A stretch of 64,000 nt of DNA from Rhodococcus sp. CH91 (GTDB lineage Bacteria > Actinomycetota > Actinomycetes > Mycobacteriales > Mycobacteriaceae), in contig NZ_JAKFYR010000009.1 in NCBI RefSeq assembly GCF_022554085.1, positions 124,001-188,000 of the forward strand. Reading direction: 5' to 3'. The first letter of the stretch is position 1; every line of letters begins with the position of its first letter. The notes beneath the pieces are model-generated. The model was not told the DNA's origin. It did not search any database and worked only from the letters and a program-made list of their open reading frames with translations. The translations under genes were made by a program, and so were the position numbers. Shown one piece after another: positions 1 to 64,000 of the stretch.

Positions 1-915
1 GACGCCGCGTTCGCTCACGGCGAAGCCGTCCTCGGGCGTCAGGAGATCCTCGATCATCTCCACCACGGTGGGGGTGGAAGGCGCCAGCCCCAGCAAGCGC
101 CCGGCGGTCTCGGCGGACACCACGACCGAATCGGCGCCGGACTGACGCAGCAGATGGGTGTTCTCCGATTCACGGACTGCGGCGACGATCCGCGCCTGGG
201 GCGCGAGCTGCCGGGCGGTGAGCGTGACGAGTACCGCGGTGTCGTCGCGGTTGGTCGCCACGATGATCGACGCGGCCCGGCGGGCCCCGGCCAGTTGCAG
301 CACATCCGATTTGGTGGCCGAGCCCTGCACGGTGACCAGATCCTGACGCGACGCGATGTCCAGGCTGATCGGGTCGGTGTCGACGACCACGATCTCCGAG
401 GGTGAATGTCCCTCGGCGAGCAGCGCATCGACGGCGCTGCGTCCTTTGGTGCCGTAACCGACGACGACGATGTGATTGCGCACGCGGCGGCGCCACCGCT
501 GGATCTTGAACGCCTGCCGGGAGTTCTCGGTCAGTGCCGACAAGGTGGTGCCGACCAGGACGATGAGGAAGAACACCCGCAGCGGGGTGATGACCAGGAC
601 GTTGATCAACCGGGCTTGGGGTGTGATCGGGGTGATGTCCCCGTAGCCGGTGGTCGACAGCGACACGGTGGCGTAGTAGATGCAGTCCAGCAACGACAGG
701 GGGTTCTCCTGCACGTCGCGGTAACCGTCCCGGCCCAGGAACACCACGATCACGGCCACCGCCAGAGCGGCTACGGCGTAACCGATGCGGCGTGCGATCG
801 CGCGTCCCGGACTGGTCTGTTCCTTCGGGACCCGCAGTACGCCTACGAGCGCGAAGTCCGGTCGGTCGGTGAGCGTGTCGGAGCGCCTCAGTGGCACCCG
901 CAACCTACCGGCCAT
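1..915 (-). CDS. TrkA-N potassium channel protein, C-terminus beyond window
   Basis: Inner-membrane ion channel subunit with a cytosolic nucleotide-binding (RCK/TrkA-N) domain, resembling M. tuberculosis Rv3200c. The frame is open to base 1, so the C-terminus is missing. Visible in order: a short basic N-terminus (MAGRLRVP), one hydrophobic helix at about residues 46-60, a pore loop with the selectivity-filter motif TTGYGD near residue 90, a second helix (about 105-125), then a Rossmann domain beginning VVVGYGTKG near residue 145. Two helices plus one filter imply a tetrameric 2TM channel gated by ligand binding to the RCK domain. The start is uncertain: ATG at 913-915 gives the N-terminus most like the family, but in-frame ATGs at 1000-1002 and 997-999 would add about 29 residues. 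The family is clear and the transported ion is inferred. Confidence 0.85.
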   Translation of the reverse strand, partial: MAGRLRVPLRRSDTLTDRPDFALVGVLRVPKEQTSPGRAIARRIGYAVAALAVAVIVVFLGRDGYRDVQENPLSLLDCIYYATVSLSTTGYGDITPITPQARLINVLVITPLRVFFLIVLVGTTLSALTENSRQAFKIQRWRRRVRNHIVVVGYGTKGRSAVDALLAEGHSPSEIVVVDTDPISLDIASRQDLVTVQGSATKSDVLQLAGARRAASIIVATNRDDTAVLVTLTARQLAPQARIVAAVRESENTHLLRQSGADSVVVSAETAGRLLGLAPSTPTVVEMIEDLLTPEDGFAVSERGV

Positions 916-1121
916 CACGAAGCCTTCGGGGTGGTTGCCGGTGCGGTCGTCATCGAAGCGTCTCTTTCCGTTCTCACGATGGTCCCGATCATCGAACATC
1001 ATCGCGTCGTCCCGGCGCGGAACCGGGCGGGTATTCGTGTGTGCGCCGTCCCGGCGATCGCTGAATCGCCGGGATCCCCTTATGCTGGATCGGGTAGTTG
1101 TTTCCTACCGCAGAGAGAGCC

Positions 1122-1211
1122 ATGAGACGCGCCAAGCGCAAACCTCGAAGACCCTCCCAGCCCCTGTGTGACGATTCGCCCGTCACCGCACATCGGATCC
1201 GGCCGTGCTGA
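1122..1211 (+). CDS. Possible leader peptide (29 aa) upstream of CNNM/CorC gene
   Basis: Small reading frame starting ATG and ending TGA at 1209-1211. It overlaps the GTG start of the next gene at 1205. The peptide is rich in Arg, Lys and Pro at its start (MRRAKRKPRRPSQPLC). A weak purine stretch (agagagag) precedes it. Short basic or proline-rich uORFs upstream of magnesium transporters are known sensors in enterobacteria (MgtL type), so a regulatory or coupling role is conceivable. This is inference from position and composition; it may be a chance frame in GC-rich DNA. Confidence 0.25.
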   Translation: MRRAKRKPRRPSQPLCDDSPVTAHRIRPC

Positions 1212-2611
1212 CCGTCGCCGGAATCGCACTCGGAATCCTCGTAGTCCTGGCCATCACCGCGCTGACCGGCTATTTCGTCGCGCAGGAATTCGCCTATATG
1301 GCGGTGGACCGCTCCCGCCTCAAAGCCCGCGCCGAAGCCGGCGACAGTGCTGCCGCCCGTGCCCTGACGGTCACTCGCCGCACCTCGTTCATGCTCTCCG
1401 GCGCGCAGCTGGGCATCACCGTGACCGGGCTGCTCGTCGGCTATGTCGCCGAACCTCTGATCGGCAGTGGCCTCGGCGAGCTGCTCGGCGGCGTGGGGAT
1501 CCCCACTGCTGTGGGCATCGCGATCGGCACCCTGCTGGCCGTGGCCTTCTCCACCGTGGTGCAGATGGTGTTCGGGGAGCTGTTCCCCAAGAACCTCGCG
1601 ATCGCCCGGCCCGAGCCGGTGGCCCGGTGGCTGGCCCTGTCGACCACGCTGTATCTGAAGCTGTTCGGCTGGCTGATCACGCTGTTCGATGCCTCGTCGA
1701 ATCTGCTGCTGCGCGCGCTGCGTATCGAGCCGGTCCACGATGTCGAACACTCGGCCACGCCTCGTGATCTCGAGCACATCGTCGCGGAGTCCCGTGAGAC
1801 GGGTGAACTGCCCCGGGAACTGTCGACTCTGCTCGACCGGATCCTCGACTTCCCCACCCGAACCGCCGAACACGCGATGATCCCGCGGGCCCGGGTGGAT
1901 TACGTCCGTGCCGACGAACCGCTGACCGGAGTGCTCGAGAAGATGAGCACCGGGCACACCCGTTATCCCGTCGTCGGTGAGAGCACCGACGACCTGCTCG
2001 GGGTGGTGCACCTGCACGATCTGCTCGACCGTCCCTCCGAGGCCGGGTCCGCTGCCGACGCTCTGCGCCCGGCGGTGATCGTCCCGACCACGCTGCCCTT
2101 GCCGGACGTCCTGGCCCGCCTGTCCGAAGAGAAAGAGGAAATGGCGCTCGTCATCGACGAATACGGCGGCTTCGCCGGTGTCGTCACCGTCGAGGACATG
2201 GCCGAAGAACTCGTCGGCGAGATCGCCGACGAACACGACCCCGCTCTCGAGGCGCAGGTCATCGTGCCCGACGGAGACGGCTGGCGCATCCGCGGTGACG
2301 TGCACCTCGACGAGGTGGCGCGCACCCTCGGTCACGAACTGCCCGAGGGAGACTACGAAACACTCGCCGGATTGATCATCACCGAATACGGCGGACTGCC
2401 CGAGGTGGGACAGACCGTCACGATCGCTCTTGCACCGGACCCGGCGGATCTGGTGCACGAACGCGCACCGCAGTCCGAAGTCCTGGTCGCCGAGGTGCTG
2501 GCGGTGGACAAGCACGTGCCGTCCTCGTTGCGCGTGCACCTCGCACCGGCCCCGGGCCCTACGGAGGAGACCGCGCCGGCGCAGCAGGAAAGGGGACGTA
2601 CCGATGGATAA
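1205..2611 (+). CDS. CNNM/CorC-type (HlyC family) transporter with CBS domains
   Basis: Integral membrane protein of the CNNM/CorC family (468 aa), associated with Mg2+ or Co2+ efflux and resembling M. tuberculosis Rv1842c. Order: DUF21/CNNM membrane domain with about four helices (residues 1-195, containing the ELFPKNLAIARPE signature), paired CBS domains (about 205-325, containing VIDEYGGFAGVVTVEDM), then a CorC_HlyC domain (about 345-430). GTG is the first good start. The next gene overlaps by 8 bp in a different frame, so the two are probably translated together, as the homologous pair is in mycobacteria. The ion specificity is inferred from the family only. Confidence 0.9.
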   Translation: MLTVAGIALGILVVLAITALTGYFVAQEFAYMAVDRSRLKARAEAGDSAAARALTVTRRTSFMLSGAQLGITVTGLLVGYVAEPLIGSGLGELLGGVGIPTAVGIAIGTLLAVAFSTVVQMVFGELFPKNLAIARPEPVARWLALSTTLYLKLFGWLITLFDASSNLLLRALRIEPVHDVEHSATPRDLEHIVAESRETGELPRELSTLLDRILDFPTRTAEHAMIPRARVDYVRADEPLTGVLEKMSTGHTRYPVVGESTDDLLGVVHLHDLLDRPSEAGSAADALRPAVIVPTTLPLPDVLARLSEEKEEMALVIDEYGGFAGVVTVEDMAEELVGEIADEHDPALEAQVIVPDGDGWRIRGDVHLDEVARTLGHELPEGDYETLAGLIITEYGGLPEVGQTVTIALAPDPADLVHERAPQSEVLVAEVLAVDKHVPSSLRVHLAPAPGPTEETAPAQQERGRTDG

Positions 2612-3617
2612 TCCCTGGATCGTTCTTGCCGTCACCGTCGGACTGATCGCCGCGAGTGCCTTCTTCGTCGCTGTGGAATTCGCGCTCATCGCTGCCCGTC
2701 GTCACCGCCTCGAGGACGCCGCACCGAACAGCAGGTCGGCGCGAGCGGCGCTGCGCAGCGCTTCGGAGTTGTCGGTGCTGCTGGCCGGATCCCAGCTCGG
2801 TATCACCGTGTGCACCCTGGCACTCGGTGCGGTGACCAAACCCGCCGTGCACCACTGGCTGACTCCCGCCTTCGAGAGCTGGGGTGCACCGCTGTGGCTG
2901 GCCGACGTCGCCGGTTTCGTCCTGGCCTTGATCATCGTCACCTTCCTGCACCTGGTGGTGGGTGAGATGGCGCCGAAGTCGTGGGCGATCGCGCACCCGG
3001 AGAAGTCGGCGACCATGCTGGCGATCCCGATGCGCGTGTTCATGTGGGTCGCTCGCCCGCTGATCGTCCAGCTCAACCACATGGCCAACTGGTGCCTGCG
3101 CAGGGTCGGTGTCGACCCGGTCGACCAGGTCAACGCCGGCCAGGATCCCGATGCCCTGCGGCATCTGGTCGAGCACTCGGCTACCGTCGGCACGCTCGAC
3201 GAGCGCTACCACGGGCATCTGACCAGCGCTCTCGAACTCGAGGCGCTCACCGTGGGCGACATCGTCCGCCCGAATGCCCGGCCGAGCAGCGTGCCGCCCG
3301 AGGCGGATATCGCACAGATCCGCGAGACCGCTCGCCGCACCGGGCACCTGCGATTGCTCGTCCGCGCGAACGGTCACGTGGACGGGGTGGTGCATGTGCG
3401 GGATGCACTCGCCGCCGAACCGGGGACCACCGCGAGGCAGTTGATGCGATCGGCGCTGACGGTGGAAGCCCAGGTCCCGGTGTACGAGGCGCTGCGCACG
3501 ATGCGTGAGAGCCGCAACCACCTGGCCACCGTCACCTCCGACGGGCAGGTGGTCGGATTGATCACCCTCAGCGACGTGCTCGAACGACTGCTGCCCACTG
3601 CCGGCGCTGCGGCCTGA
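2604..3617 (+). CDS. CNNM/CorC-type transporter, short paralogue
   Basis: A 337-aa paralogue of the preceding gene, like the M. tuberculosis Rv1841c/Rv1842c pair. It has the DUF21 membrane domain (residues 1-185; motif VVGEMAPKSWAIAHPE) and a CBS pair (about 205-335), but lacks the C-terminal CorC_HlyC domain. ATG at 2604 is preceded by the ribosome site AAAGGGGA and overlaps the end of the upstream gene by 8 bp, indicating coupling. The two products may assemble as a heteromer, since CNNM proteins dimerise through membrane and CBS domains; that is inference. A strong hairpin follows the stop. Confidence 0.9.
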   Translation: MDNPWIVLAVTVGLIAASAFFVAVEFALIAARRHRLEDAAPNSRSARAALRSASELSVLLAGSQLGITVCTLALGAVTKPAVHHWLTPAFESWGAPLWLADVAGFVLALIIVTFLHLVVGEMAPKSWAIAHPEKSATMLAIPMRVFMWVARPLIVQLNHMANWCLRRVGVDPVDQVNAGQDPDALRHLVEHSATVGTLDERYHGHLTSALELEALTVGDIVRPNARPSSVPPEADIAQIRETARRTGHLRLLVRANGHVDGVVHVRDALAAEPGTTARQLMRSALTVEAQVPVYEALRTMRESRNHLATVTSDGQVVGLITLSDVLERLLPTAGAAA

Positions 3618-3629
3618 GCATGATCACCG

Positions 3630-3669
3630 ACTGCGGCCGGTGCCCCGAACCCGGGGTACCGGCCGCAGT
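3630..3669. terminator. Bidirectional terminator between convergent CNNM genes
   Basis: Perfect 12-bp arms ACTGCGGCCGGT (3630-3641) and ACCGGCCGCAGT (3658-3669) with a nested CCCCG/CGGGG stem inside the loop. It lies between a rightward gene ending at 3617 and a leftward gene ending at 3686. Confidence 0.85.
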
Positions 3670-3685
3670 GCGTCCGTGAGGGGAG

Positions 3686-4978
3686 TCAACGGCGGGTCAG
3701 GCGAAGCCGGGCGATCCGGTGACCGTCGACATCGTCGACGGTGAGCAGACTGCCGTCGACGGCCACACTCTCGCCCGGCCGGGGGAGATGCTGCAGACGA
3801 TGCAGGACGTAGCCGGCGACGGTCTCGTAGGGCCCCTCGGGCAGTGCAATGCCGGTCGCACGGGCGAAATCGTCCACGTGCAGTCGGCCGTCGACCTCGG
3901 GGAGGGACGGCGACTGTGCCCCGCCGGTCCGCTCGAGCACGGGAGAGTCGTCCGGATCGAACTCGTCGTCGATCTCACCGACGATTTCCTCGACGAGATC
4001 CTCGATGGTGACGATCCCGGCGGTACCGCCGTATTCGTCGACGACGATCGCGATCTGGGCGCTGTTGTGCCGCATGTCCTTCAGCGCCGACAGGACGGGC
4101 TGCGAGCCCGGCAGGGCCTGAATCGGCCGGCACAGATCGCCGACGGTAAGGCTCCGGCCGGTCGCGTCCGAGTGGAGCAGATCCCGCAGGTGCACGAACC
4201 CGATCACATGGTCGACGGTCTCGGCCGTGACCGGGAAACGACTGTGCGTGCCGGCCAGAGCGATGGCCCGGGCATCGGGGACCGGCGTATCGGCGGCGAG
4301 GAAGTCGACATCGGTGCGCGGTCGCATCACCTCGGTCAGATGGCGGGTACCGGCATCGAAGACCTCGGTGAGCACGCTGCGTTCGTCCTCGACGAGAGCT
4401 TCGTGCCCGACGAGCAGGTCGCGGAGTTCTTCGCGAGTGATCTCCTCACCTTTGCGCGTGGGATCGGCGCCGAGCAAGCGGACCAGAAGATCCGTGGAGA
4501 TCGACAGCAACCAGATCACCGGCCGCATGACGACCGAGAATCGGTCCAGGAGAGGTCCGACGGCCAGCGACATCGTGGTTGCGCGCTGCAGGGCGATGCG
4601 TTTGGGGACCAGTTCACCGAGCACCAACGACAGATAGGAGATGACCAGGGTGGTGCCGACCAGCGCGATCGCGTGGGCGGTGCTGTCGGACAGCCCCCAG
4701 TTCTGCAGCGTCGGGGCCAGATCGGGTGCCAGGGTGGACGCGCCGTAGGCGGCGGAGAAGAACCCTGCGAGGGTGACTCCGATCTGTACCGCCGAGAGGA
4801 ATCTGTTCGGGTCCCGTGCCAGAGCCGCTGTGCGGCGACCTCGGTTGCTGCGTCGTTCCAGCTCCCGGAGCTGACTCTCGCGCAGCGAGACCAACGCGAT
4901 CTCGGTGGCGGCGAACACCCCGCCGATCAGCACGAATACCAGGACCAGAATCAGGTTGACGAGAGTGTCGGTGGTCAT
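3686..4978 (-). CDS. CNNM/CorC-type transporter, third paralogue
   Basis: A 430-aa membrane protein of the same family, transcribed toward the first two. DUF21 domain at residues 1-190 (motif [15 protein letters not shown]), CBS pair at about 205-330 ([20 protein letters not shown]) and CorC_HlyC domain at about 350-428. The ATG at 4976-4978 begins MTTDTLVN directly before the first membrane helix; the frame extends upstream to about 5035 but that extension is polar and lacks family features. Three CNNM genes side by side suggest emphasis on divalent-cation export. Substrate not shown by the sequence. Confidence 0.88.
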
Positions 4979-5136
4979 GCCGGCGGTCTTCGGTCGTGGA
5001 GAACCGGAAAACTCGGCCTGTCGTCCATAGCCCACTCTCCCTCACGGGTGGCTACCAGTGTAGGGAAACGGGAGGTCGAGCAGGCAGATCCGCGAGCGCG
5101 GCCCAGCGGCCGGAGACGGTTCGCAGCGTGCCGCGA

Positions 5137-7155
5137 TCAGCGCGCCACCGGGACCGTCACGAAGCTCGGTGAGGAGGCACTCAGTTCGAGGTGCTGCGGC
5201 CGCAGACCGCTCTCGTGCAGCATCGGCCCGAGCGGCAGTGAGCGGGGGACACTCGAGGCGTAGACGTCCACCCGGAGCCGATGGCCCGGTTGCAGGACCG
5301 CCTCGGTCGGCAGCGTGCTGATGTCGAGTCCCGTCCGCTGCCCCGGGACGATCGGCTGCCGGGACTCGAGAGTCAGTACCGGCTGTGCCCGTGCATAGTC
5401 ACCCTCGGCGGTGAACGTACTCTTCGCATCGTCGATCGCGCGCAGCGACGAGACCAGGGAACCGGTCGTGAGGACGGTGGATCGCCCGTCCGGCGCGACG
5501 TCGTTCACGGAGACCGACCAGAATCCGTCCGGGGCGTCGAGGACTGTCTCGAGGTGGACGGTGAACGGGCCCGAGAGCACGGTCCGTTCGGAGACCGGTG
5601 CGCCGGTGAAGGTGAGGCCCTCCGCTTCGTTGACCCGTGCGTCTCTCGTACACGCGGATCCGAGCAGCACCGCGATGCCGGCGGTCCCCTGTGCCGCCTG
5701 GCGAGAACACACGCCTCGCAGCCCCGGTGCGACCGTGAGACGGTGCGGAGCCTCCATGGCCGAGGTGACGAGCGTGCCGTCGTGGAGCGCGTGCCCGGCC
5801 GTCCCGCTCGGCGCCGCCGAGAGGTAGAGCTTCTCGTGGTCGATATCGCGCCGGGGGAATCGGTCGGTCGTGACCCACTCACCACCCTGCTGCAGCAGGG
5901 TCACCGGGCCGTAATCGTCGATGCCGTTGTCGATGTCCTTCAGCCACCGGTCGAACCAGGCGCGCTGCAACGCCGCGGTGGCCGGGGGGTGCCCGGGTGT
6001 GCCGAAGCCGGCACCGAGAACCGCGTGGTAACCGTCGCCCATGACGAGTTGCTTCCGGCCGGGATCGACGGGGATGCGGTTGTAGATGTCGGGTTCGCTG
6101 TTCGCGAAGATGTCGTGCCAGTTCCCGATTACGAAGGTGGGCACCTCTATCGATTCGAGTCGTGCCTCTCGCTGCCGGTAGAACGGTCCGTCCTGGGCGA
6201 CCTCGAGGGCTCCGGGGGACACGCCGTCGACATTCGGGGCGGTGAGGACCTCGAAGAGTTCGGGGAGCTTCGTAGCGGGATCGACGAGCCTGTCCCGCAG
6301 CCATTGCGCGTCGAAGCGACCCTGGAACAGGGCCTCCATGTCGGGGATCCACTTGAGACCGTTGACGAGAGCGAGCCAGGCGGGCATGAAGCCCACCCCG
6401 ACCGCTCCGCCGGTGCCGACGATGTCGCGGAGCAGGTCGTTGCCGGGTTCCACGGCGAAGACCGCGTCGAGGGCCGCGGGACGCAGACCCGCCGCCTGGA
6501 TCTGGTTGATGGCCGAATACGAGACACCGGTCGTTCCGACCCGGCCGTTCGACCATTCCTGCTTCGCGGCCCAGTCGATGACCTCGACGGTGTCCTGTTG
6601 CTCGCGCGGGCCGAGCACGTCCCACTTCCCGTGGGAGAAACCGGTGCCCCGCACATCGACGATCACCTGCGTGTAACCGTTGCGGACGAGATCGCGGTTG
6701 AGACCGAACATCCGGCCGAGTTGCGCTGCCGGTGCAGCGAGTTCGGTGATTCCGTCGAAGGGGGCTCCGAAGTTCGGAATCGATCCGAGTTCGTCGACGA
6801 TCGGGGCGAACTGCGGATCCTCCATCGCGACCGACGCCAGGGTCGACAGCAGTTTGGTGTACGGAGTGAGGCCGAGAACGACCGGTGTGGGCTCCTCGAT
6901 CGGTGTTCCGTCGGCACCGGCGGGCCGGAAGACGTTGGCGCGGAGGACCGTGCCGTCGCTGAGCGTGATGGGAACGTCCCACTCGACCGCGGTGTTCGGA
7001 TAGGTGTCGGGGGCGTCGACGAGGTCCTGCCAGGAGGCGCCCGCGTCACCGCCGGTGGGATCGGCTGTCGCGGGCCCCGAGAAGGCCACGGTGCAGGCGA
7101 CGACCGCCGCCACGACGAATGCGACGGTGCGGCGTGATCTCACCCGGGCCCCCAT
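5137..7155 (-). CDS. Secreted CocE/NonD-family hydrolase (X-Pro dipeptidyl-peptidase S15-like)
   Basis: Exported hydrolase of about 672 aa. The N-terminus is a Sec signal peptide: basic MGARVRSRRT, a hydrophobic stretch (VAFVVAAVVACTVAF), then an AxA-like cleavage region ending SGPATADP. Next comes an alpha/beta-hydrolase domain with the nucleophile elbow GTTGVSYSAINQ and a C-terminal jelly-roll domain. This is the CocE/NonD or PepX C-terminal architecture, which cleaves esters or amides. Natural substrate unknown. Start choice: ATG at 7153-7155 gives a clean signal peptide; an upstream GTG at 7179 would add eight residues. The next gene on this strand, upstream, encodes a solute-binding lipoprotein, so both may serve uptake and hydrolysis of an external compound. 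Confidence 0.85.
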   Translation of the reverse strand: MGARVRSRRTVAFVVAAVVACTVAFSGPATADPTGGDAGASWQDLVDAPDTYPNTAVEWDVPITLSDGTVLRANVFRPAGADGTPIEEPTPVVLGLTPYTKLLSTLASVAMEDPQFAPIVDELGSIPNFGAPFDGITELAAPAAQLGRMFGLNRDLVRNGYTQVIVDVRGTGFSHGKWDVLGPREQQDTVEVIDWAAKQEWSNGRVGTTGVSYSAINQIQAAGLRPAALDAVFAVEPGNDLLRDIVGTGGAVGVGFMPAWLALVNGLKWIPDMEALFQGRFDAQWLRDRLVDPATKLPELFEVLTAPNVDGVSPGALEVAQDGPFYRQREARLESIEVPTFVIGNWHDIFANSEPDIYNRIPVDPGRKQLVMGDGYHAVLGAGFGTPGHPPATAALQRAWFDRWLKDIDNGIDDYGPVTLLQQGGEWVTTDRFPRRDIDHEKLYLSAAPSGTAGHALHDGTLVTSAMEAPHRLTVAPGLRGVCSRQAAQGTAGIAVLLGSACTRDARVNEAEGLTFTGAPVSERTVLSGPFTVHLETVLDAPDGFWSVSVNDVAPDGRSTVLTTGSLVSSLRAIDDAKSTFTAEGDYARAQPVLTLESRQPIVPGQRTGLDISTLPTEAVLQPGHRLRVDVYASSVPRSLPLGPMLHESGLRPQHLELSASSPSFVTVPVAR

Positions 7156-7223
7156 GCCTGCGGTAACAGTTCCGCGCACGTTAACGCGAGGACGACGGAT
7201 GCGTCAACGACACGGGCGGGCGA

Positions 7224-8804
7224 CTATCCGGACGCGGTCAGCCAGAGTTCCTCCGGTAAGGGGGAACCCAAGGCGTACATGCGGGCGCCGTGAAGACCGG
7301 GAACGTGGATCACCGACGGTGCCGCGCGCACGTACCAGATACCCACGTCGAGATCCGCAAGTCGTTGCTGGACCGTCGTGTACGCCTCGAGCCGGTCGTC
7401 CGGCGAGGTCGCCGCCCGGCCGGCCTCGAGCGCCGCGTCCAGTTCAGCATCGGCGATACCCGCCACATTTCCCGATGATGCCGAATGGAACTGGTGCCAC
7501 AGCGTGGTGTGGGGTTCCTGCACGTTCGCCGACCAGATGGTCGCGTCGAACTCCCGCGCTGCGTACCGCGGCATGAACGCCGCGTAGTCGAGTACCTCGA
7601 CCTTCACATCGACGTTGTCGAAGGCACCGAGTTGGGCCTGCACCGTCTCCGCGACCGTCCGGATCTCGACGAGCGATGTTGCGAGGAAGGTGAACTCGAC
7701 CGGTTTTCCTTCTGCGGCGAGTTCGTCGAAGAGACGCTGCGCCTCGTCGGGATCGTGTTCCTGCAGCGCGATGTCCGCGAAGAAGGGCGACGACTCCGGG
7801 AACAGTGTGCTCGGGACCTCACCGTTCCCTTCGAAGACCGCGCTGTCGATGCCGTCGAGCTGCAACGCGGAGGTCACTGCTCTTCGTGCTCTGACGTCGT
7901 CGAAGGGTGCCCGTCGTGCGTTGAGTGCGATGTACTGTCCGCCGCCTTCCGGGACGATCTGCGTCGGGAATCCTGCCTGCTCTGCCCGCCGCAGCGCCGA
8001 CCAGCTCGACTCCGCGACCAGATCGACTGCCCCGCTGGTGAGTACATTCGTCCGTTGGTTGACGTCGCTGACGGTGATCAACGTGATGGCGTCGAGATAG
8101 GGGCGCGGTGCGTCCCAGTAATCGGGGTTCCGTTCGAGTTGCATGCGGTCCTGACGTGTCCACTCGGTGAGAACGAAGGGTCCGGCGCCGACCGGTTCGG
8201 CATCGAATGCTTCCCGGCCCTTCCCGAGGGCGATGGGGGAGGCGATCCAATTCAGCGAACTCGACGTGACGGCGTGGGCGAAATGAGGATTCGGTGACGC
8301 CATCGTGATCCGCAGGGTGGTGTCGTCCACCACCTCCGTCGCCGCGACCTGGGATGCCTGCGCGAGCGAATTCGAGGCGACGGACGGATCGCGGAGCCTG
8401 TCCCAGTTGAATGCGACCGCCTGCGCGTCGAGCGGAGTTCCGTCGGAGAACATCAGGCCCGGGCGGAGGGTCAACGTGAACGTGGCACCGCCGTCGGTGG
8501 TCGAGAAGTCGGTGGCGAGCTTGTGTTCCACCTCGAGTGTCGACGGGTCGTCGACGAGCAGCGTTCCGAACAGCGCATTGCCGAGCAGGGCCTGGCCCAC
8601 CCAGTTGTTGGCCAGGATCGCCGGGTCGAGTGTGACGGGTTCGCGGACCTGAGCGATCCGCGCGGATCCACCCACGACGGGATCACCCGCCGGCTCGGCG
8701 CCGACGGGTGCGGAGTCGCCGCCGGAACTACTGCAGGCGGTCACGACCACCAGCGTCGAGCACAGTGCCACGAGCACGCGGAGTAGGGCTCTCCATCGAC
8801 TCAC
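7224..8804 (-). CDS. ABC-transporter solute-binding lipoprotein (SBP_bac_5, oligopeptide/nickel type)
   Basis: A 526-aa extracytoplasmic lipoprotein that would capture peptides or other small organic solutes. The N-terminus has a basic, hydrophobic signal ending in the lipobox VTAC (Cys 24) followed by a Ser/Gly-rich linker. The SBP family-5 fold follows, with the hallmark LTLRPGLMFSDGTPLDAQAV near residue 110 and NPDYWDAPRPYLDAITL near residue 225. Start is GTG at 8802-8804 after AAAGG. No permease or ATPase gene is present nearby, so it must use a transporter encoded elsewhere or act alone. It is codirectional with the SnoaL-like and TauD-like genes, 40 bp downstream of them, and likely in their operon. 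Confidence 0.88.
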   Translation of the reverse strand: MSRWRALLRVLVALCSTLVVVTACSSSGGDSAPVGAEPAGDPVVGGSARIAQVREPVTLDPAILANNWVGQALLGNALFGTLLVDDPSTLEVEHKLATDFSTTDGGATFTLTLRPGLMFSDGTPLDAQAVAFNWDRLRDPSVASNSLAQASQVAATEVVDDTTLRITMASPNPHFAHAVTSSSLNWIASPIALGKGREAFDAEPVGAGPFVLTEWTRQDRMQLERNPDYWDAPRPYLDAITLITVSDVNQRTNVLTSGAVDLVAESSWSALRRAEQAGFPTQIVPEGGGQYIALNARRAPFDDVRARRAVTSALQLDGIDSAVFEGNGEVPSTLFPESSPFFADIALQEHDPDEAQRLFDELAAEGKPVEFTFLATSLVEIRTVAETVQAQLGAFDNVDVKVEVLDYAAFMPRYAAREFDATIWSANVQEPHTTLWHQFHSASSGNVAGIADAELDAALEAGRAATSPDDRLEAYTTVQQRLADLDVGIWYVRAAPSVIHVPGLHGARMYALGSPLPEELWLTASG

Positions 8805-8843
8805 AAGGGGGCCTTTCTGCTGAATCGGGAACCGAACGCTCGC

Positions 8844-9401
8844 CTACACCCAGCGGGCGGGCGCGGGAGTTTCCGCGAGGAGAGGACGTCGATAGGACAG
8901 GTCGTCGGTGTCGCGCGTACCGGCCGCGAAGCCCTGGCGGAGAAAATAGGGCGATGCCAGAATCGAGGCGTCGGCTGCGGCACTCCATTCCACCGTGGAT
9001 CTGCGAAGGGCGATCCGCCACGTGCCGTCCCGCTTCTCGAGGCGGTCGATGTACCGCCCGCTCATCAGTTGGACGGTGCTCGCATCCGGTCCGAGCAGGC
9101 CCACGAGCACGTAACTCTCGCAGTGGGCCGTCTCGCCGTCGATCTCGCAGAGATGGGTGGTGACGTTGTGCGTGTGTGCCCGTGACGTCGCCGCGTGCAC
9201 CGTGTTCGCCCACTGCGCGTAGTCCGGACCGCTGTTGACGGTCGCGCCGTGCTCGTCGATCCCGTCGTCGTGATAGGTGCTGCAGAGCAGGTCGGCATCG
9301 TGCCGATCGCATCCGCGTGCATGTGCGGCGATGCAGTCGAGGATCGCGGTGCGGTCGAGAAGGTACCGGACGTCGCGCTGCAGGTCGGCGAGGTCGCTCA
9401 C
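8844..9401 (-). CDS. SnoaL-like (NTF2-fold) protein
   Basis: A 185-aa cytoplasmic protein of the SnoaL/ring-hydroxylating-dioxygenase beta-like NTF2 fold. Conserved features are the N-terminal helix LLDRTAILDCIAAHARGCDR, then DADLLCSTYHDDGIDEHG, SRAHTHNVTTHLCEIDG and GRYIDRLEKRDGTWRIALRR. Such proteins act as small isomerases, dehydratases or dioxygenase subunits; the reaction here is unknown. GTG at 9399-9401 overlaps the TGA of the upstream TauD-like gene by 4 bp, so the two are translationally coupled and probably act on the same compound. Confidence 0.82.
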   Translation of the reverse strand: MSDLADLQRDVRYLLDRTAILDCIAAHARGCDRHDADLLCSTYHDDGIDEHGATVNSGPDYAQWANTVHAATSRAHTHNVTTHLCEIDGETAHCESYVLVGLLGPDASTVQLMSGRYIDRLEKRDGTWRIALRRSTVEWSAAADASILASPYFLRQGFAAGTRDTDDLSYRRPLLAETPAPARWV

Positions 9402-10231
9402 GCGACCGCCTCCTCGCCGAGGAGTGTGGTGCGGTGCAGCAGCCGGGGAGACGTGGGGGAGTAGGGAACTGCTCGATGCAGCATGCCGGTGTTGTCCCAC
9501 AGCACCAGATCACCGGGACGCCAGTGGTGACGAAGGGAGAAACGCGGCTGTGTGGACCAGGCGAGCAGTCTGCCGAGGAGGCGCCGCCCCTTCTCTTCCG
9601 GCCAGCCGACGACATGCGATGCGGTCGCCCCGATGAGCAGCGACTTGCGGCCGCTGCGTCTCGTCCAGACGAGTGGATGCTCGCGCTCGGGAACCCGCGC
9701 CCAGGCCGCCAGCTGCTTCTCGGTCGGGTCCGGATTCGCCAGACGCTGCGCGGTCGCGAAACTGTGGACGACGCGGAGATTCTCGAATTCGGCCTTGTCC
9801 CGATCGGACAGGGCCTCGTAGGCGGCATAGGTGTTCGCGAACTCGGTGTCGCCCCCTTCGTCCGACACGCGCAGGGCCGTGAGGAGAGTTCCCTTCTGAG
9901 GGATCTCGTCGGTGGCGCCGTCGATGTGCCAGTGGAAGGTGCCCTGGTTGTACGAGGCGAGCACCGTCTCGGCCGGGTCGAGACTGATCGCCGACACCTC
10001 CGGATGGTCTTCCCGGCCACCCATGCGGGGGACGACCACCTCGCCGAGCATCCGGCTCAGCGTCACGAGATCGGCGTCGCCGATGCCGGATTCGCGGAAG
10101 ACGACGACACCGTATTCGTCGACGAGTTCACGGCAACGTTCGGCCGCGCGCGGATCGGTCAGGGAGCGTCCGTCGACGCCGGAGATCTCGATGCCGATCT
10201 CCGCGGAGATCGGCTGGGTATCGGCAAACAC
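9398..10231 (-). CDS. TauD/TfdA-family Fe(II)/2-oxoglutarate dioxygenase
   Basis: A 277-aa non-haem iron dioxygenase that would couple 2-oxoglutarate decarboxylation to substrate hydroxylation. The iron triad is visible as HxD (His102, Asp104 in FHWHIDG) and distal His252 (GMLHR), with the 2-oxoglutarate-binding Arg263 (SPTSPR). GTG at 10229-10231 is favoured because GGAGGAG precedes it at good spacing. The family cleaves sulfonates, phenoxy-acids and other hydroxylatable C-S, C-O or C-N compounds. It is followed by the coupled SnoaL-like gene and the solute-binding protein and is divergent from a luciferase-like monooxygenase. Substrate unknown. Confidence 0.88.
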   Translation of the reverse strand: MFADTQPISAEIGIEISGVDGRSLTDPRAAERCRELVDEYGVVVFRESGIGDADLVTLSRMLGEVVVPRMGGREDHPEVSAISLDPAETVLASYNQGTFHWHIDGATDEIPQKGTLLTALRVSDEGGDTEFANTYAAYEALSDRDKAEFENLRVVHSFATAQRLANPDPTEKQLAAWARVPEREHPLVWTRRSGRKSLLIGATASHVVGWPEEKGRRLLGRLLAWSTQPRFSLRHHWRPGDLVLWDNTGMLHRAVPYSPTSPRLLHRTTLLGEEAVA

Positions 10232-10258
10232 GGGGGTCTCCTCCGATAGGGAATTAAC

Positions 10259-10277
10259 ACTCTCCTTACATGAGAGT
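10259..10277. promoter_or_regulatory. Inverted repeat in the TauD/luciferase-like divergent promoter
   Basis: ACTCTC-N7-GAGAGT lies in the 91-bp gap between two divergent genes. Its position and symmetry fit an operator for a regulator encoded elsewhere, which could control both units. No regulator gene is adjacent. Inferred from symmetry only. Confidence 0.45.
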
Positions 10278-10322
10278 ACTGTTCTCGTCAATAAATGGGA
10301 ACGCGCACAGTGGAGGTGCATC

Positions 10323-11240
10323 ATGCGGATCGGACTCACGGGCGGCGCGTCGTCCACGGACGGAATCGTGCGGCAGGCCCGGAAAGCGGAGGCGGACGGC
10401 TTCACGTCGTTGTGGTTCGCGAGCACGGTTGCGGGAGATCCACTGGCGGCCCTCGCGGTGGCCGGTCGCGAGACCGCCTCGATCGAACTCGGCACCGCTG
10501 TGCTCCAGACCTTCCCGTGCCACCCGTTGCTCCAGGCGAACCGGGCCGCGGCGGTGGCCGAAGCGATGGGACGACCCGGCTTCACGCTCGGTCTCGGCCC
10601 GTCGCACGAGAGCGTGGTCCGGGAGGTCTACGGACTGTCGTACGACACTCCCGGCCGGAACACCGAGGAGTACATCCGGATCGTCACCGCTCTGCTGCAG
10701 GGTGAGGACGTCGACTTCCGGGGCGGTGACTGGTCCGTCCGCAGCGAGGGACGGATGGTTGCCGTCGCACACGAGGTGCCGGTCCTGCTGTCCGCCATGT
10801 CCCCGCGGATGCTGCGAGTGGCGGGTCGGTACGCCGGCGGGACGGTTCTGTGGATGGCGTCGCCGAAGGTGATCGAGTCGCGGATCTCTCCTGCGATCCG
10901 CGCGGCCGCCGAGCGTTCCGGCCGGCCGGAACCGCGCATCGTGGCCGGCCTGCCCGTCGCCGTGCACGACGACGTGGATGCGGCCCGCGAGGCCGTCGCC
11001 GCGACCGCGACCTCCTATGCCGGGATGCCGAGCTACCGGCGTGTCCTGGAGGAAGGGGGCGCGAGCAGTCCGGCGGACATCGCGATCGTCGGAGACGAGG
11101 AATCGGTTCGCCGGCAACTGCAGGGATTACTCGATGCCGGCGCCACCGACATCTGGGCGGCGATCGTCCCGGTGGGAAGCGACACGCGTGCCTCGGTGGA
11201 ACGGACGCGGGCTCTGCTGAGTGCGCTCACCGCCGACTGA
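10323..11240 (+). CDS. Luciferase-like (LLM) flavin or F420-dependent oxidoreductase
   Basis: A 305-aa TIM-barrel protein of the bacterial luciferase-like superfamily. It begins MRIGLTGGASSTDGIVRQAR and contains SLWFASTVAGDPLAALAVAGR (about 30-50), the family segment TLGLGPSHESVVREVYG (about 88-104) and VLLSAMSPRMLRVAG with a typical GG. The pattern is closer to actinobacterial F420-dependent enzymes than to FMN luciferases, but the cofactor cannot be fixed from sequence. GGAGGTG precedes the ATG. Divergent from the TauD-like operon across a possible operator, suggesting oxidative attack on a shared substrate. Confidence 0.82.
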   Translation: MRIGLTGGASSTDGIVRQARKAEADGFTSLWFASTVAGDPLAALAVAGRETASIELGTAVLQTFPCHPLLQANRAAAVAEAMGRPGFTLGLGPSHESVVREVYGLSYDTPGRNTEEYIRIVTALLQGEDVDFRGGDWSVRSEGRMVAVAHEVPVLLSAMSPRMLRVAGRYAGGTVLWMASPKVIESRISPAIRAAAERSGRPEPRIVAGLPVAVHDDVDAAREAVAATATSYAGMPSYRRVLEEGGASSPADIAIVGDEESVRRQLQGLLDAGATDIWAAIVPVGSDTRASVERTRALLSALTAD

Positions 11241-11261
11241 TCGCCGGCACGAAACGCCGAA

Positions 11262-11309
11262 ACCGGTGCCGTCGTCGACTTCTCGCGAAGATTCGACGAC
11301 GACACCGGT
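11262..11309. terminator. Bidirectional terminator, LLM gene and ipdC
   Basis: Arms at 11262-11278 and 11293-11309 pair over 17 bp with one mismatch. A nested CTTC/GAAG stem closes around TCGC, so almost the whole 48 nt folds. It lies between convergent genes. Confidence 0.85.
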
Positions 11310-11323
11310 CACGAGTCAGGTTG

Positions 11324-12400
11324 TCAGGCAGAGAGCTCCGTGCTGCGGAGCGCGGCGAGAGCGTCGATGCGCTCGACGGCCTCGGCCACGATCCGGTCGA
11401 TCAGCTCCTGGCAGCTCGGCAGGTCGTCGAGCATGCCGACGACCTGGCCCGAGGCGAGGACACCGGCGTCGGTGTTGCCTTCCACGAGGCCGGCCTTGAG
11501 GAGCATCGGGGTGTTGGCGGCCATGATGATCTGCTGCCAGGTGCGGTCGCTCGCCTTCTTCATGGCGAGTCCGTCCTTGACCAGGGTCGACCACTTCATC
11601 CCGGTCATGGCCTTGAACTTGGTCGCGTTCCGGGCAGCTGCGATCAGACCCTTCGCGTAGCTGGAACGTTCGAGGCTGTTCACGAGGTCGGTGTTGAGCA
11701 CCCGGTGCGGCATGCCGTCGACCTTGAGTGAGACCGTCGTGTCCTGGAGACCACGGGCGAGGTACTGCTGCTTGACCGAATCGGGCACCGCGCTGTCGCT
11801 GGTGAGCAGGAAGCGCGTTCCCATGGCGACACCTGCGGCGCCGTAGGACAGTGCGGCCGCGAGCCCGCGACCGTCGAAGAAGCCACCGGCCGCGACCACC
11901 GGGATGTCGACGGCGTCCAGCACGCTCGGGAGCAGCAGGGTCGTCGCGACCGGACCGGTGTGCCCACCGCCCTCACCGCCCTGGACGATCACCGCGTCGG
12001 CCCCCCACGAGGCGACCTTCACGGCATGCTTGGCAGCGCCGATCGACGGGATCACGACGATGCCGTGATCCTTGAGCTTGGCGATCAGCTCCTTCTTCGG
12101 TGCGAGGGCGAACGAGGCGACCTTGACCTTCTCGCGGATCAGCAGGTCGATGCGCTCGCCGGCATCCGAAGCGTCGGCGCGCATGTTCACACCGAACGGC
12201 TTGTCGGTCAGCGACTTGGTCTTCGCGACCGCCGCTTCGAGCTCGGCGTAGGTCATCGTCGCGGAAGCGAGGATGCCGAGTCCACCCGCATTGGAGGTCG
12301 CGGCGGTCAGGCGAGGACCGGAGACCCATCCCATGCCCGTCTGGACGATGGGATGCTCGATCCCGATCAGGTCCGTCAGCGCGGTGCGCAGGGTGGTCAC
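11324..12400 (-). CDS. ipdC: IpdC, flavin-dependent reductase of the steroid C/D-ring pathway (Rv3553 type)
   Basis: Cytoplasmic FMN oxidoreductase of the nitronate monooxygenase/FabK-like TIM-barrel family, 358 aa. In the M. tuberculosis and Rhodococcus pathway IpdC (Rv3553) acts with IpdF on 5-hydroxy-HIP-CoA intermediates before C-ring opening. Visible: N-terminal HPIVQTGMGWVSGPRLTAA, FMN loop segments VQGGEGGGHTG and VVAAGGFFDGRGLAAALSYG, and GVAMGTRFLLTSDSAV, all typical of the family. The ATG overlaps the end of ipdB by 4 bp, and the order echA20-ipdA-ipdB-ipdC equals Rv3550-Rv3553. Last gene of the operon, followed by a strong hairpin. Confidence 0.9.
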   Translation of the reverse strand: MTTLRTALTDLIGIEHPIVQTGMGWVSGPRLTAATSNAGGLGILASATMTYAELEAAVAKTKSLTDKPFGVNMRADASDAGERIDLLIREKVKVASFALAPKKELIAKLKDHGIVVIPSIGAAKHAVKVASWGADAVIVQGGEGGGHTGPVATTLLLPSVLDAVDIPVVAAGGFFDGRGLAAALSYGAAGVAMGTRFLLTSDSAVPDSVKQQYLARGLQDTTVSLKVDGMPHRVLNTDLVNSLERSSYAKGLIAAARNATKFKAMTGMKWSTLVKDGLAMKKASDRTWQQIIMAANTPMLLKAGLVEGNTDAGVLASGQVVGMLDDLPSCQELIDRIVAEAVERIDALAALRSTELSA

Positions 12401-13155
12401 AGTGCGACCTCGCGGTCGCGCAATCCCTTGGGATCGATCACGTCACGGATCAGACGCAGTTCCTCGGCGGTGGGCTCGCGGGTCACGCCCACCTCGTCCA
12501 GGCCGGCGACCTCGAAGGAGGTGTTCTCGGCGACGGTGGCGGCGTCCACACCCGGATGCAGGCTGAGGGCTCGGAAGGTGTGGTCCGGGCCGCCGAAGTC
12601 GAAGACACCGAGGTTGGTGACGACGCGCGCGATGTCGAGGAAGCGGAACGCCGGGTTGCTCGGGTCGACGCGGTCGTAGCCGACGCCGGAGACGATGTCG
12701 ACCTGGTCGACGAACACACGTGCGGAGTGCTTGCCGACCCAGTAGCTGGTGGCGTGGTTGATGGTGTTTCCGGGAGCTCCACGCACGCCGAACATCTGGC
12801 GCGTCGGCTGCTGCAGCGGACCGAAGGCCGACAGGTTCTGGTTGCCGTACCGGTCGATCTGGTTGGCGCCCATCACCACGTGGCGCCGGCCCGAGGCGAC
12901 GACGTCGAACACCTTGCGGAAGGGCATCCATCCCTCGATCGGCGCCTTCGCTCCGAGAGCGGGGACGTCGGCGAGGATGAGCGCTTCACCGTCGGTGATC
13001 AGCAGATCCGGTTCGGTGGTGAGCTTGGCCAGCCGCGCGCCGATCTGCGGCAGCGTCGCCATCGGGCTCGCCATGATCTCGCCGGCGCCGGAGAAGATGT
13101 CGGCGCATGCGATCGCGCAGTACTCGGCGCGGGTCACGGTTTCGGTGGTGGTCAT
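12397..13155 (-). CDS. ipdB: IpdB, beta subunit of COCHEA-CoA hydrolase
   Basis: Cytoplasmic subunit, 252 aa, of the IpdAB hydrolase that opens the last carbon ring (ring C) of the steroid nucleus. IpdAB has a class I CoA-transferase fold but is a ring-cleaving hydrolase. The sequence shows the CoA-transferase beta-subunit layout: an early FSGAGEIMASPMATLPQIGA, VFDVVASGRRHVVMGANQID, a GAPGNTINHATSYW loop and a C-terminal VGVTREPT. Length equals the family norm. It overlaps ipdA and ipdC by 4 bp each, so the subunits are made in coupled fashion. Confidence 0.92.
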   Translation of the reverse strand: MTTTETVTRAEYCAIACADIFSGAGEIMASPMATLPQIGARLAKLTTEPDLLITDGEALILADVPALGAKAPIEGWMPFRKVFDVVASGRRHVVMGANQIDRYGNQNLSAFGPLQQPTRQMFGVRGAPGNTINHATSYWVGKHSARVFVDQVDIVSGVGYDRVDPSNPAFRFLDIARVVTNLGVFDFGGPDHTFRALSLHPGVDAATVAENTSFEVAGLDEVGVTREPTAEELRLIRDVIDPKGLRDREVAL

Positions 13156-14030
13156 GCCTGCTCCTGTGCGAACTTCTGGACTGCGGACTGGTAGTCGTCC
13201 TCGCTGCCCGAGAGGAAGCGGTCGACGAATGCCTTCCAGGACTCGGGATCCTTGGCGGACTCGGCGTAGTGGCGCTGGAACTTCTCGTCACGCCCGTAGC
13301 TGTCGCCGGCCAGGGTGAAGTGTGCGCCGTTCGGTGCCTCGACCACACCGTCGACCATCATGCGGTTGAGGATGAGGGACTGCAGGGGAACGGACTTGAC
13401 GAGTTCGTCGGTGTCGACGATGCGCTCGACCGACACGTAACGCTTCTCCGCGGCCATGCAGTAGAGATCGTCGAAGTACGGGTCGACACCGGTGTACGCG
13501 GCGTTGCCGTGCACGTCGCCGATGTTGAGGTGCACGAACGAGGCGTCGAGGTTCAGCGCGGGCATCGCGATGAGCGTCTCGGTACCGTCGGGCCCGGCGT
13601 ACGGCGAGGTGACGGTCTTCAGTTCGCCGTCCCAGAAGTCGGGCACGGCCGAACCCAGTCCGGCGCGGATGGGCAGGAAGGGCAGTCGCGCTGCAGCGGC
13701 TTCGAGGCCGCACTTGATCATGCCCTCGTCCATCTCGCGGGCAACGATCTCGCCGTTGATGCGGGCCTTGGCGAACCACGGGTCGTAGAACGGTGCCGAG
13801 TCGAGGGAGACGAAGCCGTAGTACGCCTTCTTGACCTTGCCGGCCGAGCAGAGCAGGCCGAGATCGGGGCCGCCGTAGGTCACGACGGTGAGGTCGGTGA
13901 TGTCCGACCGCAGGATGGCGCGGACGAATGCCATCGGCTTCCGGCGCGATCCCCAGCCACCGAGGCCGATGGTCATTCCGCTGCGCAGCTCGCCGACCAC
14001 GTCGTCGAGCGACATCTTCTTGTCACGCAT
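13152..14030 (-). CDS. ipdA: IpdA, alpha subunit of COCHEA-CoA hydrolase
   Basis: Alpha subunit, 292 aa, of the IpdAB ring-C hydrolase. N-terminus MRDKKMSLDDVVGELRSGMT leads into the GGWGSRRKPMAFVRAILRS segment of the CoA-transferase fold; later VVTYGGPDLGLLCSAGKVKK and GAHFTLAGDSYGRDEKFQRHY are characteristic of IpdA. AGGAG precedes the ATG. ipdA follows echA20 after 28 bp and overlaps ipdB by 4 bp. Ring-degradation genes of this set belong to the KstR2 regulon in M. tuberculosis; here a palindrome in front of echA20 is the candidate operator. Confidence 0.93.
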   Translation of the reverse strand: MRDKKMSLDDVVGELRSGMTIGLGGWGSRRKPMAFVRAILRSDITDLTVVTYGGPDLGLLCSAGKVKKAYYGFVSLDSAPFYDPWFAKARINGEIVAREMDEGMIKCGLEAAAARLPFLPIRAGLGSAVPDFWDGELKTVTSPYAGPDGTETLIAMPALNLDASFVHLNIGDVHGNAAYTGVDPYFDDLYCMAAEKRYVSVERIVDTDELVKSVPLQSLILNRMMVDGVVEAPNGAHFTLAGDSYGRDEKFQRHYAESAKDPESWKAFVDRFLSGSEDDYQSAVQKFAQEQA

Positions 14031-14058
14031 GGTGTTCCGAACTCCTGGTGTGTGGGCG

Positions 14059-14820
14059 TCAGCTGTTGCTGCGCGGCTTTCCGGTCGCGACGAACTCGTC
14101 GCGGTGCTCGTCGGCGATGCCGGCGAGATTCAGTTCGAAGGTGAAGCCCTGCTCGAGGCGGTAGCTCGTCTTCACGTCGACCGGGTCGATGCGGTTGATG
14201 GCTTCCTTCGCGCGGCGGATGACGCGCGTGTCCTTCGCGGCGATCATCTCTGCGACCTCTCGTGCGACGGAGTCGAGTTCGCTGCGCGGAACGACCTTGT
14301 ACACGGAGCCGAAATGCTCGAGCTGCTGCGCCGTGACGTTCTGCGCCGTGTAGTACAGGGTGCGCATCATGTGCTGGGGGACCAGGCGCGCGAGGTGCGT
14401 CGCGGCCCCGAGGGCACCGCGGTCGACCTCGGGAAGCCCGAAGACGGCGTCGTCGGAAGCGACGATGACGTCGGCATTGCCGACCAGGCCGATTCCGCCT
14501 CCGACGCAGAAGCCGTTGACGGCGACGATCACCGGTACTTCGCAGTCGTAGACGGCGGCGAATGCGGCAGCGCAACCGTGGTTGGCGGCGATGAGGGCGT
14601 CGAAGCCCTCGGTGGCCTGCATTTCCTTGATGTCCACGCCTGCGTTGAAGCCCCTGCCCTCGGCGCGCAGGATCACCACGTGGGTGTCGAGGCTGCGCCC
14701 GGCCGTGGTGATGGCCTCGGCCAGGTCGAACCAGGCCTGTGAGGGGAGAGCGTTCACGGGCGGGAAGTCGACGGTGATCGTGGTGATACCGGCGCTGTCG
14801 GAGGTCGAGGTGATGCCCAT
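14059..14820 (-). CDS. echA20: EchA20, steroid D-ring hydrolase of the crotonase family
   Basis: Crotonase-fold enzyme, 253 aa, that hydrolytically opens ring D of the HIP-CoA-derived intermediate in actinobacterial steroid catabolism. Crotonase elements are visible: AEGRGFNAGVDIKEMQ (first oxyanion-hole loop, about residues 55-70), NGFCVGGGIGLVGNADVIVAS (about 102-122), then FGLPEVDRGALG. ATG at 14818-14820 follows AGGA. It heads the echA20-ipdA-ipdB-ipdC operon, as Rv3550-Rv3553, and faces fadA6 across 127 bp holding the 18-bp palindrome. Confidence 0.92.
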   Translation of the reverse strand: MGITSTSDSAGITTITVDFPPVNALPSQAWFDLAEAITTAGRSLDTHVVILRAEGRGFNAGVDIKEMQATEGFDALIAANHGCAAAFAAVYDCEVPVIVAVNGFCVGGGIGLVGNADVIVASDDAVFGLPEVDRGALGAATHLARLVPQHMMRTLYYTAQNVTAQQLEHFGSVYKVVPRSELDSVAREVAEMIAAKDTRVIRRAKEAINRIDPVDVKTSYRLEQGFTFELNLAGIADEHRDEFVATGKPRSNS

Positions 14821-14845
14821 GGCATGTTCCTAACGTCTGTACCGA

Positions 14846-14863
14846 ACCAAGCGATTGCTTGGT
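14846..14863. promoter_or_regulatory. KstR2-type palindrome, copy 1 (echA20/fadA6 promoter)
   Basis: ACCAAGCGATTGCTTGGT, a near-perfect inverted repeat (ACCAAGC-N4-GCTTGGT), lies between divergent echA20 and fadA6. It sits inside a 30-bp block (14839-14868) found unchanged at 46376-46405. The half-sites match the published KstR2 half-site (AnCAAG/CTTGnT), but the spacing is 6 bp rather than 2. The flanking genes are KstR2-regulon members in M. tuberculosis, which supports assignment to KstR2 or a close relative. Confidence 0.75.
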
Positions 14864-14947
14864 AAGTTAGCACAGGATAGCCGCTGGACCCAGAGGGTCG
14901 TCGTGGTCACCGGTCGTGCAGTACGACCAGAACATCGAGGAGAGAAG

Positions 14948-16165
14948 ATGCCCGAAGCAGTAATCGTGTCCGCAGTACGATCGCCGATCGGACGAGCACG
15001 TAAGGGCTCGCTCGCGTCGATCCGGCCGGACGACCTCGCGACGCAGATGGTCGCCGCGGCGCTCGCGAACGTCCCCGATCTCGACCCCACCGAGATCGAC
15101 GACCTCATGCTCGGCTGCGGCCAGCCCGCCGGCCAGTCCGGCTTCAACATGGCCCGCGTCGTCGCGGTGCAGCTCGGCTACGACTTCCTGTCCGGTGTCA
15201 CGGTCAACCGCTACTGCTCGTCGTCGCTGCAGACCACCCGCATGGCGCTGCACGCCATCAAGGCCGGCGAAGGCGACGTGTTCATCTCGGCCGGCGTCGA
15301 GTCGGTGTCGAGCTTCGTCACCGGTAACGCCGACGGCCTGCCGAACACGAAGAACCCGCTGTTCGACGATGCGCAGGCACGCAGTGCGAAGCTCGCCGAA
15401 GGCGGAGTGAAGTGGACCGACCCGCGCAGTGAGGGGCTCCTTCCGGATGTCTACCTCGGGATGGGACAGACCGCGGAGAACGTCGCCTCCTACACGGGGA
15501 TCTCGCGCGAAGACCAGGACCGCTGGGGCGTGCGTTCGCACAACCGCGCCGAGGAAGCGATCAAGAGCGGCTTCTTCGAGCGGGAGATCACCCCGGTGAC
15601 CCTCGCCGACGGCACTGTCGTCACCACCGACGACGGCCCGCGCCCGGGTACCACCTACGAGGCGGTCAGCCAGCTGAAGCCGGTCTTCCGCCCGGACGGC
15701 ACCGTGACCGCCGGCAATGCATGCCCGCTCAACGACGGTGCCGCCGCTCTGGTGATCATGTCCGACGTCAAGGCGAAGGAACTCGGACTCACCCCGCTCG
15801 CGCGCATCGTCTCCACGGGGGTCTCGGGCCTGTCGCCGGAGATCATGGGTCTGGGGCCGATCGACGCGACCCGCAAGGCCCTCGCCCACGCGAACATGGG
15901 AATCGACGACATCGATCTGTTCGAGATCAACGAGGCCTTCGCGGTCCAGGTGCTCGGTTCGGCACGTGAGCTGGGTATCGACGAGGACAAGCTCAACGTC
16001 TCCGGTGGCGCGATCGCGCTGGGTCATCCCTTCGGTATGACCGGGGCCCGCATCACCACGACGCTCATCAACAACCTGCGCACCCACGACAAGCAGTTCG
16101 GCGTCGAGACGATGTGTGTCGGCGGTGGCCAGGGCATGGCGATGGTGCTCGAGCGGCTCAGCTGA
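14948..16165 (+). CDS. fadA6: FadA6, thiolase of late steroid ring degradation
   Basis: Cytoplasmic acetyl-CoA acetyltransferase-type thiolase, 405 aa, assigned to the final thiolysis after IpdAB and FadE32 (Rv3556c type). The catalytic set is complete: nucleophile Cys90 (NRYCSSSLQ), His360 (ALGHPFGMTGAR) and Cys390 (ETMCVGGGQG), with NEAFAVQ near the third motif. ATG at 14948 follows AGGAGAGAAG. It diverges from echA20 and shares the palindromic operator, so C/D-ring genes on both strands are probably co-regulated. A hairpin separates it from the convergent ligase gene. Confidence 0.88.
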   Translation: MPEAVIVSAVRSPIGRARKGSLASIRPDDLATQMVAAALANVPDLDPTEIDDLMLGCGQPAGQSGFNMARVVAVQLGYDFLSGVTVNRYCSSSLQTTRMALHAIKAGEGDVFISAGVESVSSFVTGNADGLPNTKNPLFDDAQARSAKLAEGGVKWTDPRSEGLLPDVYLGMGQTAENVASYTGISREDQDRWGVRSHNRAEEAIKSGFFEREITPVTLADGTVVTTDDGPRPGTTYEAVSQLKPVFRPDGTVTAGNACPLNDGAAALVIMSDVKAKELGLTPLARIVSTGVSGLSPEIMGLGPIDATRKALAHANMGIDDIDLFEINEAFAVQVLGSARELGIDEDKLNVSGGAIALGHPFGMTGARITTTLINNLRTHDKQFGVETMCVGGGQGMAMVLERLS

Positions 16166-16176
16166 TCGAGGGCCTC

Positions 16177-16209
16177 ACGGGTGGGTACCGGCGTGCCGGG
16201 CCCACCCGT
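16177..16209. terminator. Bidirectional terminator, fadA6 and acyl-CoA ligase
   Basis: ACGGGTGGG (16177-16185) pairs with CCCACCCGT (16201-16209), with a nested CCGGC/GCCGG stem inside. It lies between convergent stops at 16165 and 16232. Confidence 0.75.
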
Positions 16210-16231
16210 TGCGGCCGGGGGATGCGCACGA

Positions 16232-17911
16232 TCACCAGGGGCCGTGCGTATCCCGCCACGCCTTGCGAATGATCTTCCCGGTGGCGTTGCGCGGCAGAAG
16301 GTTACGGGTCAGAGTCCACTGGGTGGGCACCTTGAAGTAGGCGAGACGTTCGGAGGCGAAAGTGGTCAGTTCCTCGGTGGTGACCGAGGAGCCCTCGACG
16401 AGGACGACCACCGCGACGACCTCCTGCCCCCATTCCGGGTGGGGAGCGCCGGTCACCATGCATTCGCGTACCGCGGGATGCTCGGACAGGACGCGTTCGA
16501 CCTCCGACGGGTAGACGTTCTCGCCGTTCTGATGGATGAGATCCGCGCGCCGGCCGACCAGTCGCAGCCGGCCGTTCTCCACGACTCCGAAATCTCCTGT
16601 GCGCAACCATCGGTCGGGGGTGATCGCCTCGGCCGTCGCGGCCTCGTCGTCCCAGTAGCCGAGCATGACGAACGGGCTGCGCACACAGATCTCGCCCACA
16701 TGACCGTCGGGGAGCCACGCCCCGGTCTGGTCCCGGATCTCCAGGCTCACCGTGATGATCGGTGCACCCACCGTGCCCGGATACTGCTCGAGTTCCGCGG
16801 CGGTGGCCACCGCGATCGAGGTGCTGCACTCGGTGATGGTGTAGCTGTCCACCATGGCGTGCTTTCCGAACGGAAGTCGTTCGCGCAGGCGCTGTTTGAA
16901 CTCCGGCGTCGACGGCTCCGACGACAGGGTGAATCGTGTCAGGGAGGTCAGATCGTATCCGTCGAGGTCCTCGTCCTCGAGCATCCGTGCCGCCATCGAC
17001 GGCACGGCCATCCAGTGCGTGACCTGCTCTGCCTCGATGAGTTCGAGCACCGGCCGCACCCCGTACCATCCCTGATTCATCACCACGGCGCTGCCGGTGG
17101 CCAGGCGCGGCACGATCGTGTTGTGCAGGCTCGTGATGTGGAACAGCGAAGACGTCAGCAGGTACCGGGAATCCGACGGCACCGCTCGGTTGTAAACTGC
17201 TCCGGTCCAGATCGTCGCGATCGCGTCGAGATACCGGTTGTAGTCGACGACGGCCAGCAGATTCCGCTGGGAATGCAGCGCCCCCTTCGGGTCGCCGCTC
17301 GTGCCGGAGGTGTACAGGAGCACCGCGGGATCGTCCTCGGCGATCCTCGGCGGTGGGGGCTGCGCGCCGTCGAATTCCTCGATCAGCCGTGGCAGGTCGT
17401 CCTCGATCGACAGCACCACGGTGCGGTCGCGGTCGATGCCGGCCACCGCCGCGGCGCGCGGGCCGTCGACGAAGACCACCCGGGGCCGGGAGTGGCGGAT
17501 GCCGAACTCGAGTTCCGGCTGGACCCACCAGGCGTTCAGACCCACGGAGATCGCGCCGAGTGCCTGCGTAGCCCAGAACACGGTGACCCATTCCGGTCTG
17601 TTCGCGGACAGGATCGCCACCCGATCGCCCGAACGCACCCCGTACCGCTCGTGGAGCGCCGCGGCCAGGGCGTACGACATGCGGGCGTTCTGGGCGAAGG
17701 TGATGCGCCGGTCGGACGTCACCAGGTACTCGCGGTCGCCCCACGCGAGGGACTGGGACAGCAGGTCCGCGACGGCGACGTCGCGTTTACGCATGACGGG
17801 CATCTCGGTGCCCAGAACTTCCTGCATCACGATCTCGAACTCGCCTCCGGGGCCGGTGAGCCGCGAGATCAGCTGATCGGAGAAGTGGGACGGGTCGGAG
17901 GGGATGCTCAT
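16232..17911 (-). CDS. Acyl-CoA ligase (ANL superfamily, FadD type)
   Basis: AMP-forming acyl-CoA synthetase, 559 aa. Motifs in order: ATP-binding [17 protein letters not shown] (near residue 200), substrate/adenylate region [11 protein letters not shown] (about 355), hinge [21 protein letters not shown] (about 440) and the C-terminal lysine in [14 protein letters not shown]. The substrate cannot be read from sequence; location beside fadA6, a MaoC hydratase and kshA suggests a steroid-derived or side-chain acid. ATG at 17909-17911 ([14 protein letters not shown]) matches related ligases; an ATG nine bases upstream is an alternative. Divergent from the MaoC gene across 238 bp with no clear operator. 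Confidence 0.82.
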
Positions 17912-18149
17912 CGCCTGCATCCCACCGGTTCCCCTGCACGCTTCACGAACGTCCCCTCCTCCATCGAGTGCGTCTCGCCAGAATCTCACGGCCCGTCATC
18001 CCGGCTTCGAATGTACCGGTGAGTGGGACGGGCGGTGACGGGCACCACCACTCTCCCTAGCCTGTGACCTGGGCGTCTGTGGGGAAGCCGGGGTCCTGTG
18101 TCCGTAGGGCCGCCGCCCGGCGCCGTACGTCAGAAAGGACTCCATTCGA

Positions 18150-18962
18150 ATGACCGCAACGACGGCGTCGTCGCCCGCGCAGTGGCGTGGCCACGATCTG
18201 GGTACCCGCACGGTCGGCTACGACGAGCGGGACGCGATCCTGTACGCGCTCGCCGTAGGGGCCGGTGCGACGGACCTCGATCTCGTGTTCGAGGACAGGC
18301 TGCGGGTGCTGCCGACGTTCGCCCTGACGCTGGCCCAGTGGGCGCCGGACGCGCTCGGCGCACTCGGTGCGTTCGATACGAGTACCGCACTCCACGGCTC
18401 TCAGAGTCTCGAGGTTCTCGCGCCGTTGCCGCGGTCCGGGGAGATCACGATGTCGGCGCGTGTCGGCGAGGTCTGGGACAAGGGCCGGGCGGCGGTCTTC
18501 GAGGTCGTCGTCGAGAGCGACTTCTTCGTGGCGACCTGGTCGCTGTTCGCGCCGGGGGCGGGAGGCTTCGGCGGCGAGCGCGGACCCTCGGCGCCGGCTG
18601 CGCCCGAGGGAGAGGCCGATGTGGTCGGCACACTCTCCACCGGTGCGGACCAGGCCGCCCTCTACCGGCTGACGGGCGATCGCCACCACATCCACATCGA
18701 TCCCGAGGCCGCTGCGCGGATCGGGCAGCCCCGCCCCATCCTGCACGGACTGTGCACGCTGGCGGCGGCGACCTTGCCGCTCGCCGACATGCTCGGCGCA
18801 CATCCCGCCGATCTGAGGGAGTTGTTCGGCCGATTCGCCGCTCCCGTCTTCCCCGGCGACCGGGCGCAAGTGCGCGCGTGGGGTGGCCCGGCCGATGCCC
18901 GGTTCGACGTCGCCACCGAGACCGGCGCCGTCCTTTCCGGCGGTCGCGCCGTATTCGCTTGA
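18150..18962 (+). CDS. MaoC-family enoyl-CoA hydratase (double hot-dog)
   Basis: A 270-aa hydratase adding water to 2-enoyl-CoA thioesters, of the two-hot-dog-domain type related to M. tuberculosis Rv3538. The N-terminal half (residues 1-125) is the non-catalytic domain. The C-terminal half carries the R-hydratase signature YRLTGDRHHIHIDPEAA (Asp and His of the D-x4-H motif) followed by RPILHGLCT. AGAAAGGA precedes the ATG. It is followed after 26 bp by a FadD17-like ligase, forming a two-gene unit that could activate and hydrate a steroid side-chain acid. Confidence 0.82.
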   Translation: MTATTASSPAQWRGHDLGTRTVGYDERDAILYALAVGAGATDLDLVFEDRLRVLPTFALTLAQWAPDALGALGAFDTSTALHGSQSLEVLAPLPRSGEITMSARVGEVWDKGRAAVFEVVVESDFFVATWSLFAPGAGGFGGERGPSAPAAPEGEADVVGTLSTGADQAALYRLTGDRHHIHIDPEAAARIGQPRPILHGLCTLAAATLPLADMLGAHPADLRELFGRFAAPVFPGDRAQVRAWGGPADARFDVATETGAVLSGGRAVFA

Positions 18963-18988
18963 TCCGCAAAACTGTCTGGAGGAAAGAC

Positions 18989-20668
18989 TTGGACACCTTC
19001 GCAGAAGTAGTGCGCTCTCGTCACGGTGACCCGAAGGTGGGGTTGCGTTTCGAGGACCAGCAGTGGACCTGGGACGAGGTGATCCGGGAGAGCGCCGATC
19101 GTGCCGCCGCGATCGTGGCGACCGTGCCGGCTCCGGCAGATCGTCAGCGCCACATCGGGGTCCTGCTCGAGAACGTTCCGGACTTCGTGTTCTGGATCGG
19201 TGCGGGAGCTCTCGCCGGTGCCGCCGTCGTGGGTATCAATGCCAGCCGCAGCGGCCCGGAGATCGCGCAGGACATCAAGCACGCGGACATCGACCTGGTG
19301 GTGACCGAGTCCCGTCTCGCTCATCTCCTCGAGGGCGCCGAGCACGGACTTTCCGCCGACAAGATCTACGACATCGACGAAGCGCGATACCAGGAGTGGC
19401 TCGAGCCCTTCCGCGGCGCCGACCTGCCGGAGACGCAACCCTCGCCCGAGGACATCGCGCTGTTGCTGTTCAGCTCGGGTTCCACCGGTGCCCCGAAGGC
19501 CGTGATCGTGAGTCAGGGACGGCTCGCCCGCCTGCTCGGCCCCCTCACCGAACGTGTGCGCATGCGGCCGGATTCGGTGGCCTATCTGTGCATGCCGCTG
19601 TTCCACGGCAACGCCCTCATGCTCAATCTCGGCACGGCCATGCAGGCCGGCGCGACCGTCTGCCTGATCCGCAAGTTCTCCGCGAGCCGGTTCGCCGACG
19701 ACATCCACCGCTACGGCGCCACCTTCGTCAACTATGTCGGACGCGCCCTGTCGTACGTCCTGAGCAGGCCGGAGGACCCCCGAGACCGTACGAGCACCCT
19801 GGAACTGGCGTTCGGCACCGAGGCCTCGGAAGCGGACGTCGCCCGTTTCTCCGAGCGCTTCGGTTGCACGGTCGTCGAGGGCTACGGGCTGAGCGAGGGC
19901 GTCTTCCGGATCAACCGGACCCCGGACACCCCGTCCGGATCGCTCGGCGTCGCAGTCGGCGGGGTGGACGTCCGCATCCTCGACGAGGCCACCGGGGAGG
20001 AATGCCCGCGCGCCCGGTTCGACGAATCGGGTCGTCTGCTCAACAGCGAGGCCGTCGGCCAGATCGTCGCGTGCGGTGTCGCGCACACCTTCGAGGGTTA
20101 CTACAAGAACCCCGGGGCGATGGCCGATCGCATCAAGGGCGACGACTTCTGGTCGGGTGATCTCGGGTACCGCGACGAGAACGGCTTCTTCTACTTCGCG
20201 GGCCGGTCCTCCGACTGGCTTCGCGTCGACAGCGAGAACTTCTCGGCTGCCCCCGTCGAACGCATCCTTCTGCGGGTGCCCGGCATCCTCTCGGCACCGA
20301 TCTTCGCCGTGCCGGACCCCACGACCGGGGATCAGGTCATGTGCGCCGTCGAACTCGACGCCGATGCGGAGTTCGATCCGGCGGCCTTCGGGGCGTTCCT
20401 CGCGGAGCAGCCCGATATGGGGGACAAGTGGTGGCCGCGGTTCGTGCGCGTGACCGCCCAGATCCCGCTCACGGGGAGCAACAAGGTGAACAAGGCCCCC
20501 CTCCGGGCGGTCGCGTGGAACACCTCCGACCCGGTCTACGTGCGCGTGGGCCGGACCTCCGAGTACATCCTGCTCGACGACGAGGCACGGGCACGCATCG
20601 AGGAGGAGTTCGTCGCCAACGGTCGGGCGGCCCTGTTGCCGACCGCAGAACCGGCCCCGGCAGTGTGA
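18989..20668 (+). CDS. FadD17-like acyl-CoA ligase
   Basis: ANL-family ligase, 559 aa, closest in pattern to M. tuberculosis FadD17 (shared HIGVLLENVPDF, FSASRFADDIHRYGATFVNY and LGYRDENGFFYFAGRSSDW). Motifs: P-loop LLFSSGSTGAPKAVIVSQ, adenylate motif VEGYGLSEG and the C-terminal SNKVNKAPLR lysine. FadD17 activates C24-branched or C24 steroid side-chain acids, so a similar role is likely but the exact acid is not shown. Start: TTG at 18989, preceded by GGAGGAAAG at ideal spacing; no better ATG/GTG lies nearby. Ends in a strong hairpin. Confidence 0.82.
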   Translation: MDTFAEVVRSRHGDPKVGLRFEDQQWTWDEVIRESADRAAAIVATVPAPADRQRHIGVLLENVPDFVFWIGAGALAGAAVVGINASRSGPEIAQDIKHADIDLVVTESRLAHLLEGAEHGLSADKIYDIDEARYQEWLEPFRGADLPETQPSPEDIALLLFSSGSTGAPKAVIVSQGRLARLLGPLTERVRMRPDSVAYLCMPLFHGNALMLNLGTAMQAGATVCLIRKFSASRFADDIHRYGATFVNYVGRALSYVLSRPEDPRDRTSTLELAFGTEASEADVARFSERFGCTVVEGYGLSEGVFRINRTPDTPSGSLGVAVGGVDVRILDEATGEECPRARFDESGRLLNSEAVGQIVACGVAHTFEGYYKNPGAMADRIKGDDFWSGDLGYRDENGFFYFAGRSSDWLRVDSENFSAAPVERILLRVPGILSAPIFAVPDPTTGDQVMCAVELDADAEFDPAAFGAFLAEQPDMGDKWWPRFVRVTAQIPLTGSNKVNKAPLRAVAWNTSDPVYVRVGRTSEYILLDDEARARIEEEFVANGRAALLPTAEPAPAV

Positions 20669-20675
20669 GCGCAGC

Positions 20676-20720
20676 GGGACGCGGGGTCGCCGGGCCTCGC
20701 CCGGCGGCGGCCCGCGTCCC
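20676..20720 (+). terminator. Terminator after FadD17-like gene
   Basis: Outer arms GGGACGCGGG and CCCGCGTCCC enclose a perfect inner stem GCCGGGC-CTC-GCCCGGC. This separates the ligase from kshA, whose promoter must lie in 20721-20868. Confidence 0.8.
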
Positions 20721-20868
20721 TCGGCCCGGGGGGAAGGTCTCGAACAGTGAGACGCCACCATCAGGGGTGATGCCGATCACCTAGCGTTTCGGACGTATCG
20801 CGACGGATCCTCCCAGCGGACTCCGCCGCCTGAAATCCTCAACGCTTCCCTTCCTCCCGAAAGGACGG

Positions 20869-22035
20869 ATGACCGTGAGCCTCGGCACTTCCGAACAATC
20901 CGAAATCCGTGAGATCGTCGCCGGATCGGCTCCCGCCCGCTTCGCCCGTGGCTGGCACTGCCTGGGCCTGTCGAAGGACTTCAAGGACGGCAAGCCGCAT
21001 TCGGTCCAGGCCTTCGGTACCAAGCTCGTGGTGTGGGCCGACAGCAACGACGAGATCAAGATTCTCGACGCGTACTGCCGGCACATGGGCGGCGATCTCA
21101 GCCAGGGCACCGTCAAGGGCGACGAGATCGCGTGCCCCTTCCACGACTGGCGCTGGGGCGGCAACGGTCGCTGCAAGAACATCCCCTACGCACGACGCGT
21201 TCCTCCGATCGCGAAGACCCGCGCGTGGCACACCCTCGATCAGGACGGGCTGCTGTTCGTCTGGCACGATCCCCAGGGGAATCCGCCGCCCGCCGACGTG
21301 ACCATCCCGCGTATCGAGGGCGCGACGAGCGACGAGTGGACCGACTGGGTCTGGTACACCACCGAGGTCGACACGAACTGCCGTGAGATCATCGACAACA
21401 TCGTCGACATGGCGCACTTCTTCTACGTGCACTATTCCTTCCCGGTCTATTTCAAGAACGTCTTCGAAGGTCAAGTGGCCAGCCAGTTCATGCGCGGGCA
21501 GGCCCGTGAGGACACCCGGCCGCATGCGACGGGTCAGCCGAAGATGCTCGGAAGCCGTTCCGATGCAAGCTATTTCGGTCCGTCCTTCATGATCGACGAT
21601 CTCGTCTACCAGTACGAGGGATACGACGTCGAATCGGTCCTGATCAACTGCCACTACCCGGTCTCCCAGGACAAGTTCGTCCTGATGTACGGGATGATCG
21701 TCAAGAAGTCCGACCGCCTCGAAGGTGAGAAGGCGCTGCAGACCGCCCAGCAGTTCGGCAACTTCATCGCCAAGGGCTTCGAGCAGGACATCGAGATCTG
21801 GCGGAACAAGACCCGCATCGACAACCCGCTGCTGTGCGAGGAGGACGGCCCCGTCTACCAGCTGCGTCGCTGGTACGAGCAGTTCTACGTCGATGTCGAG
21901 GAGGTCACGCCGGAGATGACCGACCGCTTCGAGTTCGAGATGGACACCACCCGCCCGGTGGCTGCCTGGATGAAGGAAGTCGAGGAGAACCTCGCCCGTA
22001 AGGCTCTCGAGCAGCAGTCCACCACCACGGGCTAG
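20869..22035 (+). CDS. kshA: KshA, oxygenase of 3-ketosteroid 9-alpha-hydroxylase
   Basis: Rieske non-haem iron oxygenase, 388 aa, that hydroxylates C9 of 3-ketosteroids and, with KstD, opens ring B. Rieske [2Fe-2S] ligands: Cys70, His72, Cys89, His92 (YCRHMGG and CPFHDW). Catalytic iron: His183, His188 (DMAHFFYVH) and Asp307 (FEQDIEIW). ATG follows AAAGGA. Its reductase kshB lies about 1.3 kb downstream on the other strand. Rhodococci carry several KshA copies differing in substrate preference; the neighbourhood suggests a version dedicated to this accessory block. No KstR box is visible upstream. Confidence 0.93.
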   Translation: MTVSLGTSEQSEIREIVAGSAPARFARGWHCLGLSKDFKDGKPHSVQAFGTKLVVWADSNDEIKILDAYCRHMGGDLSQGTVKGDEIACPFHDWRWGGNGRCKNIPYARRVPPIAKTRAWHTLDQDGLLFVWHDPQGNPPPADVTIPRIEGATSDEWTDWVWYTTEVDTNCREIIDNIVDMAHFFYVHYSFPVYFKNVFEGQVASQFMRGQAREDTRPHATGQPKMLGSRSDASYFGPSFMIDDLVYQYEGYDVESVLINCHYPVSQDKFVLMYGMIVKKSDRLEGEKALQTAQQFGNFIAKGFEQDIEIWRNKTRIDNPLLCEEDGPVYQLRRWYEQFYVDVEEVTPEMTDRFEFEMDTTRPVAAWMKEVEENLARKALEQQSTTTG

Positions 22036-22044
22036 GAGCAGATC

Positions 22045-22314
22045 ATGCAGAACCGGATGGAACCGTTGCGGTGCGGCGAATGCGCCGCGCAGGTGCTGGT
22101 CCAGAAGAACAGCTGGGAGCACACTTCCATCCAGTGGAACGCCGATGCGCGCCGCCGTTGTCCTGTCGTGCAGGACGAGGGCGGCCGCGACGGCCGCCCC
22201 GGCGCGCCCCGGATGTCGTGCTCGAACCTGGACGCCTCGATCGTCCGGGCTGCCACCGCAGGCGTCATCGAGGTGTTCGACGACACGCCGGTCCGTGGCC
22301 CTATCGTGCAGTGA
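22045..22314 (+). CDS. Small cysteine-containing protein in the kshA operon, function unknown
   Basis: An 89-aa soluble protein, not recognised. It has CGEC near its N-terminus (Cys10, Cys13), later cysteines in RRRCPVV and MSCSNLD, and a conserved-looking core QKNSWEHTSIQWNADA, so a small zinc-binding or redox fold is possible. The ATG lies 9 bp after the kshA stop with AGGAG before it, and an SDR gene follows after 49 bp, so it is cotranscribed with kshA. It is not a standard ferredoxin. Cysteine spacing alone does not establish metal binding. Confidence 0.7.
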   Translation: MQNRMEPLRCGECAAQVLVQKNSWEHTSIQWNADARRRCPVVQDEGGRDGRPGAPRMSCSNLDASIVRAATAGVIEVFDDTPVRGPIVQ

Positions 22315-22363
22315 CCGTTCCCTTCCGACCTTCCGCTCCCGACTACTCCTCGAAGGACCAACG

Positions 22364-23167
22364 ATGCCAGAATCCCTCGACCTCGATCGTTCGTACTACG
22401 GCCCGTGGGCCGTCATCGCCGGTGGCTCCGAAGGCGTCGGTGCCGCCTTCGCCGACGAGCTGAGCCGCGCGGGATTCGATCTCGTGCTCATCGCGCGCAA
22501 GCCCGGCCCACTCGAGGAGACGGCGGACAAGGCGCGGAGCAACGGCGTACAGGTGCGCACTCTCGCGCTGGATCTCCTCGACGACGACGCCGTCGACGAG
22601 ATCCGCAAGGCCACACAGGACATCGAAGTCGGTCTGTTCATCTTCAACGCCGGCGCCAACAGCTACGGCCACGAGTTCGTCACCGGCGATCTCGACGGCT
22701 TCCGCGGCGTGATCGACCTCAACGTCCACCGGCAGATCGAACTGTCGCACCTGTTCGGCGGGCAGATGAAGGAGCGCGGCCGGGGCGGCATCATGCTCCT
22801 CGGTTCGCTCTCCGGCTACATGGGAGCCGAACACCAGAGCATCTACGCCGCGTCGAAGGCGTTCAGCCGGGTCTTCGCCGAAAGCCTGTGGCTCGAGCTC
22901 GCACCGCACGGTGTGCACGTGCTCGAACTGGTCCTCGGCGTCACCCGCACCCCGGCGATGGTGCGCGCCGGCCTGAACTTCGACATCCCCGGGATGCTCG
23001 TCGCCGAGCCGGAAGACGTCGCGCGCGAGGGCCTCGAGCACCTCCAGGACGGTCCCGTGTGGGTGGCCGGAGGAAACTACGAAGCCGCCGTCAAGCGCAG
23101 CGGTTTCCCCCGCAACAAGCTCGTCGAAGGTGCAGCCGCAGCGATGCGGGCTCTTCTGAACCGCTGA
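22364..23167 (+). CDS. Short-chain dehydrogenase/reductase in kshA operon
   Basis: NAD(P)-dependent oxidoreductase of the classical SDR family, 267 aa. Rossmann motif GGSEGVGAAF near residue 18, NAG at about 93 (FIFNAGANS), catalytic Ser and Tyr-x3-Lys in LGSLSGYMGAEHQSIYAASK. Likely substrate is a hydroxysteroid or hydroxyacyl intermediate because it is the third gene after kshA; the sequence does not show which carbon. ATG at 22364 follows GAAGGA. Followed by two long hairpins. Confidence 0.83.
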   Translation: MPESLDLDRSYYGPWAVIAGGSEGVGAAFADELSRAGFDLVLIARKPGPLEETADKARSNGVQVRTLALDLLDDDAVDEIRKATQDIEVGLFIFNAGANSYGHEFVTGDLDGFRGVIDLNVHRQIELSHLFGGQMKERGRGGIMLLGSLSGYMGAEHQSIYAASKAFSRVFAESLWLELAPHGVHVLELVLGVTRTPAMVRAGLNFDIPGMLVAEPEDVAREGLEHLQDGPVWVAGGNYEAAVKRSGFPRNKLVEGAAAAMRALLNR

Positions 23168-23189
23168 TCCGCCTCGGATCCCACCTACT

Positions 23190-23221
23190 CGTCCCCGGGT
23201 GCCGTACGGCACCCGGGGACG
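23190..23221. terminator. Perfect 32-bp palindrome after the SDR gene
   Basis: A perfect palindrome with no loop (left half CGTCCCCGGGTGCCGT). In RNA it would form a stem with a strained tip. It probably terminates the kshA operon, though such symmetry could also bind a protein. Confidence 0.65.
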
Positions 23222-23280
23222 CCCCATTTCACGACCCTTCGCTCACGACATCCGTCCGGCACGATCTCGCCCGGACGGAC

Positions 23281-23316
23281 GAAGGCCCCGTACCGCCGAC
23301 GCGGTACGGGGCCTTC
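23281..23316. terminator. Bidirectional terminator between kshA operon and kshB
   Basis: Perfect 16-bp arms (23281-23296 and 23301-23316) around the tetraloop CGAC, 18 bp before the leftward kshB stop. Confidence 0.88.
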
Positions 23317-23333
23317 GGTTCGCTACGGCCGGT

Positions 23334-24386
23334 TCAGAAGTCGATGCGCACGTTCTTGCTCTTGGGCCTGGCCTGGCACGCGAGGACGTAACCGTTGGCG
23401 ATGTCCTCCTCGTCGAGGATCGCGGAGGGCGGGGTGTCCACTTCTCCTTCGACGACGGTGCACGCGCACGACCCGCACTCGCCCTCACGGCACGAATAAG
23501 GAACGTCCAGGCCCTTCGACAGCATGATGTCCACCAGGGTGGCGCTGCGCGGCCATACGAGCTCGTGCTCCTCGCCGTCGAGTTGCACTGTCGCAGAGGT
23601 CGCGTCGGCGTCCGACTCGTCGAGCTCGACGAGGGGGACGTCGGCGAACGGATCGCCGGACAGCGAGGTGAAGACCTCGGCGTGGATCCGGTCCTTGGGG
23701 ACACCCGCCAGGAGCAGGCTCTCGCGGACGGTGTCCATGAACGGGCCGGGCCCGCACATGTACGCGCGGTGATCGGCGAAGGAGGAGATCAGGGTCGCGA
23801 GCTGCTGCGGGGAGGGCAGGCCCTGCACGCTCTCGAGCCAGTGGACGACGGTGAGGGCGTCGGAGTGTCGTGCGGCGAGCTCACGGAGTTCTTCGGCGAA
23901 GATGACGGACTTCTCGTCACGATTGCCGTAGACCACCACCACATTGCGGTTTCCGCTGTGCAGTGCCGACTTGAGGATCGACATCACGGGGGTGATCCCG
24001 CTTCCGCCGGCGAACAGTACGAGCTTCTCGGTGAGGTCGACCGGGGTGAAGACTCCCGCGGGAGGCAGCACCTCGATGCTCTGTCCGGCGGTGATGTTGT
24101 CGCACAGCCAGTTCGAGCCGTATCCGTCCGCGGTGCGCTTGACCGTGACCTTGAGCGGTTCGTCGGCGTGCGGTGAACTCGCCAGGGAGTAGCACCGCGC
24201 AACGGAACCCGTCACGTCGCTGGGAATGCGCAGGGTCAGGAACTGGCCGGGCTTGTAGGTGAAGTCCGCGCGGCGATCCTGAGGTACGTCGAACACCAGC
24301 GAACACGCGTCTGCGGTCTCCTGGACGACTGCACTGACGGTCAGCACAGCGGAACGTGAACTGACCGGTGCCTGGACGGCTGTCAT
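23334..24386 (-). CDS. kshB: KshB, reductase of 3-ketosteroid 9-alpha-hydroxylase
   Basis: FAD and [2Fe-2S] electron-transfer protein, 350 aa, passing electrons from NADH to KshA. Domains: FAD domain (RCYSLAS, residues 64-70), NAD domain (GGSGITP 127-133, CGPGPF 211-216) and C-terminal plant-type ferredoxin with Cys299, Cys304, Cys307 and Cys337. ATG at 24384-24386 begins MTAVQAPVSS; an upstream in-frame start would add nine residues. Convergent with the kshA operon. It can serve several KshA paralogues and is not necessarily dedicated to the neighbouring one. Confidence 0.92.
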   Translation of the reverse strand: MTAVQAPVSSRSAVLTVSAVVQETADACSLVFDVPQDRRADFTYKPGQFLTLRIPSDVTGSVARCYSLASSPHADEPLKVTVKRTADGYGSNWLCDNITAGQSIEVLPPAGVFTPVDLTEKLVLFAGGSGITPVMSILKSALHSGNRNVVVVYGNRDEKSVIFAEELRELAARHSDALTVVHWLESVQGLPSPQQLATLISSFADHRAYMCGPGPFMDTVRESLLLAGVPKDRIHAEVFTSLSGDPFADVPLVELDESDADATSATVQLDGEEHELVWPRSATLVDIMLSKGLDVPYSCREGECGSCACTVVEGEVDTPPSAILDEEDIANGYVLACQARPKSKNVRIDF

Positions 24387-24454
24387 CGCAGCGGGTTCCC
24401 TTCGATACAACAATTCTCGATCGGACCACGGTAGAACGCCGCCCGATACACACG

Positions 24455-24495
24455 CGCGTCTCCTCCCGGTAATCGGGACACCGGGAGGAGACGCG
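24455..24495 (-). terminator. Terminator after leftward MFS gene
   Basis: Perfect 16-bp arms at 24455-24470 (CGCGTCTCCTCCCGGT) and 24480-24495 around a 9-nt loop, just beyond the MFS stop and before kshB. kshB therefore probably has its own promoter in the 68 bp between this hairpin and its ATG. Confidence 0.88.
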
Positions 24496-24504
24496 GGTTC
24501 GGGA

Positions 24505-25938
24505 TCAGGCTGCGCGGGTGGTACGGGGAATCAGAAGCGTGAGGCCGACGGTCACCACGGACAGGACGATGAGCATGATGCCGACCATGTTGATTCCCGC
24601 GAGCGGGGTCGCCGCGAAGGCGAGCAGCATGGTGGCGATCGACGTACCGACACCCTGACCGGCGGTGCGCAGCACGGCATTCGTGCCGGTCGTCTCACTC
24701 GTGTTGTGCTCGGGCACCGACTCGACGATCAGGTTCGGGATCGCCGTGTAGGCGAAGGCGGTGGCGACGGAGACCACCACGACCATCGCGGTCATGGCGA
24801 CCACGGAGTGGTGCGCGGTGAGCATGACGACGGTGCCGACGATGAAGAGGGCGGTGCCGAGCAGCATCGACACTCGAGAGCCCACTGCGGCGGAGATCCG
24901 TCCGCTCAGCGGGGTGCACACGAAGCCGAACAGGGAACCGATGAACGACAGCCAGCCCGCGTGCGTCGCGCTGAGACCGAGGCCGAAGTCGCCGGTCGAC
25001 GGCGTCTGCATGATGATCGGGATGATCATGGTGACCACACCCAGCGGTCCCGCCGCGATCGCCACGGTGGCCAGCATCGTGAGGGAGAACTTGCGATCGG
25101 TGAACAGGCGCACGTTGATGATGGGGGAGGGGATCCGGAGTTCCCAGCGCACGAACAGGACCAGCGCGACGGTGCCACCGAGGATGAGGCCCAGGGTGCG
25201 CGTATCGGACCAACCCCACGCTTGGGACTTGTTGACACCGAGCAGGATCGCGGCGACAGCACCCGCAAAGCCGGCCGCCCCGACGTAGTCGATCTTCTCG
25301 GAGGTGCCGGTGGGCCGGCGCCACGGGAGGACGAACCAGACGAGCAGCAGGGCGAAGACGGCGTAGACGGCCGCGACGACGAAGATCATGTGCCAGCTGG
25401 CGTTGTCGATCAGCAGACCGGCGACGAGCAGCGACGCGGAGCCCGCGGCCACGGCGGAGCCCGAGATCAGCGCGACTGCCACAGGAACGCGCGCTGCGGG
25501 CAGGTGCTCACGGGCCAGGCCGATGCACAGCGGCAGAATCGCCCCCGCCACACCCTGGATCGCTCGGCCGATGATGATGCTGGTGAGGCTGTCACCGACG
25601 GCACTGATGGTCGAACCCAGCGCCGCGACGGCGAGAAGAACCATCAGGATCCGTTCGCGGCCGTACATGTCGCCGAGTCGGCCGCACACCGCGGCGGATG
25701 CCGCCGAGACGAGCAGGAAGGCGGTCACCGCCCACCCGACCGTCGAGGCGTTGCTGTCGAATTCGGTGATCAGCGTCGGGATCGCAGCGAACATCATCGA
25801 TGTTTCGAATGCGCTGATGATCTCGACGGCGATCAGGACCGACACGATCACCCATACCGGCCGCTGCCGGTCGAATCGACCGTTCCCCTTGGGAACTGCG
25901 GATTCCTGTTGGGAGAGTTCGTTGGCGTAGGACGTCAC
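24505..25938 (-). CDS. MFS transporter (14-TM DHA2/EmrB-like)
   Basis: Inner-membrane proton-coupled transporter, 477 aa, with about 14 hydrophobic helices. Family motifs: motif A GRLGDMYGRERILM after helix 2, motif C-like LPLCIGLAREHLPAARVPV region, and a long C-terminal half ending LLIPRTTRAA. A polar cytoplasmic N-terminus of about 35 residues precedes helix 1. The DHA2 group usually exports amphipathic compounds. Here it may move steroids or toxic intermediates, an inference from the surrounding steroid genes. Confidence 0.83.
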   Translation of the reverse strand: MTSYANELSQQESAVPKGNGRFDRQRPVWVIVSVLIAVEIISAFETSMMFAAIPTLITEFDSNASTVGWAVTAFLLVSAASAAVCGRLGDMYGRERILMVLLAVAALGSTISAVGDSLTSIIIGRAIQGVAGAILPLCIGLAREHLPAARVPVAVALISGSAVAAGSASLLVAGLLIDNASWHMIFVVAAVYAVFALLLVWFVLPWRRPTGTSEKIDYVGAAGFAGAVAAILLGVNKSQAWGWSDTRTLGLILGGTVALVLFVRWELRIPSPIINVRLFTDRKFSLTMLATVAIAAGPLGVVTMIIPIIMQTPSTGDFGLGLSATHAGWLSFIGSLFGFVCTPLSGRISAAVGSRVSMLLGTALFIVGTVVMLTAHHSVVAMTAMVVVVSVATAFAYTAIPNLIVESVPEHNTSETTGTNAVLRTAGQGVGTSIATMLLAFAATPLAGINMVGIMLIVLSVVTVGLTLLIPRTTRAA

Positions 25939-26082
25939 GGCACATTCCAGACTCTCGGCGGCCCGATCGCGGGCCGAAGTTCCTGCCCCTGGAAAAGGGA
26001 GTGGTTCGGATCACTTTCTAGGGCAGGTGAGGGTCGTCTCGCCGTGCAATCTCGCTGAGCGAGACCGCGTCCGACGCACGGA

Positions 26083-27228
26083 TCAGATCAATGCGGCCTC
26101 GTGTACCGTGCGGTCGAACTCGGGCAACTCGGCGCCGTCACGAAGAATCGTCGCGAGCGACGGGTCCGCGAGGTGCAGTCGTCCGATGGCGATCAGGTCG
26201 AATTCGTCCTCGCCGAGGCGGCGTTCGAGTTCGGGAACGTTGTTGCGCACGGGGGCGGCCCCCTGCATACGGCTCTCGCGCAACGATGTCGAGATACCGA
26301 CGCTGCCCACGGCCATCGACAGGGCGCCGGTGACCTTCTTCGCCCATCCCGCGAGGCTCAGATCGCTTCCCTCGAAGGCCGGAATGTCGAAGCGGCGGAT
26401 GCTCGCGTCGAACACGTCGACGCCGGCCTCCTTCAAGGGGGTGAGGACGGCCTTCAGTTCGTCCGGGGTGTGGGCGATCCGCGCTTCGTAGTTCTGCTGC
26501 TTGTGCTGCGAGAAGCGGTAGAAGATCGGCAGGTCGGCGCCGATCCGGGTGCGGATTGCTGCCACGACCGCCGCGGGGAAGCGGGTGCGGCGCTCGAGAT
26601 CACCGCCCCACTCGTCGTCGCGGAGGTTGGTGCCTTCCCACAGGAATGCGTCGAGCAGGTAGCCGTGTCCGCCGTGCAGCGCGATGCCGTCGAAGCCGAC
26701 CTCCGCAGCGTTGGCGGCGGCGTTCGCGTATGCCGAGATCACCTGCTCGATGTCCTCGGTCGTCATCGCCCGCGTGGGTACGGATGCTCGCGTGACGTAG
26801 TCCTCGCCGTAGGAGGTCACACCCGGCTCGCCCCAGATCCCGGACGGGCGCATGGGAGTGAGTGCGGGATCGACGTCGGCGGTCATCGCACCCCACAGGG
26901 GGCCGACGTGCCACAGCTGCGGGACGATGCGTCCACCCTCGGCGTGGATCGCGTCGACGACACGGCTCCAGCCCTCGAGGGCGGCCTCGCCGTACATGTG
27001 GGGCACGCGGGGGTTGTCGACCGCGGTGGGGTGATCGATGGCGACACCCTCGGTGACGATCAGTGCCGTGCCGCCGGCCGCGCGGCGCCGGTAGTACTCG
27101 ACCACGTCGGGGCCGGGGATGCCCCCCGGCGAATGGGACCGGGTCATCGGAGACATCACGATGCGGTTGCGGAGCTCGAGGGAGCGCACCGACAGGGGGC
27201 GGAAGAGGGGGGACTCGGCTTCGGTCAT
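26083..27228 (-). CDS. Old-yellow-enzyme family NADH:flavin oxidoreductase
   Basis: FMN-dependent TIM-barrel ene-reductase, 381 aa. It starts LFRPLSVRSLELRNRIVMSP (FMN-binding N-terminus), has the substrate-binding pair in ALHGGHGYLLDAFLW, the characteristic NLRDDEWGG and a C-terminal LIAIGRLHLADPSLA. OYE homologues can reduce or desaturate the enone of steroid ring A. In this cluster a ring-A double-bond function is plausible but not proven. Divergent from the IclR regulator gene across 279 bp, the usual arrangement of a regulator and its target. Confidence 0.83.
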   Translation of the reverse strand: MTEAESPLFRPLSVRSLELRNRIVMSPMTRSHSPGGIPGPDVVEYYRRRAAGGTALIVTEGVAIDHPTAVDNPRVPHMYGEAALEGWSRVVDAIHAEGGRIVPQLWHVGPLWGAMTADVDPALTPMRPSGIWGEPGVTSYGEDYVTRASVPTRAMTTEDIEQVISAYANAAANAAEVGFDGIALHGGHGYLLDAFLWEGTNLRDDEWGGDLERRTRFPAAVVAAIRTRIGADLPIFYRFSQHKQQNYEARIAHTPDELKAVLTPLKEAGVDVFDASIRRFDIPAFEGSDLSLAGWAKKVTGALSMAVGSVGISTSLRESRMQGAAPVRNNVPELERRLGEDEFDLIAIGRLHLADPSLATILRDGAELPEFDRTVHEAALI

Positions 27229-27507
27229 GTCAGTCTCGACTCTTTCGGCTGGTGCGGCGACAGGTGCAGGCACGCTCGGCCCGCGTCTCGGTTGTACCGA
27301 TGGCCCGGTCGGAGAGACAGGCATCTCCTGCTCAGTGAGACGTGCTCGCGGCCGCCGCCGCGAGTGATTCCTCCCGTGCTGCGTACACCACGTCCGCTGA
27401 CCGGGAATTGTGCAATAAGTCACGCGCCTTGTACGCTGAGGGCACCCACAAGAATCAATTTCAGTCAGTTCGATCCGTGGGTGACGAATGTCGGAGAAAG
27501 GGTGACG

Positions 27508-28395
27508 ATGTCCGAGTCGCAACATGCGCAGCTCTCCCAGGCACCGAAGCGCGAACTGCCTGCGTCGATGGTCGAGCGTATGACCCTCATCCTCGATGCC
27601 TTCGACGACCTCTCCTCGCGTCTCACGCTCGAAGAGGTCGCCTGCCGCACCCAGCTTCCGCGATCGACGGTCCACCGCATCCTCGACCAGATGGTGCGGC
27701 TCGACTGGATCGACCACGCGTCGTTCGGCTACTGCCTCGGCCGCCGCGCGAAGTCCATGGGAGAGGGCGACAGCGGGCACATCCGCATCCGTGAGGCCGC
27801 GGCGCCGCTTCTCCACGAACTCCACATGACCACCGGCATGGTCGCGCACCTGTCCGTCCTCGACGGCCGCGACTGCGTCTACCTGGACAAGCTCGGCGGC
27901 CAGCTCGCCGCCGCACTGCCGTCCCGCGTCGGAGGACGCGTGCCCGCCTACGCCACCGCCGGAGGGAAGGCCCTGCTCGCCGGGCTCGAGCCGGAGCAGG
28001 TCGACGCCCTCTACGTCGGTCCGCAACTGCCGCGTCGCACCGAACGGACCATCTCCGACCTGTCGACCCTGCACCTCGAGCTCAACCGCATCCGCCGCCG
28101 CCACGGACTGGCCTTCGAAACGGGTGAGGCCACCGCCGGCATGTCGTGCGTGGGTGCCGCGATCCGCAGCCCCGCGTCGCCGATCGCCGCGATCTCCCTG
28201 TGCGGGCCCACGCGCCCCGGCCACCTCGAGCGCATCGCCCCGCTCGTGGCCAACGCCGTCCGCGACATCTCGCGCACGCTCTACCCCGAGTTGAGTGCGC
28301 CCCGTCGCAATCGCGCCGCGCGGGCATCCGAGGCGTCCTGGTCGCCGCAGGTCATGGAGCGCATGCTCGCCACCCAGTCCGACGCCTGGATCTGA
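27508..28395 (+). CDS. IclR-family transcriptional regulator
   Basis: DNA-binding regulator, 295 aa. N-terminal winged HTH at about residues 20-80 (LTLEEVACRTQLPRSTVHRI), C-terminal effector domain at about 95-265 (VAHLSVLDGRDCVYLDKLGG, then YATAGGKALLAGL and a CVGAAIR segment), and an Arg/Ala-rich tail. IclR proteins bind small organic effectors and often control the adjacent divergent catabolic gene. ATG at 27508 follows GGAGAAAG; a GTG six bases upstream is an alternative. Likely targets are the divergent OYE gene and perhaps the HsaD/HsaA/HsaC block downstream. Confidence 0.87.
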   Translation: MSESQHAQLSQAPKRELPASMVERMTLILDAFDDLSSRLTLEEVACRTQLPRSTVHRILDQMVRLDWIDHASFGYCLGRRAKSMGEGDSGHIRIREAAAPLLHELHMTTGMVAHLSVLDGRDCVYLDKLGGQLAAALPSRVGGRVPAYATAGGKALLAGLEPEQVDALYVGPQLPRRTERTISDLSTLHLELNRIRRRHGLAFETGEATAGMSCVGAAIRSPASPIAAISLCGPTRPGHLERIAPLVANAVRDISRTLYPELSAPRRNRAARASEASWSPQVMERMLATQSDAWI

Positions 28396-28409
28396 TCGCA
28401 CTACGTGTT

Positions 28410-28447
28410 CGCTCCCGACGGCCGGGATATCCCGGTCATCGGGAGCG
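28410..28447 (+). terminator. Probable terminator after IclR gene
   Basis: CGCTCCCGA (28410-28418) pairs with TCGGGAGCG (28439-28447). The inner CCGGGATATCCCGG (28422-28435) is itself palindromic. An operator function for the downstream gene cannot be excluded. Confidence 0.6.
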
Positions 28448-28487
28448 TCCGTGCGACGTGAAGTGCATCACTGGAAGCCTCGTCACC

Positions 28488-29354
28488 ATGACGACGGAAT
28501 TGAGTTTCGAGACAACCGCGAGGGAACTCGCGACCGAGCGCGGCACTCTGCGCTACCACGAAGCCGGCGAGGGTGAGCCCCTCCTGCTGCTCCACGGCTC
28601 CGGCCCGGGGGTGACCGGCTGGCGGAACTATCGTGGTGTGCTGGCCGACCTCGCGGAGCACTTCCGCTGCCTCGTCCTGGAATTCCCCGGCTTCGGCGTG
28701 AGCGACCCGTGCGAGGGACACCCGATGGCCATGGCCTCGGTGGCTGTGACCGACTTCCTCGACGGACTCGGTCTCGACCGCGTCTCGATCATCGGCAACT
28801 CGATGGGAGGAATCGTCGGGACGCAGTTCGCGATCGCGCAGCCCGATCGGGTGAAGAAGCTCGTCACCATCGGCGGAGCGGGACGCTCGGTGTTCGCACC
28901 CGCACCCGGTGAAGGCATCCGGCTGCTCATGGAGTTCACGGACGATCCGACCCGCGAGAAGCTCGTCCGCTGGCTGCGCTCGATGGTCTACGACCCGGCG
29001 ATCGTGACCGAGGAACTCATCGAGGAGAGATGGGCGCTCGCCACCGAGCCGAAGACCCTCGAGATCGCGCGGCGTATGTACAGCACCGCGGCATTCGCCG
29101 CATCCGCGAAGGCCGCTGCCGCCTCCGACGCCACTCCCTACTGGGCGCAGCTCCACAAGATCACCGCCCCGACCCTGCTCACCTGGGGACGTGACGACCG
29201 GGTGAGCCCCGTGGACATGGCGATGCTCCCCATGCGCGAACTGCGCCGGGGCGAACTGCACGTGTTCCCCAATTGCGGGCACTGGACCATGATCGAGGCC
29301 CGCGACGCCTGGCTGTCGGCCGTACTCGCGTTCCTGAACCGAACGGACGTCTAG
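28488..29354 (+). CDS. HsaD-like meta-cleavage product hydrolase
   Basis: Alpha/beta-hydrolase, 288 aa, of the C-C bond (MCP) hydrolase group. HsaD cleaves 4,9-DSHA, the product of HsaC, in steroid A/B-ring breakdown. Visible: oxyanion loop HGSGPGVTGW (about 36-45), nucleophile Ser105 in GNSMGG, Asp237 in WGRDDRVSP and His265 in CGHW. The alignment pattern follows M. tuberculosis HsaD along the chain (RVMVYD/RSMVYDP, ELVDQRFALAS/ELIEERWALAT). Start ATG 28488; ribosome site weak. It is close to HsaA/HsaC-like genes but ends in its own terminator. Confidence 0.85.
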   Translation: MTTELSFETTARELATERGTLRYHEAGEGEPLLLLHGSGPGVTGWRNYRGVLADLAEHFRCLVLEFPGFGVSDPCEGHPMAMASVAVTDFLDGLGLDRVSIIGNSMGGIVGTQFAIAQPDRVKKLVTIGGAGRSVFAPAPGEGIRLLMEFTDDPTREKLVRWLRSMVYDPAIVTEELIEERWALATEPKTLEIARRMYSTAAFAASAKAAAASDATPYWAQLHKITAPTLLTWGRDDRVSPVDMAMLPMRELRRGELHVFPNCGHWTMIEARDAWLSAVLAFLNRTDV

Positions 29355-29359
29355 ACGAC

Positions 29360-29396
29360 CGGGTGCCGGGATGCCCGTCCGCCCTCCCGGCACCCG
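29360..29396 (+). terminator. Terminator after HsaD-like gene
   Basis: CGGGTGCCGGGA (29360-29371) and TCCCGGCACCCG (29385-29396) pair perfectly over 12 bp. The HsaA/C/A genes therefore likely start from a promoter at 29397-29524. Confidence 0.85.
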
Positions 29397-29524
29397 TCCA
29401 GACGGTTCCCGCTCAGTGGAAAGCCGACGATGCGAGGGCGGTACTCCTGAGACCGTAAGCGCCGACGGAACCGACGCTCACCACGCCGTAACGGGGGCGT
29501 CACCCTTACAGAGCTGGAGAGATC

Positions 29525-30703
29525 ATGGGACAGGTGCTCGACTCCGTTTCGGAGTTCGCTGACGAGATCCGCGCGGACGGCGCCGAGGGCGACAAGCTCA
29601 TGCGTCTGACCGACCGCAGCGCCAAGCGGCTTCGCGATGCCGGCGTCATCCGGCTTCTGCAGCCGAAGGAATTCGGCGGCCTCGAGGCGCACCCGCGCGA
29701 GTTCGCGGAGACCGCCATGGCCATCGGTGCGATGGACGGCGCCACGGGCTGGGTCAGCGGGATCGTCGGTGTACACCCCTGGGAGATGGCGTTCTTCGAT
29801 CCGAAGGCCCAGGAGGAGGTGTGGGGCGAGAATCCCGACACCTGGATCGCCTCGCCGTACGCGCCGATGGGTGTCGCCACCCCCGTCGAGGGCGGGTACA
29901 TCCTCAACGGCCGCTGGTCGTTCTCCTCGGGCACGGATCATTGCGACTGGGTGATGATCGGTGCGGCAGTCGGAGACAAGGACGGCAATCGGCTCAGCCC
30001 CCCGCAGAGCCTGCATGTACTGCTGCCGCGGTCGGACTACCGCATCGACGACGAGAGCTGGAACGTGGTCGGTCTGCGCGGAACCGGCTCGAAGGATCTG
30101 ATCGTCGAGAACGCCTTCCTCCCCGAATACCGCACCCTGCGCGCCGAGCGCGTCATGGGTGGCGTCGCGTGGAAGGACGCCGGACGCGACGAGACCCTCT
30201 ACAAGTTCCCCTTCTCGTGCATCTTCCCGCTCGGCATCACCTCGTCGCTCATCGGCATCGCCGAAGGCGCGCTCAATTGCTACATCGAGACCCAGCGTGA
30301 GCGGGTCACCGTCTCCGGGACGCCGATCAAGCAGGATCCCTACGTGCTCTCGGCCCTCGGTGGTGCTGCGGCGGAGATCGCCGCGTCCCGTGCTGCGATC
30401 CTCGAGACCGTCGACCGGTTCTGGGACCTGACCGAGAAGGGCGTGGAGGTCACCTTCGAGCAGCGCGCGATCGGCCGGCGCACGCAGACCGCCGCAGCCT
30501 GGCGGGCGGTGGCGGCCGTCGACGAGATCTTCGCCCGGGCCGGTGGTGGAGCACTGCAGATGACCAACCCGCTGCAGCGTTTCTGGCGCGACGCCCATGC
30601 GGGCCTGAGCCACGCCATCCATGTCCCCGGATCGATCTTCCATGCCTCGACGCTCTGCCAGCTCGGCGAGGAGCCGCAGGGCATGATGCGGTCGATGATC
30701 TGA
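29525..30703 (+). CDS. HsaA-like flavin-dependent monooxygenase, divergent copy
   Basis: Acyl-CoA-dehydrogenase-fold oxygenase, 392 aa, of the HsaA/HpaB two-component group, which hydroxylates phenolic secosteroids using reduced flavin from an HsaB-type reductase. Family features: LRDAGVIRLLQPKEFGG, DGATGWVSGIVGVHPWEMAFF, WNVVGLRGTGSKDLIV and NPLQRFWRDAHAG. Its C-terminus (after HVPGSIFHA) differs from that of typical HsaA, which ends with an FGLP-type tail; the neighbouring copy has the typical tail. GGAGAG precedes the ATG. It may hydroxylate a differently substituted secosteroid than the second copy; that is inference. Confidence 0.83.
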   Translation: MGQVLDSVSEFADEIRADGAEGDKLMRLTDRSAKRLRDAGVIRLLQPKEFGGLEAHPREFAETAMAIGAMDGATGWVSGIVGVHPWEMAFFDPKAQEEVWGENPDTWIASPYAPMGVATPVEGGYILNGRWSFSSGTDHCDWVMIGAAVGDKDGNRLSPPQSLHVLLPRSDYRIDDESWNVVGLRGTGSKDLIVENAFLPEYRTLRAERVMGGVAWKDAGRDETLYKFPFSCIFPLGITSSLIGIAEGALNCYIETQRERVTVSGTPIKQDPYVLSALGGAAAEIAASRAAILETVDRFWDLTEKGVEVTFEQRAIGRRTQTAAAWRAVAAVDEIFARAGGGALQMTNPLQRFWRDAHAGLSHAIHVPGSIFHASTLCQLGEEPQGMMRSMI

Positions 30704-30737
30704 CACCACAACCATTACGGCGAAGGAACATTCGGAT

Positions 30738-31661
30738 ATGACGGACATCCGGGGCCTGGGCTATCTCAGGATCCAGACCACAGACATCACCCGGTGGCGG
30801 GAACTCGTCGTCGACGGACTCGGCATGGCAGTGGGTACCGGACCCGAGGCGGACGGTCTGTACCTGCGTGTCGACGAGCGGCGCGCACGGCTGATCGTGC
30901 TTCCCGGCGAGATCGACAAGGCGCTCGCCGTCGGATGGGAAGTGCGTGACGAGTTCGCTCTGCGTCGCGTGCGCGAAGCGGTCGAGAAGGCCGGCATCCA
31001 CGTGGAGGTCCTCTCCGAGGAGGAGTCGACCTACCGCGACGCCGAGCAGGTCATCGCGTTCGACGACCCGGGCGGCACCCGCACCGAGGTCTTCTTCGGG
31101 CCCGTGCTCGATCACAGCCCGCTCGTGACGCCCTTCGGCGCCACCTTCCACACGGGCGAGGAAGGGCTGGGACATGTCGTCCTGCCCACGGCGGCATTCG
31201 CCGAATCCTACGAGTTCTACACCGAGGTCCTCGGTTTCCTGCCGCGCGGAGCGACTCGGCTCGGCGGGCTGTCGGCACCTCCGCCGGTTCGGCGCGTGCG
31301 CTTCCTGGGGGTCAACCGCCGCCATCACAGCCTTGCGCTGTGCCCGGCGCCGCCCGGAAGCGAACCCGGTCTCGTGCACCTGATGCTCGAGGTCGAGACG
31401 CTCGACGCCGTCGGGCAGGCCCTGGATCGGATCGACAAGCTCGGCTTCTCGATCTCGTCGACCCTGGGCAGGCACACCAACGACAAGATGGTCTCGTTCT
31501 ACGTCCGCGCTCCGGGCGGATGGGACATCGAATTCGGTACCGAGGGCATGCTCGTGGACGAGACCTTCTACACCGCAGAGGAAATCACCGCGGACAGCTA
31601 CTGGGGCCACGACTGGTCGGGCTCCGAGCCGCTCGCGGCGTTCACGCCCCCGGCGGGCTGA
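30738..31661 (+). CDS. HsaC-like extradiol ring-cleavage dioxygenase
   Basis: Type I extradiol dioxygenase, 307 aa, expected to cleave the catechol ring of 3,4-DHSA-like secosteroids between or next to the hydroxyls. Two glyoxalase-fold modules; the iron ligands His146 (GLGHVVL), His214 (GLVHLML) and Glu265 (DIEFGT) match HsaC positions His145, His215 and Glu266. Sits between two HsaA-like oxygenases, with 34 bp before and 11 bp after, so the three form one operon. The substrate is inferred from the family and the neighbours. Confidence 0.88.
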   Translation: MTDIRGLGYLRIQTTDITRWRELVVDGLGMAVGTGPEADGLYLRVDERRARLIVLPGEIDKALAVGWEVRDEFALRRVREAVEKAGIHVEVLSEEESTYRDAEQVIAFDDPGGTRTEVFFGPVLDHSPLVTPFGATFHTGEEGLGHVVLPTAAFAESYEFYTEVLGFLPRGATRLGGLSAPPPVRRVRFLGVNRRHHSLALCPAPPGSEPGLVHLMLEVETLDAVGQALDRIDKLGFSISSTLGRHTNDKMVSFYVRAPGGWDIEFGTEGMLVDETFYTAEEITADSYWGHDWSGSEPLAAFTPPAG

Positions 31662-31672
31662 TCCCGCAACCG

Positions 31673-32842
31673 ATGGCCGCCGACGACCTCCTGGACACGG
31701 TTCGGGATCTGCTGCCCGGGATCGCCGCCCGCGCAGCGGATACCGACCGGCTCGGCCGTGTTCCCGAGGAGACGATGCGCGAGCTCGTCTCCGCCGGTGT
31801 GTTCCGCATGCTGCAACCGCGCCGCTACGGCGGACTCGAGGCCGAACCGGCGCGGTTCTACGAAGTCGTACGTGCCCTGTCGGGATCGTGCGGTTCGACG
31901 GGGTGGATCGCTTCCGTCGTCGGCGTTCACCCCTGGCACCTCGCCCTGTTCGACGATCGCGCGCAACGCGATGTCTGGGGGGAGGACGATGCGACGCTCG
32001 TGTCGTCGGCCTACGCTCCCGCCGGTCGTCTCGTCCCCGTCGACGGCGGATACCGGCTCTCCGGGACGTGGATGTTCTCCTCCGGCTGCCGATTCGCGTC
32101 GTGGGCACTGCTCGGCGCGATGATCGTCGGCTCCGAGGGCAGGCCCCTGGATTTCGTCACGGTGCTCGTCCCCCGCAGCGACTACACGATTCGCGACATG
32201 TGGAACGTCGTCGGGATGCGGGGGACGAGCAGCGACGAGATCGTCGTCGACGACGTGTTCGTGCCCGACTATCGCGTCAAACGCAACTACGAGACCTCGC
32301 AGCTGCGCGGCCCGGGCCAGAAGGTCAATACCGGTCCGCTCTACCGCCTCCCGTTCGCGGCCCTGTTCACCACCACCGTCGCCGTCCCCGTCGTCGGGGT
32401 GGTCGCGGGATGTTACGAGGAGTATCTGTCCGCGATGCGGGAACGGGTGCGCCTGAGCCTGGGCGGAGGACGATTCGTGGACGATCCGTTCGCGCAGGTC
32501 GCGGTCGGACGTGCCGCCTCCGATATCGACGCCGCAATTCTGCAGCTCGACCGGAACATCCGTGAACTGTGGGAACTCGCACGCACGGGCAAGGAGATTC
32601 CGCTGCGTCTGCGTCTGCGTACGCGCCGCGACCAGGTACGGGCCACCGAGCGGGCGGTCGAGGCGATCGATCTGCTGTTCAAGACGGCCGGCGGTACCTC
32701 ACTGTTCCTCGGCGGCGTCATCGAACGCGCGTGGCGTGATGCGCACGCAGGCAGTGTCCACGTCGCGAACGAACCCGAACGCGCCTACGCCCTGTACGGG
32801 CGCGACGCATTCGGGTTGCCGGTCGAGGACAACCTCGTATAG
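31673..32842 (+). CDS. HsaA-like flavin-dependent monooxygenase, typical copy
   Basis: A 389-aa flavin monooxygenase close in pattern to HsaA (3-HSA 4-hydroxylase oxygenase). Matching blocks include PEETMRELVSAGVFRMLQP, SCGSTGWIASVVGVHPWHLA, ALFDDRAQRDVWGEDDAT, MWNVVGMRGTSSDEIVV, RTRRDQVRATERAVEAID and the C-terminal YGRDAFGLPVEDNLV. ATG at 31673 lies 11 bp after the HsaC-like stop; upstream codons in the same frame belong to the HsaC overlap and are unlikely to be used. Requires reduced flavin, possibly from the HsaB-like product encoded at 39.8-40.4 kb. Confidence 0.88.
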   Translation: MAADDLLDTVRDLLPGIAARAADTDRLGRVPEETMRELVSAGVFRMLQPRRYGGLEAEPARFYEVVRALSGSCGSTGWIASVVGVHPWHLALFDDRAQRDVWGEDDATLVSSAYAPAGRLVPVDGGYRLSGTWMFSSGCRFASWALLGAMIVGSEGRPLDFVTVLVPRSDYTIRDMWNVVGMRGTSSDEIVVDDVFVPDYRVKRNYETSQLRGPGQKVNTGPLYRLPFAALFTTTVAVPVVGVVAGCYEEYLSAMRERVRLSLGGGRFVDDPFAQVAVGRAASDIDAAILQLDRNIRELWELARTGKEIPLRLRLRTRRDQVRATERAVEAIDLLFKTAGGTSLFLGGVIERAWRDAHAGSVHVANEPERAYALYGRDAFGLPVEDNLV

Positions 32843-32895
32843 CGGGTGACATGCGAAGACCTGCCGATCCACCGGGCATGGCATAGCCTCCCGAT

Positions 32896-33777
32896 ATGGA
32901 TCGGTTCGAGGTCTCCGTGGGCGCCAGCAGATCGGTCATGGTCCGAGACACCGGAGACGGACAGGGCGTTCCCCTCGTGTACTTCCACGGCACACCAGGA
33001 TCCCGGCTCGAGGTCGGTTTCGGGGACGAGATCGCCCGCGACATGGGGATTCGCGTGATCAGTTTCGACCGTCCGGGTTACGGACGGTCCGCTGCGTCAG
33101 CGACCGATCTCGGATCGGTGGCACGGGACGTAGAGATCGTCCTCGACTCGCTCGGCGTGGGGAATTTCGCCGCCTTCGGATGGTCCGGTGGCGGACCGTT
33201 CGCCCTCGCGGCAGCAGCCGCGATGGGAGATCGTGTGAACCGGGTCGGGGTCTCCGGGGGTCCTGCTCCCGTGCAACAGATGCCGGGAGCGCGAGAAGCG
33301 CTGACCGAGAACGACCTCAGAGCTCTGTCCTTTCTTCCCGGCGATCCGGTGAAGGCGGCAGAGCAGTTCCTCGTGGGTAACCGGCAGCTTCTCGACGCCA
33401 TGATGTCGGTGAAGGACGACGAGATGGCGCCGTGGATCGACTGGATCTGGGGGGAGAGCGATCCCGACGTGGTCGCCCGACCGGCGATGCGGCAGGCACT
33501 CCATGCCTCCTTCCAGGAAGCTCTTCGCCAGGGGCCCATGGCCATCGCGTGGGACAACGTCGCCTTCGTCGGGCCGTGGGGGTTCGACGTTCACGATGTC
33601 TCGTCCCCGGTCCACCTCTGGTACGGAAGCCGCGACCTGATGACACCGCCGGTCGCCGGTGAATGGCTCGCGGCAGAATTGCCGGACGCCGAGTTGATCC
33701 TGTGCGAGGGAGAAGGGCATCTGTTGCCGATGAGCCACTGGGCGGAGATGCTCGGAATCGTGACCGCCGATCGGTAA
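32896..33777 (+). CDS. Alpha/beta-hydrolase, substrate unknown
   Basis: A 293-aa soluble hydrolase. Features: HGTPGSRLE oxyanion loop (31-39), FDRPGYGRS (58-65), nucleophile Ser97 in FGWSGGG, acid Asp in WYGSRDLMTPP and His in GEGHLLPMS. This pattern is common in actinobacterial epoxide-hydrolase/esterase-like proteins and does not match HsaD. It lies 53 bp after the typical HsaA copy with a poor ribosome site and may be cotranscribed. A role in hydrolysing a steroid ester or lactone is possible but unsupported by specific residues. Confidence 0.8.
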   Translation: MDRFEVSVGASRSVMVRDTGDGQGVPLVYFHGTPGSRLEVGFGDEIARDMGIRVISFDRPGYGRSAASATDLGSVARDVEIVLDSLGVGNFAAFGWSGGGPFALAAAAAMGDRVNRVGVSGGPAPVQQMPGAREALTENDLRALSFLPGDPVKAAEQFLVGNRQLLDAMMSVKDDEMAPWIDWIWGESDPDVVARPAMRQALHASFQEALRQGPMAIAWDNVAFVGPWGFDVHDVSSPVHLWYGSRDLMTPPVAGEWLAAELPDAELILCEGEGHLLPMSHWAEMLGIVTADR

Positions 33778-33923
33778 GAGAGAGCCGCCTCGCTGTACAC
33801 CGTCCCGTTTCCGCCTACCGGGAATTTTCCGCCGGAGCGGAGGAATGGCACCTACGGTCCGGGGGATCGCCCGACCCCGTGCGGATCGTCGTGCCGCACT
33901 CCGCTATCGGAAGGAACTGTCGC

Positions 33924-35390
33924 ATGAGCAATTCTCCGGTCCGCCCGCTGTCCGTCCGGGACATCGAGAAGTGGGATCTCGAAGCAGACGTCGTGGTCGC
34001 AGGTTTCGGCATCGCCGGTGTCTCCGCTGCGATCGGTGCCGCCGAGAGCGGTGCGGACGTGCTGGTGCTCGAACGGACCGGAGGTGGAGGGGGAGCCGCG
34101 GCGTTGTCGGGCGGGATCGTCTATCTCGGCGGCGGGACGAGACTGCAGAAGGCGTGCGGCTTCGACGACACCCCGGAGAACATGAAGACCTTCCTCGCCG
34201 CAGCACTCGGCCCGGGGGTCGACGAGGGCAAACTCGACGTCTACTGCGAGGGCAGCGTCGATCACTTCGAGTGGCTCGAAGCGTGCGGCGTGCCCTACAA
34301 GGAGAGCTTCTGGTCGCAGCCCGGGTGGGAGTGCCCGGTGGACGACTCGCTGATGTACAGCGGCGGAGAGAATGCCGCGCCGTTCCACACGCTCGTCGAG
34401 CCCGCCCCGCGCGGACATCTCGCCCAGGTGCCCATGCCGCGCAACGGTGAGCAGGCCGCCGGTTACGTGCTCATGACCACCTTGATCGCCAAGGCCGCCG
34501 ACCTCGGCGTCCGCGTCGAATCCGATGTCCGGGTGCAGCGGCTCGTCGTCGACGAGACCGGCCGTGTCGTCGGGATCGTCGCCACGAGGTTCGGCGACAC
34601 GCTCGCCGTCCGCGCGCACGGCGGTGTCGTGCTCGCCACCGGATCGTTCGCCTACAACGACGAGATGATGCAGGCGTACGCGCCGCGGTTGTACAAGCGG
34701 CCCGCTGCGACGGTGGAGGAGCACGACGGTCGCGGCATCCTGATGGCGCAGGCGCTCGGCGCACGGCTCGCGCACATGGACGCCTGCGAGGTCGCCTTCT
34801 TCTGCGACCCGCAGCTGATCGCCCGCGGCATCCTCGTCAACGGTCGTGGGCAGCGTTACGTCCCGGAGGACACCTATCCGGGGCGGGTCGGCCAGCTCAC
34901 CATGTACCAGAACGACAACCAGGCATTCCTGGTCATCGACGAGCAGGCATACGAGGAAGGGATGGCCGCGCCGAGCTCGAGCCCGCAGCTGCGCCACCAG
35001 CCGACCTGGGTGTGCGAGACGGTGGCCGAGCTCGAGTCGGAGATGGGCCTGCCCGCAGGCGCCCTGACGTCCACGGTGGAGTTGTACAACCGGCATGCCG
35101 AGTCGGGGACGGACCCGATCCTGGGCAAGAAGCCGGAATGGGTGCGACCGATCGGAACGCCGATCGCGGCAATCGACCTGCGCGGGATGACCGGCGGTTT
35201 CACCCTCGGCGGCTTGCAGACCTCGGTGGACTCGGAAGTCCTTCACGTGGACGGAGATCCGATCCCCGGTCTGTACGCTGCGGGTCGCTGCACGTCCGGC
35301 CTGTCGGCCTGGGGTTACTGCAGTGGTATCTCGCTGGGAGACGGCAGCTTCTTCGGTCGACGCGCAGGAATACGCGCCGCGTCGACGTGA
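33924..35390 (+). CDS. KstD-like FAD-dependent steroid dehydrogenase
   Basis: Flavoprotein of 488 aa in the fumarate reductase/3-ketosteroid dehydrogenase group. N-terminal FAD motif VVVAGFGIAGVSAAIGAAES with ERTGGGGG; second FAD region DPIPGLYAAGRC; C-terminal WGYCSGISLGDGSFFGRRAG, where KstD has its catalytic Tyr-x-x-Gly region. It would introduce a double bond at C1-C2 or C4-C5 of a 3-ketosteroid. It differs from KstD1-type sequences near the C-terminus, so the position desaturated is uncertain. GGAAGGA precedes the ATG. Together with KshAB it would start B-ring opening. Confidence 0.78.
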   Translation: MSNSPVRPLSVRDIEKWDLEADVVVAGFGIAGVSAAIGAAESGADVLVLERTGGGGGAAALSGGIVYLGGGTRLQKACGFDDTPENMKTFLAAALGPGVDEGKLDVYCEGSVDHFEWLEACGVPYKESFWSQPGWECPVDDSLMYSGGENAAPFHTLVEPAPRGHLAQVPMPRNGEQAAGYVLMTTLIAKAADLGVRVESDVRVQRLVVDETGRVVGIVATRFGDTLAVRAHGGVVLATGSFAYNDEMMQAYAPRLYKRPAATVEEHDGRGILMAQALGARLAHMDACEVAFFCDPQLIARGILVNGRGQRYVPEDTYPGRVGQLTMYQNDNQAFLVIDEQAYEEGMAAPSSSPQLRHQPTWVCETVAELESEMGLPAGALTSTVELYNRHAESGTDPILGKKPEWVRPIGTPIAAIDLRGMTGGFTLGGLQTSVDSEVLHVDGDPIPGLYAAGRCTSGLSAWGYCSGISLGDGSFFGRRAGIRAAST

Positions 35391-35430
35391 CGTGACACAG
35401 CCGGCCCGCAGCCGGCGTTCGTCTGTCCGG

Positions 35431-35682
35431 TCACCCTCCGAGATTCGCGATCGTCGAGTCCAGCACGCTCGCCTGCATCTCGAGATCGCTCCGGCTGTAC
35501 TCCTCCTGCGGGAGTCGCTCGCGAAGCTGCTCCTGTGTGAGCACGACGAAGGCGCGGTTCCGTTCGGTCACGTCCTCGGCACCGACCACCCGGAACCGGC
35601 CTTCGTCGAGAACGAGTGCGGGATCGGTGAGCGTCGAGTCGAGAAGGTCGCGTAGGTCGTCAGCGGTCAGATGGGTGGACAC
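35431..35682 (-). CDS. Small acidic protein, function unknown
   Basis: An 83-aa acidic soluble protein, predicted helical at both ends with a short central beta-like segment (LDEGRFRVVGAEDVTERN, then AFVVLTQEQLRERL). Not recognised. GTG at 35680-35682 follows CAGGAGGA, a strong ribosome site, which supports it being real. It is convergent with the KstD-like gene and separated by only 40 bp. No membrane helix and no cysteine is present. Confidence 0.65.
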   Translation of the reverse strand: MSTHLTADDLRDLLDSTLTDPALVLDEGRFRVVGAEDVTERNRAFVVLTQEQLRERLPQEEYSRSDLEMQASVLDSTIANLGG

Positions 35683-35983
35683 GATCGTCCTCCTGGTTCG
35701 GTGGCAGGTAGTTCACCCGATGTACCCGCAGGGGTGGTGAACGAATCGACGAGTGGGAACGTCGCAGTTCTCGGCGTCGTCGCCTGGGCTTGTGAGGGGC
35801 AGCAATCCGAATTCGAACTGCCATCGGAATGCGTTCCGTGCGGTGGTCTCGATTCCGGTCGGTCCCGGCAGGTGGCGGAAAAAGGCGCGATATTACGCGT
35901 TCGGATATTCCCGCATTATGCGTCGACGAGTCGGGACCGTCCGTGTTCCGAATTCCGTGTAATTCGTATCGAGGATGCGCGAA
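35683..35983. other. Intergenic stretch without recognised gene
   Basis: About 300 bp between the 83-aa gene and the peptide-gene terminator. It is more AT-rich than neighbouring coding DNA toward 35880-35980. It should contain the promoter for the leftward 83-aa gene. I see no convincing coding frame or RNA. Confidence 0.5.
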
Positions 35984-36021
35984 AGTCTGCCACGGCATGG
36001 ATGGAGTTGCCGTGGCAGACT
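35984..36021 (-). terminator. 14-bp-stem terminator of the 32-residue peptide gene
   Basis: AGTCTGCCACGGCA (35984-35997) and its perfect complement at 36008-36021 flank a 10-nt loop, 59 bp downstream of the peptide stop. Read leftward the stem is followed by TTTCG, a weak U-run. It would define a short transcript of roughly 200 nt. Confidence 0.8.
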
Positions 36022-36079
36022 GTTCGACACTGCCGAATTCTCGAGGGAGAACCCTCCGATCTCCCTGTCGTATCCGGGT

Positions 36080-36178
36080 TTACAGGACGGTCTCGATGAG
36101 CTGGGCGCTACCGGTCGAGAGCGTCTGCAGGACCGCGTCGAAGTTGGTGATGAAAGCGTTCAGAATCTCGGTCATCAT
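36080..36178 (-). CDS. 32-residue leaderless amphipathic peptide
   Basis: Small gene with a very strong ribosome site: GAGGAGGAAA directly before tandem ATG codons (36176-36178 and 36173-36175). The peptide begins MMTEILNAFITNFDAVLQTL and ends IETVL. It is acidic, helical in character and has no signal sequence, charged cluster or cysteine. Its size and lack of a leader recall the short PorA/PorH channel peptides of Corynebacteriales, but no homology can be claimed by eye. It has its own terminator and about 320 bp of upstream non-coding DNA, so it is an independent transcription unit. Function unknown. Confidence 0.6.
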   Translation of the reverse strand: MMTEILNAFITNFDAVLQTLSTGSAQLIETVL

Positions 36179-36497
36179 TTTCCTCCTCGTGTCGATTCGA
36201 TCCGGCCTGTGTGACCGAACCCCCCGGCTCTTTTCCGGGCGTGGAATGTGAGTACCACCGGCGCCGAGTATTAATCGTCTCGCGAAAGAAATTCGAGGAT
36301 CCCGTTCGGGACAGATGTATGCGGGTGCGCTCCGGGCTGTCGGGTGTCGAAAGCTACGGGCCCCGAATCGGGACGTCGGCGCGCTTCTCCCGAGGGAAAC
36401 CGGTGCTGCGAGGTACCACTTCGGCCCGCCCGGCCCGGGGCTCGTCACGAACGGATGAAGGCCTCGCGAGGCCTCCCGTACAACCTGTTCCAGCTTT
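36179..36497. other. Divergent intergenic region, peptide gene and MFS gene
   Basis: About 320 bp with no convincing gene. Toward the peptide gene there is a comparatively AT-rich segment (around 36265-36300, including ATTAAT) that may hold its promoter. Toward the MFS gene lies the TetR-type operator. Confidence 0.5.
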
Positions 36498-36521
36498 GTA
36501 ACCACTCGAATGAGTTGTTAC
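36498..36521. promoter_or_regulatory. Probable operator of the MFS/TetR operon
   Basis: GTAAC at 36498-36502 mirrors GTTAC at 36517-36521, and inner ACTC mirrors GAGT, giving an imperfect 24-bp inverted repeat 9 bp before the MFS ATG. The second gene of the operon encodes a TetR repressor, so autoregulation is likely. Confidence 0.65.
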
Positions 36522-36530
36522 GGTGGGGGC

Positions 36531-38057
36531 ATGGATCAGGAGACTCAGTCCGCCGCCCCACGCGCCGGCCGCCGCGAATGGTCGGCTCTGGGGGTACTGG
36601 TGCTGGTTGTGACATTGCTCGCTGTCGACGGCACCGTGCTGTACCTCGCGGTGCCGTCGCTCACCGCCGACATCGCACCCAGCGCCACACAACTGTTGTG
36701 GATCGGGGACATCTACTCGTTCGTCCTGGCGGGTCTGCTCATCACGATGGGCAATGTCGCCGACCGCATCGGCCGCAAACGTCTTCTGCTCATCGGTGCC
36801 GCGGCATTCGGGATCGCGTCGGCGATCGCGGCGTTCGCACCGAATGCCGAAACCCTCATCGCTGCCCGAGCACTGCTCGGTATCGCCGGTGCGACACTGA
36901 TGCCCTCGACGCTGTCGATCGTCCGGGCGATGTTCGCGGATGCGAAACAACGCACCACCGCCATCGCCGTGTGGTCCACCGGTGCGATGGCCGGCGCCGC
37001 GGTAGGCCCGCTCATCGGTGGTGTGCTGCTCGAGAACTTCTGGTGGGGCTCGGTTTTCCTGATCAATCTGCCCATCATGGTGCTGGTTCTGATCGCCGGT
37101 CCGATCCTGATCCCCGAATCCCACGGCGACACGTCCACGCGCATCGACCTGTGGTCGTCGTTGCTGTCGATCCTGGCGATCGTCCCGGTGGTGTTCGCGG
37201 TCAAGCACTGGGTCGGTAGCGGCTGGGACGCCGGTGTCCCGGTGGCCGCGGCGATCGGTGTGGTCGCCGGCGTGATCTTCGTCCGCCGTCAACTCCGGCT
37301 GGCGCATCCGCTGCTCGACATCACGCTGTTCCGGGTCCCTGCGTTCTCGGGTGCGGTCGTCGCCAACGGCCTGGCGATCTTCGCCTTCGTCGGTCTGCTG
37401 TACTTCTTCTCGCAGTACCTGCAACTCGTGCGTGAGTACGGACCGTTGAAGGCCGGATTAGCCGAGCTACCGACCACCCTGGCCTCGATGGTGGTCATCG
37501 CCTTCGTCGGTGTCCTCTCGACGCGACTCGGTGCCGGACGCGCGATCGCCCTCGGCCTGGCAGTCGGTGCGATCGGATTGGTCGGGATCGGGCTGACCGC
37601 CTTCCAGTCCGCCTATTGGGGACTGGGCATCGCGCTGGTCGTGATCGGCCTGGGAACCGGTGTCGCGATGACCCTGTCGACCGACGCGGTGGTGTCGGCG
37701 GTGCCCAAGCAGCGAGCCGGTGCCGCATCCGCGATCGCGGAGACCGCCTACGAACTCGGCGTGGCACTGGGCATCGCGGTCCTCGGTTCGATCCACCTCG
37801 CGATGTACCGATCGCATCTGGACCTGCCGGCAGGGACCGATCCCTCCGAGGCGGCAGCAGCGCAGGCCTCGCTCGCCGTGACGGTCGAGACCGCCACAGA
37901 CCCGGTGGTCGTCGAGCACGCCCAGACCGCCTTCGCCACTGCGGTGCAGACCACCTCCTACATCGCAGCGGCGATCCTCGTGGTCTCGGCGGTGGTGGCC
38001 TGGCGGGTCATCCCGTCGTCGAGGACGATCGAGGTGAGTACTCGTGGAGCGCACTGA
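36531..38057 (+). CDS. MFS drug-efflux transporter (14-TM, QacA/EmrB type)
   Basis: Inner-membrane exporter, 508 aa, about 14 helices. DHA2 hallmarks: LAVDGTVLYLAVPSL in helix 1 (acidic residue of motif D1), motif A NVADRIGRKRLLL and motif C GAMAGAAVGPLIGG. Cationic or lipophilic drugs are usual substrates of this type. ATG at 36531. Its last 14 bp overlap the start of a TetR regulator gene, and a palindrome precedes it, so expression is probably repressed until the TetR ligand appears. Whether the ligand is a steroid or an antibiotic is unknown. Confidence 0.87.
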   Translation: MDQETQSAAPRAGRREWSALGVLVLVVTLLAVDGTVLYLAVPSLTADIAPSATQLLWIGDIYSFVLAGLLITMGNVADRIGRKRLLLIGAAAFGIASAIAAFAPNAETLIAARALLGIAGATLMPSTLSIVRAMFADAKQRTTAIAVWSTGAMAGAAVGPLIGGVLLENFWWGSVFLINLPIMVLVLIAGPILIPESHGDTSTRIDLWSSLLSILAIVPVVFAVKHWVGSGWDAGVPVAAAIGVVAGVIFVRRQLRLAHPLLDITLFRVPAFSGAVVANGLAIFAFVGLLYFFSQYLQLVREYGPLKAGLAELPTTLASMVVIAFVGVLSTRLGAGRAIALGLAVGAIGLVGIGLTAFQSAYWGLGIALVVIGLGTGVAMTLSTDAVVSAVPKQRAGAASAIAETAYELGVALGIAVLGSIHLAMYRSHLDLPAGTDPSEAAAAQASLAVTVETATDPVVVEHAQTAFATAVQTTSYIAAAILVVSAVVAWRVIPSSRTIEVSTRGAH

Positions 38058-38610
38058 GCAGGCCGTCACCAGAGACAAGGAACGCACCCGCCGGGCGATC
38101 CTCGACGCCGCGGAGAAGATGTTCTCCGAACACGGTTCCAAAGCCAGCCTCGCCGAGATCGCGAAGGCGGCAGGGGTCACCCAGAGCGGACTTCGGCACC
38201 ACTTTCCCACTCGGGAGGCGCTGCTCTACGGAGTGGTCGAACACAGCATCGCGCGGACGTGGGCCGAGGTCCACGCGTGTGTCGATCTCTCCGAGAACAG
38301 GCCGGGAAAGCTGCTGCGCGGCTACGTCCGGGCACTGACCGGCGACAGTGAGTACTTCGCGAACGTTCTCGACCCCACCGGGCTCAGCGCCGCGCTCGGC
38401 AACCTGCCCGGGATCGAGGAACTGTTCGCACGTGATGCCGAGAAATTGCAGGCGGCCCTCGCCGCCGACGGCCTACCCTATGCACGTGCGCTGGTCATCC
38501 AACACGCGGCGGAAGGACTGGCGGTCGCCCGCTCGAGCCCCTATCTCACCGACGAGGCGCTGGCGCAGGCGCGAGCAGAACTGCTCGCGATGACCGAAGT
38601 GGAGGCGTAG
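38044..38610 (+). CDS. TetR-family regulator of the MFS gene
   Basis: A 188-aa repressor. HTH at about residues 28-50 (ASLAEIAKAAGVTQSGLRHHF), preceded by the usual helix RRAILDAAEKMFSEHG, with a variable ligand-binding C-terminal domain. GTG at 38044 overlaps the transporter gene by 14 bp. It presumably binds the inverted repeat at 36498-36521 and represses its own operon. The inducer is not predictable. Confidence 0.87.
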   Translation: MERTEQAVTRDKERTRRAILDAAEKMFSEHGSKASLAEIAKAAGVTQSGLRHHFPTREALLYGVVEHSIARTWAEVHACVDLSENRPGKLLRGYVRALTGDSEYFANVLDPTGLSAALGNLPGIEELFARDAEKLQAALAADGLPYARALVIQHAAEGLAVARSSPYLTDEALAQARAELLAMTEVEA

Positions 38611-38769
38611 AGCCGCGCGGTCTGCCGGGAGTGCGGTTCGGACGGGTGTGTCGCCTTGCCGAGCCGGGCCGGGCCGATGAGTTCGTGCCGCGATAGCGGT
38701 CTCTATCGACGACCATCACGAGGCCGCTCTCCGGAAGCGGCGGCATCGGGAACCGGACGGGAGCAGAGG

Positions 38770-39348
38770 ATGGGCAAGGTCGCCTGGGGATTCACGTGCT
38801 CGATCGACGGCTTCATCGCCGGACCCGGTCACGACATGAGTTGGATGTCCGCCGCGGAACCGCTGGCCGAGGGCACCACGGAGCGCATGGCGGGAGACGT
38901 CGCAGTGATCATCTCAGGCCGGGCCGGTTACGACGCGGCCCGGGCACAGAAGGGGGAGCGGGACGAGACGACGTCCGAGGCGTACGGAGGTGCCTGGTCG
39001 GGGACCGAGTTCATCCTGACCCATCGTCCGGAAGAACTCGCCGACGACCCGGCCGTCGTCCCGATGAACTGCGATGTGGTCGAGGCGATCCGTCGCGCTC
39101 GTGACATCGCGGGTGACCGGGATGTGCAGATCATCAGCGCCGATATCGCCCGGCAGGCACTCGAACACGATCTCATCGACGAACTGCAGGTTTTCGTGGC
39201 GCCGGTGTTCCTCGGTGACGGTGTTCGCATCTTCGATGTTCCGGGCGGTCGCCGGATCGACTGGGAACTGGTCGACATCTACGAGGACAGCCCGCGGAGT
39301 TTCGGCCGGACCTACCGGCCGAAAGGACGACGATTGTCCGAGTCGTAG
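38770..39348 (+). CDS. RibD C-terminal/dihydrofolate-reductase-like protein
   Basis: A 192-aa protein of the RibD C-terminal (DHFR-like) fold, probably an NADPH-dependent reductase of unknown substrate. It shows the family start KVAWGFTCSIDGFIAGPGHD and the ending DELQVFVAPVFLGDGVRIFD. ATG at 38770 follows GAGCAGAGG; the open frame extends upstream but those codons are Arg-rich and unlike the family. Monocistronic by position; its stop lies 16 bp from the convergent LapA-domain gene. Confidence 0.8.
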   Translation: MGKVAWGFTCSIDGFIAGPGHDMSWMSAAEPLAEGTTERMAGDVAVIISGRAGYDAARAQKGERDETTSEAYGGAWSGTEFILTHRPEELADDPAVVPMNCDVVEAIRRARDIAGDRDVQIISADIARQALEHDLIDELQVFVAPVFLGDGVRIFDVPGGRRIDWELVDIYEDSPRSFGRTYRPKGRRLSES

Positions 39349-39364
39349 GACGCGACCGGAGTCG

Positions 39365-39790
39365 TCAGGGGCGGCCTCGCGACGTGGTGCCGAGTGTGCG
39401 TTGTCTGTTGGCGGCGTGTCGGAGCTGCAGGATCCGCAGACCCCCGGACAAGCCGACGATCACCGCGCCGGCGATCGCGGCGAACAGCAGTGCCACACCC
39501 AGCGGCAGCGAGAAGTCCCACGCGAACAGTTCGAGGGTGACACTGTCGAGGTTCTGCAGAATGAACACCAGCAGCAACAGCAGAACGAGTATTCCGATCA
39601 CCAGGGCGGTCCAGAGCGCACCCGTGCGAGTGCGCTTGATGCCCTTGCCGCGGGCGAGATCGGGATGCAGGTCGGCGGTAGCGTCCGGATCCGGCGTCGC
39701 ACCGGAGGGGGGTACGGGGCTGCTGCCGCGCCGTGATGGTGACGAGAAGTCGGGGTTCGGGTCGTCCGGGCCCCTCGAGGTAGTCGACAT
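39365..39790 (-). CDS. LapA/DUF1049-domain membrane protein
   Basis: A 141-aa protein with a Pro/Ser-rich cytoplasmic N-terminus (about residues 1-48), two membrane helices (about 52-78 ALWTALVIGILVLLLLLVF and 88-112) and a basic tail. The hairpin with QNLDSVTLELFAWDFSLPLG between the helices is the DUF1049/LapA signature. In Gram-negatives the related proteins take part in lipopolysaccharide assembly; the role in actinobacteria is unknown. ATG at 39788-39790 is chosen because the family N-terminus is short. Confidence 0.8.
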   Translation of the reverse strand: MSTTSRGPDDPNPDFSSPSRRGSSPVPPSGATPDPDATADLHPDLARGKGIKRTRTGALWTALVIGILVLLLLLVFILQNLDSVTLELFAWDFSLPLGVALLFAAIAGAVIVGLSGGLRILQLRHAANRQRTLGTTSRGRP

Positions 39791-39839
39791 GTTCGGTCGA
39801 GTACCCACACTTCATTCCCGCTATCCCGATCCCGGGCGG

Positions 39840-40358
39840 CTACCGCCCGTCGAGTCCGAACGCTCCGCGGTAGAAGACCATCGGGCTCTCGTCCCCCAGG
39901 CACTCGAGTTCGGCGACGCGACCGATGACGACATCGTGGTCACCGGCGACGTGAACGTCCTCGACCGAGGCGTGCACCCGCATGAGAACGCCCGGCAGCG
40001 ACGGAGTGCCCCAGCGGGAGAGTTCCCAGTCGAGACCGTCGAACTTGAGGCCCCGGCTGGACCCGAAGCGCGAGCACAGGTCGGTCTGCTCCGCGCCGAG
40101 GACGTTGACGGTGAACCAGCCGGCGCGGCGCAGGCGCGGCCAGGCGCGTCCGCGGTGATCCGCGCAGAACAACACGAGGGGCGGTTCGAGCGACACCGAC
40201 GCGAACGACTGGCACGCGAAGCCGGTGGGCCCGTCGTCGTCGAGGCCGGTCACGACAGTGACGCCACTGGCGAAGCGGCCCATGGCGCGGCGCATCTCGT
40301 CCGGGCTGGGCAGGTCGACATCGAGCACGGCTTCGTGGGTCGGTATCCGGGTCTGCAT
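39840..40358 (-). CDS. HsaB-like flavin reductase
   Basis: A 172-aa flavin:NADH reductase of the HpaC/HsaB group, which supplies reduced flavin to HsaA-type monooxygenases. Recognisable blocks: MRRAMGRFASGVTVVTGLDD, GFACQSFASVSLEPPLVLFC, the GDHDVVIGRV segment and FYRGAFG at the C-terminus, all as in M. tuberculosis HsaB. It lies about 7 kb from the two HsaA-like genes and diverges from a KstR-like regulator gene across 290 bp. It is the only HsaB-like gene in the window and so the probable partner of the local oxygenases. Confidence 0.85.
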   Translation of the reverse strand: MQTRIPTHEAVLDVDLPSPDEMRRAMGRFASGVTVVTGLDDDGPTGFACQSFASVSLEPPLVLFCADHRGRAWPRLRRAGWFTVNVLGAEQTDLCSRFGSSRGLKFDGLDWELSRWGTPSLPGVLMRVHASVEDVHVAGDHDVVIGRVAELECLGDESPMVFYRGAFGLDGR

Positions 40359-40648
40359 ATGCCTCACTCCGATTCGCTCTGGTCGCTGCCTGCGGCGACG
40401 TCCTTCGAATCGAGCGTATGGGTGACGCGCGACACCCCCGGAACGGATTCTCGCTGAGTGGACTTCCGGCCGGAACTTCGCGATCGGGCGATGTTCCGAG
40501 GTCGTGGTCCCACCTTGCGGGACGAGGATCGGCCCTTCGGTGAGTGCCCGGATCGTCCCGCCGGACCGCGCAGAATCTACGATGCAGACGATCTGCCCGT
40601 CGGGCACGGTGCAGAATCGACGGGCTCGCATCGTGGAAAGGGGGGCCG

Positions 40649-41272
40649 GTGCCCAGAATCGGTAAGGCGCGGGACGGAGCCGAGCCGACGTCGGACGATC
40701 AGCGGCAGCGACAGGTCCGGATCCTCGACGCCGCAGCGAGGCTGGGATCCGAGCACGAGCTGGCACGCGTGCAGATGACCGAGGTGGCGAAAAGCGCGGG
40801 AGTGGCCATCGGCACCCTGTACCGGTACTTCCCGTCGAAGACGCATCTGTTCGTGGCGGTACTGCTCCATCGTCTGGAGCTGGGCGCCTCGCGGCTCCCC
40901 GCGCGGAAACCGGAGATGAGTGCGCGGGATGCGATCACGGAAGTGCTGATCGAGATGACCAGGCGATTCGTCGATCGGCCGCTCCTGGCGTCCGCCATGC
41001 TGTTGTCCAACAGCACTGCCCCGGCGGCCGTGGTGCCGGACTCCGAAGAGGTGAGGCGGACGTTCCATCGGATCCTGTTCGACAAGGCGGGCCTCGACGA
41101 TCCGACCGAACAGGACCGGAATGCCGTGCGGCTGCTGTCGATGATGTGGTCCGGGCTGCTGGTGGCGTACCTCAACGGGGCGGCGACTCTCGAGGAGACG
41201 GAGGCAGATCTGCGCAGCAGTTGCGAGCTGCTGCTCGTCCACCTCGAGGAGCGGACGGCCGAAACGACGTGA
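40649..41272 (+). CDS. KstR-like TetR-family regulator
   Basis: A 207-aa TetR repressor. The HTH region VQMTEVAKSAGVAIGTLYRY closely follows KstR (VQMRAVADRADVAVGTLYRY), with the same RYFPSK continuation; the C-terminal domain is less similar. KstR controls cholesterol genes and responds to 3-oxo-cholestenoyl-CoA. GTG at 40649 is taken as the start after GGAAAGGGGG. It could be KstR itself or a paralogue for the accessory block; the adjacent HsaB-like gene favours a steroid role. No clear KstR box lies in the 290-bp divergent gap. Confidence 0.8.
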   Translation: MPRIGKARDGAEPTSDDQRQRQVRILDAAARLGSEHELARVQMTEVAKSAGVAIGTLYRYFPSKTHLFVAVLLHRLELGASRLPARKPEMSARDAITEVLIEMTRRFVDRPLLASAMLLSNSTAPAAVVPDSEEVRRTFHRILFDKAGLDDPTEQDRNAVRLLSMMWSGLLVAYLNGAATLEETEADLRSSCELLLVHLEERTAETT

Positions 41273-41310
41273 GTCCCTCCCCGCCGTGGGCGGGAAGGGA
41301 CTCACGTCGT
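41264..41310. terminator. Bidirectional terminator, KstR-like gene and fadE28
   Basis: Perfect 15-bp arms ACGACGTGAGTCCCT (41264-41278) and its complement (41296-41310), with a nested CCCGCC/GGCGGG stem. The regulator's stop codon lies inside the left arm; the leftward fadE gene ends 11 bp beyond the right arm. Confidence 0.92.
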
Positions 41311-41320
41311 GGTCGACCGA

Positions 41321-42451
41321 TTATTCGGCAGCCCCGATCAGGGGCGCGGTCTCGAGCACGTCGCCGAGCGCGGCTGCGGTGGCATCCGCGCCGCCGAGGG
41401 TGAAGGCGATCTGACGTCCCCACAGGAAGTAGCGGTGGATCGGATAGTCGATGTCGGCACCGATGCCACCGTGCAGGTGCTGGGCGGTGAGCCCGACGCG
41501 GATACCGGCGCGGGACGCCCACCACTTCGCGACCAGCGCGGCCGACGCGGCCTCGTCCTCGCGATCCGAATCGACGAGCCATGCCGCGCGCCGCATCGTG
41601 AGGCGGATCGCCTCGGTGTCGAGGTAGGCATCCGCGGCACGCAGGGCGACACCCTGATTGGTGGACAGCGGGCGACCGAACTGCACGCGCTCGGAGGTGT
41701 AGAGAGCGGTGGCGCGCAGCGCTTCCTCACACACACCGAGCTGGAGTGCTGCGAGGGCGATGCGGATCCGCAGCCGCGCCCACGCGGCGATCTCGGCGCC
41801 GTCACCGGGCAGGACATCCTCGGCACCGACGTGCACATCCTCGAACCGGAGGGCTGCGTCCGCGCCGCGGCCCGTGACGGCCAGCGGGGTGACGGTCACG
41901 CCGGTCGCATCCGCCGGGGCGATCACCACGGCGATCGAATCGTCCTCGCAGCGCACCGGGACGACGACGCCCGCCGCGGCCGGAGCCCACGGGACGGACG
42001 GAATCTCACCGGTGACGACGAGATCGTCGCCCTTGCGGATCGCGGTCAGGACCGGGCTCGCCCCGGGAGCGTCGTCGAACGCTCCGACGAGAACGACCGA
42101 ACCGTCGACCATGCCCGGAAGGTATCGCGCGGTCTGCGCGGAGGTACCGAACTGCGCGATCGGCATCGCGGCACCGGCGACCACGGCCCACACCGGCACG
42201 GGAGCGACCCGGCGACCCTGCTGCTGCAGCACGGTCGTCAGACCGAGCATGCCCATACCGGCGCCACCCGCAGACTCCGGCAACGCCAGACCGATCAGGC
42301 CGGAGTCGGCGAGGGACTGCCACAGGGTGGCGTCGAAGCCACCCTCGGTCCGCTCCACCTCGACCACCCGCTCGACCTTGGCGAGGGAACCGAAGACCTG
42401 CGAGGCGAGGTCCTCGACCGCGACCAGATCGTCATCGAGTTCGAATTCCAT
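41321..42451 (-). CDS. fadE28: Acyl-CoA dehydrogenase, ChsE1/FadE28-like subunit
   Basis: A 376-aa acyl-CoA dehydrogenase subunit that pairs with the upstream 405-aa partner. In M. tuberculosis, FadE28-FadE29 (ChsE1-ChsE2) is a heterotetramer that dehydrogenates the three-carbon side-chain CoA ester of the steroid. Features: LADSGLIGLALPESAGGAGM, RVQFGRPLSTNQGVALRAAD and AQHLHGGIGADIDYPIHRYF (FAD-domain helix). The start follows 1 bp after the partner's stop. Assignment to FadE28 rests on position beside ltp2/chsH1 and on pairing; other heteromeric FadE pairs such as FadE26/27 look similar. Confidence 0.78.
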   Translation of the reverse strand: MEFELDDDLVAVEDLASQVFGSLAKVERVVEVERTEGGFDATLWQSLADSGLIGLALPESAGGAGMGMLGLTTVLQQQGRRVAPVPVWAVVAGAAMPIAQFGTSAQTARYLPGMVDGSVVLVGAFDDAPGASPVLTAIRKGDDLVVTGEIPSVPWAPAAAGVVVPVRCEDDSIAVVIAPADATGVTVTPLAVTGRGADAALRFEDVHVGAEDVLPGDGAEIAAWARLRIRIALAALQLGVCEEALRATALYTSERVQFGRPLSTNQGVALRAADAYLDTEAIRLTMRRAAWLVDSDREDEAASAALVAKWWASRAGIRVGLTAQHLHGGIGADIDYPIHRYFLWGRQIAFTLGGADATAAALGDVLETAPLIGAAE

Positions 42452-42452
42452 G

Positions 42453-43670
42453 TCAGCTCCTCTCGGCCGGCGTCTTGGCCGACGGCTCGGGACGGCGACG
42501 TGCGCCGAGGGTCATTCCGAGGGTCTTCGCGGCCACGATCTCGCGCAGGACCTCGTTGGTGCCGCCACCGAAGGTGTTGTTCTGGGCTCGGCGCGCGAGT
42601 GCTTCCACGCGACCTTCGATCACCGCGCCGGGGCTGCCGGGACGCAGGAGCCCCTTGGCGCCGAGAACTTCCTGCAGCATGCCGTAGGCGGCGACCACGC
42701 CTTCGGTGCCGAAGATCTTCGCCGCGGCGGAGTCACCGCCTCCGAGGGTATTGGCGGCGATGTCCGCCACCAGACGCAGGTTGACGAGGTCGGTCGCGGC
42801 CAGCAGCGCGTAGACCTCGGCGAGAGTCTTGCGCACCCACGGCACGTCGAACACGACGCCGGGACCGAACGGTTCCTGCTTCGCCCAGGCGAGCACTTCG
42901 GCGTACATCTCGTTGGCGATGCCCCCGCGCGCGGCCAGCGCGACGCGTTCGTGGTTGAGCTGGCTCGTGATGAGGGTCCAGCCGCCGTTGAGTTCGCCGA
43001 CGACGTTGCTCACCGGGACCCGGATGTTCTCGTAGTAGGTCACTGCGGTGCTGATGCCGCCGACCGTCTGGATCTCGGTGGCCGAGAATCCGGGAGACGA
43101 GGTGGGGACCAGCACGACCGAGATGCCCTTGTGGCGGGGGGCGTCCGGATCGGTGCGGACCGCGAGCCAGATCCAGTCGGCGAAGATGGCGGAGGAGGTG
43201 AACAGCTTGTTGCCGTCGATCACGAGTTCGTCGCCCTCGAGGCGCGCCCGGGTCTGGAGCGCTGCGAGGTCGGTGCCGGCACCGGGTTCGGTGTATCCGA
43301 TCGCGAACTTCAGCTCACCGGTCAGGATCTTGGGAAGGAAGTAGTCCTTCTGTTCCTGCGTGCCGTACTTCATCAGTGCCGGGGCCACGGTGTTGAGCGT
43401 GACCAGCGAGACCGGTGCGCCGGCGCGGATCGTCTCGTCGTAGAAGACGTACAGCGCCTCGGGGTCCTCCCCGCGTCCGCCGTACTCTTCGGGCCAGCCC
43501 AGGCCGAGCCAGCCGTCGGTGCCCATCTGGCGGTAGATCTTGTCGAAGACCGGGCCGCCCTCGGTCTGGTCGACGAGGGCGCGACGATCCTCGTCGTTGA
43601 TGATGCGGGCGAAGTACTCCCGCAGTTCGGTGCGCAGCCGCCGTGACTTTTCGGACAGCTCGGGGTGCAT
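42453..43670 (-). CDS. fadE29: Acyl-CoA dehydrogenase, ChsE2/FadE29-like subunit
   Basis: A 405-aa acyl-CoA dehydrogenase subunit with ELREYFARIINDEDRR at the N-terminus and blocks GWLGLGWPEEYGG, AIGYTEPGAGTDLAALQTRA (FAD/substrate) and LTFGGG-type ending NNTFGGGTNEVLREIVA. It acts with the smaller subunit encoded downstream on 3-oxo-4-pregnene-20-carboxyl-CoA. AGGAGACCTC precedes the ATG. Its sequence also resembles FadE26, so the name depends on context: it follows ltp2 by 44 bp and lies with chsH1. Confidence 0.78.
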   Translation of the reverse strand: MHPELSEKSRRLRTELREYFARIINDEDRRALVDQTEGGPVFDKIYRQMGTDGWLGLGWPEEYGGRGEDPEALYVFYDETIRAGAPVSLVTLNTVAPALMKYGTQEQKDYFLPKILTGELKFAIGYTEPGAGTDLAALQTRARLEGDELVIDGNKLFTSSAIFADWIWLAVRTDPDAPRHKGISVVLVPTSSPGFSATEIQTVGGISTAVTYYENIRVPVSNVVGELNGGWTLITSQLNHERVALAARGGIANEMYAEVLAWAKQEPFGPGVVFDVPWVRKTLAEVYALLAATDLVNLRLVADIAANTLGGGDSAAAKIFGTEGVVAAYGMLQEVLGAKGLLRPGSPGAVIEGRVEALARRAQNNTFGGGTNEVLREIVAAKTLGMTLGARRRPEPSAKTPAERS

Positions 43671-43714
43671 GAGGTCTCCTGAGAATTATTCGGAGGACTG
43701 GGATTCGGCAGGGT

Positions 43715-44899
43715 CTAGCGATCGGCCGAGAGCACGATCGCGCTGTGCGGCACCGGCGATCCGCCCGTGACGAGCACGTTGTCCAGATTCTTGGCCGGCT
43801 GGTTCACGGATGTGCCGCGGATGAGTCGGACGCCTTCGGCGATGCCGTTGACGCCGTGGATGTAGCCCTCGCCGAGCTGACCACCGTGGGTGTTGATCGG
43901 GAGCCGCCCGTCCACTTCGAGGTTGCCGTCGGCGATGAAATCCTTGGCCTCACCGCGACCGCAGAAGCCGTACTCCTCGAGCTGGAGCAGGACCATGGGG
44001 GTGAACGCGTCGTACAGGATTGCGGCGTCGATACCCTCGGGACCGAAGCCGGCCTGGGCCCACATCTGCCGGGCGACGAGTTCGACCTCGGGCATCGCGT
44101 CGATGTCCTCGCGGTAGTAGCTGCTCATCGAGATCTGCTGAGGGCCGACGCCCTGCGCCGCGGCGGTGATGATCGCCGGAGGATGCGGAAGATCTCGCGC
44201 GCGTTCGGCACTCACGATGACCAGTGCCTGGCCGCCGTCGCTCTCCTGGCAGCAGTCCAGCAGGCGCAGCGGGTCGGCGAGCATCCGGGAGTTCTGGTGG
44301 TCGTCGATGGTGATGGGGCGCTCGTAGAACCAGGCCTTGGGATTGTTCGCCGCGTGCTTGCGTGAGAGCACCGAGATCTGCCCGAAGTCCGCGCTGGTCG
44401 CCCCGTACTTGTGCATGTAGGTGCGGGCCAGGAAGGCCTCCTGCTGAGCGGGAGTGAGCAGACCGTAGGGGTTGATCCAGTTCCGGTATTCCTGGTCGGT
44501 GTTGGAGTTGTATGCGAAAGGCGGTGGGCCGGCGCCGAACCGGTGGCCCGAGCGCTCGTTGAAGGCGCGGTAGACGACCACGACGTCGGCGACACCGCTC
44601 GAGACGGCCAGTGCGGCCTGCTGCACGGGCGCGCAGGCACCGCCGCCGCCGTGAGGGATCCGGCTGAAGAACTTCAGTTCCGGGATGCCCAGCGCGCGGG
44701 CGACGGCGATCTCGGGGTTGGTCTCCATGGTGAACAGCGCGAAGCCGTCGACCTCTTCGACACCGATCTGTGCGTCCTCGAGAGCGGCGAGGACCGACTC
44801 GCATGCGAGTTGCCATTCGCTGCGGCCGGAGTTCTTGGAGAACTCGGTGGCTCCGATGCCGGCGATGGCGGCGGCTCCGGAGAAGCCCTTGACGGTCAT
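43715..44899 (-). CDS. ltp2: Ltp2, side-chain retro-aldolase (thiolase-like lyase)
   Basis: A thiolase-fold lyase, 394 aa, that releases propionyl-CoA from 17-hydroxy-3-oxo-4-pregnene-20-carboxyl-CoA in the last side-chain step. Tyr296 (LYDAFTP) and Tyr346 (GEGYIHG) match the two catalytic tyrosines described for the Thermomonospora Ltp2 (294 and 344). The thiolase histidine motif is absent. Ltp2 works only with a DUF35 partner, here encoded two genes upstream as a separate protein. ATG overlaps chsH1 by 4 bp. Length agrees with the family. Confidence 0.9.
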   Translation of the reverse strand: MTVKGFSGAAAIAGIGATEFSKNSGRSEWQLACESVLAALEDAQIGVEEVDGFALFTMETNPEIAVARALGIPELKFFSRIPHGGGGACAPVQQAALAVSSGVADVVVVYRAFNERSGHRFGAGPPPFAYNSNTDQEYRNWINPYGLLTPAQQEAFLARTYMHKYGATSADFGQISVLSRKHAANNPKAWFYERPITIDDHQNSRMLADPLRLLDCCQESDGGQALVIVSAERARDLPHPPAIITAAAQGVGPQQISMSSYYREDIDAMPEVELVARQMWAQAGFGPEGIDAAILYDAFTPMVLLQLEEYGFCGRGEAKDFIADGNLEVDGRLPINTHGGQLGEGYIHGVNGIAEGVRLIRGTSVNQPAKNLDNVLVTGGSPVPHSAIVLSADR

Positions 44900-45306
44900 C
44901 GTGTCTTCCTCTCGTAGGGCTCCACCACGACCTCGGCGGTGACGTGGACGCCTCTGCTGTTGCGGCCCTGCACCTTCAGGGTGACGGTCGCGCCGTCGAC
45001 GGCGGTCACCTCACCGTTCATGTGCATGGGGTCGCCGGGGAAGCAGGGCACGCCCAGGCGCAGCGACGCGCGGCGTACACGCGCCGACGGCCCGGTCCAG
45101 TCGGTGACGTACCGGTCGACGAAACCGTTCGTGGCGTTGATGCTCATGAAGACGTCCGGTGTGCCGCGACCGAGTGCGGCGTCCGGATCGTGGTGCACGT
45201 CCTCGAAATCCTGCGAGGCGATCGCGGTAGCCACGATGGTGGTGCGATCCATCGGCAGGACGAGTTCGGGAAGTTCCTGTCCGACAGTGCATTCGGCGAG
45301 GTTCAT
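44896..45306 (-). CDS. chsH1: ChsH1, catalytic MaoC-type subunit of steroid enoyl-CoA hydratase
   Basis: Single hot-dog subunit, 136 aa, with the catalytic D-x4-H motif (Asp33, His38 in SQDFEDVHHDP). In the ChsH1-ChsH2 hydratase the catalytic residues reside in ChsH1, and ChsH2 completes the dimer. It hydrates the C17-C20 enoyl-CoA formed by ChsE1-ChsE2. It overlaps the DUF35 gene upstream and ltp2 downstream by 4 bp each, indicating strict coupling. Confidence 0.9.
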   Translation of the reverse strand: MNLAECTVGQELPELVLPMDRTTIVATAIASQDFEDVHHDPDAALGRGTPDVFMSINATNGFVDRYVTDWTGPSARVRRASLRLGVPCFPGDPMHMNGEVTAVDGATVTLKVQGRNSRGVHVTAEVVVEPYERKTR

Positions 45307-45710
45307 GCTTCTCCTCCGGGCTTGCGCAGCTGAGGCAGGATCTCGCCGTGTGCGTGCTCGGCGAATCCCACCTCGAGTTCCATGCCGATCTCGAGGGTGT
45401 CGTGGTCGACGCCCGCGATGTCGGCGACGATGCGGATCCCCTCGTCGAGGTCGATCAGTCCGACGGCGAGCGGGTACTCGAAGGCCGGATCCTGCGGGTG
45501 GTGAATGACCGTCCAGCTGTGAAGCGTTCCGCGCCGTGAGGATTCGACGGTCTTCCATTCGAACGAGCGGCACGCGGGGCATGCCGGACCCGGAGGATGG
45601 CGCAGAGTGCCGCACTCGCTGCACTGCTGGATCTCGAGTCGGCCCTCACGGACGGCGTCGAACCAGAACTGGTTGTCCTGGGTGATGGTGAGCCGGGGGA
45701 CGGCGGTCAT
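45303..45710 (-). CDS. Stand-alone DUF35 (zinc ribbon + OB-fold) protein, partner of Ltp2
   Basis: A 135-aa protein: rubredoxin-like zinc ribbon with CxxC-x8-CxxC (CSECGTLRHPPGPACPACRS, residues about 30-49) followed by an OB-fold acyl-CoA-binding domain. In M. tuberculosis the same domain is the C-terminal half of ChsH2 (Rv3542c) and binds Ltp2. Here it is a separate gene whose ATG overlaps the stop of the hydratase half by 4 bp, so the single fused gene is replaced by two coupled ones. Confidence 0.87.
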   Translation of the reverse strand: MTAVPRLTITQDNQFWFDAVREGRLEIQQCSECGTLRHPPGPACPACRSFEWKTVESSRRGTLHSWTVIHHPQDPAFEYPLAVGLIDLDEGIRIVADIAGVDHDTLEIGMELEVGFAEHAHGEILPQLRKPGGEA

Positions 45711-46261
45711 CGCGTCTCCTTGTCGGTGTTCGGGTTGAACCGGAGCATCCGGAAGCGTTCCTCGGCGACGAGCTCGCCGTTCTGGTCCTCGTAGCGCTTG
45801 TACAGCGTGAAGAATCGGCCGTCGCCGAGACCTGTTCGCTTGACCTCGGATACGGACTCGATCGTGTAGTGGGCGGTGATGTGGTCGCCCGGGACGAGTT
45901 CGCGGTGGTAGTCCTGCTCGACGTTCGTCGCGACGACGGAGGTGAAACCCTCCCGATCGAGGTCGGCGAGCATCCGGGAGTATGCGAAGTCCTCCACGAC
46001 GCCCTCGGCACGCTTGCGCTGGACCTCGCGCCAGCGGCGGTAACCGGCCATGATCCAGGTGGAGATCATGGCGGGCGGGCACACGATCGAATCGCGCCCG
46101 GTCTCGCGAGCGGCCTCAGCGTCGACGTAGATCGGATTGAAGTCGTCGTGTGCCTCGACCCAGTTGCGGATCATGGCGTCGTTGACGACGTATCGGGCCA
46201 CGCGGGGCGGTTCGGCCACCTGCCCGACGTATTTCTCGTAATCCTGCTCGACGGTCTGCAT
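45707..46261 (-). CDS. chsH2: ChsH2 hydratase half (MaoC-like)
   Basis: A 184-aa MaoC-like protein equal to the N-terminal half of ChsH2. It contains VEAHDDFNPIYVDAEAARET and SIVCPPAMISTWIMAG. The histidine of the R-hydratase motif is replaced by Tyr, as expected for the non-catalytic partner of ChsH1. ATG at 46259-46261 follows GAGGAG; a GTG 24 bases upstream is an alternative. It is first in the operon chsH2N-DUF35-chsH1-ltp2-fadE29-fadE28, whose promoter must lie near the palindrome at 46383-46400. Confidence 0.85.
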   Translation of the reverse strand: MQTVEQDYEKYVGQVAEPPRVARYVVNDAMIRNWVEAHDDFNPIYVDAEAARETGRDSIVCPPAMISTWIMAGYRRWREVQRKRAEGVVEDFAYSRMLADLDREGFTSVVATNVEQDYHRELVPGDHITAHYTIESVSEVKRTGLGDGRFFTLYKRYEDQNGELVAEERFRMLRFNPNTDKETR

Positions 46262-46382
46262 GGCCCAATCACTCCTCTTCGGCACGCGCGTTCGTCGTCA
46301 CGCTAAGTGGGGCCGACAAGCAACATCCCCCGATTCCCACTGAGCAGGAGCGGGGACCGGAGGGTGGGGGAGCCGGTACCGA

Positions 46383-46400
46383 ACCAAGCGATTGCTTGGT
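46383..46400. promoter_or_regulatory. KstR2-type palindrome, copy 2 (chsH2/SDR promoter)
   Basis: ACCAAGCGATTGCTTGGT again, within the same 30-bp sequence (46376-46405) as copy 1 and in the same orientation. It lies between the leftward chsH2 operon and the rightward Rv3549c/Rv3548c-type SDR operon. No KstR box is visible here, so the side-chain operon may follow this second control system. Confidence 0.75.
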
Positions 46401-46456
46401 AAGTTGTCGGCGTGAGACCCGCGCATCCTGCGGGGTGAACGACGTGGAGGCAGCGA

Positions 46457-47233
46457 ATGGATCTGGGACTCGACGGTGCGGTCGTGCTCGTCACCGGGGG
46501 CATACGAGGAGTCGGCGCAGGTATCACCAGGGTGTTCCTCCGTGCGGGCGCGACCGTCGTGACGTGTGCACGCAACGAACCCGAACAGCCCCTCGATGTG
46601 GACGGGCGGACCGCGGAGTTCCTGACGTGCGACGTCCGCGACGCCGATCAGGTCGGCGCGCTGATCGAGACCATCGTGGAGCGTCACGGCCGGCTCGATG
46701 CCGTGGTGAACAACGCCGGCGGGTCGCCGTACGCGCTGGCGGCCGATGCCAGCCCGAAGTTCCACGCCAAGATCGTGGAGCTGAACCTGCTGTCCCCGCT
46801 GCTGGTCGCGCAGGCCGCGAACGCGGTGATGCAGAAACAGGACACCGGGGGATCGATCGTCAACATCTCGAGCGTGAGCGGATCCCGCCCCTCGCCGGGC
46901 ACCGCGGCCTACGGTGCGGCCAAGGCGGGCGTCGACAGCCTCGCACAGTCGCTCGCTGTCGAGTGGGCACCGAAGGTGCGGGTGAACTCGGTGGTGGTCG
47001 GGCTCGTCGAAACCGAGCAGTCGCACCTGTTCTACGGCGACAAGGCGGGTGTCGCCGCAGTCGGCGAGACCGTCCCGCTGGGGCGACTGGCCCAGCCCGA
47101 GGACATCGGCCACTGCGCCGCATTCCTGGCCTCTCCGCTGTCGGGTTACGTCAGCGGATCGACACTGACCGTCCACGGCGGCGGTGAACGCCCTGCCTAC
47201 ATGGCAGCGGCCCGAACGAAGGAGACGAAGTGA
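46457..47233 (+). CDS. SDR oxidoreductase, Rv3549c type
   Basis: A 258-aa NAD(P)-dependent dehydrogenase with TGGIRGVG (residues 13-20), NNAG (85-88) and the catalytic triad Ser139, Tyr152, Lys156 (YGAAK). Its homologue Rv3549c is part of the KstR2 regulon for HIP degradation, though its exact step is not established. It overlaps the next SDR gene by 4 bp (GTGA), as the Rv3549c-Rv3548c pair is arranged. Downstream of the 18-bp palindrome. Confidence 0.87.
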   Translation: MDLGLDGAVVLVTGGIRGVGAGITRVFLRAGATVVTCARNEPEQPLDVDGRTAEFLTCDVRDADQVGALIETIVERHGRLDAVVNNAGGSPYALAADASPKFHAKIVELNLLSPLLVAQAANAVMQKQDTGGSIVNISSVSGSRPSPGTAAYGAAKAGVDSLAQSLAVEWAPKVRVNSVVVGLVETEQSHLFYGDKAGVAAVGETVPLGRLAQPEDIGHCAAFLASPLSGYVSGSTLTVHGGGERPAYMAAARTKETK

Positions 47234-48144
47234 GTGGACTGCTGGACGGGCGCGTCGTCATCGTGACCGGCGCCGGGCGTGGCCTCGGCCGTGCCCACGC
47301 CCTGGCCTTCGCGGCCGAGGGTGCGAAGGTCGTCGTCAACGACATCGGTGTCGGCAGCGACGGATCCGCCACGGGTGAGAGCCCGGGCGAACTGGTCGTC
47401 GAGGAGATCCGTGCCGCAGGCGGCGAAGCCGTCGTCAACGGTGACGACGTCGCCGACTGGGCCGGTGCCGAGAACCTCGTGAAGACGGCGCTGGACAACT
47501 TCGGCCGGCTCGACGTGCTCGTCAACAACGCCGGCTTCCTGCGCGACCGCATGCTCGCCAACATGAGCGAAGAAGAGTGGGACGCGGTCATCCGCGTGCA
47601 CCTCAAGGGACATTTCGCGCCGATGCGTCATGCCATGTCCTACTGGCGGGCCGAGGCCAAGGCCGGTAATCCCGTCGACGCCCGCATCATCAACACGAGC
47701 TCGGGTGCGGGCCTGATGGGCAGCATCGGCCAGGGCAACTACGCGGCGGCCAAGGCCGGCATCGCGACCCTCACGATCCAGGCCGCGGCCGAGTTCGGCC
47801 GTTACGGCGTGACCGTGAATGCGATCGCGCCCTCGGCGCGCACCCGCATGACCGTCGGTGCCGGTGGCGCGATGGCCGAGATGATGGCTGCTCCCGAAGA
47901 AGGCTTCGACGCCATGGCGCCCGAGAACGTCTCGCCGCTGGTCGTGTGGCTCGGCAGTGCCGAGGCGAAGGACGTGACCGGTCGCGTGTTCGAGGCCGAG
48001 GGCGGCAAGGTCTCGCTGGCCGACGGTTGGCGGCACGGCGAAGCGATCGACAAGGGCGACCGCTGGGATCCGAAGGAGCTCGGACCCGTCGTCGAGAAGC
48101 TCATCGCGTCGTCGCAGCCGCCGACGCCGGTCTACGGAGCATAA
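47230..48144 (+). CDS. SDR oxidoreductase, Rv3548c type
   Basis: A 304-aa SDR with TGAGRGLG (13-20), NNAG (99-102) and Ser158, Tyr171, Lys175 (NYAAAK). Its length and layout match Rv3548c, a KstR2-regulon dehydrogenase. GTG overlaps the preceding SDR gene by 4 bp. The family includes 17-beta-HSD4-type 3-hydroxyacyl-CoA dehydrogenases, so oxidation of a hydroxyacyl-CoA from the C/D rings is likely. Followed by a terminator. Confidence 0.87.
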   Translation: MSGLLDGRVVIVTGAGRGLGRAHALAFAAEGAKVVVNDIGVGSDGSATGESPGELVVEEIRAAGGEAVVNGDDVADWAGAENLVKTALDNFGRLDVLVNNAGFLRDRMLANMSEEEWDAVIRVHLKGHFAPMRHAMSYWRAEAKAGNPVDARIINTSSGAGLMGSIGQGNYAAAKAGIATLTIQAAAEFGRYGVTVNAIAPSARTRMTVGAGGAMAEMMAAPEEGFDAMAPENVSPLVVWLGSAEAKDVTGRVFEAEGGKVSLADGWRHGEAIDKGDRWDPKELGPVVEKLIASSQPPTPVYGA

Positions 48145-48156
48145 GAAAGAACACGT

Positions 48157-48209
48157 ATCGGGCACGTGGTCGTGGCGGCGATGGGGGCCGTCACGGGCAC
48201 GTGCCCGAT
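48157..48209. terminator. Bidirectional terminator, SDR operon and GNAT gene
   Basis: ATCGGGCACGTG (48157-48168) and CACGTGCCCGAT (48198-48209) pair perfectly across a 29-nt loop, between convergent stops at 48144 and 48224. Confidence 0.75.
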
Positions 48210-48223
48210 CGACGTGACAGGGG

Positions 48224-48883
48224 TCAGACCGGCGTGCGGACGATGAGCGTGGAACCGGGGAAGTAGGCGGCGAGCTCGGAGCGCGCCTGCTTGAGAGTCG
48301 CGGTGCCGTAACCCTGTTTGCGCAGTTCCGGATGTACCCAGATGCGCACGTCGACCTCGTTGCCGGTCAGTTCGCCGAAGACGAATCCGATCGGCTTCGG
48401 CTCGTCGCCCGACAGATCTTCGGCGACGAGCCACATCCCGGACTCGTCGTCCATCAGCTCGGTCCCGCGCCGCCGTTCGGCCTCGACCCGCTCGTCGCTG
48501 GCATCACCGAGTTGTTCGGCGCAGCGTTCCGTGAACAGCGCGGTGTCGGAGGCGCTGTGGGAGATGGGCCGCAACCGGAAATGCGCGCCGGTCGAGTAGG
48601 GCCGCGCCGCGGTCGTCCACTGCAGGACCGCGTCGAGATCGTCGAGTTCTTCCCGGATCTTCTTCCGTTCCGCCTGCGTCAGCCGGCGGAACGGAAGATT
48701 GAGCACCGCTTCCGCGCAGAATTCGTCGGTGTCGAGCAGCGAGGCCAGCTTCGCGACGGCCTCGGGCCGGTCCTTGCTCTCGACGATCACGTCGAGCACC
48801 TCGTGGCGTCGCTCGAGAGCCCGGAGCAGCGCGGCTGCGATCTCGCGCCGGTCGAGGACCTTGTCGTGATTCGTCTCTGCCAT
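48224..48883 (-). CDS. GyrA-like helical domain fused to GNAT acetyltransferase
   Basis: A 219-aa protein with two parts. Residues about 8-88 resemble the tower/coiled-coil segment of GyrA (KVLDRREIAAALLRAL, then FCAEAVLNLPFRRLTQAERK, comparable to GyrA QAILDMRLRRLTGLEREK). Residues about 95-219 are a GNAT domain with VDVRIWVHPELRKQGYGTAT, the acetyl-CoA-binding R-x-x-G-x-G motif. Such a fusion is unusual; the fold suggests binding or mimicry of gyrase, or simple dimerisation, plus acetylation. ATG at 48881-48883 follows AAGGGATG. The target is unknown. Confidence 0.75.
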   Translation of the reverse strand: MAETNHDKVLDRREIAAALLRALERRHEVLDVIVESKDRPEAVAKLASLLDTDEFCAEAVLNLPFRRLTQAERKKIREELDDLDAVLQWTTAARPYSTGAHFRLRPISHSASDTALFTERCAEQLGDASDERVEAERRRGTELMDDESGMWLVAEDLSGDEPKPIGFVFGELTGNEVDVRIWVHPELRKQGYGTATLKQARSELAAYFPGSTLIVRTPV

Positions 48884-48980
48884 CGTGCGACATCCCTTCA
48901 TGGGGAACCTGGACGTACGGGACTCAGTATTCCCGTATGCGACGGCAGAGGGGAGCGACGTCCCACGGGGTGGACCGGGC

Positions 48981-50745
<1,765 letters not shown>

Positions 50746-50746
50746 C

Positions 50747-50760
50747 TAGAACGTGTTCCA
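50747..50760. promoter_or_regulatory. KstR box upstream of cyp125
   Basis: TAGAACGTGTTCCA matches the KstR consensus TnnAACnnGTTnnA fully, 40 bp upstream of the GTG start of cyp125. Cholesterol catabolites should relieve KstR repression of cyp125 and probably of fadA5. Confidence 0.85.
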
Positions 50761-50800
50761 TATCACGCGAGCGGTACCCGCCAGGGCAGGAGAGATATCA

Positions 50801-52054
50801 GTGGCGCAGCCGAACATCCCCGAAGACATCGACTTCACCGATCCCGATCTGTACGCAGACCGTATGCCGTTCGAAGAGTTCGCGGAACTGCGGAAGACGG
50901 CGCCGGTGTGGTGGAACAAGAAGTCTCCCGACGTCGGTGGGTTCCACGACGAGGGTTTCTGGGTTGTCTCCCGGCACGAGGAGGTCCGTGAGGTCTCCCG
51001 CCGGAGCGACGTGTTCTCCAACTGGGAGAACACTGCGATTCCGCGGTTCAACGACGACATCCCACGCGAAGCCATCGAACTGCAGCGTCACGTCCTGCTC
51101 AACAAGGACGCCCCCGAGCACACCAAACTGCGCAAACTCGTCGCCCGCGGCTTCACGCCCCGCGCGATCAACGGCCTGCGTGACGAGCTCGACCGTCGGT
51201 CCAAGATGATCGTCCAGGAAGCCTGCCAGGCAGGTCAGGGCGACTTCGTCACGCAGATCGCCGCCGAATTGCCGCTGCAGGCGATCGCCGACCTCATCGG
51301 CGTCCCGCAGGAGGATCGCGCGAAGATCTTCGAGTGGTCCAACCAGATGACGGGCTACGACGATCCGGACAACACCGCCGATCCGGCGGCCGCCTCCATG
51401 GAGGTGCTGGGCTACGCCTACCAGATGGCCGCCGCCCGCAAGGAGAACCCGGCCGACGACATCGTCACCACCCTCATCGAAGCCGACATCGACGGTGACG
51501 AGCTGGCTCCCGAGGAGTTCGGTTTCTTCTTCATCGTCCTCGCGGTGGCCGGCAACGAGACCACCCGCAACGCCATCACCCACGGCATGGCGGCCTTCCT
51601 GGACAACCCCGAGCAGTGGGAGATCTTCAAGCGCGACCGGCCGAAGACCGCCGCCGACGAGATCATCCGCTGGGCCACCCCGGTCACCTCGTTCCAGCGC
51701 ACGGCGCTCGAGGACACCGAACTCGGCGGGCAGACGATCCGCAAGGGTGAGCGCGTCGTAATGCTGTACGCCTCGGCCAACAACGACGAAGAGGTGTTCG
51801 AGAGCCCCCGCGAGTTCAACATCCTTCGTGATCCGAACCCGCACCTGGCCTTCGGTGGCACCGGTGCGCACTACTGCCTCGGCGCGAACCTCGCACGTAT
51901 GGAAATCGACCTGATCTTCAATGCGATCGCCGACCACATCCCGGACATCACGAAGATCGGCGACCCGCACCGTCTGCGGTCGGGCTGGCTCAACGGCATC
52001 AAGGAATTCCAGGTCGACTACAAGACCTCGGGTGGGTGCCCGGTCCAGCACTGA
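50801..52054 (+). CDS. cyp125: CYP125, cholesterol 26-monooxygenase
   Basis: Cytochrome P450, 417 aa, that oxidises the terminal methyl of cholesterol or cholestenone to alcohol and acid, starting side-chain degradation. Visible: I-helix AGNETTRN (residues 250-257), ExxR Glu287-Arg290 (EIIR) and the haem loop FGGTGAHYCLG (351-361) with Cys359. Start: GTG at 50801 after AGGAGAG; an upstream GTG at 50753 lies inside the KstR box and is rejected. Gene order with divergent fadA5 and a Ddn-like gene equals M. tuberculosis Rv3545c-Rv3547. Confidence 0.95.
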   Translation: MAQPNIPEDIDFTDPDLYADRMPFEEFAELRKTAPVWWNKKSPDVGGFHDEGFWVVSRHEEVREVSRRSDVFSNWENTAIPRFNDDIPREAIELQRHVLLNKDAPEHTKLRKLVARGFTPRAINGLRDELDRRSKMIVQEACQAGQGDFVTQIAAELPLQAIADLIGVPQEDRAKIFEWSNQMTGYDDPDNTADPAAASMEVLGYAYQMAAARKENPADDIVTTLIEADIDGDELAPEEFGFFFIVLAVAGNETTRNAITHGMAAFLDNPEQWEIFKRDRPKTAADEIIRWATPVTSFQRTALEDTELGGQTIRKGERVVMLYASANNDEEVFESPREFNILRDPNPHLAFGGTGAHYCLGANLARMEIDLIFNAIADHIPDITKIGDPHRLRSGWLNGIKEFQVDYKTSGGCPVQH

Positions 52055-52083
52055 CCGAACCGAACACCGACCGAACCGAACAT

Positions 52084-52120
52084 CGAGGTCCCCGGCCGCC
52101 CCTGCGCGCCGGGGACCTCG
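52084..52120. terminator. Bidirectional terminator, cyp125 and membrane protein
   Basis: CGAGGTCCCCGGC (52084-52096) and GCCGGGGACCTCG (52108-52120) pair perfectly over 13 bp, between the cyp125 stop at 52054 and the leftward membrane-protein stop at 52136. Confidence 0.88.
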
Positions 52121-52135
52121 CACATCCTGTGTCGT

Positions 52136-53401
52136 CTACCGTGCCTCGGACCTGCGGGCGATCCACCACATCGCGGCCCCCGTCGCGAGCACACCGGCTA
52201 CCGATACACCGGTCGTCAGAACCGTCCACGAGTCCGGCGCCCACCCGGACGGGGAACCGGTGAGAGGCGTGTAGGCAGTCCATCCGAATCGGGTGAGCAG
52301 AGGCAACGCCATCACGGCGGGCAGCGAGAAGGAGGCGGCGGTGACCGCGCTCGTCGACGGTAGTGCCGCGCTGATCGTGTACGCGGCTACCACCGGAAGA
52401 ACGAAGAGGGTCGCCAGGAGGTGGACGTTGTCCCAGGGCGCACGAGTGAAGATCGCCGTGATCGTGACGAACGCGAGCACGCCCACTCCGGCCATCGGCA
52501 TCGGCGCGCGACGGCCCAGCCACGCACCGACGGCGGCGAGCACGACCATCACGGCCGGCAGGAACCATCCGCCGGGAATCCACGAGGGAGCGGTACCCGC
52601 GGCGACGGCCACGGCGAAGGCGGCGAGCAGGACCGATCCGCTTCTCTCACGCAGCCACAGGGCAGCACCGATCACGAGTGGGACAGCGACGATGCCCCAC
52701 AGCCATCGCCCGTTCCCGCCGGGATTCGCATCCGGAGACCACACGGCGCTGTGAAGAGACCGATACAGCACGACAGCAACGAGCGGTAGGCCGATACCGA
52801 CCACCGTTTCCCTCACATCCCATCGTCGTTCGTCGACCGACGCGGGAGCACCGGCACGCATCACGAGAGCCGCTGTTGCCACCGCGATGACAGTCGCCGA
52901 GAGAACCGTCCACACCGCGTTGGCGGGCTGCGCCGACACCTCGAGGTACACGGCGCTTCCGGGCGAGGAGGCCGCGAACTCCCGGTATTCCGCGAGGGGT
53001 TCTGCGGTGAGCAGCGCGGCAACGACGCCACCGGTCATCACCGCGGGGAGACGGGTGCCCGCAATTCGGGCGCAGCAGACGACGAGGGCACCGAGCACCA
53101 GGCCTGCACCGACCGCCGAGACGTACATGTCGAACCGCCACGCACCCGGCATGGCGACAACCGCCACGAGTGCGGCTCCGGCCACGACGGTGACGAGCGC
53201 GCCCACCCGATGGCGTAACCACAGCGTGATCAACGCGGCGACGAGCGCTCCCGTGGCAGACGCGGTGATACCCGAAGTCTCCACGGCACCGAAACCGAAC
53301 CCGGTATCGAGTGGATAGGTGTCGACGCTCGGCGCGGCGAGGACGGTTCCGGCGGTGAAACTGCCGACGGCTGCGAGTGCGTAGAGAATCCAGGAGAACA
53401 C
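52136..53401 (-). CDS. Multi-pass membrane protein, function unknown
   Basis: A 421-aa integral membrane protein with about 11-12 hydrophobic helices, rich in Ala, Val and Gly, and no recognised active-site motif. N-terminus MFSWILYALAAVGSFTAG; long tryptophan-containing loops occur (e.g. SAVWSPDANPGGNGRW). It is not an evident MFS or ABC permease. GTG at 53399-53401 with a weak ribosome site. It lies downstream of the nucleotidyltransferase gene (60 bp gap) on the same strand. A transport or envelope role is only a guess. Confidence 0.75.
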   Translation of the reverse strand: MFSWILYALAAVGSFTAGTVLAAPSVDTYPLDTGFGFGAVETSGITASATGALVAALITLWLRHRVGALVTVVAGAALVAVVAMPGAWRFDMYVSAVGAGLVLGALVVCCARIAGTRLPAVMTGGVVAALLTAEPLAEYREFAASSPGSAVYLEVSAQPANAVWTVLSATVIAVATAALVMRAGAPASVDERRWDVRETVVGIGLPLVAVVLYRSLHSAVWSPDANPGGNGRWLWGIVAVPLVIGAALWLRERSGSVLLAAFAVAVAAGTAPSWIPGGWFLPAVMVVLAAVGAWLGRRAPMPMAGVGVLAFVTITAIFTRAPWDNVHLLATLFVLPVVAAYTISAALPSTSAVTAASFSLPAVMALPLLTRFGWTAYTPLTGSPSGWAPDSWTVLTTGVSVAGVLATGAAMWWIARRSEAR

Positions 53402-53461
53402 CCCCTACCTTCTCCGAGCGGTCACCGGGACGCGGCGCCGACACGCCGGACGGCGACGCGG

Positions 53462-54034
53462 TCAGGTCAGGCGGCGAAGATCCTCGGAGGTGTCGACGTC
53501 TCCGGGGTCGCCGAGCCCGGTGCAGTCGAGACGCTGCACGCGGTCACGATTGCGGGCGAGGAAGGACCGCGCTCCTTCGTCGCCGGTGGCCTCCTCGGCG
53601 GCAGTGAACGCGTCGGCGAGGTCGAATACCACCGGGTGGCCGGGGCGACCACCGAAGACGGGGAGCGTCACCGTGCCCGGCAGGTGCGCATCCAGAACGT
53701 GCCGCACCAGATCGGCCGTGATGCCCGGAAAGTCGACGACGGTGAGCGCGACCCGGTCGTGGGTCCGCGCGGCCTCCACCCCGCGTTGCAGGGAGGTCGA
53801 CATGCCTTCCGGCCAGTCGGGATTGAGCACCACCGTGGTTCCGGGCGGACATGCGGCGGCGACCTCCTCGCCGTACGCGCCCACCACCACGACGACATCG
53901 CCGCAGCCGCCTTCGCGCAGCGCATCGACGACGGTATGCAGCAGGGGACGGCCGCGGTGGGGGAGCAGCGCTTTCGCGCGTCCGCCCAGTCGCGAGCCGC
54001 CCCCTGCTGCGAGAACGATCCCGGCGGTACCCAC
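53462..54034 (-). CDS. MobA/MocA-like NTP transferase
   Basis: A 190-aa nucleotidyltransferase of the NTP_transf_3 group. The N-terminal signature LAAGGGSRLGGRAKALLPHRG (nucleotide binding) is complete, followed by VLNPDWPEGMSTSLQRGVEA and the Asp-containing LTVVDFPGI, then GRPGHPVVF. Close relatives (MocA type) attach CMP or GMP to the molybdopterin cofactor. It follows the KSI-like gene by 9 bp and is probably cotranscribed. Its link to sterol genes is unclear unless a molybdoenzyme is served. Confidence 0.82.
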   Translation of the reverse strand: MGTAGIVLAAGGGSRLGGRAKALLPHRGRPLLHTVVDALREGGCGDVVVVVGAYGEEVAAACPPGTTVVLNPDWPEGMSTSLQRGVEAARTHDRVALTVVDFPGITADLVRHVLDAHLPGTVTLPVFGGRPGHPVVFDLADAFTAAEEATGDEGARSFLARNRDRVQRLDCTGLGDPGDVDTSEDLRRLT

Positions 54035-54043
54035 AGCCCGACT

Positions 54044-54457
54044 CTACGAGGCGGGCCGCACCGTTTTCATCGCCCGGTCCACTTCCCAGAACGCGCGCAA
54101 CGAGACGATCTTTCCGTCGCCGTTCACGCGGTAGACGAACACACCCTCGGCGTCGATGAGATTTCCGCCCATCGTCGTGCGGATGGTGCCGATGTTGACG
54201 CATTCGTCGCCGCACACCAGCACGTCGTCGACGAGGAACTCGAGCTTGTCGGTGTTCGCGATGGTCATGTCGTAGAACTTCGCGATCGCCTCGTGGCCGT
54301 GGTGGCCGTTGCCCTCGGGGTCGAAACCGGACGGTCCCACGGGGTCCTCGACGCACGCATCCTCCGCGAACAGCGCGAGCCACTCGTCCTTGCGGCGTCC
54401 GCTCGCCGCGGTCTGCGACGCCCGGGCTGCGACCCGCGCCGGATGTTCCTCGCTCAT
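54044..54457 (-). CDS. Ketosteroid-isomerase-like NTF2-fold protein (Rv0760c-like)
   Basis: A 137-aa protein of the delta5-3-ketosteroid isomerase/SnoaL fold with the same layout as M. tuberculosis Rv0760c: EWLALFAEDACVEDPVGPSG, GHEAIAKFYDMTIAN and EGVFVYRVNGDGKIVSLRAF. The ATG overlaps the preceding luciferase-like gene by 4 bp. It might isomerise or bind a steroid enone, since it is in an operon with ltp3/ltp4, but the catalytic residues cannot be confirmed by eye. Confidence 0.8.
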   Translation of the reverse strand: MSEEHPARVAARASQTAASGRRKDEWLALFAEDACVEDPVGPSGFDPEGNGHHGHEAIAKFYDMTIANTDKLEFLVDDVLVCGDECVNIGTIRTTMGGNLIDAEGVFVYRVNGDGKIVSLRAFWEVDRAMKTVRPAS

Positions 54458-55335
54458 GCTCCGCCCCCTCCGTGGATGTATTTGTCGGCGAACTTCCGTA
54501 GCGATTCCTGTTTCGCTTCGAGTGGTGAATCGAATCCGTGGCCGTCGAAGATCCACGGCACCACGATGATGTCGGTGACGCCGGCGTCGGCGAGTTCGGC
54601 GTAGCCCGAGCTTCCGAACCTGTCGATGCACACCGCCTGGATCTCGAACGGCAGGTCGCTGCGGCCGTATTCCTTCCGCAACTCGCGTAGTCGCGTGACG
54701 ACGCCGACGAGATCGTCGAACTCGATCATCGCCGAGGTCCATCCGTCCCCGACCCGTGCCGCGCGGCGCAGTGCCACATCGGTGTGCCCACCGACGTAGA
54801 GCGGTACCGGCTCGGTGGGCGCGGGACTCATCTGCAGCCGATCGAAGTCGTAGAACTCGCCGTGATGTTCGACCATGCCGCCACCGAGGATCAGCTTCAG
54901 TACGTCGATCATCTCGTCGACGCGCTTGCCGCGGCGCGCGTAGGGCACACCGCACCACTCGAATTCTTCCGGTGCCCAGCCGATTCCGACGCCCAGTCCG
55001 AATCGGTTCCCGGTGAGGTTCGCAACGGACCCGACCTGACGTGCCAGCAGCACCGGGTTTCTCGACCCGAGCTTGAGCACCTGGGTGTAGAACCGGATCG
55101 TCGACGTGGTCGCCGCCATCGACGCAGCGGCGATCAACGGATCGACCCACGGCGTGTCCGGTGTCCACATCCGGGAACCGTCGGGGGTGTACGGATAGTC
55201 GACGGTCTGCTTCTCCATGTAGAACAACGAATCGGGCAGGGCGATCGAGGTGTATCCGCATTCCTCGGCGGTCTGCGCGATACCGCCGAGCTGGTCGAGC
55301 GGGGTCATCGCGACCCCGACGGTGAACGAGACCAT
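54454..55335 (-). CDS. Luciferase-like (LLM) F420-type oxidoreductase
   Basis: A 293-aa TIM-barrel oxidoreductase. Typical segments: VGVAMTPLDQLGGIAQTAEE, GNRFGLGVGIGWAPEEFEWC, RGKRVDEMIDVLKLI and VPLYVGGHTDVALRRAARVG, which place it with F420-dependent LLM enzymes. It starts 8 bp after the ltp3 stop and overlaps the KSI-like gene by 4 bp, so it belongs to the ltp operon. A redox step on a C24-branched sterol side chain or ring is plausible. Substrate not shown. Confidence 0.83.
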   Translation of the reverse strand: MVSFTVGVAMTPLDQLGGIAQTAEECGYTSIALPDSLFYMEKQTVDYPYTPDGSRMWTPDTPWVDPLIAAASMAATTSTIRFYTQVLKLGSRNPVLLARQVGSVANLTGNRFGLGVGIGWAPEEFEWCGVPYARRGKRVDEMIDVLKLILGGGMVEHHGEFYDFDRLQMSPAPTEPVPLYVGGHTDVALRRAARVGDGWTSAMIEFDDLVGVVTRLRELRKEYGRSDLPFEIQAVCIDRFGSSGYAELADAGVTDIIVVPWIFDGHGFDSPLEAKQESLRKFADKYIHGGGGA

Positions 55336-55343
55336 CACGCCTC

Positions 55344-56519
55344 CTAGTTCGCAGGCCGGTCGGAGCCCACCACCCACATCGAGAAGTACTGTGACCCACC
55401 CCCGTAGGCGTGCCCGAGCGCCTTGCAGGCACCGTCGACCTGGTGTTCCCCGGCCTTGCCCATCACCTGCATCGCGGCCTCCGCGAAGCGGATCATCCCC
55501 GATGCGCCGATGGGATTGGAGCACAGCACGCCACCGGACATGTTGATCGGCAGCTGTCCTCCGATGGCCGTCTCACCGGCCTCGGTGAGCTTCCAACCGG
55601 AGCCTTCCGGGGTGAACCCGAGGTTCTCGAGCCACATCGGTTCGAACCACGAGAACGGCACGTAGATCTCGGCACAATCGATCTCGGTGAGCGGATCGGT
55701 GATACCGGCCTGCTTCCACAGCGCCGCGGCCGCGATGCGGCCGGCCTCGGGATTGACCTGGTCGCGGCCGGCGTAGGTCGTGGGTTCGGTGCGCATCGCC
55801 GTGGCATGGATCCAGGCCACCCGGCGACCGGCCTGTTCGGCGGCCTTCGCGGTGTCCTCGTCGCCGAGCACGACCGCGCACGCCCCGTCGGAGGACGGGC
55901 ACGTCTCGTCGTAACGGATCGGATCCCACAGCATCTGTGAGGCCTGAACCTTCTCGAGGGTGATGTCCGGCTGCTTCAGATGTGCATAAGGGTTCTTCGC
56001 ACCGTTGATGCGGTCCTTGACGGCGACCATCGCCCCGATGTGCTCGGGGGCACCGGCCCGTCGGATGTACGAGCGGACGTGCGGGGCGAAGTAGCCGCCC
56101 GCGCCCGCCCCCACCGGCATGGTGAACGGCACGGGAGTGGACAGCGCCCACATGGCGTTGGATTCGGACTGCTTCTCCCAGGCGACGGCCAGCACCCGGC
56201 GGTGGACGCCGGCCTGCACGAGGCTTGCGGCGACGTTGGCCGTCGACCCGCCGACCGATCCGGCGGTGTGCACCCGCAGCATCGGTTTACCCGTGGCGCC
56301 GATGGCGTCGACCATCGACAGTTCGGGCATCATGACGCCCTCGAACAGGTCGGGGGCCTTGCCGATCACCACGGCGTCGATGTCGTCCCAGCCGACCTGG
56401 GCGTCGGCCATCGCGCGATCGATCGCCTCCCGCACCAGGCCGGACATCGACACGTCGTGCCGCTTGGCGACGTAATGGGTCTGCCCTGTACCGAGAACAG
56501 CGGCCGGTTGCTTCGCCAT
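55344..56519 (-). CDS. ltp3: Ltp3, sterol side-chain thiolase-like lyase
   Basis: A thiolase-like lyase, 391 aa (Rv3523 type). In R. rhodochrous, ltp3 and ltp4 are needed for side-chain degradation of C24-branched sterols. The usual thiolase GHP motif reads CSNPIGASG here (Asn instead of His), which fits an aldol-lyase rather than a thiolase. The tyrosine of YVPFSWFEPMW is near the proposed active site. ATG at 56517-56519 overlaps the ltp4 stop by one base; the long open frame upstream is rejected. Partner DUF35 encoded two genes upstream. Confidence 0.88.
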   Translation of the reverse strand: MAKQPAAVLGTGQTHYVAKRHDVSMSGLVREAIDRAMADAQVGWDDIDAVVIGKAPDLFEGVMMPELSMVDAIGATGKPMLRVHTAGSVGGSTANVAASLVQAGVHRRVLAVAWEKQSESNAMWALSTPVPFTMPVGAGAGGYFAPHVRSYIRRAGAPEHIGAMVAVKDRINGAKNPYAHLKQPDITLEKVQASQMLWDPIRYDETCPSSDGACAVVLGDEDTAKAAEQAGRRVAWIHATAMRTEPTTYAGRDQVNPEAGRIAAAALWKQAGITDPLTEIDCAEIYVPFSWFEPMWLENLGFTPEGSGWKLTEAGETAIGGQLPINMSGGVLCSNPIGASGMIRFAEAAMQVMGKAGEHQVDGACKALGHAYGGGSQYFSMWVVGSDRPAN

Positions 56520-57580
56520 CAGTTGCGTCCCTCCAGAACGGCTACCAGATTCTGTTGCAGCACAGCACCACTCGTGGCGTGAGCGAGTGCACGACCCGCT
56601 GTGCCGTCCATGATCGCCTGTGCCGCGTAACCGATGCGCTCGAGACCGCCGGAGAACATCGGATTGCCCGTCAGCGGCCCACCGGACGGGCTGATCGTCG
56701 TCGTATCGCCCAGGCCGATCGCCTCGCGCAGGATGAGTTCCTGGTGCGTGAACGGCGCATGCAACTCGGCGACGTCGAAGGCGGTGTCCCCGCCGGTGAC
56801 GGCCTGCGCTGCGGCCCGGGTCGAGGGTGAGACGGTCAGATCGAGTGCGCCGAAGTTCGGTGAATCGGTGCGATGCTCGATCCCGGTGATCCACGCCGGG
56901 TTCTCGCACAGTTCGCGTGCCCGGTCGCCGGTCGCGAGGACGATCGCGGCGGCACCGTCGGTGACGGGAGCGCAGTCGTGCTTGCGGAGCGGATCGGCGA
57001 TGTACGGCTGTGCGAGCAGTTCGTCGATGTCGAGGTCGCCCGAGAGCTGTGCCCTGGGATTGCTCTTCGCCGCCGCGCGGCTGCGCACCGCGACCTCGGC
57101 CATCTCGCGTGCCGTCCACTTACCGGCTTCGAGGCCCATGCGTGCCTGCAGGCCGGCGAGCGAGACGGAGTCGACGCCCAGCGGTGCCACGAGGTACGGG
57201 TCGAGCTGCAGGGAGAGGGTGCGTCGCAGGGTGCCGGCCGAGGACTTGCCGAAGCCGTACACCAGGGCCGTGTCGACCTCGCCGGTGATGAGCTTGACCC
57301 ACGCCTCGTAGAGCGCCCACGCCGCGTCCATCTCGACGTGCGACTCGTTGATCGGCGGGACGGCGCCGATGGCGTCGATCGCCGAGATGAACGAGAAAGC
57401 TCGTCCGGCAAGATAATCCGATGATCCTGAGCACCAGAATCCGATGTCGGACTTGGTGATGCCGAGCTTGTCGTACAGCTCCTTGAAGCACGGGACGAGC
57501 ATCTCGACGCCGTTGGTGGTGCCGAACGTCTCGCGCACGTGCGGAGCGTGCGCGAAGCCGACGACTGCAATGTCTGTCAT
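56519..57580 (-). CDS. ltp4: Ltp4, sterol side-chain thiolase-like lyase
   Basis: A 353-aa thiolase-like protein (Rv3522 type; family length about 354). N-terminus MTDIAVVGFAHAPHVRETFG; the late motif reads GGPLTGNPMFSGGLERIGY, again with Asn in place of the thiolase His. It is required with Ltp3 for breakdown of C24-branched side chains in R. rhodochrous. Starts 13 bp after the double-DUF35 gene and ends on the ltp3 start. Whether Ltp3 and Ltp4 form a heteromer is unknown. Confidence 0.88.
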   Translation of the reverse strand: MTDIAVVGFAHAPHVRETFGTTNGVEMLVPCFKELYDKLGITKSDIGFWCSGSSDYLAGRAFSFISAIDAIGAVPPINESHVEMDAAWALYEAWVKLITGEVDTALVYGFGKSSAGTLRRTLSLQLDPYLVAPLGVDSVSLAGLQARMGLEAGKWTAREMAEVAVRSRAAAKSNPRAQLSGDLDIDELLAQPYIADPLRKHDCAPVTDGAAAIVLATGDRARELCENPAWITGIEHRTDSPNFGALDLTVSPSTRAAAQAVTGGDTAFDVAELHAPFTHQELILREAIGLGDTTTISPSGGPLTGNPMFSGGLERIGYAAQAIMDGTAGRALAHATSGAVLQQNLVAVLEGRN

Positions 57581-57593
57581 GTGTCCGCCGCTC

Positions 57594-58565
57594 TCAGAGG
57601 TGGTGTTTGAAGGTGTCGTAGTCGGCGTCGGGTTCGCCGGTGGGACGGAAGTACTCGATGTTGCGCAGCGTGTGGTCCCACTCCTCGCGAGGGCGCCACT
57701 TCGCTTCGACGCGCATACCCATCCGCACCTCGGACGCGTCGCATTCGAGGATCAGGTGCAGGAACGGGATGTCGGCACCGTCGAGCAGCACGTAGGCGGC
57801 GACATAGGGCGGCTTGATCTGCTGGCCCATGAACGGCACGTTCACGATGCAGAAGGTGGTGACGATGCCCTTGTCGGACACTTCCACGGGTTCCTTCGTC
57901 GGTACACCGTCGGTGGGGCTCGCGCCGCGCGGGGGCACGTAGACCTTCCCGCCCGGGCCGGTGCGGCCACCGATGATCCTGCCTTCCTTCAGTCCTCGCA
58001 GATACCAGGATTCCTCGGGGGAGGCGGAGTGCCGGTAGTCCAGGTCGACGGGAGTGGTGATCATCGTGACCGGCTCACCCTCGGTCGCTGCGACGGTGAT
58101 CGTCGCCTCGCCGGGTTCGAACGCCTCGATGTCGTGGATGTCGCCGGTGCGTTCGGCGGCCCACCGCACACGCACCCGCAGACCGGTCTCGATGTCGTCC
58201 GGGGACGCGACGTCGACGGCGTGCAGGAGGGCGGTATCGGCTCCGTCGAGGCGGATCAGTGCCCAGGCGAACGGCCGGTCGAAGGGCTGTCCGGGCAGCG
58301 GTTCGGCGTTCCACGTCCAGCTCACGACAGTTCCGCTCTGCCCGACCTCCACGACATCGGTGAGCGGCTCGTGGGTGACCGCGTCGAATTCGGGGGGTGG
58401 GACGAGGATCCGTCCGTCGGATCCGCGGGCGCCGAGGATGCGGCCGTCACGCAGTCCGGTGACGAACGCCCCGACCGTCGGCCCGGTGGATCGTGTGTAG
58501 TCGAACTTCAGATTCAGCGGTGCGTTCAGCGGTGGCTCGGCGACCGCGCTCTTTCCCAGGCTCAC
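57594..58565 (-). CDS. Double DUF35 (OB-fold) protein lacking zinc-ribbon cysteines (Rv3521 type)
   Basis: A 323-aa protein with two consecutive DUF35-like units. In each the position of the zinc ribbon is occupied by GRILGARGSDGRILVPP or GRIIGGRTGPGGKVYVPP, without the CxxC pairs seen in the DUF35 at 45.3 kb, followed by an OB-fold (LLHAVDVASPDDIETGLRV and FLHLILECDASEVRMGMRV). Such domains hold Ltp lyases and acyl-CoA. GTG at 58563-58565 lies 9 bp from a perfect KstR box; the longer upstream frame is rejected. It heads the ltp4-ltp3 operon. Confidence 0.87.
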   Translation of the reverse strand: MSLGKSAVAEPPLNAPLNLKFDYTRSTGPTVGAFVTGLRDGRILGARGSDGRILVPPPEFDAVTHEPLTDVVEVGQSGTVVSWTWNAEPLPGQPFDRPFAWALIRLDGADTALLHAVDVASPDDIETGLRVRVRWAAERTGDIHDIEAFEPGEATITVAATEGEPVTMITTPVDLDYRHSASPEESWYLRGLKEGRIIGGRTGPGGKVYVPPRGASPTDGVPTKEPVEVSDKGIVTTFCIVNVPFMGQQIKPPYVAAYVLLDGADIPFLHLILECDASEVRMGMRVEAKWRPREEWDHTLRNIEYFRPTGEPDADYDTFKHHL

Positions 58566-58574
58566 AACTTCGAG

Positions 58575-58588
58575 TAGAACAGGTTCTA
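58575..58588. promoter_or_regulatory. KstR box, DUF35/Rv3520c-type divergent promoter
   Basis: TAGAACAGGTTCTA fits TnnAACnnGTTnnA and its outer five bases are palindromic. It is 9 bp before the leftward DUF35 gene start and 67 bp before the rightward luciferase-like gene, so it can control both. Confidence 0.9.
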
Positions 58589-58655
58589 GTGTTGGTGGCA
58601 AGAGTAGCGTGTGAACTGCATCTCGCCGGGATCGGTGCGAGAGGGAAGGCGTGCA

Positions 58656-59693
58656 ATGCAACTGGGACTTCAACTGGGCTACTGGGGCGCGCAGCCTCCA
58701 CCGAACGCACCGGAACTCGTTTCCGCGGCCGAGGCGGCGGGCTTCGATGCGGTCTTCGCCGCCGAATCGTGGGGATCGGACGCGTTCACTCCGCTGGCCT
58801 GGTGGGGGTCGTCCACCGAGCGGGTGAGGCTGGGGACATCCGTCGTCCAGATCTCGGCGCGCACACCGACCAGTTGTGCGATGCATGCGCTGACCCTCGA
58901 CCACCTCTCCGGTGGCCGGCACATCCTCGGTCTCGGCGTGTCCGGTCCGCAGGTCGTGGAGGGATGGTACGGACAGCCGTTCGCGAAACCGCTCGCACGC
59001 ACACGCGAGTACGTCTCGGTCGTCCGCAAGGTGCTCGCCCGCGAGGAGCCGGTGACGAACGACGGTCCGCACTATCCGCTGCCGTATTCCGGCCCCGGCT
59101 CAACAGGGCTCGGCAAGCCGCTCAAGCCCATCACGCACCCGTTGAGGCCGGACATCCCGATCTGGCTGGGTGCGGAGGGGCCCAAGAACGTCGCGCTCAC
59201 GGCGGAGATCGCCGACGGCTGGCTCGCGATCTACTACACCCCGCGACTGGCCTCGATGTACGACGAGTGGCTCGACGAGGGATTCGCCCGCCCGGGCGCG
59301 CGCCGTACGCGGGAGGACTTCGAGATCGCCGCGACCTGCCAGGTGGTGGTGACCGACGATCGAGCGGCCACGGTCGCGGCGATGAAACCGGTGACCGCCC
59401 TGTACGTCGGCGGAATGGGCGCGCCGGAGTTGAACTTCCACGCCCAGGTGTACCGGCGGATGGGTTACGGCGCGGTCGTCGACGAGGTGACCGCACTGTT
59501 CCGTGCCGGTCGTAAGGACGAGGCGGCGGCAGTGATCCCGGACGAGATGGTCACCGAGACGATGATCGTCGGCAATGCCGACGAGGTGCGCGAGGGTGTG
59601 AAGCGCTGGGAGGCGGCCGGCGTGACGATGCTGCTGGTCGGTTGTCGCGACGTCGACCAGGTGCGCACGATCGCCGAGGTGGTGCTGTGCTAG
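58656..59693 (+). CDS. F420-dependent LLM oxidoreductase, Rv3520c type
   Basis: A 345-aa LLM enzyme. It matches Rv3520c nearly block for block: LGLQLGYWGAQPPPN, SWGSDAFTPLAWWGSSTERV, LTLDHLSGGRHILGLGVSGP and QVVEGWYGQPFAKPLARTRE. Rv3520c lies in the KstR regulon and is predicted to use F420. ATG at 58656 follows AGAGGGAAGG; an upstream in-frame ATG at 58611 is ignored because the homologue starts here. Acts on an unknown sterol intermediate. Divergent from the double-DUF35 gene. Confidence 0.9.
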   Translation: MQLGLQLGYWGAQPPPNAPELVSAAEAAGFDAVFAAESWGSDAFTPLAWWGSSTERVRLGTSVVQISARTPTSCAMHALTLDHLSGGRHILGLGVSGPQVVEGWYGQPFAKPLARTREYVSVVRKVLAREEPVTNDGPHYPLPYSGPGSTGLGKPLKPITHPLRPDIPIWLGAEGPKNVALTAEIADGWLAIYYTPRLASMYDEWLDEGFARPGARRTREDFEIAATCQVVVTDDRAATVAAMKPVTALYVGGMGAPELNFHAQVYRRMGYGAVVDEVTALFRAGRKDEAAAVIPDEMVTETMIVGNADEVREGVKRWEAAGVTMLLVGCRDVDQVRTIAEVVLC

Positions 59694-59703
59694 GCGCCAC
59701 AGC

Positions 59704-59738
59704 GGGCGGAAACCGGTCCGTGAGGACGGTTTCCGCCC
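59704..59738. terminator. Bidirectional terminator, LLM and acyl-CoA ligase genes
   Basis: GGGCGGAAACCG (59704-59715) pairs with CGGTTTCCGCCC (59727-59738), and TCC/GGA extends the stem toward a GTGA loop. It lies between convergent genes. Confidence 0.85.
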
Positions 59739-59753
59739 ACCGCGGGCGCGGCG

Positions 59754-61283
59754 TCAGGAGGCGTAGGCCGCCTTCAGCTTGCCCTTCACCAGCTTGCCCG
59801 TGGGGGTGCGCGGCAGTTCGTCGACGAAGTCCACCGATCGTGGCACCTTGAAGTGCGCGACCCGCTCGCGGACGTACGAGATCAATTCGTCGGCGAGGTC
59901 GGGTGATCCGGCGGATCCGCCCGCCGGTTGCACGACGGCCTTGACCTCCTCGCCCATCTCCGGATGGGGCACGCCGATGACAGCGACGTCCTCGACGGCC
60001 GGGTGCAGGGCGAGCACGTTCTCGATCTCCTGCGGATAGATGTTCACACCGCCGGAGATGATCGTGAACGACTTGCGGTCGGTCAGATACAGATAGCCGT
60101 CGTCGTCGAGATAGCCGAGGTCGCCGACCGTGGTCCAGGTGGGGTGCTCGGGATGCTGCGACGCCGCGGTCTTCTCGGGGTCGTTGTGGTACGAGAACGG
60201 AACCTTCTCGTATTCGAGGTAGATCGTTCCCACCTCGCCGGCCGGGAGTTCCCGCCCCTCCTCGTCGCAGATGTGCGCGGGCCCGAGCACACTCTTGCCC
60301 ACCGAGCCCGGGTGTTCGAGCCATTCCTGACTGTTGATGAACGTGATCCCGTTGGCCTCGGTGGAGCTGTAGTACTCGTAGATCACCGGTCCGAGCCAGT
60401 CGATCATCGCCCGCTTGACCTCCGGCGGGCACGGAGCTGCGGCGTGGACGAGGACGCGCAGACTCGACAGGTCGTATCGGTCGCGGATCTCGTCGTCGAG
60501 CTTGAGCATGCGGACGAACATCGTCGGCACCATCTGCCCGGCGGTGATCCCGTGCTCCTCGACGTGCCGGAGCGCGGTCTCGGCGTCGAACTTCTCGGCG
60601 AGGACCACCGTGCCGCCGAGCGCGTGGATCGCCCCACCCCAGCGCAGAGGCGCCGCGTGATAGATGGGGGCGGGGGAGTAGTAGACGTCGGAGTCGGTGA
60701 GGCCGAAGAGGAACTGCGCCACCGTCACCAGCGGCTCACCGGGTTCGTCGACGCGACGTTCCGGGAGATCCGGCTGGATTCCCTTGGGAAAGCCCGTCGT
60801 TCCGGACGAGTACAGCATGATGGCGCCGCACGGTTCCTCCTCGAGTCGCGGGCCGGCCGCGGCGAGGGCGTCCTCGTACGACTCGAAACCGCGCACGGTG
60901 CCGCCGAACGCGAGCCGCACCGAACCGATCGCGACCTTCTCGCCGACCTGCTCGGAGAGCTCACCCAGCGTGGCCGACACGATCAGGGCCTTCGCGCCGC
61001 TGTCCTCGACGATGTACGCCACCTCGCCGGGGGTGAGGTGGCTGTTGACCGCCGTGATGTACAACCCGGATCGCAGTGCGGCCCAGAACACCTCGAAGGC
61101 CTCCGGCTGATTCTCCGTGAGGAGGGCGACGACGTCGCCGGGGCGGAGTCCGGCATCGTGCAGCACGCGGGCGAGCGCCGCCGACCGGTCGTCGAGTTCG
61201 CGGTAGGTCAGGCTCCGGTCGCTGTCGGCCAGGACGACGGCGAGCTTGTCCGGGGCGGTTCGGGCGTGGACTCCTGGATACAT
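59754..61283 (-). CDS. Acyl-CoA ligase (FadD-type, ANL superfamily)
   Basis: A 509-aa AMP-forming ligase. Motifs: P-loop IMLYSSGTTGFPKGIQ (about residue 155), adenylation motif YEYYSSTEANG (about 300), hinge YLTDRKSFTIISGG and the C-terminal lysine in PTGKLVKGKLK. It is shorter than FadD17/19 and starts directly at the Phe/Leu-rich domain. Substrate unknown; its position between Rv3520c-type and echA19/fadD19 genes suggests a sterol-derived acid. ATG at 61281-61283; no KstR box is found upstream. Confidence 0.85.
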   Translation of the reverse strand: MYPGVHARTAPDKLAVVLADSDRSLTYRELDDRSAALARVLHDAGLRPGDVVALLTENQPEAFEVFWAALRSGLYITAVNSHLTPGEVAYIVEDSGAKALIVSATLGELSEQVGEKVAIGSVRLAFGGTVRGFESYEDALAAAGPRLEEEPCGAIMLYSSGTTGFPKGIQPDLPERRVDEPGEPLVTVAQFLFGLTDSDVYYSPAPIYHAAPLRWGGAIHALGGTVVLAEKFDAETALRHVEEHGITAGQMVPTMFVRMLKLDDEIRDRYDLSSLRVLVHAAAPCPPEVKRAMIDWLGPVIYEYYSSTEANGITFINSQEWLEHPGSVGKSVLGPAHICDEEGRELPAGEVGTIYLEYEKVPFSYHNDPEKTAASQHPEHPTWTTVGDLGYLDDDGYLYLTDRKSFTIISGGVNIYPQEIENVLALHPAVEDVAVIGVPHPEMGEEVKAVVQPAGGSAGSPDLADELISYVRERVAHFKVPRSVDFVDELPRTPTGKLVKGKLKAAYAS

Positions 61284-61368
61284 AGGGCTCCTCGTTACCT
61301 CGGCGAACGCGGTGACTCTGTGTTGTGGGTCACAGCGGGCAATGTAGCAGAGCTAAAGACATGACTGT

Positions 61369-61398
61369 GACCGCGCTCTCACGGATGGGAGCGCGGTC
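61369..61398 (-). terminator. Terminator after echA19
   Basis: GACCGCGCTC (61369-61378) and GAGCGCGGTC (61389-61398) pair perfectly over 10 bp, 14 bp beyond the echA19 stop. Confidence 0.82.
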
Positions 61399-61411
61399 CA
61401 CAGCGTGCAGG

Positions 61412-62275
61412 TCAGGAACCCGTGAACTTCGGGGCGCGCTTCTCGGCGAACGCCCGCGGGCCCTCTTTGGCGTCGGCGCTCTTGAAGACGGCCGCTCCGA
61501 GTTCGGCGTCGATCCGGAACGCCTCCTCTTCGTGCAGTCCTTCCGAATCGCGAATCGTCTTGAGGATGGCCTGCACGGCGACGGGCCCGTTGTTCGCGAT
61601 CGTCTCGGCGATCTCGAGGGCCTTGTCGAGCGCGGTGCCGTCGGGCACGACGTAGCCGACGAGTCCGATCTCCTTGGCTTCGGCGGCCTTGATGTGACGG
61701 CCGGTGAGCAGGATGTCGGCGGCGATCGTGTACGGAATCTGGCGGACGAGTCGCACTGCGGACCCGCCGAGGGGGAACAGTCCCCACTTCGCCTCGGAAA
61801 CACCGAACCTCGCGCTCTCCCCGGCGACTCGGATGTCGGTCCCCTGAAGGATCTCGGTGCCACCGGCGATAGCGGCACCCTCCACGGCAGCGATGAGCGG
61901 CTTGGTCAGACGGCGGCCCTTGAGCAATGCCGGCAACCGTGTGAGGTCCCAGCCGCCACCGTTGCCTTTCTCGTCGCTTCGCTCGCCCTGCTCGAATTTG
62001 TCTCCGGGTGGTGCCGCGTTCATCGCCTTGAGATCGGCTCCCGCGCAGAACGCGCCTCCCGCGCCGGTGAGGATGGCGACGCGGATCTCGGGATCGTCGT
62101 CGACGCGATCCCACGCCTCGTTCATGATCGCCATCATCTCGCCCGACAGCGCATTTCGCGCTTCGGGCCGGTTGAGGGTGACGATCAGGACGTGACCGCG
62201 CTGCTCGACGAGGCAGTGCGGTTCGCGGGACGAGATGTCCGGATCGGCTGCGCCGGGGGCTTCGGTAGCGGACAC
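61412..62275 (-). CDS. echA19: EchA19, steroid side-chain enoyl-CoA hydratase
   Basis: Crotonase-family hydratase, 287 aa, for 2-enoyl-CoA esters of the cholesterol side chain. It parallels M. tuberculosis EchA19 (263 aa): [34 protein letters not shown] (oxyanion hole), [40 protein letters not shown], ending [12 protein letters not shown] at 62273-62275 follows AGGAG; an ATG at 62311 is also in frame but has no ribosome site. It diverges from fadD19 with a KstR-like box between, as in Rv3515c-Rv3516. Confidence 0.9.
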
Positions 62276-62331
62276 TGGGAGAACTCCTCGCCGTGTTGTG
62301 AACTGGATCATATTCGGGTCTTGTCAGGAAC

Positions 62332-62345
62332 GGTAACACGTTCTA
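62332..62345. promoter_or_regulatory. KstR-like box, echA19/fadD19 divergent promoter
   Basis: GGTAACACGTTCTA matches TnnAACnnGTTnnA except the first base (G for T). It lies in the 81-bp gap, 11 bp before the fadD19 GTG. In M. tuberculosis this promoter pair is also KstR-controlled. Confidence 0.6.
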
Positions 62346-62356
62346 CTTTTGTCAGC

Positions 62357-64000
62357 GTGGCCCTAAACATCGCAGACCTCGTCGAACACGCAATCGACCT
62401 CGTTCCCGAGCGCGTCGCGCTGGCCTCGGACGAACGCGAGGTCACCTACGCACAGCTGGAGGAACGAGCCAACCGACTTGCTCATTACCTGCGCGAACAA
62501 GGTGTGGAGCCGGGCGACAAGGTCGGCATCTACTCGCGGAACACGATCGAGGCCGTCGAGGCGATGATCGCGGTCTTCAAGATCCGCGCGATCATGATCA
62601 ATGTCAACTACCGCTATGTCGAGAACGAGTTGCACTACATTTTCGACAATTCCGACATGGTCGCCCTCATTCACGAGCGCCGGTATTCCGACAAGGTCGC
62701 GAACGTCCTTCCGAACACGCCCCTGGTGAAGACCGTGATAGTCGTGGAGGACGGTACCGACGACGACTTCTCCTCCTACGGGGGAGTCGCCTACGAGACG
62801 GCGCTCGAGCAGAGTTCCCCCGAACGGGACTTCGGTGACCGCAGCGCGGACGACATCTACATCCTCTACACCGGTGGCACCACCGGCCACCCCAAGGGCG
62901 TGATGTGGCGCCACGAGGACGTCTGGCGAGTGCTCGGCGGCGGCATCAACTTCATGACGGGCGAGTGGGTCAAGGACGAGTGGGAGCTGGCCAAGCAGGG
63001 GGCCGAGAACCCCGGCCTCGTGCGCTATCCCATCCCGCCGATGATCCACGGCGGCGCCCAGTGGGCGCTGTTCCAGTCGCTGTTCAGCGGCGGCAAGGTC
63101 GTCATGCATCCCGAGTTCTCGGGTCACGAGGTGTGGCGCATCATCGACGATCACAAGGTCAACGTCATCTTCATCACCGGCGATGCCATGGCGCGTCCGA
63201 TGCTCGACGCCCTCGAAGAGGGTAATCCGAAGACCGGTGAGCCCTACGATCTTTCGACACTGTTCGCGATGGCGTCGAGCGCCGCTCTGTTCTCCCCGTC
63301 GATCAAGGACCGTTTCCTCGACCTGATGCCGGGCAAGATCATCACCGACTCGATCGGTTCGTCCGAGACCGGATTCGGTGGCATCGGCATCGTCGAGAAG
63401 GGCAAGACCCTCGGCGGCGGTCCCACGGTGAAGATCGATGAGTCCACCACGGTGCTCGACGACGACGGCAACCCGATCGAGCCCGGATCCGGCAAGGTCG
63501 GCATGGTGGCGCGTACGGGCAACATCCCGCTCGGGTACTACAAGGACGAAGCCAAGACGAAGGCGACCTTCCGGGAATACAACGGCATCCGCTACTCGAT
63601 CCCCGGCGACTTCGCCCGGGTCGAGGAGGACGGCACGGTCACCATGCTCGGCCGAGGTTCGGTGTGCATCAACAGCGGCGGCGAGAAGGTCTACCCCGAG
63701 GAGGTCGAGGGCGCGCTCAAGGAGCATCCGGCGGTTTTCGACGTGCTGGTCGTCGGTGTCCCCGACGAACGCTTCGGCGAACGGGTCTCCGCCGTCGTCG
63801 CGCTCCGTGAAGGCGAGCAGGCCACCCTCGACGAACTCATGACCGTCGCGCGCACGAAGATCGCCGGCTACAAGGTTCCGCGTGCGGTGTGGTTCGTCGA
63901 CGAGATCAAGCGGTCGCCGGCCGGGAAGCCCGATTACCGGTGGGCCAAGGACCAGACGGAACTGCGCCCCGCCGACGACGTCCACGTCAACGGCGACGGC
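62357..64000 (+). CDS. fadD19: FadD19, sterol side-chain acyl-CoA ligase, at window edge
   Basis: Acyl-CoA synthetase (Rv3515c type; family about 548 aa), with 548 codons before the window ends and no stop yet. In R. rhodochrous FadD19 is essential for degrading C24-branched sterol side chains. Motifs: P-loop YILYTGGTTGHPKGVMW (about residue 173), MIHGGAQWALFQSLFSGGKV, adenylate region SIGSSETGFGG (about 332), hinge GDFARVEEDGTVTMLGRGSV and the C-terminal lysine in SPAGKPDYRW. GTG at 62357 is the start after the KstR-like box. The missing C-terminal end is probably very short. Confidence 0.92.
   Translation, partial: MALNIADLVEHAIDLVPERVALASDEREVTYAQLEERANRLAHYLREQGVEPGDKVGIYSRNTIEAVEAMIAVFKIRAIMINVNYRYVENELHYIFDNSDMVALIHERRYSDKVANVLPNTPLVKTVIVVEDGTDDDFSSYGGVAYETALEQSSPERDFGDRSADDIYILYTGGTTGHPKGVMWRHEDVWRVLGGGINFMTGEWVKDEWELAKQGAENPGLVRYPIPPMIHGGAQWALFQSLFSGGKVVMHPEFSGHEVWRIIDDHKVNVIFITGDAMARPMLDALEEGNPKTGEPYDLSTLFAMASSAALFSPSIKDRFLDLMPGKIITDSIGSSETGFGGIGIVEKGKTLGGGPTVKIDESTTVLDDDGNPIEPGSGKVGMVARTGNIPLGYYKDEAKTKATFREYNGIRYSIPGDFARVEEDGTVTMLGRGSVCINSGGEKVYPEEVEGALKEHPAVFDVLVVGVPDERFGERVSAVVALREGEQATLDELMTVARTKIAGYKVPRAVWFVDEIKRSPAGKPDYRWAKDQTELRPADDVHVNGDG

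Follow-up and report, generated by a model that had tools for sequence, protein, structure and literature searches.

The passages of Kendall 2010 (PMC3068626) that deal with this locus place one KstR2 operator between Rv3549c and Rv3550 of M. tuberculosis, bearing out the sequence-only reading in which these genes stand head to head over a KstR2 site, and another at ro04652/04653 of R. jostii, where the motif instance is itself a prediction, presented in those passages without EMSA. Another point of comparison is the Rhodococcus cholate catabolism cluster, as set out in the relevant part of Bergstrand 2016 (PMC4810484), which is also reported in R. ruber Chol-4 in the corresponding passage of PMC6498646. 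The locus analyzed here, in a 64-kb window (the whole stretch of DNA under study), is close to the KstR2 arrangement: it shares the same 24-bp operator core with R. jostii, the same flanking genes in its unsplit relatives and a KstR2 homologue encoded nearby, but the operator is doubled, and a steroid block separates the divergent transcripts by 31.5 kb. In searches of an open-access library, which lacks most subscription papers, we saw no description of this split.

Two identical copies of a predicted KstR2 operator

The 30-mer GTACCGAACCAAGCGATTGCTTGGTAAGTT is present in the window as two identical copies in the same orientation (OP1 and OP2, Table 1), in the places where the sequence-only reading had reported direct repeats, each with a palindrome. 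Each copy contains ACCAAGCGATTGCTTGGT, a palindrome with 7-bp arms around 4 bp. By simple arithmetic with equal bases, a 64-kb sequence is expected to hold about 2 × 10−9 exact direct repeats of 30 bp. The 18-bp palindrome ACCAAGCNNNNGCTTGGT has exactly two copies in the 4.89-Mb genome (0 matches for the backwards control), so that the repeat is not found at many other promoters, the outcome against which the earlier reading had asked for a check. When up to 3 mismatches were allowed, the window contained 3 matches to the palindrome compared to 1.56 in shuffled sequence, which makes the loose pattern unremarkable; the perfect matches are OP1 and OP2 only. Both sites are also present in genomes G002, G004, G006, G011 and G017, where the locus is on contigs of 4.5 to 5.5 Mb, which rules out an assembly artefact.

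The 24-bp core of the 30-mer is identical (24/24) to the R. jostii ro04652/04653 motif instance as printed in Kendall 2010 (PMC3068626), and we predict that the 30-mer is a KstR2 operator. In the whole-genome search, the strict 14-bp KstR2 consensus AnCAAGnnCTTGnT matched neither OP1 nor OP2, and its single match (C12:356314) has no window-type protein within the surrounding 3 kb. The R. jostii instance in the table of Kendall 2010 likewise departs from the strict consensus; the consensus is therefore treated as descriptive, and OP1 and OP2 are called predicted operators only. The pattern CAAGYRCTTG has 4 sites in the genome vs. 58 for the backwards control, none of them adjoining a window-type gene, and KstR-type motifs were not detected at OP1 or OP2. 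A kstR2 homologue is located about 5 kb left of the window (C39:118624-119244), and its product matches PDB chains named KstR2 (E = 1.2 × 10−72 to 4w1u and 1.4 × 10−72 to 4w97). A passage of PMC5380842 gives HIP-CoA as the effector of KstR2. In unsplit relatives, the operator lies between divergent genes of the KstR2 regulon, echA20 and the Rv3549/Rv3548-like genes, and in the window there is one such gene per copy. We infer that OP1 and OP2 are each bound by KstR2, which would control the inner genes as well.

A third KstR2-type operator of this genome, located by position and with CAATTG at its centre, matches the 30-mer at 23/30 positions, including 7 of the 12 outside the palindrome, and R. 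ruber, R. aetherivorans and R. wratislaviensis carry the whole 30-mer at their single operator. Thus, OP2 resembles this locus rather than a general consensus. The 30-mer is a conserved operator and the mark of a split at once.

Table 1 Coordinates of the operators and genes in the 64-kb window.
Feature	Position	Strand	Description
ipdC	11324-12400	-	FabK-like or CoA-transferase-like matches (ipdA to ipdC) and position
ipdB	12397-13155	-	as for ipdC
ipdA	13152-14030	-	as for ipdC
echA20	14059..14820	-	left half of the ancestral divergent pair; NF005925 over cut-off
OP1	14839..14868		first 30-mer copy; palindrome 14846-14863; echA20 (-) on one side, thiolase gene (+) on the other
PRK07851-type thiolase	14948..16165	+	beside OP1; later addition; not FadA6; NF005890 over cut-off
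CasG/FadD19-type steroid-24-oyl-CoA synthetase	16232..17920	-	left end of the shared core; NF052580 over cut-off
Rest of core block	18150..41272		MaoC, FadD17/CasI-like, KshA-like, SDR, KshB-like, MFS, OYE, IclR, HsaD-like, HsaA-like, HsaC-like, HsaA, KstD-like, HsaB-like, KstR-like TetR
Side-chain (igr-like) operon, fadE29-to-chsH2	41321..46261	-	beside OP2; two FadE, Ltp2-like, MaoC, DUF35, FAS1-DH-region protein
OP2	46376..46405		second 30-mer copy; palindrome 46383-46400; chsH2-type operon (-) on one side, Rv3549-like SDR gene (+) on the other
Rv3549-like SDR gene	46457..47233	+	right half of the ancestral divergent pair; NF005893 over cut-off
Rv3548-like SDR gene	47230..48144	+	NF005861 over cut-off

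Gene content of the split locus

The gene next to OP1, or to the single operator, is echA20 in 34 of the 35 mapped genomes (the exception is G068). The labels Rv3549-like and Rv3548-like are those that we presume to apply from gene order, rather than from comparison with the M. tuberculosis proteins; the names ipdA, ipdB and ipdC follow gene order and published passages.

The block between the operators shares with the cholate cluster, as described in part of PMC4810484, a CasG-type ligase and one HsaA, both over cut-off, whereas the CasI-, HsaB-, HsaC-, HsaD- and KstR-like matches are below it. The block differs from that cluster in its position inside a KstR2-type C/D-ring locus, in gene order, and in the KstR-like regulator (~50%) and FadD17-like ligase (~48%), which are distant versions. 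Among the relatives examined, those nearest to the core are the clusters of R. ruber and neighbouring genera, and the gene tree places the window KshA closest to the R. ruber cluster. Three core-block genes (MFS at 36600, TetR at 38044 and RibD_C at 38770) are found in few or no relatives.

The proposal that the HsaA/HsaC/KshA/KstD block arrived as one unit is only partly borne out. Only the core is widely shared, the thiolase and the fadE29-to-chsH2 operon are confined to a derived clade, and the distance between operators varies from 9.6 to 34 kb in the 13 genomes with both operators on one contig. At a presence threshold of 55% identity and half coverage, 5 of these 13 blocks (G002, G007, G008, G011 and G012) showed neither KstD nor the HsaA at 31673, and KshA and HsaC were not found in one (G011). 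The thiolase is located at OP1 only in clade A and elsewhere in the genome in most other genomes of the genus, with R. coprophilus having it in both places; Ltp2 is at OP2 in 8 of the 9 clade-A genomes. The side-chain operon beside OP2 is a later addition. The thiolase at 14948 was considered as FadA6 and rejected, the thiolase of family NF005865 that adjoins kstR2 being taken for FadA6; relocation of a KstR2-regulon gene is accordingly withdrawn, whereas we retain the view that a PRK07851-type thiolase was copied or relocated. The protein beside the R. ruber thiolase was dropped as a KstR2 candidate, since neither PDB nor NCBIfam gave a match at the limits applied.

Distribution of the split across genomes

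The 18-mer was found in 28 genomes from outside the genus, of which 17 were analyzed as long regions and 8 as 3-kb stretches (G018, G046 and G060 were not included). The search for genomes with one operator and no block, which had been suggested from the sequence, was productive: a single operator between echA20 and the Rv3549/Rv3548-like genes, with no block, is present in 16 of the 17 long regions (the 17th, G068, has the 18-mer elsewhere), an unsplit single-operator locus was found in 2 of the 18 genomes of the genus (R. ruber and R. aetherivorans), and, among 86 named stretches, 65 are unsplit and 15 are of the split type. Of the 8 shorter stretches, 1 shows the unsplit echA20/Rv3549 arrangement and 7 have other or no recognised neighbours. 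The other 16 of the 18 genomes of the genus are split, with a same-orientation operator at each junction around a steroid block, as the sequence-only reading had proposed for the window; unrelated genes between the copies, which would have spoken for a conserved operator alone, did not occur in near relatives, the content being a related block throughout. OP1 and OP2 are identical (30/30) in 6 of the 16 split genomes and agree at 26/30 or more in 15. In R. rhodnii the operator is partly repeated in tandem, and in G070 two 18-mers are separated by 36 bp, so such operator duplication does occur.

In the tree of nine flanking genes, all of them from this same locus, the first branch is that of R. 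ruber and R. aetherivorans (support 79 with all codon positions or 98 with positions 1 and 2), so that one split fits best. Monophyly of the thiolase-bearing clade has support of 96 or only 75.

Origin of the split locus

We consider it likely, for the account as a whole, that an ancestral operator was duplicated, a block was inserted, and both halves of the regulon kept the switch. Under this scenario, the 30-mer would ancestrally have been the KstR2 operator between the divergent transcripts echA20-ipdABC and the Rv3549/Rv3548-like SDR genes. Once the R. ruber lineage had diverged, the locus would have opened at the operator in an ancestor of R. zopfii, R. yananensis, R. coprophilus, R. gordoniae and the window strain, and a bile-acid-type steroid ring-degradation block would have come between two same-orientation copies, leaving OP1 to serve echA20-ipdABC and OP2 the SDR genes. 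The core presumably came first; later, in one clade, the thiolase would have been placed beside OP1 and the side-chain operon beside OP2. Both read away from the operators, which restores a divergent pair of transcripts around each operator. For the copying itself, our preferred guess is a local duplication, with the block then inserted between the two operators; convergence is the poorer fit, given that the third operator matches the 30-mer at only 23/30. The earlier suggestion of a large block inserted at the operator thus stands in outline, through the unsplit relatives and the single split that best fits the tree.

To its right, OP2 is flanked by sequence unlike that at the R. ruber single site (mean 8.2/30 compared to 9.3 for shuffled sequences); in the same comparison, the scores are 7-18 for single sites of other genera and 12-18 for OP1. 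Hence, this stretch may be free to change, although the comparison lends no support to the insertion model. Had the insertion been a simple one, the ancestral sequence should still lie to the right of OP2, where the present flank does not show it.

Among the alternatives, integration by one crossover of a circle already carrying a KstR2 operator, within the shared operator, would leave direct repeats at the ends, in line with the same orientation of the copies at both ends; furthermore, the R. ruber bile-acid-type cluster has a strict KstR2-type site, ACCAAGCACTTGCT, adjoining an Rv3549-like SDR gene, and G001 and G005 carry a further 18-mer near other accessory genes. However, the R. ruber site is not the 30-mer, neither the 30-mer nor the 18-mer was found in the clusters of the examined relatives, and 30 bp of homology is short for recombination, which makes this route unlikely. 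We regard as rather improbable an earlier split, before the divergence of R. ruber, with subsequent loss of the block, OP2 and the Rv3549-like gene in R. ruber and R. aetherivorans. Both lack an Rv3549 orthologue (best match 56%), so that this history needs about as many events as a later gain; yet, an Rv3548-like gene stands beside the operator without Rv3549 in 11 of the 86 stretches (R. erythropolis, R. globerulus, R. qingshengii and Tomitella among them), indicating that this loss recurs in unsplit lineages. The early branching of the two species also argues against this scenario, as does the succession seen by eye after their operator, an OP1-like flank and, beyond it, GTGGAGGC, spaced about as in the OP2 copies, as in a never-split locus.

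Independent emergence of OP2 beside the SDR genes, with the likeness dictated solely by the demands of KstR2 and the promoters, would require strong operator constraint, for which the 30-mer in R. wratislaviensis speaks, along with G009, where the agreement of OP1 with OP2 (only 23/30 positions) does not exceed that of either with the third site (26 and 24); against the 30/30 identity in the window, the 23/30 of the third site renders this highly improbable. An integrative element with the repeats as its attachment sites, or a transposon with the repeats as its target-site duplication, would suit direct repeats that have a palindromic core and a length like that of attachment sites, but appears scarcely credible, with no integrase or transposase named among all 30 called genes of the window block (27 by NCBIfam, 3 by Pfam) and no tRNA in the 64-kb window.

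The preferred history, operator duplication followed by insertion, offers a polarised case of a regulon surviving being cut in two, with the unsplit state (R. ruber and other genera), the split with the core block and the split with both ends filled all represented among living relatives. These states are natural replicates in which to ask whether duplication of an operator keeps the halves of a pathway in step and recruits genes. Annotators should note that, in this Rhodococcus branch, the predicted KstR2 regulon is non-contiguous. More speculatively, and with more doubt than confidence on our part, a divergent operator might act as a docking site, whose two copies would protect the old regulon against insertions while gene sets for further steps of steroid degradation gather between them under the same repressor, forming a joint island of upper (side-chain and A/B-ring) and lower (C/D-ring) degradation.

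Plasmid searches for a donor returned 3 short partial matches for the OP1 region, 375 records for the HsaA-like protein (best 60% identity) and 564 for the Ltp2-like protein (best 62%). On one R. gordoniae plasmid, a thiolase with an internal deletion follows a FadE gene.

The repeat as a predicted KstR2 operator

The sequence-only reading had placed two identical 30-bp direct repeats around a block of steroid genes, and their coordinates, identity and shared orientation were all confirmed. The first copy, OP1, lies beside echA20 and the second, OP2, beside the Rv3549-like gene; the block between them consists of a core, a thiolase gene at OP1 and a side-chain operon, including Ltp2, at OP2. 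When the 4.89-Mb genome was checked for further copies, the palindromic 18-mer within the repeat was restricted to OP1 and OP2. The core of the 30-mer agrees at 24/24 positions with the KstR2 motif instance of R. jostii ro04652/04653 as listed by Kendall et al. (PMC3068626), a predicted site whose EMSA column in that table reads 'not done'; KstR2 binding is reported there for the M. tuberculosis Rv3549c/Rv3550 site. The strict consensus AnCAAGnnCTTGnT matches neither site in the window, nor does it match the listed R. jostii ro04652/04653 site (PMC3068626). The window's contig, C39, also encodes a KstR2 homologue, followed by the gene for a thiolase of family NF005865 that, from gene order, is taken for FadA6. 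Across the 16 genomes with a split locus, OP1 and OP2 agree with each other at 30 (n = 6), 29 (n = 4), 28 (n = 2), 27 (n = 2), 26 (n = 1) or 23 (n = 1) of 30 positions, and either copy agrees with the third KstR2-type site of its own genome at 21–26 positions.

Coordinates of sites and genes in the window, on its contig (C39) and in compared genomes (G)
Feature	Location	Remarks
OP1	14839-14868	beside echA20
OP2	46376-46405	beside Rv3549-like gene
KstR2 homologue	C39:118624-119244	1.2e-72 to PDB chain named KstR2
Third KstR2-type site	C39:116514	between FadD3-family gene and fadE-like gene; 23/30 vs 30-mer
Ltp2 copies	G003:C4, G015:C194, G014:C76, G030:C23, G034:C1	88-92% identity; patchy across genera
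ChsH2 parts (MaoC-like, DUF35)	45303-46261	two adjacent open frames, 184 + 135 aa
219-aa protein	48224-48883	weak gyrase-A-like stretch at start, GNAT domain
KstR-type palindrome TAGAACGTGTTCCA	50747	immediately upstream of cyp125-like gene
KstR-type palindrome TAGAACAGGTTCTA	58575	immediately upstream of LLM oxidoreductase gene
Extra exact 18-mers	G001:C14:110991, G005:C8:9740	close to IclR-like gene, outside echA20 locus
Paired 18-mers, G070	L012 1501-1554	spacing 36 bp; adjacent to fadE- and fadD-like genes
Thiolase remnant, R. gordoniae plasmid pDND3A	L329 4831-6166	FadE gene, then two ends of PRK07851-type thiolase, middle missing

Single and split loci

The exact 18-mer occurs in 46/121 genomes, including 18/18 of the genus; regions were retrieved from the other 17 genus genomes and, of the 28 matching genomes outside the genus, from 17, and the window proteins were mapped onto these. 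The undivided arrangement supposed in the earlier reading, with one operator and no block, was recovered in 16/17 non-genus regions, where echA20 and an Rv3549- or Rv3548-like gene directly flank the operator (in the 17th, G068, the 18-mer is at another place). The same state was observed in two genus genomes, R. ruber NBRC 15591 (G003) and R. aetherivorans DSM 44752 (G015); in the other 16, counting the window, one operator is beside echA20 and the other beside Rv3549, 9.6–34 kb apart in the 13 with both on one contig (G005, G009 and G013 have them on two contigs). A pattern scan of named genomes yielded 86 stretches, 54 of the echA20/Rv3549 type, 11 echA20/Rv3548, 15 of the split type (9 strains), 4 cut off by the stretch end and 2 elsewhere. 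No Rv3549 orthologue was found in R. ruber or R. aetherivorans (best match 56%). An Rv3548-like gene also adjoins the single operator in R. erythropolis, R. globerulus, R. qingshengii, Tomitella and others (11/86 stretches), so that a missing Rv3549 alone does not point to a past block.

Order of events

In a tree of nine flanking genes from around the locus itself (26 genomes, some genes absent in some), G003 and G015 branch off before the 16 block genomes; support is 79 when all codon positions are used and 98 with positions 1 and 2. The nine genomes with the thiolase at OP1 (the window, G002, G004, G006, G011, G013, G014, G016 and G017) form one clade (support 96 or 75), and those without it (G001, G005, G007–G010 and G012) branch below them as a grade (support at the node 100 or 69). 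Because of this placement, the split and the core block would have come first and the outer parts, the thiolase and the side-chain operon, afterwards.

Within the clade the thiolase adjoins OP1 (in G013 the contig ends there and the gene is partial). A single copy, located elsewhere, is present in R. ruber and in six grade genomes; G005, the remaining one of the seven, has a partial copy, also away from OP1, and none was found in G015 at the limit used. R. coprophilus carries a copy in each of the two positions (94% and 91%). Beside OP2, Ltp2 is present in 8/9 clade genomes, G011 being the exception; it reaches at most 68% in six grade genomes, and G005 gave no match. Copies at 91–92% are present in R. 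ruber and R. aetherivorans, at 92% (a second copy) in R. gordoniae and at 88–89% in two other genera, a distribution that looks like separate horizontal spread. The two ChsH2 frames match the Pfam FAS1_DH_region and ChsH2 C-terminal domains. In M. tuberculosis ChsH2, both parts belong to one protein.

Origin of the core and of the second operator

NCBIfam identified a CasG-type ligase and one HsaA above cut-off in the block, and CasI-, HsaB-, HsaC-, HsaD- and KstR-like matches below it. Away from this locus, R. ruber, R. wratislaviensis, R. rhodnii, Williamsia (G056) and P. equi (G055) have related clusters whose genes are ordered differently; R. aetherivorans has a shorter set. The block proteins group as monophyletic in each of four midpoint-rooted gene trees; nearest to them are the R. 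ruber cluster for KshA and, for the HsaA-like and HsaC-like proteins, a group that unites R. ruber and P. equi with second copies from block genomes. The Rhodococcus cholate cluster described by Bergstrand et al. (PMC4810484) is remote from the cholesterol cluster, whereas the related block here lies between OP1 and OP2. Given these matches, clusters, trees and that account, the core appears to be a bile-acid-type cluster with local ancestors and not one imported from far away.

Compared with the R. ruber single site, OP1 matches on average 25.6/30 positions in the left flank (range 6–29) and 16.3/30 in the right (12–18; shuffled 9.1), and OP2 8.3 left and 8.2 right (4–13; shuffled right 9.3); right flanks of other genera's single sites score 7–18. 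Thus, OP1 retains the old surroundings, perhaps because they include the echA20 promoter. The unlike right flank of OP2 is neutral or slightly against simple insertion. Local duplication of such operators does occur, as indicated by a partial tandem copy at the R. rhodnii (G065) single operator and the 18-mer pair of G070. It is also conceivable, albeit improbable, that the block integrated as a circle already carrying a KstR2 operator, by crossover within the operator; in favour of this route, a strict KstR2-type site is found in the R. ruber bile-acid-type cluster, next to an Rv3549-like SDR gene.

Inner and neighbouring genes

We hypothesize that KstR2 controls the inner genes. The thiolase and the side-chain operon start 84 bp and 121 bp from the palindrome, respectively, beyond the 22–82 bp of controlled genes in the account of Kendall et al. 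but under the 285 bp of an uncontrolled one (PMC3068626). In many of the genomes mapped, the 219-aa GNAT protein is retained close to the Rv3548-like gene.
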